Shown here piece by piece: positions 1 to 22,664 of a stretch of DNA of 22,664 nt (within the stretch, counting starts at the first letter, position 1; the number at the start of each line of letters is the position of its first letter). Origin of the DNA: a virus. The notes beneath the pieces are model-generated. The model ran no database searches. It was not told where the DNA came from and was given only the letters and a program-made list of their open reading frames with translations. A program made the position numbers and the translations under genes. The stretch spans positions 1 through 22,664 of the IMG/VR virus record IMGVR_UViG_3300031977_002836. The stretch is one strand, 5' to 3'.

Positions 1-86
1 TTCACAAGCTTCACAATAAACCAGAAGCCCGCACACGCAGCCGCTGTGCTGAAGCCGTATTTGTCGAGTAAGGTCAGCGCGTCCAC
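1..86 (-). CDS. Small membrane protein, 5' part only (runs off the left edge)
   Basis: Reading down from a GTG at 86, 28 codons are open to the window edge. They begin MDALTLLDKYGFSTAAACAG and continue into a hydrophobic stretch, FWFIVKLV. A short amphipathic start with a K-Y-G motif followed by one membrane helix is a common layout for small phage proteins next to fibre or lysis genes. The GTG lies 3 bp after the TGA of the preceding gene, which suggests coupled translation, and the purine-rich stretch GGGTGATGA lies before it. An ATG at 91 opens another frame that gives a cysteine-rich, non-hydrophobic peptide and is less convincing. A holin-like role is possible but unproven, and the C-terminus is missing. 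Confidence 0.55.
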   Translation of the reverse strand, partial: MDALTLLDKYGFSTAAACAGFWFIVKLV

Positions 87-89
87 TCA

Positions 90-647
90 TCACCCGTTCA
101 ATGATTCGTTCACCGGCGACCAAGCATTTTGCCACACGGCAAACTCAGGGTTCGCGGTTGGCTCGGCCTCAACGTCAACAACCTCAACAGAGCGCGTCGT
201 TTCGTTGCCTTCCTCGTCCGTCACGGTTTCCTCGACGGTTTTCATCACGGGCAACGTCTCGCTTGGCTTACCTTTGCGAACAGTTTCAAAGTCATTCGTC
301 AAATCAGTCGCATCGCTGATGGTCGCCTGTGCGGCATCGTAAGCGGCCCACTCGGCTTGAGGTTCGGTTGACTCGTTCCCGTCAACGTCAGTCACCGTCA
401 CCGTTCGCGGTGTGTCCTCTGACGGTTCAGCTACTTGCCGCGCTGCCTCCAACGCCTCAACGTCAGCAAGTGCTTGACGAATACCGGCGTTGCGTGCGGT
501 CTGCGCGTCTAGGGTAGCTTGTTCGGTATCAGCTACGGGGTACGCATCTTCAACGCATACCGCTTGGCCGTTCTCGTTGACTGACCACCGCCTCAAGTAT
601 GCGCCCGACTTGTATGTGTCGGGTTGAATGTCGGTGCTTTTAATCAT
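90..647 (-). CDS. Hypothetical protein with repeated T-D-x-x-G-N-E motif, distal fibre region
   Basis: 185 residues, acidic, with no domain I can name. The middle is alanine/glutamate-rich and probably helical (about residues 40-75). Two copies of a T-D-x-[DE]-G-N-E motif follow, near residues 86-92 and 142-148, the second trailed by a V-E-V-V segment. The preceding gene (644-868) carries the same motif, so the two are partly paralogous. The start ATG overlaps the stop of that gene as ATGA, so the two are translationally coupled. Position after the fibre genes suggests a fibre-associated or fibre-assembly protein, but this is inferred from location only. Confidence 0.75.
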   Translation of the reverse strand: MIKSTDIQPDTYKSGAYLRRWSVNENGQAVCVEDAYPVADTEQATLDAQTARNAGIRQALADVEALEAARQVAEPSEDTPRTVTVTDVDGNESTEPQAEWAAYDAAQATISDATDLTNDFETVRKGKPSETLPVMKTVEETVTDEEGNETTRSVEVVDVEAEPTANPEFAVWQNAWSPVNESLNG

Positions 648-868
648 TCGCCAATGTCTCCCGTTGGGTTTTGTGCTTCTTCTAAAATTGCAATCGCACG
701 TTCCGCACTAGAATCGTCTGCCTTGCAAGCAACCAAGTGCTGCGCTGTCACAACCTCAACGTCAGTCGTGATTTCGTTGCCTTCGTCATCGGTCGATGTC
801 TGCTGAACGGTTTGCGTTTCGTTAACTAACCAATGATTTTCTTTTGTAGGATGTTGAGTAGCTGTCAT
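644..868 (-). CDS. Small hypothetical protein sharing the D-E-G-N-E motif
   Basis: 74 residues, acidic. Residues about 15-40 (N-E-T-Q-T-V ... D-D-E-G-N-E-I-T-T-D-V-E-V-V) match the second motif block of the next gene downstream, which reads E-E-T-V-T-D-E-E-G-N-E-T-T-x-x-V-E-V-V. It overlaps the next gene by 4 bp (ATGA) and begins 3 bp after the fibre-like gene ending at 872, so it belongs to the same operon. There is no signal peptide or membrane segment. Function is unknown; a fibre accessory role is suggested only by position. Confidence 0.7.
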   Translation of the reverse strand: MTATQHPTKENHWLVNETQTVQQTSTDDEGNEITTDVEVVTAQHLVACKADDSSAERAIAILEEAQNPTGDIGE

Positions 869-871
869 TAT

Positions 872-1735
872 TTAAGCTATAAAGTTGTACCAAAATTCAA
901 CAGTGCTACCTAAACGATTTTTTATCTGAATCGTGCTAGAAATCGTTGAAATATTTGTATTGTTGTCAACGCTGGATGTCTCACCTGCTGCACTTAAATC
1001 AACGCCATTAAAAACGCTTATATTTGAACCTTCGCTCGTCATTTTTGCACAGCTCAGAGTAGCGCCTGTGTCGCACCAAATTAACCCAACGTTATTTTGA
1101 TGCGCTGGATATGCGCTGTTGTTGCCGTAACTTATCGCCATCATCACGCCTTGCCGCGGCGGTGAAATAGTTCCAACCGCATCGTCGGCAATGGTTATCT
1201 GGCCGCCGTAGATGCCTTTTTCGCTTTTGATGCCACCGTAGAACGTGGCCAGTTGAGTTTCCCCGTCGAACCTCGCGATGTCGGTCGTTGTGTTCGCGCT
1301 GTCGTCGAACCATTGCAAGTAACCAGCGCCATACGTTCCTCCACCGCCACCTCGAATGATGAACTTGTCGTTCGGGTCTGCAAACGAGTTGTTGTCCGTC
1401 ATCGAGATTTTCGGCGCAGTCGAGTCGGAATGGATTTCTCCGGTGAATTTGGCCGTGCCGGTGCTGGATATCCGCAACCGCTCACTAGCCGACACGCTAC
1501 TTGTCGGCGTGGTCATAAACGAAATGCCAGTCGGAGCGGAACCACTCGTCCAAGCTGCCTCGGTTATGCCGCGAATTATTGCGCCGCTCTCATTAGGTGC
1601 GTCGGCTCCGCCAAAGTTGATGTCACCCAGCACGTTATTATTGCCGATTGTGGCATCGTCACGATATAGCGAAAGGAGTGCGCTAGTGTCTTTAGCGGTG
1701 ACGTTGACTTTCCCTACTTCTAATTCACTTGCCAT
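872..1735 (-). CDS. Phage tail fibre / receptor-binding protein
   Basis: 287 residues rich in G, S, T and N, with the alternating polar pattern of trimeric beta-fibres. Around residues 36-85 it reads GDINFGGAD, GAIIRGI, then GISFMTTPTSS and E-R-L-R-I-S-S-T-G-T, a 'simulated model parameter' style repeat widespread in phage and environmental fibre proteins. A glycine-rich loop near residues 128-136 (R-G-G-G-G-G-T-Y-G-A-G) follows. I see no peptidase S74 (intramolecular chaperone) signature at the C-terminus. It lies 9 bp after the LamG fibre gene and 3 bp before a small coupled gene, consistent with an adhesion cluster. It is probably exposed on the virion and contacts the host surface. Confidence 0.75.
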   Translation of the reverse strand: MASELEVGKVNVTAKDTSALLSLYRDDATIGNNNVLGDINFGGADAPNESGAIIRGITEAAWTSGSAPTGISFMTTPTSSVSASERLRISSTGTAKFTGEIHSDSTAPKISMTDNNSFADPNDKFIIRGGGGGTYGAGYLQWFDDSANTTTDIARFDGETQLATFYGGIKSEKGIYGGQITIADDAVGTISPPRQGVMMAISYGNNSAYPAHQNNVGLIWCDTGATLSCAKMTSEGSNISVFNGVDLSAAGETSSVDNNTNISTISSTIQIKNRLGSTVEFWYNFIA

Positions 1736-1744
1736 TGTTAAATC

Positions 1745-4231
1745 CTATCTTTCGTATGTTTTCTCGGAGATGCGTTGCACCTCTACGGTTGCGTTCCATT
1801 GTAATCGCTCTGAACTTGAGCCGGTTACTTTTAGCATTATGTAGTTTGAACTTGCGGCAATATTAGCAGGAGAGTCTGAACCGCCCGTGCTTGTGACTAA
1901 CTCAAAATCAAGTGAGGCAGTTCCCTCTGAAATCAATCTAGACGCACGGTCGCGTGCTGCTACATCACCGCCCAGATTGCGGTAAAACGATTGCTTAATC
2001 TCACCGAAAATGTTCCAACCACTTGACCTTAAATCGTAGCGTGACCCTTCTACTTTTGCTGCAACGGTATACGCTTCATTTTCCGCAATCGGGACAAAAC
2101 CAATAACAGTCGGAGTCGCATCCGTAGTCACGCCGCTAAAATGCAGCTTCCCGTCGTCTGGCAGCTTGCTGTCGGCGATATTTGTATCACCCCGCACATC
2201 GAATGGCGGGAGGTCGAGAACCAAGCCGCCGGTTCCGGAGGTTCTTGCGTAGCCAACGACTCCGCCAGCCGCAGCCACCAGATTTGCGCTTGCACCGTCC
2301 CACCCCAAGTCTTGACCGTCTTTGGTGTCTACGCGCTCAAGCCCCCTAAAGGTTGAAACGCTGTCACCAGCATCGCCGCTCTTGGTTCCGACATATAAAA
2401 GGTCGCTTGAATTGTCGTATGCCAAATCGTTTACGTCATTGAAACTGATTTGGCTTAATAGACACTTCGCACCCGCTCGGAACAAAGGTGCTTCTGCCTC
2501 GTAGATGTCTTTGACTTGCTGCGGCGTGGGTGCGGTTGCGCTTATGCGAACGAGGGAGAGACTTGAAGTGCTTGCTAACGGGTTTGATACTGAACTTGTA
2601 GGAATGATGCCAATACCCAACACCGCGCTTGTGTTTGTTAAGTTAGCTGCATTTGTCCCGCTGCCATCCAGCTTTCCGTCTACATAAATTTCAACACTAG
2701 AACCTCGGCGCAAAACACATACTTGCGCCCATCGGCCACTAACTGCGCTTGCGGTTGATATGGCATTTGCGCCATCTGTAAAAAATTTGATTGTGTCGGT
2801 GCTGTGTTTTGCAAGCAGCCAATCTGGCGACGCATCGTCCGGTGCGTAACGTGCGATTATTGCTTCAGTATTAGAGGTAGAAGTTAAGTTGCACCAAAAC
2901 ATTATCGAGAAATCACCCGTGCCAAAATCAAAGTCGGATGTGTATGCTTTGCTTAAATAGTTGTCTGCGCTGAAATTGCTAAACGCAGACATTTCCGCAT
3001 CAGTCGCCACTTTAGTTCGCGTTATGTAACTACCAGAACCAGCGTTGACTGTCAGCGTGTTGCCTTTCACAGACTGGTCATAAACATTTGCGCCATTATT
3101 GAGGTTTGCAGTTTGCGTGGTTGTCGTTGCAAACCGAATGTCACCTAGCATATAGCCGGTGTTGTAGTCGCTGGTAATGTAGGCGACTGCGCTTTCATTC
3201 AAGTAGCCGGTGTTATGTTTATAGATGTTTAAACCCTCATCTGTCCCAAAAGCAAACCCCTTGTTAGTTATTGCGACATCTGCATTACTGCCGCGATATA
3301 TTGGCCCATACGCAAATCCCGAAACTGTTGTGTGGTCTTCCTCAGCAATTGTATTGTGTCCAAATGCTGAAGAATGATATTGCGCTGCCGTGGACACGTG
3401 AACAAATGAGTCTGTTGCGTGATGTCTGCTGGCAAAAATAGTTCCAGCTTCATCAAAAGCGATTGCCGATTTTGCGCCTGTGTTGATGGAGGAATTTACG
3501 GTTCCGCTTGCTAAAATGACACTCGTTCCCCCAGCAGTAGCAACTGCCACCGTAGGAATTGGCAAACCAAGCGCACCTATCTCCGCGCCTTCAAGAACGG
3601 TAGCGGCTACGTCGTTGACGGTGCTGTTCACAATCAACCCGCCAACCATTCGTTGTGGAAGAATAGCTGAATTTCTATCTGCCAAAACTCGGCCAACTTC
3701 GGTATATGCTGCAAGCGTTCCGTGGCGTCGCCCCGCGTCAGCAGCGAAATCTGCGATGCAAACTCCGCCGCTAACCAAATCGTCATTTATACCCCACATC
3801 ACGCGCCCATTTATCGCGAACAACGAGTTGGCATTCTCGCCAGCGCGGCCACTAAAATTTCGCAAACTTTCGTTCGCGCCGCCCATTTGGAACACAAGCC
3901 ACATCGGAGCCGCCACATCGTCGAGGTCGTAGATTGTAATCGTCTCACTTCCCGCCGCATTATCCGCAACAATCAGCGCAACTGACGGAAACTCACGCCG
4001 TCCGCCTCGCGTTGCGGTGTTCAAGTCTTCGTCAAACCAACTCAACCCTTGGCAGCGTTTTCTCCAAGACGGGTCGCTATCGTTGCGTGTGTCGTACACG
4101 AAAACTGCACCGACTGTCGTGCTGCTTGTGACCGACTTGATCTTCGCCTCAAGTTCGTTGGATTGAGTTCCACCACTGCCCGAGGAAGGCGTCGCACGGA
4201 CGGAGTTCCTGAATATCTGAAAGTCAGCCAT
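1745..4231 (-). CDS. Large tail fibre / adhesin with LamG-like lectin domain
   Basis: 828 residues from the ATG at 4231 (MADFQIF), chosen over a 25-residue basic upstream extension that overlaps the preceding gene. Residues about 40-115 hold a VYDTRNDSDPSWR ... WFDEDLNTATRGGRREFP ... YDLDD module that I recognise as recurrent in environmental phage fibres. Residues about 425-565 form a concanavalin/LamG-like fold (D-F-D-F-G-T-G-D-F-S-I-M-F-W, then S-V-E-I-Y-V-D-G-K). This is followed by RISATAPTPQQVKDIYEAEA and a propeller-like NDLAYDNSSDLLYVGTKSG segment. LamG domains bind glycans, so a receptor-recognition role is likely. The domain boundaries are approximate. Confidence 0.8.
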   Translation of the reverse strand: MADFQIFRNSVRATPSSGSGGTQSNELEAKIKSVTSSTTVGAVFVYDTRNDSDPSWRKRCQGLSWFDEDLNTATRGGRREFPSVALIVADNAAGSETITIYDLDDVAAPMWLVFQMGGANESLRNFSGRAGENANSLFAINGRVMWGINDDLVSGGVCIADFAADAGRRHGTLAAYTEVGRVLADRNSAILPQRMVGGLIVNSTVNDVAATVLEGAEIGALGLPIPTVAVATAGGTSVILASGTVNSSINTGAKSAIAFDEAGTIFASRHHATDSFVHVSTAAQYHSSAFGHNTIAEEDHTTVSGFAYGPIYRGSNADVAITNKGFAFGTDEGLNIYKHNTGYLNESAVAYITSDYNTGYMLGDIRFATTTTQTANLNNGANVYDQSVKGNTLTVNAGSGSYITRTKVATDAEMSAFSNFSADNYLSKAYTSDFDFGTGDFSIMFWCNLTSTSNTEAIIARYAPDDASPDWLLAKHSTDTIKFFTDGANAISTASAVSGRWAQVCVLRRGSSVEIYVDGKLDGSGTNAANLTNTSAVLGIGIIPTSSVSNPLASTSSLSLVRISATAPTPQQVKDIYEAEAPLFRAGAKCLLSQISFNDVNDLAYDNSSDLLYVGTKSGDAGDSVSTFRGLERVDTKDGQDLGWDGASANLVAAAGGVVGYARTSGTGGLVLDLPPFDVRGDTNIADSKLPDDGKLHFSGVTTDATPTVIGFVPIAENEAYTVAAKVEGSRYDLRSSGWNIFGEIKQSFYRNLGGDVAARDRASRLISEGTASLDFELVTSTGGSDSPANIAASSNYIMLKVTGSSSERLQWNATVEVQRISEKTYER

Positions 4232-4233
4232 TT

Positions 4234-4545
4234 TTAGAAGTAAGGCGCGTTGTTGATTGCCACGTAGCCGCACCCGTCGCCTGCCGTGACGTTGTGGATT
4301 TCCCACTGATCCAAAGTGAACTCTTCACCGTCAGGGCCGGACATCGAAAGCACGTCGCCAGCCTCAAGCGGGATCATCACATTGCCGCTCGCCTTGCGCA
4401 GATACACTGTGCCTGCGTTGGCTGTTTTGGCGGCCTTGTGAGCCACAACGATCAGCGTGTCAGCCTTTACAGTTGCCGCACCAAGTGCGCTGCTGGAGTT
4501 AGCACCGGCGTTCGTGACATAAGCGTCGTTAATCGCAATTGCCAT
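4234..4545 (-). CDS. Small structural protein, probably fibre- or baseplate-associated
   Basis: 103 residues, alanine-rich at the N-terminus (M-A-I-A-I-N-D-A-Y-V-T-N), then a beta-rich segment with L-E-A-G-D-V-L near residues 60-66 and W-E-I-H-N-V near residue 80. It has no cysteine cluster, signal peptide or membrane helix. It resembles small decoration or adaptor proteins near phage fibres, but I do not recognise the family. It is the first gene after one copy of the repeated intergenic element (core 4573-4587), so it may begin its own transcription unit with the LamG fibre gene that follows 2 bp after its stop. Confidence 0.7.
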   Translation of the reverse strand: MAIAINDAYVTNAGANSSSALGAATVKADTLIVVAHKAAKTANAGTVYLRKASGNVMIPLEAGDVLSMSGPDGEEFTLDQWEIHNVTAGDGCGYVAINNAPYF

Positions 4546-4559
4546 GTTCTTATCTTCGT

Positions 4560-4587
4560 TTGGTTTCCAAATCTCGCAACAGTTAAT
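4560..4587 (-). promoter_or_regulatory. Repeated intergenic element, copy 1 (variant core)
   Basis: In the sense of the phage genes it reads ATTAACTGTTGCGAG, then CCAAA at the same offset as the CCAAC box of other copies. The core is the most divergent of the six (GCGAG for GCCGG). It begins 2 bp after the TAG of the upstream gene, and 29 bp separate it from the ATG at 4545. No plus-strand gene adjoins it, so the element exists independently of cargo. A short hairpin, TTTGG-AAA-CCAAA, overlaps the second box. Confidence 0.6.
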
Positions 4588-4589
4588 CG

Positions 4590-5498
4590 CTACGGATTAA
4601 CCGAAATCACGATCCAGCGATCATCGCCCGTGTCGTAAATCAGCATCGCACTTCCACGCGCTGTAATCGTCACCTTGTTTGCGGTCATCGTGTAGATGCG
4701 ATTTGCAGCAGTTGATTCACCTGAATCGTCGTGCAGCAAATCTAAGGTGTTGGTTGTGCTGGAGTTGTACAGAATCAGAAAACGACCATTCTCTCCTCCG
4801 CTGATCCCCTTGATGTCTGTGTCCGCAGACAAGCTGCCAATTTTCACAAACACCGCATTGGCTGGATTAAGAGTGACTGTTCCACCGCCGGTGATTGCCG
4901 TGTCGTTCTTAACCTGAAATTTCAACTTGGCCGCATTGGTCAAAGCCAGCGTGCCGGACATCGTGCTTCCTGCTTTGGCAACGAACGTCGCGTCTGCTTG
5001 TGCCTCGGTGTAGTAGCCGGTGACAGGTGGCGTTGTCGGAGTGCCGGTCTTGATGCTGTCTGCCTTGATGGTCACGATCTCTTGCACCTCGGTCGAGTAA
5101 TTCGATCCACCGCTGACCTCGACTTCAAAGGTGGCGGTTGCACTTGTGTCTGAACCAAGCAACGACTCAATCGATGGTGTGCCGGTGTTGTTGAGAATGA
5201 GGTTTCCGCTGTACGTGTTCGTGGACGAATCAAATGTCAGCGTGGCGTTTGTGTAGACCGATGAGCTGGCCGGAATTGGGTGCGGCGTTCCGATGGCAAT
5301 CTTGACCGTGTAGCTCGTCGAGATGACGTCAAAAGGGGTCGTCAGTCCACCGGTCGTGTTCGGTTCAAGCAGCTTGAGTTCAACCGCTAGAACGTCGCCC
5401 TGAAAGAAAGTCGGAAGTGTAAAGTCGCTGGCGTCAGTATCAGACTGCACCAGTTTGTTGTTTTGGGTATCGACGTAGAGTTTCAGCGAGTTAGCCAT
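4590..5498 (-). CDS. Tail fibre / baseplate protein
   Basis: 302 residues from the ATG at 5498; the TTG one codon earlier is less likely. The N-terminal half (L-Y-V-D-T-Q-N-N-K-L-V, then F-Q-G-D-V-L-A-V-E-L-K-L-L near residues 33-45) resembles the N-terminal beta-sandwich of baseplate or fibre-adaptor proteins of the BppU type. Residues about 165-190 contain Y-Y-T-E-A-Q-A-D-A-T-F-V followed by G-S-T-M-S-G-T-L-A-L, a common phage-fibre stalk motif. The C-terminal half is a repetitive beta-rich region ending D-D-R-W-I-V-I-S-V. The gene follows element copy 2 and probably opens a fibre transcription unit. Confidence 0.75.
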   Translation of the reverse strand: MANSLKLYVDTQNNKLVQSDTDASDFTLPTFFQGDVLAVELKLLEPNTTGGLTTPFDVISTSYTVKIAIGTPHPIPASSSVYTNATLTFDSSTNTYSGNLILNNTGTPSIESLLGSDTSATATFEVEVSGGSNYSTEVQEIVTIKADSIKTGTPTTPPVTGYYTEAQADATFVAKAGSTMSGTLALTNAAKLKFQVKNDTAITGGGTVTLNPANAVFVKIGSLSADTDIKGISGGENGRFLILYNSSTTNTLDLLHDDSGESTAANRIYTMTANKVTITARGSAMLIYDTGDDRWIVISVNP

Positions 5499-5511
5499 CA
5501 ACTCTTAATTT

Positions 5512-5544
5512 AAAGGCTACGCTGAATTTCCGGCAACAGTTAAT
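5512..5544 (-). promoter_or_regulatory. Repeated intergenic element, copy 2
   Basis: The core CCGGCAACAGTTAAT is perfect at 5530-5544 and lies 31 bp from the ATG at 5498. The second CCAAC box is absent and is replaced by an A+T-rich stretch (TTTAAATTAA in phage sense) where a -10 region could lie, about 17 bp from TTGCCG. On the far side a plus-strand cargo gene begins (5595). Confidence 0.65.
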
Positions 5545-5594
5545 CAGAGGCCAAATCGGTTGACCGCGAATGGGCATTGCCTTTAAGTCGGTGC

Positions 5595-5765
5595 GTGATC
5601 ATAAGAATTGCCGCTGTGTTTGCTGGATTGCTTTTAGTAGGCGTTGGAATAATGCAGTTATTAAAAGGAAAGTTTGAGGGAGAGGCAATTGGCGCCATTC
5701 CTCTTGGTGCTTTGTTTATTTTTTTTGGAATCACTGGGAAAAAAGGTAAACCGCTTGACCGTTAA
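5595..5765 (+). CDS. Small two-helix membrane protein (plus-strand cargo gene)
   Basis: 56 residues from a GTG at 5595 (MIIRIAAVFAG); a TTG at 5577 would add six residues. Residues about 3-22 form one membrane helix and about 30-48 a second, joined by a short charged loop (K-G-K-F-E-G-E), and the protein ends with a basic tail (G-K-K-G-K-P-L-D-R). It reads against all surrounding phage genes and sits between element copy 2 and the end of the gene at 5996, so it looks like an acquired cargo gene. Small membrane proteins in such positions often mediate superinfection exclusion; that role is a guess here. The start codon is uncertain because no clear Shine-Dalgarno is visible. Confidence 0.6.
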   Translation: MIIRIAAVFAGLLLVGVGIMQLLKGKFEGEAIGAIPLGALFIFFGITGKKGKPLDR

Positions 5766-5789
5766 TGTGGACTGGCGTTTCATCTGGCT

Positions 5790-5930
5790 GTGGGGCCGAG
5801 TCCAGCAGAATTAGCCAGAGACATTTCGGGTGGCATCCAAACTGGGATGTTTGTCTTGCTGTTTATATTTGCTTCGGCTTTTGTTCTTGGCCTCGCATGG
5901 TCTTCAGCGAAGAAGAAAAAGAAGAAGTAG
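5790..5930 (+). CDS. Possible 46-residue single-helix membrane protein with lysine tail
   Basis: From a GTG at 5790 the frame encodes an amphipathic start (M-G-P-S-P-A-E-L-A-R-D-I-S-G-G-I-Q), one membrane helix (F-V-L-L-F-I-F-A-S-A-F-V-L-G-L-A-W) and a C-terminal run of six lysines, then TAG. This N-helix, membrane segment, cationic tail plan is seen in small holins and other phage membrane peptides. It lies in the same frame as the preceding cargo gene, separated by that gene's TAA at 5763, so it could also be a detached C-terminal piece of a formerly longer protein. No Shine-Dalgarno is visible. It is supported only by its hydrophobic pattern. Confidence 0.35.
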   Translation: MGPSPAELARDISGGIQTGMFVLLFIFASAFVLGLAWSSAKKKKKK

Positions 5931-5995
5931 TTCATCGCTTCGCACTCCCCCATCCATCGCGGTCTAAGCCAAGTGCGTCTCAGGAGCAGTGACGT

Positions 5996-8857
5996 TCAGG
6001 CCGAGTGCGTGGTCGGTGGATTGACTTGGCAAAAGTAAAGTTGCTGAGAAGAACCTGAACCTGAAATCGTCACTTCGTCGGCATTCAAATTGGTGATCGT
6101 ATCGCTCCCAACTTGGCCTGAGCTATCCACGGTTTTCTTTGCCAGTTTTGCCCTTGTGCCCGTGGACGGATGTCCGTCTCTACTTGTGTCGTGGAGGTAA
6201 AACAAAACTGCCGGATTGGCATCTGTCGCCACGCCAACCAGCCTTGAGTAGACAGCGTTCGAGTTGTTGCCCAAATGACTGATGTCCAAGATCGACTCGG
6301 TCAAACCGCTAATGTAGCTCGGCCCCGAAAGCACTGCCTTTTGGATCGGCGTTTTCCAATTGCCTGAACTTGCTGGCCTGAACGTATCCACGTCCACAGT
6401 CGTGTTGCCAAACGGAATTGTTTCTCGGGCAAACGACAGAATCTGAAACTGGTCTTCATACCGAAACTTAAAACCCATCGCTGCTGCCTTTGCTTTGACG
6501 TTGGCAATGGTCACCCACCGCACATCTGCAATCGCAGTTTGATCCGGCGATAGAGAGTTGGTGAAAATGTCGTCAGGAAAATCACTCACACCGCTTGAAC
6601 CTCCGATGGATACGCCTAGACGCTGCCACAGCAAATGCTGGGTCGAGCCACTCGGAAAAGTGGCGTAAGCATCCTTTGGCATATATTTGATCGAGGTGTT
6701 TGCGTAGAGGTTTGTGATCGATGTCTCTGGCTTGGCGTTTCCAAAATAAATCTCATCAAAACAAAGCGGACGAATCTTTGTGCACTTTTTTAGAATGGTG
6801 ACCAGATCGTTGTAGTGCTCTTTCAGCAAATTCATCCGAATGTAGAGTGTATCGTCACCTGTCAGCGCGTTCGTGAAGGTCGTGTAATTTGCGGCAGCAG
6901 ACTTTTGCAGCTCAAGTTCGTGTGAAACATCTCCGGCCAAGGTTAATGGATAGCTGCGATTGTCTGTCAGGTTAATGCTGAACGGTTCAATCTTGGTGTT
7001 CACTTTGACCGTCTGAAAAGCAACGTCGGACTCGACCAAGTTGCCGATGTTGTTCTGAGTGAAGTCCGCACCGTCGTCGCCAACCGGATCGTTGTTGATG
7101 TCCAGATGCGTGTACGCACTGCCCCTGTCCTCGTACTTTTTGCCGTGCTTTGGCCCTTCAAACATCCGGTGGTAGTCCGTGGTGTTGTTGCCTGCAATTG
7201 GCCAGCCACGACCCGATCCGGTTGAATCAAGGACATAGGCAATCGCCCTGTCCTGCTTGATCTGAATCTGAGCATCGTTTGATGTGTCAACGTACACATC
7301 GAAGTAGTGGTTGCGATTGAACCCGTTAAAATAAATTGTTGGATTGGTTGGCGTAAGAACTGTGGCGATTGGCCAATCCTCCGTTGAAAACATCACCGGC
7401 CCTTCAGTTGTAGACTTTAGCTGAGTGCCGCTTGCACTGGCGTAACTGCCAAGGTTGGTTGTGTAATCTGAGAAGTATTGAGTCCGTGTTGTTGTTGCTG
7501 CATTCAGCGTGTCCGTGATGCTGATTCCAGTTGTTCCGTTTGAGTAGGTTGGTCTCGCGCTGTCGCCTGCACGCACCGGTTTTCCAATGCCGGTTTGCAG
7601 ATACACATTTGCACCGTTGCTCCCGACGTTAATCACCCTCGGGTTGTCGTTGTAAGTCAGCAGGTTTGAGGTTTTCTGCCAAAGATAAAAGTAGTCGTAG
7701 GTTGCCGACTTTGTGATGCGAGCTTTTGCGTAGATGTCAGAACCGTATGAAAGCGCGAGAGTCAATCCGGCTGCGTTAAAGGCTGAGACCACTGTGTCAA
7801 ACCCGTCAAAGCTGATCGTTCCATATTCTGGAGTCGCGCTGCTTGTAGTGACTCGCATATAGCTGAGATCGCCTTTGTGAAATATCAGATCACCGATTTT
7901 GGTTGATGCGCTTATCGCTGGCAAATGCTCGGCATCTTCGTAGTCATCTCCAACATCAGTGTAGGTGTGCGCGTCGAACACAATTCTTGTCGGATGCCTA
8001 AAGTCGCCCAAATCCTCGGAGCTATTTTTGCGTTCACCTACGTTCTCCAAAATGTTGTAGAGGAATGAAGCGTTGGTGATGTTGTTGGCCCGCATTGAGT
8101 TTGGGACAAAGCCACTGTGTGACTTGAAGTACAGATACCTTGGATCGTTAACGTTGCACTTGAAGAAATACTTGTAGGATGCGTCGTACCCAGCAGATAC
8201 AGAGTCGCGCCTCACGCACTTTTGGGAATACTTCGGAACAGACAGATTGAAGTAGTTGCTTGAAGAAGTGCCAAAATAAAACGTGATGTCGTTTCCGGTC
8301 AGGTTGTGAATCTTGAAGCAGTTGTACTTGTTGTAGTCGTTGCTGAACTCAAACTTGTACCCACCTGACCCATCAGAAACCGCATCGCCGATTAGCAGTT
8401 CCGCAGTGGCAAACCTCCACTTCTTTTCGCTGTATGGCTGCCCTTTGTCCCACAGATAATACTCAACACCGTTGTGCGTGCGCGTATGGGCTTTGAGCGA
8501 ATCATTCAGTCCAATGTCGGCTGACGTGATCGCGTAGTTTGGTGAAGCGTTGTAGTAGGTGATCGTAGCCCCGTTGGCAGCCGTATCGTAGGTGCTTTGG
8601 TTGTAGCTGGTCGGGAGTGGGTTTTGGATGCCGTGCAGCACGCTGACGTCGGTCGCGTCGTGGTTGCCCGAAGTGTAAAAGAAAAACTCTTTGCCGCGAA
8701 TGATGGGATCGCTTGGCGTTATTTTTGCCAGCTGATTAACCAAGTAGGTCGATTTGCCATCAAGTGCCTTGTCGATGATCGAATCAGCTTCCGACCAAAG
8801 CTCATTCATCTTGGCAGCCGTTGGCTGCTCGTTGCCGCTCAGATAACTTACAGCCAC
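5996..8857 (-). CDS. Large tail-tip / central tail protein, uncharacterised
   Basis: 953 residues from a GTG at 8857 that overlaps the end of the preceding small gene by 10 bp. Residues 1-40 (E-Q-P-T-A-A-K-M-N-E-L-W-S-E-A-D-S-I-I-D-K-A-L) are likely helical. The rest is a long aromatic-, N- and T-rich beta region with many Y-F and Y-Y pairs and no transmembrane helix. It is the largest protein in the window and lies after the tape measure and two small tail genes, where siphoviruses encode tail-tip hub or host-specificity proteins. I see no peptidase or glycosidase motif. It is the last phage gene before element copy 2. Confidence 0.7.
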   Translation of the reverse strand: MAVSYLSGNEQPTAAKMNELWSEADSIIDKALDGKSTYLVNQLAKITPSDPIIRGKEFFFYTSGNHDATDVSVLHGIQNPLPTSYNQSTYDTAANGATITYYNASPNYAITSADIGLNDSLKAHTRTHNGVEYYLWDKGQPYSEKKWRFATAELLIGDAVSDGSGGYKFEFSNDYNKYNCFKIHNLTGNDITFYFGTSSSNYFNLSVPKYSQKCVRRDSVSAGYDASYKYFFKCNVNDPRYLYFKSHSGFVPNSMRANNITNASFLYNILENVGERKNSSEDLGDFRHPTRIVFDAHTYTDVGDDYEDAEHLPAISASTKIGDLIFHKGDLSYMRVTTSSATPEYGTISFDGFDTVVSAFNAAGLTLALSYGSDIYAKARITKSATYDYFYLWQKTSNLLTYNDNPRVINVGSNGANVYLQTGIGKPVRAGDSARPTYSNGTTGISITDTLNAATTTRTQYFSDYTTNLGSYASASGTQLKSTTEGPVMFSTEDWPIATVLTPTNPTIYFNGFNRNHYFDVYVDTSNDAQIQIKQDRAIAYVLDSTGSGRGWPIAGNNTTDYHRMFEGPKHGKKYEDRGSAYTHLDINNDPVGDDGADFTQNNIGNLVESDVAFQTVKVNTKIEPFSINLTDNRSYPLTLAGDVSHELELQKSAAANYTTFTNALTGDDTLYIRMNLLKEHYNDLVTILKKCTKIRPLCFDEIYFGNAKPETSITNLYANTSIKYMPKDAYATFPSGSTQHLLWQRLGVSIGGSSGVSDFPDDIFTNSLSPDQTAIADVRWVTIANVKAKAAAMGFKFRYEDQFQILSFARETIPFGNTTVDVDTFRPASSGNWKTPIQKAVLSGPSYISGLTESILDISHLGNNSNAVYSRLVGVATDANPAVLFYLHDTSRDGHPSTGTRAKLAKKTVDSSGQVGSDTITNLNADEVTISGSGSSQQLYFCQVNPPTTHSA

Positions 8858-9048
8858 ACCGCTTTTCCTGAGCCAGCGGAGGTTTCAGTTGCTTGCGCTT
8901 GTGCGGCACGAATCACGCCGCTGCTCGTGAAGCGCGTCTGAACATTTGCTGAACGAACCGGACGAAGGTTTTTGACCATCTCACGCATATGATTGTGAAA
9001 GGTCGCCTCGCGACCGAAGCCACGTAGTTTGTTTGGAAGGCGTCTCAT
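8848..9048 (-). CDS. Small basic tail protein
   Basis: 66 residues from the ATG at 9048 (MRRLPNKLRGFG), which overlaps the stop of the preceding gene as ATGA; a longer upstream reading would run deep into that gene. The N-terminal half is basic with many R, K and H. The C-terminal half (V-Q-T-R-F-T-S-S-G-V-I-R, then S-A-G-S-G-K-A-V-W-L) ends in a short hydrophobic W-L. Its stop overlaps the GTG start of the 953-residue protein, so the three genes are coupled. It is probably a small tail-tip or baseplate component. The family is not recognised. Confidence 0.65.
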   Translation of the reverse strand: MRRLPNKLRGFGREATFHNHMREMVKNLRPVRSANVQTRFTSSGVIRAAQAQATETSAGSGKAVWL

Positions 9049-9851
9049 GAGTAAGCCGGATACAACCAAGTCGGCCAAAGCCCGAGCCAATATTCTGTTG
9101 TGCGCTCAAACTTGCCGCCGGTTGTTTGGGTGATATTCGGGGCTTTCTTCAGCCAGCGGTAGTACCACTTGCTGGTTCCGTCTGCCATGTTGGCGTTGTC
9201 GTTGGTTGGCGTAGTGTTTGCGGCAATCGCAGAAATAGACGCTGCCATCGCTGTTGGAAGCGTACCCTCAGCAGTTTCAATTTGTGTTTTTGTCCACAGC
9301 TTCCCGACGCCAGCCATTGAAACGCCAACCGTATAAAGTGAACTAACCAACTCCCTCTTGGTGAGGGCAAACTCAAAATCCAGCCAGTTGTATTGGTCGC
9401 GCAGGAAGAACCAGAACAGGTTTTTCTGAGAAGCGTTCCATCCTGAGCCAATAAAGGTTGAAGCATTGGCAGTTTCAGTTGATGCCTTTGCCTTGGCAGC
9501 AGCACGTTCCACGTCGGTGATCTGGTTATCAGACAACGACCGCACCGCATCTGCCTCACGCAAATCACGTTGCACTTCGTTGCTGTTCAAATCCCAAGTG
9601 GTTGTGATGTCTACGGCAGCATCATTAGCCGCACCAGTTACGTCGCGCCCAACGGTTGCAATCAGCCGCGACGTTGGCCCATCGGTGTCGATCTGTATTT
9701 CATCGGCCCAAAGTGTGACGTTGCCAGCGATGCCGAGGATGTGCGCCCTGCTCCCTTCGTAAACAACCTGACTCTGCCATCCTTCAGTCTTTGACCAAGT
9801 GAACCTTGTATCGGTCTGCGTGACTCCGTTGTACCCCTTAAAAACCGCCAT
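9045..9851 (-). CDS. Tail protein downstream of the tape measure (distal tail / tail-tip candidate)
   Basis: 268 residues (M-A-V-F-K-G-Y-N-G-V-T-Q-T). The N-terminal third is beta-rich. The middle (about residues 95-125, E-V-Q-R-D-L-R-E-A-D ... D-V-E-R-A-A-A-K-A-K-A) is helical and charged. The C-terminus is rich in tryptophan (W-Y-Y-R-W-L-K-K ... Y-W-L-G-L-W-P-T-W-L-Y-P). Its stop and start overlap both neighbours, and it directly follows the tape measure gene, where distal tail proteins are normally encoded. No family motif is certain, so the assignment rests on order. Confidence 0.7.
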   Translation of the reverse strand: MAVFKGYNGVTQTDTRFTWSKTEGWQSQVVYEGSRAHILGIAGNVTLWADEIQIDTDGPTSRLIATVGRDVTGAANDAAVDITTTWDLNSNEVQRDLREADAVRSLSDNQITDVERAAAKAKASTETANASTFIGSGWNASQKNLFWFFLRDQYNWLDFEFALTKRELVSSLYTVGVSMAGVGKLWTKTQIETAEGTLPTAMAASISAIAANTTPTNDNANMADGTSKWYYRWLKKAPNITQTTGGKFERTTEYWLGLWPTWLYPAYS

Positions 9852-11200
9852 CAGAAAATTCTCCCTGCCGATTGCTGCCTCGCCAGCATTGCACGTTGTA
9901 CCTCTAAGGTTTGCCGCGCCACATCAAGCTGTTGTCTGCCAACCTGAATCAAAGGGTTTGCTCGTTTAGCAAACGCACCAACACCTTGGCTTGCGGTTTG
10001 AGTCATTGCGCGTGGGCTGCCTGTTCCTGCTGCTGCGGCTGTTTGGATACCTTGCATCTGTTGAAACAAATCAAAGTCCTGCCCCATCAGCTCAAATCGT
10101 TCTTTGCCGGTCTTGGCTTTCCGAATCTTCTCAAACAACGCCAACCGCTGCGCAAACAGTGCATTGAGTTGCTGCTCTTTTGACATCTGCTTGAAAGCAG
10201 CGTCGTTGATTTTCTTTTGCAGTGCCTCTTGGGCTTTTCTTGCTTCGATCTCGTCGTTAATTCCTTTTGATGAACGAGTAGAAGGCGAAGATTTTCCGCT
10301 CCTTCTTTTCTCAATTGCCTTCTCTCGCTTTTCAACCTCTTCAACAACACCTAAATATTCACGGCCAACTGCCCTAACCGAATCAAGCACAGCCCTAAAA
10401 AACCCACGACCCGATTCAAGGGTTCCGACAAAGGTTCCAGCAGCAGCCATTATCTTTGTAAACGGATTAATGAATTTTAATCCATCTGAAAGATAAGTGA
10501 ACACTTGGCCAAGAATCATAACAATGTCGCCCCAGAAAGCGCGAAGGCGCATGGATGCAATCTGCATCTCAACCATTTGATCGGCCACGTCTTGGATGTT
10601 TCCTCCATCCATGATGATGCCAAGGTCTTCTGCCTCCTTGCGCATCTCCTCCAAACCCTTCTTTCCCATCATCAATGCGGGAGCGAGTTTGCGGCCAAGG
10701 TCATCTCCGAGGTTCCGCACGATGGCTGTCAGCGCACGGTTTTTGTCCGAAGTATTGGAAACAGCATCAGCAAACAGCTCAAACAGTTGCTGTGGGTTTT
10801 TGCCGCGAAGTTGATCAACGGTGATGCCAACCAAACGGAAGTCCTCAATCATTGACTCCGTTCCAGCTAAGGCGTCCTCAGTGCGGTCGGCAAGGGTCGC
10901 AAAGGCATCACTGGTATCACTCAGCTCCAAGCCAAAACGCGCAAAAACGTACTCCCACTTTTGGAGTTCGTCTGTGGTCATTCCAAGCGCAGGAGCCAAT
11001 TCTGAAACCTCCTTGGCAAACTCACCAACCTCCTTTGCCTTACTTGCAATAAAGCCGACAGAAAGCGCACCAGCAACCGCACCCTTCAGGCTGCCGACGA
11101 TGTTGGCCTGCGTCTTCTTGGCAGTCGTCTGCGCCTTCTTCATGCCTGCCTCATAGGCGCGGCCATCAAAAGACAATATTGCTTTGAGATTAGCTGCCAT
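9851..11200 (-). CDS. Tail tape measure protein (short)
   Basis: 449 residues. The N-terminus (A-I-L-S-F-D-G-R-A-Y-E-A-G-M-K-K-A-Q) is typical of tape measure proteins, followed by a Q/T/K-rich helical start and a glycine/alanine hydrophobic patch (G-A-V-A-G-A-L-S-V-G-F-I-A). Most of the rest is long helix. A membrane-like stretch lies around residues 225-260 (W-G-D-I-V-M-I-L-G-Q-V-F). The C-terminal half is strongly charged coiled coil with Q-rich repeats. At about 1.5 angstroms per residue, a known tape measure relation, it would set a tail near 65-70 nm. Its start overlaps the chaperone stop as TGATG. Confidence 0.85.
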   Translation of the reverse strand: MAANLKAILSFDGRAYEAGMKKAQTTAKKTQANIVGSLKGAVAGALSVGFIASKAKEVGEFAKEVSELAPALGMTTDELQKWEYVFARFGLELSDTSDAFATLADRTEDALAGTESMIEDFRLVGITVDQLRGKNPQQLFELFADAVSNTSDKNRALTAIVRNLGDDLGRKLAPALMMGKKGLEEMRKEAEDLGIIMDGGNIQDVADQMVEMQIASMRLRAFWGDIVMILGQVFTYLSDGLKFINPFTKIMAAAGTFVGTLESGRGFFRAVLDSVRAVGREYLGVVEEVEKREKAIEKRRSGKSSPSTRSSKGINDEIEARKAQEALQKKINDAAFKQMSKEQQLNALFAQRLALFEKIRKAKTGKERFELMGQDFDLFQQMQGIQTAAAAGTGSPRAMTQTASQGVGAFAKRANPLIQVGRQQLDVARQTLEVQRAMLARQQSAGRIF

Positions 11201-11796
11201 CAGTTGTTCATTATCTTTGCTGGATCAAACGCACCTTCTTCGATTTGGCGCTCCAACTCTTTGACCTGTTCCTGAAGGCGTGCGTCCTCCTCTGAATAGA
11301 TACGCAGCGAACCGTCCATCTCTGCGGCTGTTGCCATGTCCCAAAGCGACAAAGAAAAAGCTCGGTTCAGAACTTCAGACTCACTGAAACCCAGCTTCGA
11401 CATCAACGCACACTTGATGACTTGTTCCGGTGGTGCACCAAGCGATTTGCCTTTGTTCTCTTTCTGCCAAAGCTTTGGCCCGTCCAGCCCCTCGTTGATG
11501 TAGTCGTTGAACCACTCGCAACGTGCCTGAACGTCGCCGCACACGCGCAGTGCCTTGTCTAGTTTCTTGGCCTCTTGCTTGAAGCGACCAGACTCAACCA
11601 ACTCAAGTGCATCCTCGTAGGTGCGCGAACAGATGAGAACGGACAAAACCAAATCGGCCTCTGTTGGGATACCACCCACGACAAAAGCCGATCCGTATCT
11701 TTTCAATAAGATGAGATGTCCTAGCGAGAGAGGCCGAAGCTTAACTCCTAGAATCTGCCAACCGTCAGGGACGGCAGCTTGGTAATAATCCAGCAC
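11200..11796 (-). CDS. Tail assembly chaperone
   Basis: 198 residues from a GTG at 11796. It lies between tail tube and tape measure, the invariant site of tail assembly chaperones. The protein is mostly helical with a C-terminal charged coiled coil (A-R-L-Q-E-Q-V-K-E-L-E-R-Q-I-E-E-G), and the N-terminus has G-V-K-L-R-P-L-S-L-G-H-L. In many siphoviruses a -1 frameshift makes a longer form; here the gene abuts the tape measure with a 1-bp overlap, leaves no room for a second open frame, and shows no obvious slippery heptamer near its end. The role is assigned from order rather than from a motif. Confidence 0.7.
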   Translation of the reverse strand: MLDYYQAAVPDGWQILGVKLRPLSLGHLILLKRYGSAFVVGGIPTEADLVLSVLICSRTYEDALELVESGRFKQEAKKLDKALRVCGDVQARCEWFNDYINEGLDGPKLWQKENKGKSLGAPPEQVIKCALMSKLGFSESEVLNRAFSLSLWDMATAAEMDGSLRIYSEEDARLQEQVKELERQIEEGAFDPAKIMNN

Positions 11797-11802
11797 GCAA
11801 GA

Positions 11803-12195
11803 TTAGCTCGAGATGTTGGTGGCAATGTACTGGGTCAGCTCAAACGTGTAGCGGGTTTCTCCGTCCACTGAACTTTCCTGACTTCCACCAATCAAAGTGT
11901 ATTTACCCGAGTGCGCACCGATCATGTCAGCCTTACCGGTTCCACCGACTGTCACCATTGCCCCAAGAGCCGGAAATGCAGCCCGAGCCGTTGGAATGAC
12001 CTCAATCGTGAGATCGGCTTTTGCGTTGTGCAGTATCAGCGTTTGGCACTCACCGTCGTCGCCCATGATTTCCTTTTGAGCCGACGAAACTGAGCGACTG
12101 AACGATTGCTCAATGCCACTGCCAACAATTCCCGTGCCCGATGCAGTTATGCCATCGACCGACCAGATTACCGTTGTTCCTTTCTGAACAGACAT
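11803..12195 (-). CDS. Major tail tube protein
   Basis: 130 residues, beta-rich, starting M-S-V-Q-K-G-T-T-V-I-W-S-V-D-G-I. It contains G-T-G-I-V-G-S-G-I-E-Q-S-F-S-R and a central I-E-V-I-P-T-A strand, a size and pattern matching tail tube subunits of the lambda gpV / HK97 fold. It is followed by the chaperone and tape measure, as expected. Tail tube protein is needed in many copies, and this gene has its own copy of the repeated element 33 bp before its ATG, consistent with a dedicated promoter. No Shine-Dalgarno is visible (CCTTTGAAATG). Confidence 0.75.
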   Translation of the reverse strand: MSVQKGTTVIWSVDGITASGTGIVGSGIEQSFSRSVSSAQKEIMGDDGECQTLILHNAKADLTIEVIPTARAAFPALGAMVTVGGTGKADMIGAHSGKYTLIGGSQESSVDGETRYTFELTQYIATNISS

Positions 12196-12214
12196 TTCAA
12201 AGGTTCAGTTTAGG

Positions 12215-12242
12215 TTGGTTCGGAAAGTCGGCAACAGTTAAT
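12215..12242 (-). promoter_or_regulatory. Repeated intergenic element, copy 3
   Basis: The core is TCGGCAACAGTTAAT (one change from consensus) at 12228-12242, with the CCAAC box at the standard offset and TAAACT 16 bp from TTGCCG in phage sense. It stands 33 bp before the tail tube start at 12195. The zinc-ribbon cargo gene begins on its other side. Confidence 0.65.
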
Positions 12243-12275
12243 CGGCATTGATTTTGGGTTGAAGCAGTGGGTGGA

Positions 12276-12728
12276 ATGTTTATTTTTCCCGAAATGGAAA
12301 TCGAGTGCCCAAGCTGTAAAGAGCAGATTTTGATTCCAGACGACGAATTGACAGAGGTTTTTGAGTGTCCTTTTTGTCTGCAAACAATCGAGCTTGAGCA
12401 ACAGAAGGAGGATGAAGTTCTTCCTCCAAAAATTGATTCCAAAGAAAAACCGAAGGCAAGTCATGAGCCGCCGCCTGCTTCAGCACCGCTGCCAAGTGCT
12501 GAAAGCATTATGAACGACTTTCGAGGGCCGCTGCTTATGCCGTGCCCAGCCTGCGGGAAAAGCGTCAGTAAGAAGGCTGACATTTGCGCTGGTTGTGGCC
12601 ATCCAATTTACAGCGGATTCCTAGGCACAGCCGGAACGCGCAGGGCATTGAATATTATCTTTCTGGCAGCAATAATATTTCTTCTGTTCGGTTGCCTTTT
12701 TAGTCCAAATTTCGTGTCACGTCTTTAG
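12276..12728 (+). CDS. Double zinc-ribbon membrane protein (plus-strand cargo gene)
   Basis: 150 residues from the ATG at 12276; GTG 12267 and ATG 12294 are alternatives. The first zinc ribbon is C-P-S-C ... C-P-F-C near residues 10-36. A proline-rich linker follows (P-P-P-A-S-A-P-L-P-S-A), then a second ribbon, C-P-A-C-G-K ... C-A-G-C-G near residues 90-112, and one C-terminal membrane helix (I-I-F-L-A-A-I-I-F-L-L-F-G-C-L-F). Such membrane-anchored zinc ribbons are frequent in Verrucomicrobiota and Planctomycetota but their function is unknown. It lies on the opposite strand to the phage genes, and its last 12 bp overlap the 3' end of the convergent gene at 12717. Confidence 0.75.
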   Translation: MFIFPEMEIECPSCKEQILIPDDELTEVFECPFCLQTIELEQQKEDEVLPPKIDSKEKPKASHEPPPASAPLPSAESIMNDFRGPLLMPCPACGKSVSKKADICAGCGHPIYSGFLGTAGTRRALNIIFLAAIIFLLFGCLFSPNFVSRL

Positions 12729-13574
12729 TTTAGATTTTCGAGCAGCAGCTTCAATTGCCTGTTGCGTGCGCTTTCTGAGGTTATCCGTTTGGCTTTTAAT
12801 TGCCTTTTGCATAATGCGATTGCGTGCACCGTGTTTCTGCATATAGCTGATCTCGTTGCTCACCATCACTGACGGGAAGATCGGATGATCAACTGAAACC
12901 CGCACCCTGCCTCCACGAGTGCCGTGGCCCTTTATCCACTTTGGCCTTGGTGTTTTAAGTGCGGTCGCAGCTTTGTTCCAACCGCCTTTGCCTTTGCCGA
13001 TGCGCTTCTTCAGATACTTCATGTAGGCATTGAACCGCTGCTTCGTGATGAACATCTTGTCGAGAAACACATGACGACCAATCTGCAAATCTTCTCGTCC
13101 AGCTTGTGAGACACGGCCACGAGAGTTTCGGTACTTGTTGTGGTGCGCCTTCATCGTGCTGATGCTGGCGTCGGGTTGGTAGAGATTGTGTTCAACGCCA
13201 AACACGCGCCCGTCCTTCGTTGCCCAGATTGCGTGCTGCATTCCTGCCATGTCCTTGCCGAGTGTTTCCTGCCACTTCTCGGCCTTCTTGAACGTGGACA
13301 TCTTGCGAACTCGAAACACACCGCCCTTCCCATTTTTGCCAAGCAGATCACCAACGATTGCGTTCTCGCCGATCTTCTTTTGCTTCGCCCATTGTATTTT
13401 TCCCTTCTCGTCTGCGAACGCCGTGCGCTGGTCGTTCGGCGGTGTCAGCGACATCGCATCCCGCACCACCAACTTGCCAACCTGCTTCAGCACCGAGCCG
13501 GTCTTCTTGCGCGAAGCAGTGCGAAAGTCGTTTATGGCTTTTAGAAATTCCTTGGTTTCAATGTCGATCTTCAT
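12717..13574 (-). CDS. Basic connector / tail-completion protein, possibly HK97 gp10-like
   Basis: 285 residues and strongly basic (many K and R), starting M-K-I-D-I-E-T-K-E-F-L-K-A-I-N-D-F. The helical N-terminus with K-x-V-x-x-A-x-x-x-T-P-P resembles neck or tail-completion proteins of the HK97 gp10 type, but the protein is about twice their usual length. The extra central and C-terminal part is rich in basic G-K-G-K-G-G-W and R-G-G-R-V-R-V segments. It lies between the tail terminator candidate and the tail tube, where such a protein belongs. Cargo genes on the opposite strand flank it on both sides (12276-12728 and 13590-13817). Confidence 0.6.
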   Translation of the reverse strand: MKIDIETKEFLKAINDFRTASRKKTGSVLKQVGKLVVRDAMSLTPPNDQRTAFADEKGKIQWAKQKKIGENAIVGDLLGKNGKGGVFRVRKMSTFKKAEKWQETLGKDMAGMQHAIWATKDGRVFGVEHNLYQPDASISTMKAHHNKYRNSRGRVSQAGREDLQIGRHVFLDKMFITKQRFNAYMKYLKKRIGKGKGGWNKAATALKTPRPKWIKGHGTRGGRVRVSVDHPIFPSVMVSNEISYMQKHGARNRIMQKAIKSQTDNLRKRTQQAIEAAARKSKLKT

Positions 13575-13589
13575 AAAGTCTGCTTTGCA

Positions 13590-13817
13590 ATGTTGGCTTT
13601 AGGATTAGGCATAAAAGTGTGGCACATTGTCGCGCTAGTTGTTTGGTTTATCTTTTGCTGCTATATAATTTGGAATGAGTACGAAAATGAGGGTGAAGAT
13701 TTTTTACCAGCAGCAGGCTCAGGCTGCGGTGCTTTTTTCTTCGCGCCTCCTTTGCTTTATGGTTTTTGGTTATTAATCAAATGGGTAATAGGTCTGCTGC
13801 AATTTGAGGTTTTTTAA
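13590..13817 (+). CDS. Small two-helix membrane protein (plus-strand cargo gene)
   Basis: 75 residues from the ATG at 13590. The first helix covers about residues 9-28 (H-I-V-A-L-V-V-W-F-I-F-C-C-Y-I-I-W). An acidic loop follows (N-E-Y-E-N-E-G-E-D-F), then a glycine-rich stretch and a second hydrophobic region (about residues 47-72: F-F-F-A-P-P-L-L-Y-G-F-W-L-L-I-K-W). The DNA is visibly more A+T-rich than the phage genes on either side, suggesting transfer. Unlike most of the other cargo genes it has no copy of the repeated intergenic element beside it. It fills the space between two phage genes almost completely (15 bp on each side). Function unknown. Confidence 0.65.
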   Translation: MLALGLGIKVWHIVALVVWFIFCCYIIWNEYENEGEDFLPAAGSGCGAFFFAPPLLYGFWLLIKWVIGLLQFEVF

Positions 13818-13832
13818 TATTTAGTTTGGCCT

Positions 13833-14279
13833 CTATTCACTACCGTAGCAGTAGACATCAAACGTGATCTCACCAATGAAGTAGCCATCCTCAACGCGCT
13901 GCGCGAAGGCAAAGTTCTGCGCGGCAATTGCGGTGACTGTTTCAGTTGAGTCTGCGTTGATGTTCGTCACGAGGTTCGTGTTCATGAACAAATCCCGCAC
14001 CTCAGCAACTCGACCACGATGCGTTGCCAGCGTGTTGGTTTCTGCCTGCGAGTAGATCGCGACCGTCGTTGAACACAACCAGTTGCCTGTTCCACTCGGA
14101 CTTTCCTCTGCGCTTTCCACGAGCGCGAAAATCAAATCCTCAGTGACATCGGCCGTGCTCAGTCCGGTGTGAAGCGGCACGTTCGCAATGTTGCTTCCTG
14201 TTGTCGCAGCCTGAGTGGTCAGCAGGTTTTCCAAGACCGCTTCAAGCTTCCCATCAACGTCGTTGTAAAAGGTTGGCAT
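13833..14279 (-). CDS. Tail terminator / tail completion protein candidate
   Basis: 148 residues. A helical start (N-D-V-D-G-K-L-E-A-V-L-E-N-L-L) leads into a beta region with C-S-T-T-V-A-I-Y-S and a C-terminal G-Y-F-I-G-E-I-T-F-D-V-Y-C-Y. Length and alpha-then-beta layout fit tail terminators (gpU-like), which join tail tube and head connector. Position after the head-closure candidate and before the tail tube agrees. Its start overlaps the stop of the preceding gene by 1 bp. The family assignment rests on context. Confidence 0.6.
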   Translation of the reverse strand: MPTFYNDVDGKLEAVLENLLTTQAATTGSNIANVPLHTGLSTADVTEDLIFALVESAEESPSGTGNWLCSTTVAIYSQAETNTLATHRGRVAEVRDLFMNTNLVTNINADSTETVTAIAAQNFAFAQRVEDGYFIGEITFDVYCYGSE

Positions 14280-14611
14280 TACTGCGTGAGGCTTTTGACG
14301 GTCAGCCGCAACGCTGCACCATCGGGTTGTTCAACTGAATCAATACGAAACACCGTTCCGTTCAGCGTTACGTCAAAGCACGTTGTCAGCGTGATCTTCT
14401 GACCGGCAACTGGCAGCGAACTGAAGTCGCCAACCTTGAGTTCAAAGATCGCGTCGAACTCAGGAAAGAAACCTCCTTCGTCCAAATTCCGATTCTTTGT
14501 GAGTGAACTCATCGTGCCTGAATAGGCAGTGCCCGAGTGAGTGAACGTGCACGGGAAATCGTCAAAGACGTGACCGAGGTCGCTTGCGAGTTGTTCTTCT
14601 ATTGTTGCCAT
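14279..14611 (-). CDS. Head closure / head-tail joining protein candidate
   Basis: 110 residues from the ATG at 14611 (M-A-T-I-E-E-Q-L-A); a longer frame would start inside the terminator hairpin. The protein is beta-rich in its second half (F-E-L-K-V-G-D-F-S-S-L-P-V-A-G-Q-K-I-T-L, then G-T-V-F-R-I-D-S-V), as in the small beta-barrel stopper proteins (lambda gpFII type). It is the first gene after the capsid gene, where these proteins are encoded. The ATG lies 6 bp after the U-tract of the capsid terminator, so it is expressed by read-through or from a very close promoter. Confidence 0.6.
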   Translation of the reverse strand: MATIEEQLASDLGHVFDDFPCTFTHSGTAYSGTMSSLTKNRNLDEGGFFPEFDAIFELKVGDFSSLPVAGQKITLTTCFDVTLNGTVFRIDSVEQPDGAALRLTVKSLTQ

Positions 14612-14617
14612 TGTTCC

Positions 14618-14656
14618 AAAAAAAAGAGGGACGGCGGCTTTCAAGACCGCCGCCCC
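14618..14656 (-). terminator. Intrinsic terminator after the major capsid gene
   Basis: In minus-strand sense a 10-bp G+C-rich stem (GGGGCGGCGG pairing with CCGCCGTCCC, one G-U wobble) with a 9-base loop is followed by TC and eight T residues. It lies 24 bp after the capsid stop. This is a textbook factor-independent terminator and probably lowers transcription of the tail genes relative to the capsid gene. Confidence 0.9.
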
Positions 14657-14680
14657 ATCATGGCGTCACACTACTATGAA

Positions 14681-16510
14681 TTAGGCGTTGTATTTAAGAT
14701 CGGTGATCTTAGCAAACGACTCAGGATGGCGAACAGCGATGTCCGTGAATATGGAAGTGACCAATCGCACCTGACGCTTGTGTGCCAGAGTGTAAGGATC
14801 AACCACCACGTCTATCCCTGCCCAATTACCAATCAGCAAGTCGCTGAAGTTACCGAAAACCATTGTCGTGGTTGCGGTAGCACCAGAACCAGCAGAAGCC
14901 ATTTGGTTGCTCATGTAGAACGGATAGCCATTGACCTGACCGTTCGACAAAACGAACTGTGCAGTGTTGCTGGCGATCTCTGTCCTCTTGAGCTTCTGGG
15001 CTGCGTTGGCGTTGCCGACGTAACAGAGCGAACCGGTCAAGGCGTTGTCCGTTGCGACCTGCTCCTCCAACTTGACCATCAGAGTGTATGCTCCGTCGGT
15101 TCCAGCAGAGACACTGCCGATGCCGGATGTGTTAACGATTCCGGTCGGCTGGTTTGAACTGCCAGAACCAGAAACAGCAGCAAGGTCTTGCGCAATGGCA
15201 ATCACCTGAGCCAAGTCGTTTCTGACGAACTGCTCAATGCTGATGCTGCTTTGTGCCAGCAACTGCTTTGAGTATTCCGTCATCGCGCTCAACTGCTTCG
15301 GAACCATTGTCACCTGATCAAACGCTTGGTCTGAACTGGAGAGAGTTGGAACTTCAGCAGTCCAAGATGCAGTCGCTGCACCGGTCTGCCTTGGAATCGC
15401 AACATCACCGACAAGGCCGTCGAGCTGTGTTGCGCCGGTCTGCGCAATTACAGAAGCATTACGCAAAATGTCAATAAAACTTGATCCAAGAAGATCAGTA
15501 GCCACTGTGTGCCCGCCTGCTGTGGCAGTGCCATCAACCAAGCCACGAGTGCTGTGATTGAGCACATCGGTCGGAATGACGAGGCCATCAACATTGCTGC
15601 GACCGTACTTCTTCTTGGCTGCCTCACTGACTTCGTTTTCAAAGTCGGAGAACTTGCCGCTGTTGCAGTACGAGTTCACAGCACGAACCAGAGAGAAGCT
15701 TTCGCGCTCTTTCTCGTTCAAGCCAATGTCACCATCATCCTGACGAACCTCAGTTGGTTCCTCGGTTTTCAAGTTGTTCTCAAGTATCCACCGGCTGAAT
15801 TGGCCAGCGTCCTTGCCGTCTTCGATCGCCTTTTGGGCGGCGTCGATGCAGTTGTACTTCGCGCCAAGCGCGACCAGTTCCTTGCTTCGCTTCTGCTCGG
15901 CCTTACGAACCTCAGATTCGTTGACCTCAATGCGCGGCGAAGCTTCAACTGTAAGTGTAGAATCTTCGTTCATTTTGGGTTCCTTATCGGATTTGATTTC
16001 AACCACAGGTTCTTGTTCCTCCGATGATTCCGAGCGACCTATGCCTACACTCGGATCGGCTGGGAGTGGAACGATTGAAATTTCCACGGGAACCCAATTC
16101 TTGACGTGAAAGGTAGCCAGCCCTTCGTCATTCCTCTCGGCCCTTTCCATTTCTTCAACGGTGTAACCCACAGAAACCAATCTGCGCACTTGGTCACGCA
16201 CGTCGCCCCAAATCTCTTCTGCGTATGCCGACTTGCCAAACCGCACCACGGCTCGGCCAACTCGGTCTTCATCCACTCGCGCTGATTCAACAACACCTAC
16301 GACTTTGTCAGGGTCATGGTTTACCAATACAGGTGCACCTCCTAAGAGGCGCGATAGATCAACGCTGTCTTGGTCGTGTCTTAAAATTTCGATGCCGAAG
16401 CTTCGTTCGTAGGGTGTCTCAGAACTGAAAGCGAGTTCGACGGTGCGCGACTCTTCGTCAATCGCACGCTTGTCGATGGTTAATTCTCTGAACCGTTTTT
16501 CACCGTTCAT
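14681..16510 (-). CDS. Prohead protease fused to HK97-type major capsid protein
   Basis: 609 residues from the ATG at 16510 (M-N-G-E-K-R-F-R-E-L). Residues 1-155 form an HK97-type prohead protease: V-L-V-N-H-D-P at 61-67 holds the likely catalytic histidine and L-V-S-V-G-Y-T at 111-117 the likely serine, followed by E-I-S-I-V-P-L-P-A-D-P. Residues about 160-290 are charged and helical like a scaffolding delta domain. The rest is a HK97-fold capsid protein (V-I-P-T-D-V-L ... A-I-P-R-Q-T-G ... V-A-I-P and a C-terminal D-P-Y-T-L-A-H-K-R-Q-V-R). Such protease-capsid fusions are known in other phages. The protease would cleave the delta region during maturation. Element copy 4 lies 27 bp upstream, and a terminator follows. 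Confidence 0.9.
   Translation of the reverse strand: MNGEKRFRELTIDKRAIDEESRTVELAFSSETPYERSFGIEILRHDQDSVDLSRLLGGAPVLVNHDPDKVVGVVESARVDEDRVGRAVVRFGKSAYAEEIWGDVRDQVRRLVSVGYTVEEMERAERNDEGLATFHVKNWVPVEISIVPLPADPSVGIGRSESSEEQEPVVEIKSDKEPKMNEDSTLTVEASPRIEVNESEVRKAEQKRSKELVALGAKYNCIDAAQKAIEDGKDAGQFSRWILENNLKTEEPTEVRQDDGDIGLNEKERESFSLVRAVNSYCNSGKFSDFENEVSEAAKKKYGRSNVDGLVIPTDVLNHSTRGLVDGTATAGGHTVATDLLGSSFIDILRNASVIAQTGATQLDGLVGDVAIPRQTGAATASWTAEVPTLSSSDQAFDQVTMVPKQLSAMTEYSKQLLAQSSISIEQFVRNDLAQVIAIAQDLAAVSGSGSSNQPTGIVNTSGIGSVSAGTDGAYTLMVKLEEQVATDNALTGSLCYVGNANAAQKLKRTEIASNTAQFVLSNGQVNGYPFYMSNQMASAGSGATATTTMVFGNFSDLLIGNWAGIDVVVDPYTLAHKRQVRLVTSIFTDIAVRHPESFAKITDLKYNA
15971..15985 (-). promoter_or_regulatory. 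Internal Shine-Dalgarno and start codon inside the protease-capsid fusion
   Basis: At the protease/scaffold boundary AAGGA is followed, after 7 bp, by ATG (codon 180, start of M-N-E-D-S-T-L). Spacing and sequence are ideal, and better than those of most true starts in this window. It would yield a 430-residue scaffold-capsid protein without the protease. Confidence 0.55.
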
Positions 16511-16529
16511 CTTTTTATCATCATGCGAG

Positions 16530-16552
16530 TTGGAAATCCGGCAACAGTTAAT
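16530..16552 (-). promoter_or_regulatory. Repeated intergenic element, copy 4
   Basis: The perfect core CCGGCAACAGTTAAT lies at 16538-16552, 27 bp before the protease-capsid ATG at 16510, and overlaps the TAA of the portal gene. The CCAAC box is present but 5 bp closer than in copies 1, 3, 5 and 6. TGATAA lies 18 bp from TTGCCG. There is no adjacent cargo gene. Confidence 0.65.
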
Positions 16553-17960
16553 TTGTGTCTTCTTCTGGTTTTTCCAAACCCACACTCTCAGCCAATTCCT
16601 CGTCGCGCTTGATGTCGCGCAGCACGTCCTCGATGTCTCCACCGCTTTCAGCAATAACCTGACGGCGTGACTTGAAGTGATTGTCCACTGCCTTGATCTG
16701 CGCATTCACATCCTTCTCGGGATCAACCCAACCCCAGCGTCTCGGTTTCCAATCCGGTGCGTTGAACTTCGCAAGCTTTGACGCTGGCAGATTGATTGTT
16801 CCGTTCAGAATGTTTGTCTCAAGCCATCCGTCAAAGATCGGTTGAACCACAGTGTCTATGAACCAGCGTTGAGTTGCTTTGTAGAACTCGCGCTCATCCA
16901 TCAAGCCTGCGCGAATGGATGAATAGTTCACTGATTCCAAATCCTGCGACAATGTGTGATAGCTGATGCCGAGTCCGGCAGCTATTCCACGCAAACAGCT
17001 TTTGACGAAGCCAGCATAGTTGCCGGTCGGATGATCTGGGTTCCACGATTCAAACCGTGTGCCCATTGGAAGTTCCTCAATGGAACCGGGCGAAATGTCC
17101 ATCAGCGGACTGCCATCTTCATCCATCTCACCAACGTAACCATCAGCGCGATCCTTAACAATGAAGCCCATCTTGCTTGCTGAAATGCGTGCGCTCGTGA
17201 TCTCTGCTTCCTCGTATGCGCCCAGCATTTGCAGGCGCGTCATCGCACTGACCATCCACGGATACCCGCGAGTCTGGGCGATGCGATCGGTGATGAACGG
17301 ATGAATCACCTGCTCTGCCGGTATGCGTTCGCGTGTGGCTTTGACCACGGACAAATCACTCGGGTGACGATCCAGCAGGTGATACGCAACAGGTTTTCCA
17401 TAGCGGTCAAGCTCAACGCCCATCCGCACCTCGTTACCATTCTTCAGCTTCTCGTCGTTAAACCCGAGATCAAGTCGATCGCCTTCAAGCAGTTGAAGCT
17501 GAAAGCCATTGCGATTGCGCAACATCCGAATGATGCAGTCGCCATCGCGTGCGGTTGAACGAAGTGCCAACCGCTGAATATCAAACCAAGTGAACTTGCC
17601 GTTGATGGAACAGTTGGCTGCTTTGCTCCACTCTTTCCACGCTTGTTCAATCAAATCGTTTGCGAGTGCATCCGGTCTGCCACCGTTCTCGGTGACCTTC
17701 ATCTGCAAACCGATACCAGTTGAGCCAAGCACGTTGCTTTCCAAACCGCTGAGAAATCGGCGCACATAGTCGGAATTGCGTTCCAACTCACGACAACGCG
17801 CACGAAGTCTGCCGAGTGAATTGCGAATCTCTTGGTCGGCAGTGGTGATGGGACTGAGCCAATCATTTGTCAGCCGACTCATTGACGCACCAGCGAAGTT
17901 TCGTTTTTGGATTGGTTGAAACCCAAGCCGACTCGCGATGCGGGCGATCAGTTTGTTCAT
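16548..17960 (-). CDS. Portal protein, lambda family
   Basis: 470 residues. The N-terminal pattern D-x-E-I-R-N-S-L-G-R-L-R-A-R-C-R-E-L-E-R-N, then Y-V-R-R-F-L-S-G-L-E-S-N-V-L-G-S-T-G-I-G-L-Q, is diagnostic of lambda gpB-type portals (Phage_portal_2), and L-Q-L-L-E-G-D-R-L-D near residue 157 supports this. The helical C-terminus includes the clip and stem regions and ends in an acidic tail. Portals form the dodecameric DNA gate at one capsid vertex and bind terminase. The start overlaps the gpW-like gene stop as ATGA. The stop codon lies inside element copy 4, so the promoter-like core and the end of the portal share bases. Confidence 0.92.
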   Translation of the reverse strand: MNKLIARIASRLGFQPIQKRNFAGASMSRLTNDWLSPITTADQEIRNSLGRLRARCRELERNSDYVRRFLSGLESNVLGSTGIGLQMKVTENGGRPDALANDLIEQAWKEWSKAANCSINGKFTWFDIQRLALRSTARDGDCIIRMLRNRNGFQLQLLEGDRLDLGFNDEKLKNGNEVRMGVELDRYGKPVAYHLLDRHPSDLSVVKATRERIPAEQVIHPFITDRIAQTRGYPWMVSAMTRLQMLGAYEEAEITSARISASKMGFIVKDRADGYVGEMDEDGSPLMDISPGSIEELPMGTRFESWNPDHPTGNYAGFVKSCLRGIAAGLGISYHTLSQDLESVNYSSIRAGLMDEREFYKATQRWFIDTVVQPIFDGWLETNILNGTINLPASKLAKFNAPDWKPRRWGWVDPEKDVNAQIKAVDNHFKSRRQVIAESGGDIEDVLRDIKRDEELAESVGLEKPEEDTN

Positions 17961-18556
17961 CCTTGGTAAGAGTAGCCAACAGCGTTCACACCTGTCGGCG
18001 CGACAAAGCGAATGCCGATGTTTTTGCCGCTGCGCCTGCCGTTCGCGAGGCGTTCAATTTGAACCTCTCGCTCAACGTCCTGTTTGTATTTCTCGTAGAG
18101 TTCGCGAAGTTCCTTGAGCGGGATTTTGTTAATTGAGCGACCGCCGATTGTGTACGACTCCATCCCATTTGGAATGCGCCCTTCCATTGCGGCCTCGATC
18201 AGATCAAGAACTCGACGTGCGTGGCTTCGTGGGTCGTATGCAGACGAGGAAGCTGGATTGGTAAGAACTTTGAGAATCCCGTCGTAGACGACAAACTTTT
18301 CGCTCCCTTTTGTGACGATGCCGACAATGTCGTAGACATCGGGAGTAAAAAGAGCAGTTACCGTTGCACCGACATTAACCTGAAAAGTGTCTCCGTCTGC
18401 CGTTGAACCAAAACTTGTTTCGGTTGCCCCGTTTCTTCGGAGGTAATAGCTCAGACTCCAATCGCTTGCGGGATAATCAGAAAGAGATTTGCTCCACTTC
18501 CAAGTGACTCCGGCTGTCAGCTTCTCTGGCTCGTAATCTTGAATTTCTGCGGCCAT
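17957..18556 (-). CDS. gpW-like head-tail joining protein with extra N-terminal beta domain
   Basis: 199 residues. The C-terminal half (about residues 108-185) carries R-x-x-H-A-R-R-V-L-D-L-I-E-A-A-M-E-G-R and S-Y-T-I-G-G-R-S-I-N-K-I-P-L-K-E-L-R-E-L, the helical pattern of gpW-type proteins found between terminase and portal. The N-terminal ~100 residues (A-G-V-T-W-K-W-S-K-S-L-S-D-Y-P) look like a beta-sandwich. It is 4-bp coupled to the portal gene. It starts 33 bp after element copy 5, so it likely opens the portal transcription unit. AAAGG lies 4 bp before the ATG and could serve as a ribosome binding site. Confidence 0.7.
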   Translation of the reverse strand: MAAEIQDYEPEKLTAGVTWKWSKSLSDYPASDWSLSYYLRRNGATETSFGSTADGDTFQVNVGATVTALFTPDVYDIVGIVTKGSEKFVVYDGILKVLTNPASSSAYDPRSHARRVLDLIEAAMEGRIPNGMESYTIGGRSINKIPLKELRELYEKYKQDVEREVQIERLANGRRSGKNIGIRFVAPTGVNAVGYSYQG

Positions 18557-18576
18557 TCAACCTTTAGTTTTTAAGG

Positions 18577-18604
18577 TTGGCCGTCTTTTCCGGCAACAGT
18601 TAAT
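18577..18604 (-). promoter_or_regulatory. Repeated intergenic element, copy 5
   Basis: The perfect 15-bp core lies at 18590-18604, followed in phage sense by CGGCCAAC and TAAAAAC. TTGCCG and CGGCCAA can pair around a 7-base loop with one bulge. It stands 33 bp from the ATG at 18556. The surrounding 39 bp are nearly repeated at copy 6 (19055-19092). The plus strand reads TTGGCC, 16 bp, GTTAAT, which could be a weak opposite-facing promoter. Confidence 0.65.
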
Positions 18605-18639
18605 CAGACGCAAAAATCTAACAGGTTAGATTTCATCTG
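18605..18639. promoter_or_regulatory. Palindromic operator candidate upstream of the HTH regulator
   Basis: AAATCTAAC-AG-GTTAGATTT (18614-18633) is a perfect 9-bp inverted repeat with a 2-bp centre. CAGACG and CATCTG flank it as imperfect outer arms. The very small loop and low G+C argue against a terminator. It lies between element copy 5 and the regulator gene, where an autoregulatory site would be expected. Confidence 0.55.
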
Positions 18640-18676
18640 ACTTGAATTGGCATTTTTTTCTAGAGAGTATTTCCGG

Positions 18677-19024
18677 ATGCCAAACCAAAGAAGCAAATAC
18701 AAATCGAAACTCAGCATTTGGATTCCAAGTTTTTTGAAAGAACGCGCCGATAAGCACTGCAAAGAACAAGGGATTTTTATCACTGAGTACATTGCCGCGC
18801 TTATTCAAAACGATTTGATTCTGAATCAAGATACTTTAAGGCAACCAGCGAAAAAGAATCTGATGACAGTAGCTGAAGCCTCGAATTATTTAGACGTTCA
18901 CCCAAACACCATAAGAAATTACGTTAAAGCGAAGATGATTCCGGTTCATAAATTATCAAACAGAATTTATCGCTTTAAAAAAGAAGATTTAGACAGGTTT
19001 CTTTCTGCAAAATTAAAATCTTAA
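18677..19024 (+). CDS. Ribbon-helix-helix plus excisionase-type HTH DNA-binding protein (plus-strand cargo gene)
   Basis: 115 residues from the ATG at 18677 (M-P-N-Q-R-S-K), preceded by AGAGAG at good spacing; a TTG at 18647 would add ten residues. Residues about 10-42 (K-L-S-I-W-I-P-S-F-L-K-E-R-A-D ... I-T-E-Y-I-A-A-L-I) fit a CopG/Arc-type strand-helix-helix. Residues about 61-110 (L-M-T-V-A-E-A-S-N-Y-L-D-V-H-P-N-T-I-R-N-Y ... R-F-K-K-E-D-L-D-R-F-L) fit the MerR/excisionase HTH_17 fold. Two DNA-binding units in one short chain are unusual. A palindrome lies just upstream. The A+T-rich DNA and reversed strand suggest transfer. It could regulate itself, adjacent cargo or the phage elements; there is no direct evidence for which. 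Confidence 0.75.
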   Translation: MPNQRSKYKSKLSIWIPSFLKERADKHCKEQGIFITEYIAALIQNDLILNQDTLRQPAKKNLMTVAEASNYLDVHPNTIRNYVKAKMIPVHKLSNRIYRFKKEDLDRFLSAKLKS

Positions 19025-19056
19025 ACCAACTCCCTCCACCAGTTGAACGCCTTCGG
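19021..19056 (-). pseudogene. Duplicated 3' end of the metallopeptidase gene
   Basis: Minus-strand reading gives P-K-A-F-N-W-W-R-E-L-V-stop, matching the last codons of the intact gene at 19895-19930 (34 of 36 bases identical, one residue change K to N). It has no start and no upstream body. Its TAA overlaps the TAA of the HTH gene as TTAA, just as the intact copy's TAG overlaps the ankyrin gene's stop as CTAA. It is a scar of recombination. Confidence 0.85.
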
Positions 19057-19064
19057 TTTTTAGG

Positions 19065-19092
19065 TTGGCCGCACTTTCCGGCAACAGTTAAT
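19065..19092 (-). promoter_or_regulatory. Repeated intergenic element, copy 6 (orphan)
   Basis: The perfect core lies at 19078-19092 with the CCAAC box and TAAAAAC as in copy 5. In phage sense it is followed by the 36-bp metallopeptidase remnant rather than a gene start, so it appears to be a duplicate of copy 5 left by tandem stacking. The ankyrin gene's ATG lies only 11 bp beyond it on the plus strand. Confidence 0.65.
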
Positions 19093-19103
19093 GTCGCCGC
19101 GAA

Positions 19104-19898
19104 ATGAAGCAGCTACTAATCACAATCGCAGCCGTAGTGCTGGTGGGGTGTTCCGACCCCGAGGCTGAAGCCAACAAGCTTTTCACTGAAGCATCGCGGC
19201 TGGTTAAGGAAGCTGATGCTATTACTGAGCCGAACTCGTGGAAGGCTTTTAACAAGCGCAAAGAAGCACTTGAGTTAATTGAAAAGATAACGCTGCAATA
19301 TCCTCAAAGTTCTCTATCAGTTCAAATATCTCAAGGTGCTTGCCTTATTCAAGGCCAGTTGATTAATCAGGTCAGGGAAAAAATGAAGCCAGAAATGTCA
19401 ATTCAAGATGCTGCCGAAAAAGGAAACATCGAAGTCGTCAAACAGCACTTGGCAGCCGGTACGGATGTGAATGGGAAGGGTGATAAGTTTGAAGCGTCTC
19501 CTTTGCACCTTGCAGCTTGGGAAGGACACACGGAAATCGCCGCACTACTTATCGCCAACGGTGCTGATGTGCACATGCAGAATAGGTTTGGATCGACTCC
19601 TTTGCATTTTGCTGCCGAACAAAACAATAAGGAAATCGTCGCACTACTTATCGCCAACGGTGCGAAAGTGAATACGAGTGACATATACGGATCAATTCCT
19701 TTGCATTCTGCTGTTAAGTGCGGTCACAAGGAAGTCGTCGAACTGTTTATTGCCAAGGCTGCCGATGTGAATTCGAAAATGGATAAAGGCTACACACCTC
19801 TAGATGTGGCCATTGATTATAAGCAAACCGAAATCACTGAACTCCTCCGCAAACACGGCGGCAAGACCAAGAAGGAACTGGAAGCCGCTGGCAACTAA
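19104..19898 (+). CDS. Ankyrin-repeat lipoprotein (plus-strand cargo gene)
   Basis: 264 residues. The N-terminus is a lipoprotein signal: M-K-Q, a hydrophobic stretch, and the lipobox L-V-G-C with Cys16, so it should be lipidated and exported. Residues about 20-95 are helical. From about residue 98 there are four to five ankyrin units of 33 residues (P-L-H-L-A-A-W-E-G-H-T-E-I-A-A-L-L-I-A-N-G and relatives). It ends L-L-R-K-H-G-G-K-T-K-K-E-L-E-A-A-G-N, an ending I associate with Verrucomicrobiota ankyrin lipoproteins. Ankyrins bind proteins, so an envelope binding or exclusion role is plausible. The convergent stop codons with the metallopeptidase gene overlap. No Shine-Dalgarno is visible. 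Confidence 0.85.
   Translation: MKQLLITIAAVVLVGCSDPEAEANKLFTEASRLVKEADAITEPNSWKAFNKRKEALELIEKITLQYPQSSLSVQISQGACLIQGQLINQVREKMKPEMSIQDAAEKGNIEVVKQHLAAGTDVNGKGDKFEASPLHLAAWEGHTEIAALLIANGADVHMQNRFGSTPLHFAAEQNNKEIVALLIANGAKVNTSDIYGSIPLHSAVKCGHKEVVELFIAKAADVNSKMDKGYTPLDVAIDYKQTEITELLRKHGGKTKKELEAAGN
19532..19663 (+). repeat. 99-bp-spaced direct repeat inside the ankyrin gene
   Basis: GGAAATCGCCGCACTACTTA at 19532 and GGAAATCGTCGCACTACTTA at 19631 start 33-base blocks differing at one position and spaced exactly 99 bp (33 codons). The near identity at DNA level indicates recent duplication or gene conversion of one ankyrin unit. Confidence 0.85.
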
Positions 19899-19930
19899 AC
19901 CAACTCCCTCCACCACTTGAACGCCTTCGG
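19895..19930. repeat. 36-bp direct repeat bounding the ankyrin insert (partner at 19021-19056)
   Basis: The two copies differ at two of 36 positions and are 874 bp apart. One is the true 3' end of the metallopeptidase gene, the other the truncated copy. Together with elements 5 and 6 they define two tandem junctions of the form element, cargo gene, metallopeptidase end. Confidence 0.85.
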
Positions 19931-20296
19931 GTTGTCGTTCCACACTGTGCAGATGCCCGTGGCCAATCTGCGCACGAAGCTTTCCTCTTTGTCTTTCTCC
20001 TTCAGATCAAACGCTGCTGTCAGCGCGTGCATGACCTCGTGCAAAAACGTGTCCTGCATCGCGTCGTTGTGCTGATCTTCACAGATCGCAATGATCTGCA
20101 ATTCCGGTGAACAGAACCCAACTGCGCCGCTTGCCATCATCTGTTCCTGCGGTGAGAACATAACTTTGTAGCTCAGGTTCAGAATCTTGAGTTCGTCAGG
20201 TCTTCCAACTTGTTGCGAAGTTTTGGTTCCTTGAGCGGCGGTTGTGGATCGCTTTGTACGGGTCGGCTTTTGGCGGGGCTTGGGGTTTGTTTTCAT
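19895..20296 (-). CDS. Small HExxH zinc metallopeptidase
   Basis: 133 residues from the ATG at 20296 (M-K-T-N-P-K-P-R), preferred to an ATG at 20344 because that would extend further into terminase. The basic first 30 residues overlap the terminase gene by 101 bp. The conserved part begins after that (E-L-K-I-L-N-L-S-Y-K-V). F-L-H-E-V-M-H-A-L at 84-92 is a zincin motif: His86 and His90 are metal ligands, Glu87 the catalytic base, and an E-E pair at 104-105 may supply the third ligand. I recognise this as a family of small phage metallopeptidases found in late regions. Substrate unknown. Its stop overlaps the ankyrin gene's stop. Confidence 0.75.
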   Translation of the reverse strand: MKTNPKPRQKPTRTKRSTTAAQGTKTSQQVGRPDELKILNLSYKVMFSPQEQMMASGAVGFCSPELQIIAICEDQHNDAMQDTFLHEVMHALTAAFDLKEKDKEESFVRRLATGICTVWNDNPKAFKWWRELV

Positions 20297-22106
20297 CGAC
20301 GCTCTTAGCCTTGAGCGACTTCGCCAGTTGGTCAAGATTTGCATTCAGGTTCACAAACGCAGCAAGCGCATACACCCGCACGTCCAAAGCTTCGTTGCGT
20401 GCGCGGATCTTCTGCCACGTTCTCGTCTTCATCCCATTCTTGATCCGCACCACTGCCTTCTCAGCGGTTAACTGCTCGAAGTATTCGTCGTCGTATCCGT
20501 TCCCGATTGGGAAGTGGCAATAGCCCGCACCTGCTTCCTCAATCTTCAAGCGCGAGTAAATCAGCTCCTTGGCTGAGTCCACACCGATGCTGAACAGAGC
20601 GACCTTGGCTGAGTTGCTGCGGTTCGGCCGACTCACAATCGGTCGGTTCGCTCCAGCAACACCTTTGATGGCGAAAATGCGATTCACCTCTCGCGGCTTG
20701 CAGAAGTCGTACACGATCTTGGACTGATAGCCTGTGTCGATCATCGCTGATGCTATGCGAAGCTGAACACCACTCTCGTGCTTCCAGCTTCGACCGAGGA
20801 ACTCCTCAAGCTGTGACCAAGTGGCAGGATTGGTGATCGCCCCGTAAATTGTTTTGTACTCGATCCCCCAACACTCTTCGCCAAGACCAACGGCCATCAC
20901 CTCGACCTCGATCCGATCATCCTGACAGTCACAACCTGCAACCAGAACCACTGCGTCCTGCGGAACGGTTTCTGCATACGGCTCACAACGCGCAAGCAAC
21001 GGACTCGCGTGCACTGTCTCGCCCTGCTCTTCCCAAGTGTCGGCGAGGAACGTGTTCGTCCACGCCTTGATTGACTCTGTGCCGCGATGCTTTGCATCCA
21101 GAAACTGAGCGACTGCTTGATGAAGTCTGGTCTTGAATCCTTTGCGCGGTGGAAACAATGAGCACAACCCGTTCAGGTGATACCCGCGCTTCCCGTTGAA
21201 CGGTGCGGTCGGCCGCCATTCACCTTGCCGCACCATCTCCTCTCGCTGCTTGTCGGTGATCTTCTTCTGGCACTTGGTGCAAACGATGTGCGCCGTTTCC
21301 GGCAGATGCTTTCCTTCCTCGTCCTTGTCCCAAGTGACCTGCGCCCATTCAAGCGTCTGGTGTTCTCCGCAGTGTGGGCACGGACAAAACCAGCGTCGTT
21401 GATCGGTCAGATCAAACTCAGCCTCAACACGACTCACACCCTTGATCGTTGGCGTTGATGTGGTGACGTGAACTGAGTTGAAAAATGTGTCGCTTCGTTT
21501 CTGGGCCAAGCTGATCGGGTCACCTTCCGCACCTGCGCTGTTTGGATAGCGATCCACCTCATCACACAGCACCACCCGAATCGGTCGAGACGCCAAGCTT
21601 GCCGGACTGTTTGCACCCGCAACGGTGATGTGCCCGCCGTTGAATCGTTTGTGCAGCACTGTGTTGCCGGAGTCCCGAGCACGAGAGTCGGCGACCAAGT
21701 CAGTCAGAATCGTTGTATCCCGCACCATTGGCGCAAGCCGATCCTTCGACCACGTCTCTGCCATGTCCAATGTCGGTTGCAACACCAGCATCGGACTTGG
21801 TTCCTCGCTGATGAAAAACCCGACGATATTGTTCAAAATTTCGGTTTTCCCAAGCTGACTCGCCCACTGCAAAACCACTGACTGAACCTCGGGATCGTTC
21901 ACCGCTTCCATCGGCTCGGCTTGATAAGGCGCAGACTCAAGACGGAACCGACCTGTGAACGCGCTGCCTTCCGGTGAGAGTCGGCGATGTCGAACTGCCC
22001 ACTCTGAAACGGTCAACCTTTCGGGCGGTCTGAACGCTTCAAAGCTGCGCTCGATCAGACCGTCGATGGCTTCACTGTGGTCGAAACTTGTGTTCTCTAA
22101 GTTCAT
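20196..22106 (-). CDS. Terminase large subunit, GpA family
   Basis: 636 residues from the ATG at 22106 (M-N-L-E-N-T-S-F); an ATG at 22139 would add 11 residues. GGGCGA precedes the chosen start. The ATPase has Q-W-A-S-Q-L-G-K-T-E (Walker A region, GKTE near 86-89) and V-V-L-C-D-E-V-D-R-Y-P (Walker B, near 179-189). A zinc-binding insert, C-P-C-P-H-C-G ... C-T-K-C, lies near 235-285, as in lambda gpA. The C-terminal nuclease includes V-A-G-C-D-C-Q-D-D-R-I-E-V-E and A-M-I-D-T-G-Y, with likely metal-binding aspartates. It packages DNA into the procapsid by ATP hydrolysis and cuts the concatemer. It overlaps the small subunit by 35 bp. Confidence 0.95.
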   Translation of the reverse strand: MNLENTSFDHSEAIDGLIERSFEAFRPPERLTVSEWAVRHRRLSPEGSAFTGRFRLESAPYQAEPMEAVNDPEVQSVVLQWASQLGKTEILNNIVGFFISEEPSPMLVLQPTLDMAETWSKDRLAPMVRDTTILTDLVADSRARDSGNTVLHKRFNGGHITVAGANSPASLASRPIRVVLCDEVDRYPNSAGAEGDPISLAQKRSDTFFNSVHVTTSTPTIKGVSRVEAEFDLTDQRRWFCPCPHCGEHQTLEWAQVTWDKDEEGKHLPETAHIVCTKCQKKITDKQREEMVRQGEWRPTAPFNGKRGYHLNGLCSLFPPRKGFKTRLHQAVAQFLDAKHRGTESIKAWTNTFLADTWEEQGETVHASPLLARCEPYAETVPQDAVVLVAGCDCQDDRIEVEVMAVGLGEECWGIEYKTIYGAITNPATWSQLEEFLGRSWKHESGVQLRIASAMIDTGYQSKIVYDFCKPREVNRIFAIKGVAGANRPIVSRPNRSNSAKVALFSIGVDSAKELIYSRLKIEEAGAGYCHFPIGNGYDDEYFEQLTAEKAVVRIKNGMKTRTWQKIRARNEALDVRVYALAAFVNLNANLDQLAKSLKAKSVDENKPQAPPKADPYKAIHNRRSRNQNFATSWKT

Positions 22107-22632
22107 GAAGTTCGCCCAGCACCTTGTCCTTCTCGTCATCGTTGAGTGCTGAGTTCATGATGACTTTGCGAATCTCGATAGCTTTCTGCGTGAACAGTTT
22201 CTCAACCACCGCAACGGGAATGAGTTCGCTGATCAGCGTTTGATACTTTGCCTTCAGAATCAGCGTCTCAAAGTGCCGCTTCTTCTCGGCAAGACTCGCA
22301 CCATCAATGCCGTCGCCAAAATCCTTGAGGTCGTTGCGCTTGGCAAAGTCACGCCAGCCTTGGAGATCGTAGCCGCCATCAACCTTATCGTTCGGTGCTC
22401 CGGCCATCTTCATCCAGCGATAGAGGCAGTCGCGTGAAATGCCGAGTGCCTTCGCCAACATCGTCTTGGTCGTGATCTTGTTGTCGTCCTTGACCTCGGG
22501 CTGCTGCTGCATGAAGTGCTCTCTCTCGCTTGAGGTCAGGGTCTTACCGGCCGCGACCTTCTTGGCGATGTTCTCCAAGTCCTTGTTCAAGACTGCCTCG
22601 ACCTCGGGCTGAACGTCATCGTTGATTTTCAC
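22072..22632 (-). CDS. Terminase small subunit (Nu1-like, HTH)
   Basis: 186 residues from a GTG at 22632. Residues about 57-80 (M-L-A-K-A-L-G-I-S-R-D-C-L-Y-R-W-M-K) form a helix-turn-helix followed by G-Y-D-L-Q-G-W-R-D-F, as in DNA-recognition domains of Nu1-type small terminases. The C-terminal half is long charged helix (A-E-K-K-R-H-F-E-T-L-I-L-K-A-K-Y), suited to oligomerisation and large-subunit contact. It would recognise the packaging site. It lies directly upstream of and overlaps the large subunit. No complete copy of the repeated element precedes it in the 32 bp available. Confidence 0.8.
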   Translation of the reverse strand: MKINDDVQPEVEAVLNKDLENIAKKVAAGKTLTSSEREHFMQQQPEVKDDNKITTKTMLAKALGISRDCLYRWMKMAGAPNDKVDGGYDLQGWRDFAKRNDLKDFGDGIDGASLAEKKRHFETLILKAKYQTLISELIPVAVVEKLFTQKAIEIRKVIMNSALNDDEKDKVLGELHELREHKFRPQ

Positions 22633-22664
22633 TGAATCTAAAAATTTGCGGCAGCCGACTGATC

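Follow-up and report, generated by a model that had tools for sequence, protein, structure and literature searches.

A repeated intergenic element before the late gene units of a probably temperate marine phage: a putative late-unit start signal and border of reversed cargo genes

The window analyzed here, the whole stretch of DNA under study, is a virus record of 22,664 bases, a tailed-phage fragment of which 4% is non-coding. All structural genes lie on the minus strand, and the minus-strand set comprises small and large terminase, gene A, head-tail joining, portal, protease-capsid fusion, tail, tape measure and fibre genes. Gene A (19895-20344) is small and encodes a putative metallopeptidase-like protein. 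A head-tail joining protein (17957..18556; phrog_5774, phrog_21) is the first gene of a late unit in which the portal gene (16548-17960) is second. The protease-major capsid fusion protein (14681..16510; phrog_617, phrog_4523) forms a single-gene late unit, and a strong intrinsic terminator stands just past it on the same strand (14628..14656; 11 pairs, 9 of them G-C, with a T8 tail). The tail unit is opened by the gene at 11803..12195, a tail tube gene by position and without a family match. In the fibre region, the genes at 4590..5498 and 4234..4545 were found; after the latter comes a Laminin_G_3 fibre protein (1745-4231).

A mismatch scan of the whole window with the element ATTAACTGTTGCCGG revealed six minus-strand copies in one orientation, clear of the background. 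Four were perfect (5530..5544, 16538..16552, 18590..18604 and 19078..19092), the copy at 12228..12242 had one change, and that at 4573..4587, ATTAACTGTTGCGAG, had 2 mismatches, in line with the match quality given in the initial annotation. The scan yielded one further weak match, intragenic and with 3 mismatches, at 6933; shuffled sequence gave 0.54 matches on average, and never more than 3, at 3 or fewer mismatches. With an 18-column weight matrix, the six copies scored 24-29 bits and the rest of the window at most 13.7 bits on the minus strand and 8.6 bits on the plus strand. No further site in the window comes near these scores, and the original count of six equally oriented copies is borne out. 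A second block, CCAACC, lies exactly 9 nt past the 15-mer at 12228 (12213-12218), at 18590 (18575-18580) and at 19078, and occurs as CCAAAC at 4573 (4558-4563).

Counted from the end of the motif to the minus-strand start codon, the spacers were 27 nt (ATG 4545, fibre region), 31 nt (5498, fibre region), 32 nt (12195, tail unit), 27 nt (16510, capsid) and 33 nt (18556, head-tail), matching the range of 27-33 nt first reported. When copies were placed at random in intergenic DNA, the probability of finding a minus start 27-33 nt beyond at least five of six was p ~8e-7 with orientation given and 2.6e-8 without. The element thus keeps a fixed orientation and stands shortly before the late genes that open units, as late promoters do. 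The weight-matrix scan found no element upstream of the window's other gene starts, among them the unit starts at 14611, 13574 and 8857. For the 19078 copy, no minus-strand start codon lies within 500 bp, and this copy serves no minus-strand gene. Two details of the initial annotation changed. The five starts do open natural units, but the gene starting at 18556 encodes the head-tail joining protein and not the portal. Five copies lie between genes, as described; the 16538 copy is not entirely intergenic, because the portal stop codon TAA falls inside the motif.

On the opposite side of four of the six copies (5530, 12228, 18590 and 19078), a plus-strand cargo gene starts 11-72 nt away, in an orientation opposed to the structural genes. 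These genes encode, respectively, a small membrane protein of 56 aa (5595..5765), a zinc-ribbon membrane protein of 150 aa (12276..12728), an HTH_17 DNA-binding protein of 115 aa (18677..19024) and an ankyrin-repeat lipoprotein of 264 aa (19104..19898), whose ATG lies 11 nt from the 19078 copy. The copies at 4573 and 16538 have no cargo neighbour, and a cargo gene for a 75-aa membrane protein (13590..13817) occupies a junction without the element. The distance from the element to the plus start varies; that to the minus start hardly does. By eye, the N-terminal stretch of the HTH_17 protein resembles a ribbon-helix-helix domain. No relatives of it were found in viral contigs beyond this phage and a near-identical contig, and we rejected it as the binding factor of the element since it was found in no further viral contig. 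Cargo content differs between related phages. The cargo recalls morons, the accessory cargo genes of temperate phages (PMC7067206), in being host-type genes at unit borders, variable among relatives and likely expressed in lysogens. Unlike those morons, the cargo here is reversed relative to the late genes, mostly abuts the same repeated element and forms arrays with a repeated linker of ~71 bp.

This linker (19022..19092) contains the sixth copy and consists of the element, CCAACCTAAAAACC and a duplicate of the gene A 3' end. The gene A segment (19022-19059) is 95% identical to 19896-19933 on the minus strand (repeat D9), the original 3' end and source of the linker's second half. The initial annotation had overlooked this origin of the sixth copy, as well as the cargo beside four of the six copies and the optional second block. 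Nearly the same junction (the element, CCAACCTAAAACC with small changes, and GAAGGCGTTCAAGTGGTGGAGGGAGTTGG) was found in contigs L260, L286 and L299 (twice in the last, decayed), each time beside cargo genes. We infer from these sequences that a single duplication followed by spread best accounts for the shared junction. The distant phage L025/L105 carries the first linker part and the cargo start, 93% identical over 58 bp, and a 129-base linker/cargo query gave no match in isolated phages. With integron-type cassette arrays in mind, we found no integrase beside the arrays, and inspection by eye alone revealed no attC-type R-box pairs. Unrelated cargo domains (ankyrin, GDPD, endonuclease/phosphatase family) begin with closely similar signal-peptide DNA of the MKQLLITIAAVVLVGC type, shared by L260, L257, L193 and the window gene at 19104 and present in many Verrucomicrobiota genomes. 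Past the element in L025:10600-10820, read in the minus direction, come a 25-codon reading frame and then a strong hairpin-T terminator, which may act as an attenuator or mark where the terminase transcript ends.

Genes closely related to head-tail or portal were identified in four viral contigs. L113/L049 is nearly the same phage, with 8 differences in 13.4 kb, and the proteins of L193, L195 and L194 are 64-86% identical to those of the window. L193 and L195 retain the element at orthologous junctions: the 16538 copy is conserved in L195 and L193, and the 18590 copy in L193 and in the bacterial contigs L259 and L257. The twelve bases ATTAACTGTTGC are invariant over ten late copies from the window, L193, L195, L259 and L257. 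At the capsid junction of the window and L195, the element is identical at 15/15 positions in a shared segment of 69% DNA identity; at the head-tail junction of the window and L193, it is again 15/15 in a segment of 80%. Conservation at orthologous sites thus exceeds that of the flanking DNA, as it should for a late promoter. The initial annotation named intragenic or randomly spaced copies in related genomes as evidence against its reading, and the copies in relatives of this lineage are intergenic. Exact element matches in unrelated viral contigs lie nearly all within long reading frames and are chance matches, and a wider pattern scan of viral contigs gave no further late-type site among the matches listed.

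Upstream of the head-tail element, the flanks of the window and L193 are unrelated, while conservation extends over the element and leader. At the portal/capsid junction of L193, a reversed 0.2-kb zinc-ribbon gene (72 aa) sits 5 nt upstream of the element, its start within 8 nt of it; the window and L195 have no cargo there. The L193 capsid element is kept (14/15, with a 29-nt spacer), and no target duplication was seen at the insertion. Nothing upstream of ATTAAC therefore seems to be needed, and cargo appears to have been added at that edge. The L195 element at 1776 marks a cargo-free junction. A 91-base overlap of identical sequence joins L199 to L193, and the two together give the order terminase, gene A, ankyrin cargo, lipoprotein cargo, element, head-tail, portal, zinc-ribbon cargo, element, capsid. 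In L194, the element is absent before the head-tail gene, and a strong hairpin-T terminator lies ~70 nt before its ATG, so the head-tail gene must open a new transcript.

The integrase/TerS/TerL segments of L198, L199 and L208 contain no element. An integrase-family (tyrosine-integrase-type) gene adjoins the packaging genes in L208, a comparable reading frame takes this place in L198, and the phage group is therefore probably temperate; the terminase genes of both contigs are ~76-77% identical to those of the window at the DNA level. Among 71 distinct large relatives, defined by ~45% capsid identity or lower terminase identity, a repeated intergenic 12-mer was found at 1 other locus, unrelated in sequence, and the element as a general habit of related phages was rejected. 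Three copies of a near-palindromic intergenic 12-mer, GGCTTAATCGCC, occur in L242, another phage, at 671, 3860 and 4519.

Because the element stays intact without cargo, keeps a near-fixed distance to late starts and does not occur in the packaging or integrase segments, it belongs to the late units. We put it at somewhat better than an even chance that it is a lineage-specific control sequence opening each late unit, most likely as a compact late-promoter core. It probably switches on blocks of virion genes in a temperate marine phage. A role in minus-strand late-gene expression, as first proposed, is well supported at the sequence level by spacing, orthologous conservation, cargo-free junctions and terminator placement, and a promoter is a plausible form of it. 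On the minus strand, the element would act as a late promoter core, or at least as a cis-acting start element, with ATTAACTGTTGC[CG]RG as block 1 and CCAACC, 9 nt on, as an optional block 2. Transcripts would start in or just past the element, leaving a leader of ~20-35 nt before the start codon. There is no conserved sequence upstream of ATTAAC, which makes a conventional -35 box improbable and favours recognition by a polymerase or activator that the phage encodes or modifies; no gene for a recognising factor or repressor was found in the 22.7-kb fragment. A consensus scan for sigma-70-like sites (TTGACA/TATAAT-like hexamers 16-18 nt apart) gave no match at any copy on either strand, and a host sigma-70 promoter was rejected. 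A sigma-54 layout was also rejected, by eye, since TTGC is present with no GG 10 nt upstream.

Late promoters of the T4 and T7 types are read by phage-encoded or phage-modified RNA polymerase. Like them, the element is a short, repeated, asymmetric motif in one orientation, ~25-40 nt before virion genes and unlike host promoters; it differs in a sequence that is not known to be related to theirs. We found no description of the element in the literature or sequence collections searched, which is not proof of absence. If it is a late promoter, a phage group known here only from metagenomes, and probably infecting marine Verrucomicrobiota, gains both a transcription signal and a map of its units. 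Of the mechanisms considered, a late promoter core is the simplest, but a stoperator-like or RNA-level site would look alike in sequence. The missing sigma-70-like sites, the element-free unit starts at 14611, 13574 and 8857, its absence before the L194 head-tail gene and the lack of a recognising factor in the fragment speak against a promoter.

A repressor site of the stoperator kind, where a phage immunity protein would bind between late units and silence read-through in the prophage, seems rather unlikely. Its appeal lies in the layout: in temperate cluster A phages, stoperators are asymmetric sites of 12-15 bp in short intergenic gaps, oriented with transcription (PMC9283540), and the element is likewise asymmetric, oriented with transcription and placed in intergenic gaps of a probably temperate group (integrase-type genes of L198 and L208). 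Cluster A stoperators, however, number more than twenty genome-wide and have a known repressor (PMC9283540), whereas the element has six copies, five at late-unit starts and one in a linker. The tight start-codon spacing, the restriction to unit-opening genes and the lack of a copy before the packaging genes also argue against such a site, as does the confinement of the candidate two-domain DNA-binding cargo (18677-19024) to this phage and the near-identical contig.

We regard as quite unlikely an RNA-level signal, either an mRNA processing site or a translation enhancer in late-gene leaders. The close and conserved distance to start codons would suit it, and the portal stop inside one copy means that the site is transcribed if read-through occurs. 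The start-associated sequences of cluster K phages (SAS/ESAS), proposed to act in translation, are also asymmetric repeats of the 13-bp class at gene starts, in one orientation and sometimes overlapping an upstream stop (PMC3203893). Those sequences nevertheless lie 3-7 bp from the start, contain AGGAG as a ribosome-binding core and occupy the non-structural half of the genome (PMC3203893), whereas the element stands 27-33 nt away in the structural half, has no AGGAG or other purine-rich core and does not belong to that class. The leaders share no common fold: 7/8 z-scores against shuffles were between -0.84 and +1.6, and an RNA hairpin as a conserved feature was rejected, folds being no better than shuffles save in the head-tail leader. 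In that leader (18557-18580, minus strand), a possible hairpin CCAACCTT/AAGGTTG directly before the ATG covers the AAAGG ribosome-binding stretch (whole-leader z = -3.0), and its sequence is unchanged in L193 and L259.

The element has a slender chance of being a promoter or leader of the plus-strand cargo, or a two-way promoter. The proximity of plus starts to 4/6 copies in the window points this way, and so do the 58-bp block, which includes the cargo's first codons and is kept at 93% in the otherwise divergent L025 and also precedes ankyrin genes in L257 and L259, and a plus-strand TTGG 16 nt before GTTAAT in most such copies. The role loses weight because the spacing to cargo starts ranges from 7 to 72 nt and some cargo genes have no element (13590; the second genes in L193/L199 and L257). 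Moreover, three copies are cargo-free, the ankyrin cargo's host homologues mostly share its signal-peptide DNA and not the element, and copies inside bacterial linkers (L286, L299) are decaying. That the sequence exists as a recombination or insertion target for cargo is highly improbable, even though cargo abuts the same element edge at numerous sites and copies of the linker separate cargo genes, in view of cargo at the element-free junction 13574/13833 in both the window and L195, cargo-free copies, the lack of a recombinase travelling with cargo and the lack of a target duplication in L193.

Read as a late-unit start signal, the element would also appear to be a border for cargo docking. 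Host-type cargo (morons) would have been added, repeatedly and in reverse, at its outer edge, leaving the late units uninterrupted, and one such border would have been duplicated to give the ~71-bp linker found today between cargo genes of phage and bacterial contigs. More tentatively, and leaning against rather than for it, we consider that the duplicated border became a general linker that builds cargo arrays, allows cargo to pass by homologous recombination among marine Verrucomicrobiota phages and prophages and lets cargo outlive phage genes. The linker and the remnants described below suggest how temperate phages may gather and pass on host-type surface and ankyrin genes with late operons unbroken, and how these genes may persist past prophage decay.

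Bacterial genomes were scanned by exact match with TTTCCGGCAACAGTTAAT, and three contigs of relevance were found. L259, titled a Verrucomicrobiales MAG, contains sulfate-assimilation genes, then the first ~120 head-tail codons, the element and an ankyrin gene. In L257, titled a Pirellulales MAG, cargo genes are separated by phage gene ends corresponding to window positions 13435-13582, 13837-13920 (twice) and 18542-18604, and L260 carries the linker. L286 has an array and a gene A remnant near tRNA-Leu. Within the order to which the L259 genome belongs, the query matched 28/293 genomes, nearly always in the cargo signal-peptide DNA with the element not covered; the arrays of phage origin in L259 and L299, and two short partial matches, were the exceptions. 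The element as a host-wide signal was rejected, its one exact match in MAG G002 being at a phage remnant. The phage-gene remnants suggest that some of the contigs derive from decayed prophages, the host of which is probably Verrucomicrobiota; the pattern fits a temperate Verrucomicrobiota phage whose prophages decay while cargo stays. Binning errors and chimeric contigs may also give contigs like L259 and L257. In L257:3680-6018, lipoprotein, phosphoesterase and ankyrin genes alternate with cut-off phage tail and head ends.

Follow-up and report, generated by a model that had tools for sequence, protein, structure and literature searches.

How phages gain morons has been called mysterious (PMC4378225); in lambdoid and other temperate phages these are single genes that lie between adjacent phage genes, differ from them in base composition and are absent from relatives (PMC4378225, PMC3029335). 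Phages are also known to acquire DNA from defective prophages (PMC3945230), and such prophages, like the grounded prophages (PMC6379469), contain truncated phage genes beside retained cargo and are possible donors. In addition, short conserved sequences at gene edges have been proposed as boundary sequences that provide potential homology for mosaic exchange (PMC3029335), and in Cluster K mycobacteriophages the start-associated sequences, a short repeated motif in one orientation, are found upstream of many genes (PMC3203893). Integron cassette arrays, in turn, combine variable genes with a conserved linker between them.

The locus described here resembles each of these systems and differs from each. 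The window (the whole stretch of 22,664 bases that was analysed, classed as a virus record) is from a marine phage of a Verrucomicrobiales-associated family, with a late operon on its minus strand that comprises terminase, metallopeptidase-like, head-tail joining, portal and capsid-protease genes, and with a slot that separates the metallopeptidase gene from the head-tail joining gene and holds two unrelated extra genes, hereafter cargo (Table 1). Similar to morons, the cargo genes deviate in GC content (0.35 for the HTH gene and 0.47 for the ankyrin gene versus 0.51-0.56 for the neighbours), and cargo in this family lies between genes that are adjacent in relatives, as seen from the portal-capsid site in the window and L007 versus L008, and from L165 and L273. 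However, the window cargo is stacked in tandem with scars of the flanking genes in between, and the linkers are found again in host chromosomes, where they accompany other cargo. Likewise, in contrast to grounded prophages, the remnants here frequently amount to very small pieces of gene end (33-130 nt) that form repeated inter-cargo linkers, and, unlike the proposed boundary sequences, the gene edges are also duplicated within the slot and thereby record exchange. While the Cluster K sequences are located 3-7 nt from the start of non-structural genes, the repeated element found here lies ~27-33 nt upstream of structural genes and has no Shine-Dalgarno core. Finally, unlike in integron arrays, the linker is derived from phage genes, and neither an integron integrase over the cut-off nor a folding signal was detected. 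No such arrays are described, by title or abstract, in the open-licence literature on Verrucomicrobia, ankyrin and prophage.

Table 1. Features of the window, and linkers of the window type at four bacterial loci.
Feature	Position or locus	Strand	Remarks
Element without cargo	4573..4587	-	pattern match
Element, then plus-strand cargo 5577-5765	5530..5544	-	position
Element upstream of putative major tail protein, then plus-strand cargo 12267-12728	12228..12242	-	tail role from gene order
Element between portal and capsid, overlapping portal stop	16538..16552	-	empty site in window
Head-tail joining (gpW-side) gene	17957..18556	-	phrog_5774 E 2e-39; its leader is one junction side
Leader and element copy 5	18557..18604	-	element 18590-18604; upstream of head-tail gene
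Palindrome AAATCTAAC-AG-GTTAGATTT	18614..18633		perfect 9+9, arms 2 nt apart; upstream of HTH gene
Cargo 1, small HTH_17/MerR-like DNA-binding protein	18647..19024	+	PF12728 E 5e-13
E', 35-nt copy of metallopeptidase gene end, outside that gene	19022..19056	-	sequence comparison
Leader and element copy 6	19057..19092	-	leader 19057-19077, element 19078-19092; joined to E' at 19056/19057
Cargo 2, ankyrin-repeat protein	19104..19898	+	PF00023/PF12796
Metallopeptidase-like late gene	19895..20344	-	phrog_1233 E 6e-19, phrog_87; last 36 nt are E
Linker between ankyrin and phosphodiesterase-like lipoprotein	L115, Verrucomicrobiales MAG contig		product names from sequence
Linker between unknown and 34-aa product	L153, 318-kb chromosomal contig		product names from sequence
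Linker between ankyrin end and cupredoxin-like product	L154		product names from sequence
Linker between ankyrin and zinc ribbon	L040, MAG called Pirellulales		product names from sequence

The order given in the first-pass annotation (element, HTH gene, E', leader and element, ankyrin gene, metallopeptidase end) was found in the sequence as claimed. E' matches the true metallopeptidase end E, which occupies 19895-19930 within that gene, at 36 of 38 positions over the whole repeat and at 32 of 33 from AACC to CGG, and a repeat pair of this type was produced by 0 of 100 shuffles. The claimed similarity of the flanks of copies 5 and 6 (85% over 41 nt) and the like overlap of both cargo stop codons (TTAA and CTAA, each before ACCAACTCCC) were also recovered, and the tandem is included in a second contig, IMGVR_UViG_3300032086_004382 (L006), which corresponds to window positions 10551-22664 at 99.93% identity over 12,114 bp.

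The linker between the two cargo genes is 68 nt long, and 66 of its 68 positions are matched by 33 nt of metallopeptidase end followed by 35 nt that comprise the head-tail leader and the element when the leader of L039 and other E sites are used for comparison. Read base by base, it is the end of the metallopeptidase gene fused out of register to the leader of the head-tail gene, the product that out-of-register recombination between two slot copies is expected to yield. The leader and element of copy 6 (30 nt) are identical in L039, L037 and L030 and differ from the resident copy 5 at 3 nt, which makes it likely that the linker stems from two parents. An even fuller junction is present at L259, where ~128 nt of metallopeptidase are fused to ~85 nt from the start of the head-tail gene, leader and element, followed by cargo; a junction of this form is to be expected from unequal recombination of one slot with another. 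Shorter linkers may represent separate events or trimmed versions.

The 15-nt element (ATTAACTGTTGCCGG on the minus strand) has seven matches in the window at up to three mismatches versus 0.5 expected, and lies upstream of late-gene start codons on the minus strand, namely those of the head-tail gene, the capsid gene, the putative major tail protein gene (which precedes the tail chaperone and tape measure genes) and two downstream genes. It had been taken for a mark of cargo sites; since copies are also present at sites without cargo (Table 1), this reading was abandoned. The portal-capsid site, empty in both the window and L007, is occupied in L008 by an opposite-strand zinc-ribbon gene, bordered by the portal stop on one side and by the element on the other. 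Together with the leader position and the empty sites, this placement suggests that the element belongs to the late-gene leader and that cargo probably enters just before it. Judged by its position, the element would serve the phage as a late promoter or leader, so that cargo placed before it would not disturb any late gene. The element is almost intact in phage copies of the closest relatives, while it is mutated in many chromosomal copies. Matches to the element pattern in L028, L029 and L031, which share neither a protein nor any other DNA with the window, are probably due to chance, and 18-mer matches in genomes at L036, L038 and L041-L046 look like chance as well.

In bacterial chromosomes, linkers of the same or a similar kind separate other cargo genes, and several of these linkers are close to truncated genes that belong to the phage family. 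A pattern search of 320 Verrucomicrobiales genomes, probably mostly metagenome bins, returned 67 E-like sites in 20 genomes and none with the reversed pattern as a control, although these counts vary with the number of mismatches allowed and at least one site, in G492, looks like chance; a weak match in G195 (L122) was discarded because the raw sequence contains no array, and G001 (called Pirellulales) may contain misbinned contigs. Among 74 E-like sites that were examined (two in the window and 72 chromosomal), 37 run into the element, 8 lead to the start of a signal peptide, and in 7 the metallopeptidase sequence extends as far as the HExxH region. The spacing from E to the element falls into three classes, 45-47 nt (26 sites), 55-59 nt (5 sites, window included) and 81-83 nt (6 sites), which together with L259, the longest junction, give four discrete breakpoints. 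The fixed spacings could, however, reflect the copying of a few founder linkers instead of repeated unequal events. The bacteria that carry similar scars are the probable hosts of the phage family.

Several bacterial loci, including L164, L250, L251, L253, L037 and L039, retain remnants of phage genes, and some E-like sites lie beside truncated phage genes. A portal pseudogene with cargo is present in L164, whereas L251 combines a terminase end (87 aa), metallopeptidase, E and ankyrin and adjoins a gene resembling aroC. In L253 a 43-aa metallopeptidase remnant lies beside three cargo genes separated by E, and L037 contains pieces of window positions 13435-13920 and 18542-18604 in phage order with cargo between them, while in L039 117 aa from the start of the head-tail gene lie beside a cys gene cluster. 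Such remnants beside cargo would be explained if prophages lose phage genes while cargo stays.

Taken together, these data lead us to favour, with a probability of about 0.7, the interpretation that multi-cargo arrays are built in phages by unequal junctions, that prophages decay to cargo and scars, and that cargo is exchanged around persistent linkers. Cargo genes in the slot are encoded opposite to the late genes, in the space from the metallopeptidase stop codon to the leader element that precedes the following late gene, and multi-cargo slots would arise in phages via rare unequal junctions where homology is slight or absent. With a linker in place, short repeats, that is E, leader and element, the ankyrin 3' end and the signal-peptide start, would allow homologous recombination among phages, prophages and decayed prophages to replace cargo or insert more of it, and host-borne prophages would lose their phage genes while keeping cargo with gene-end scars. 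A broader version is held more tentatively and at somewhat less than even odds, namely that phages and decayed Verrucomicrobiales prophages form one cargo pool kept as (cargo-linker)n arrays, in which fused gene-end linkers act as portable homology and host-derived cargo is shuttled and restacked without a dedicated recombinase. The scar is thus a record of the way in which phages pile up and exchange additional genes. The junctions can be resolved to the base, fall at four discrete breakpoints and are found again at dozens of chromosomal sites next to different cargo, so that a comparison of each linker with the genes around it can serve to test models of how arrays grow, are exchanged and decay.

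An alternative, which we regard as unlikely, places the chromosome first: linkers would originate from host deletions and prophage stacking, and the phage would later have taken an HTH-linker-ankyrin piece from a decayed array. Nearly all linkers found are indeed chromosomal, the E' linker being found among phages only in the window phage and the near-identical contig, and recombination of phages with defective prophages has a precedent in E. coli (PMC3945230). However, the window E' has 1 change and its element 0, whereas most chromosomal linkers have drifted, and the HTH gene was not found in 24 of 25 genomes with such arrays, the remaining one giving a weak match at 32% identity.

The proposal of the first-pass annotation, that two phages carrying different cargo were joined by unequal crossover, agrees with the out-of-register fusion, the second leader allele and the fuller junction in L259. 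In its narrow form, in which two single-cargo phages recombined once and recently and no wider array system exists, it is improbable even though the junction anatomy and the two leader alleles fit, since four bacterial loci (L040, L115, L153 and L154; Table 1) have a breakpoint of the same type between other pairs of cargo genes, and the junction in the window is therefore not private; similar junctions are found at 33 more loci, and 32 other fusions of E with the element belong to the two other spacing classes. Regarding the single-cargo relatives to be expected from a crossover, an ankyrin-only chromosomal relic was identified (L250, with the head-tail start, element, a single ankyrin cargo, E and metallopeptidase end), but no HTH-only relative was found. 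A sister phage (L008 and L262, which overlap by 91 of 91 identical bases) carries two other cargo genes between its head-tail gene and metallopeptidase, encoding a 111-aa lipoprotein and a 261-aa ankyrin protein, and their joint is not E' but a scar of ankyrin end and signal-peptide start. Comparable cargo was present in the slot of none of the more distant relatives (L273, L165 and others): the terminase and head-tail genes are ~26 bp apart in L165, and in L273 only chance-size ORFs, and no sizeable opposite-strand cargo, lie between them. An E remnant free of cargo, which had been named as evidence against the proposal, was seen at none of the loci read in detail, which are a part of the 74 E sites.

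It is highly improbable that the linker is an integrase-cut recombination site and each cargo gene a mobile, integron-like cassette. Although a conserved linker between unrelated genes, fixed spacings and sharp edges would fit such a system, the integron integrase model TIGR02249 was over its cut-off in 0 of 20 array genomes, five linker sequences folded no better than shuffles (z -0.36 to 1.85), a phage gene end and leader account for the linkers almost base by base, and the linker edges coincide with the stop codon and the element; the hypothesis was rejected. An assembly artefact from repeats of co-occurring phages is hardly credible, for although the window is a metagenome contig with short repeats and similar phages are present in the same samples, agreement with the second contig extends over 12.1 kb, the repeats have diverged from one another and are short, and the linker type recurs elsewhere.

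With respect to the cargo itself, the HTH gene may start with ATG at 18677 (18677-19024) or TTG at 18647, and the palindrome upstream of it is a possible candidate operator for self-regulation. The ankyrin protein has a predicted lipoprotein-type start (MKQLLITIAAVVLVGC). Searches of viral contigs with the ankyrin and HTH proteins, and with the exact signal-peptide DNA pattern, matched only the near-identical contig, and no close donor was found for either gene, the best ankyrin match being 52%. Morons are characterised by a promoter and terminator of their own and by expression from the repressed prophage; consensus promoter and terminator scans for the cargo here gave results no better than shuffles.

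A distant phage (L030:10780-11090, also L035), whose terminase is 23% identical, has 58 bp in common with the window at 93% identity, covering the leader, the element and the first cargo codons and followed by a different 84-aa cargo; the shared stretch indicates transfer between unrelated phages. A further cargo site without the element lies between two late genes (window 13590-13817, L007:4466-4738), where the small plus-strand genes differ between the window and L007. An apparently intact distant relative (L165, G559:C19) in a Verrucomicrobiales genome has a possible integrase gene. The ankyrin gene 3' end (CTCCGCAAACACGGCGGCAAGACGGG...; L153, L118, L037, L008) is a recurrent scar or gene end that precedes E or the next cargo start, and was found at 36 of the 72 chromosomal E sites. 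At L115:272-1126 the cargo signal-peptide start (MKQLLIIIAAVVL) is fused in frame to another lipoprotein-like gene, as if a new gene had taken over a 5' cassette common to cargo. Finally, at L115:1160-1501, L156 and L157 a metallopeptidase remnant is followed by a conserved stretch of ~150 bp or more with GGTGCC repeats and then by tRNA-Leu (TAG or CAA); this arrangement beside E is possibly the integration end of a prophage or island.
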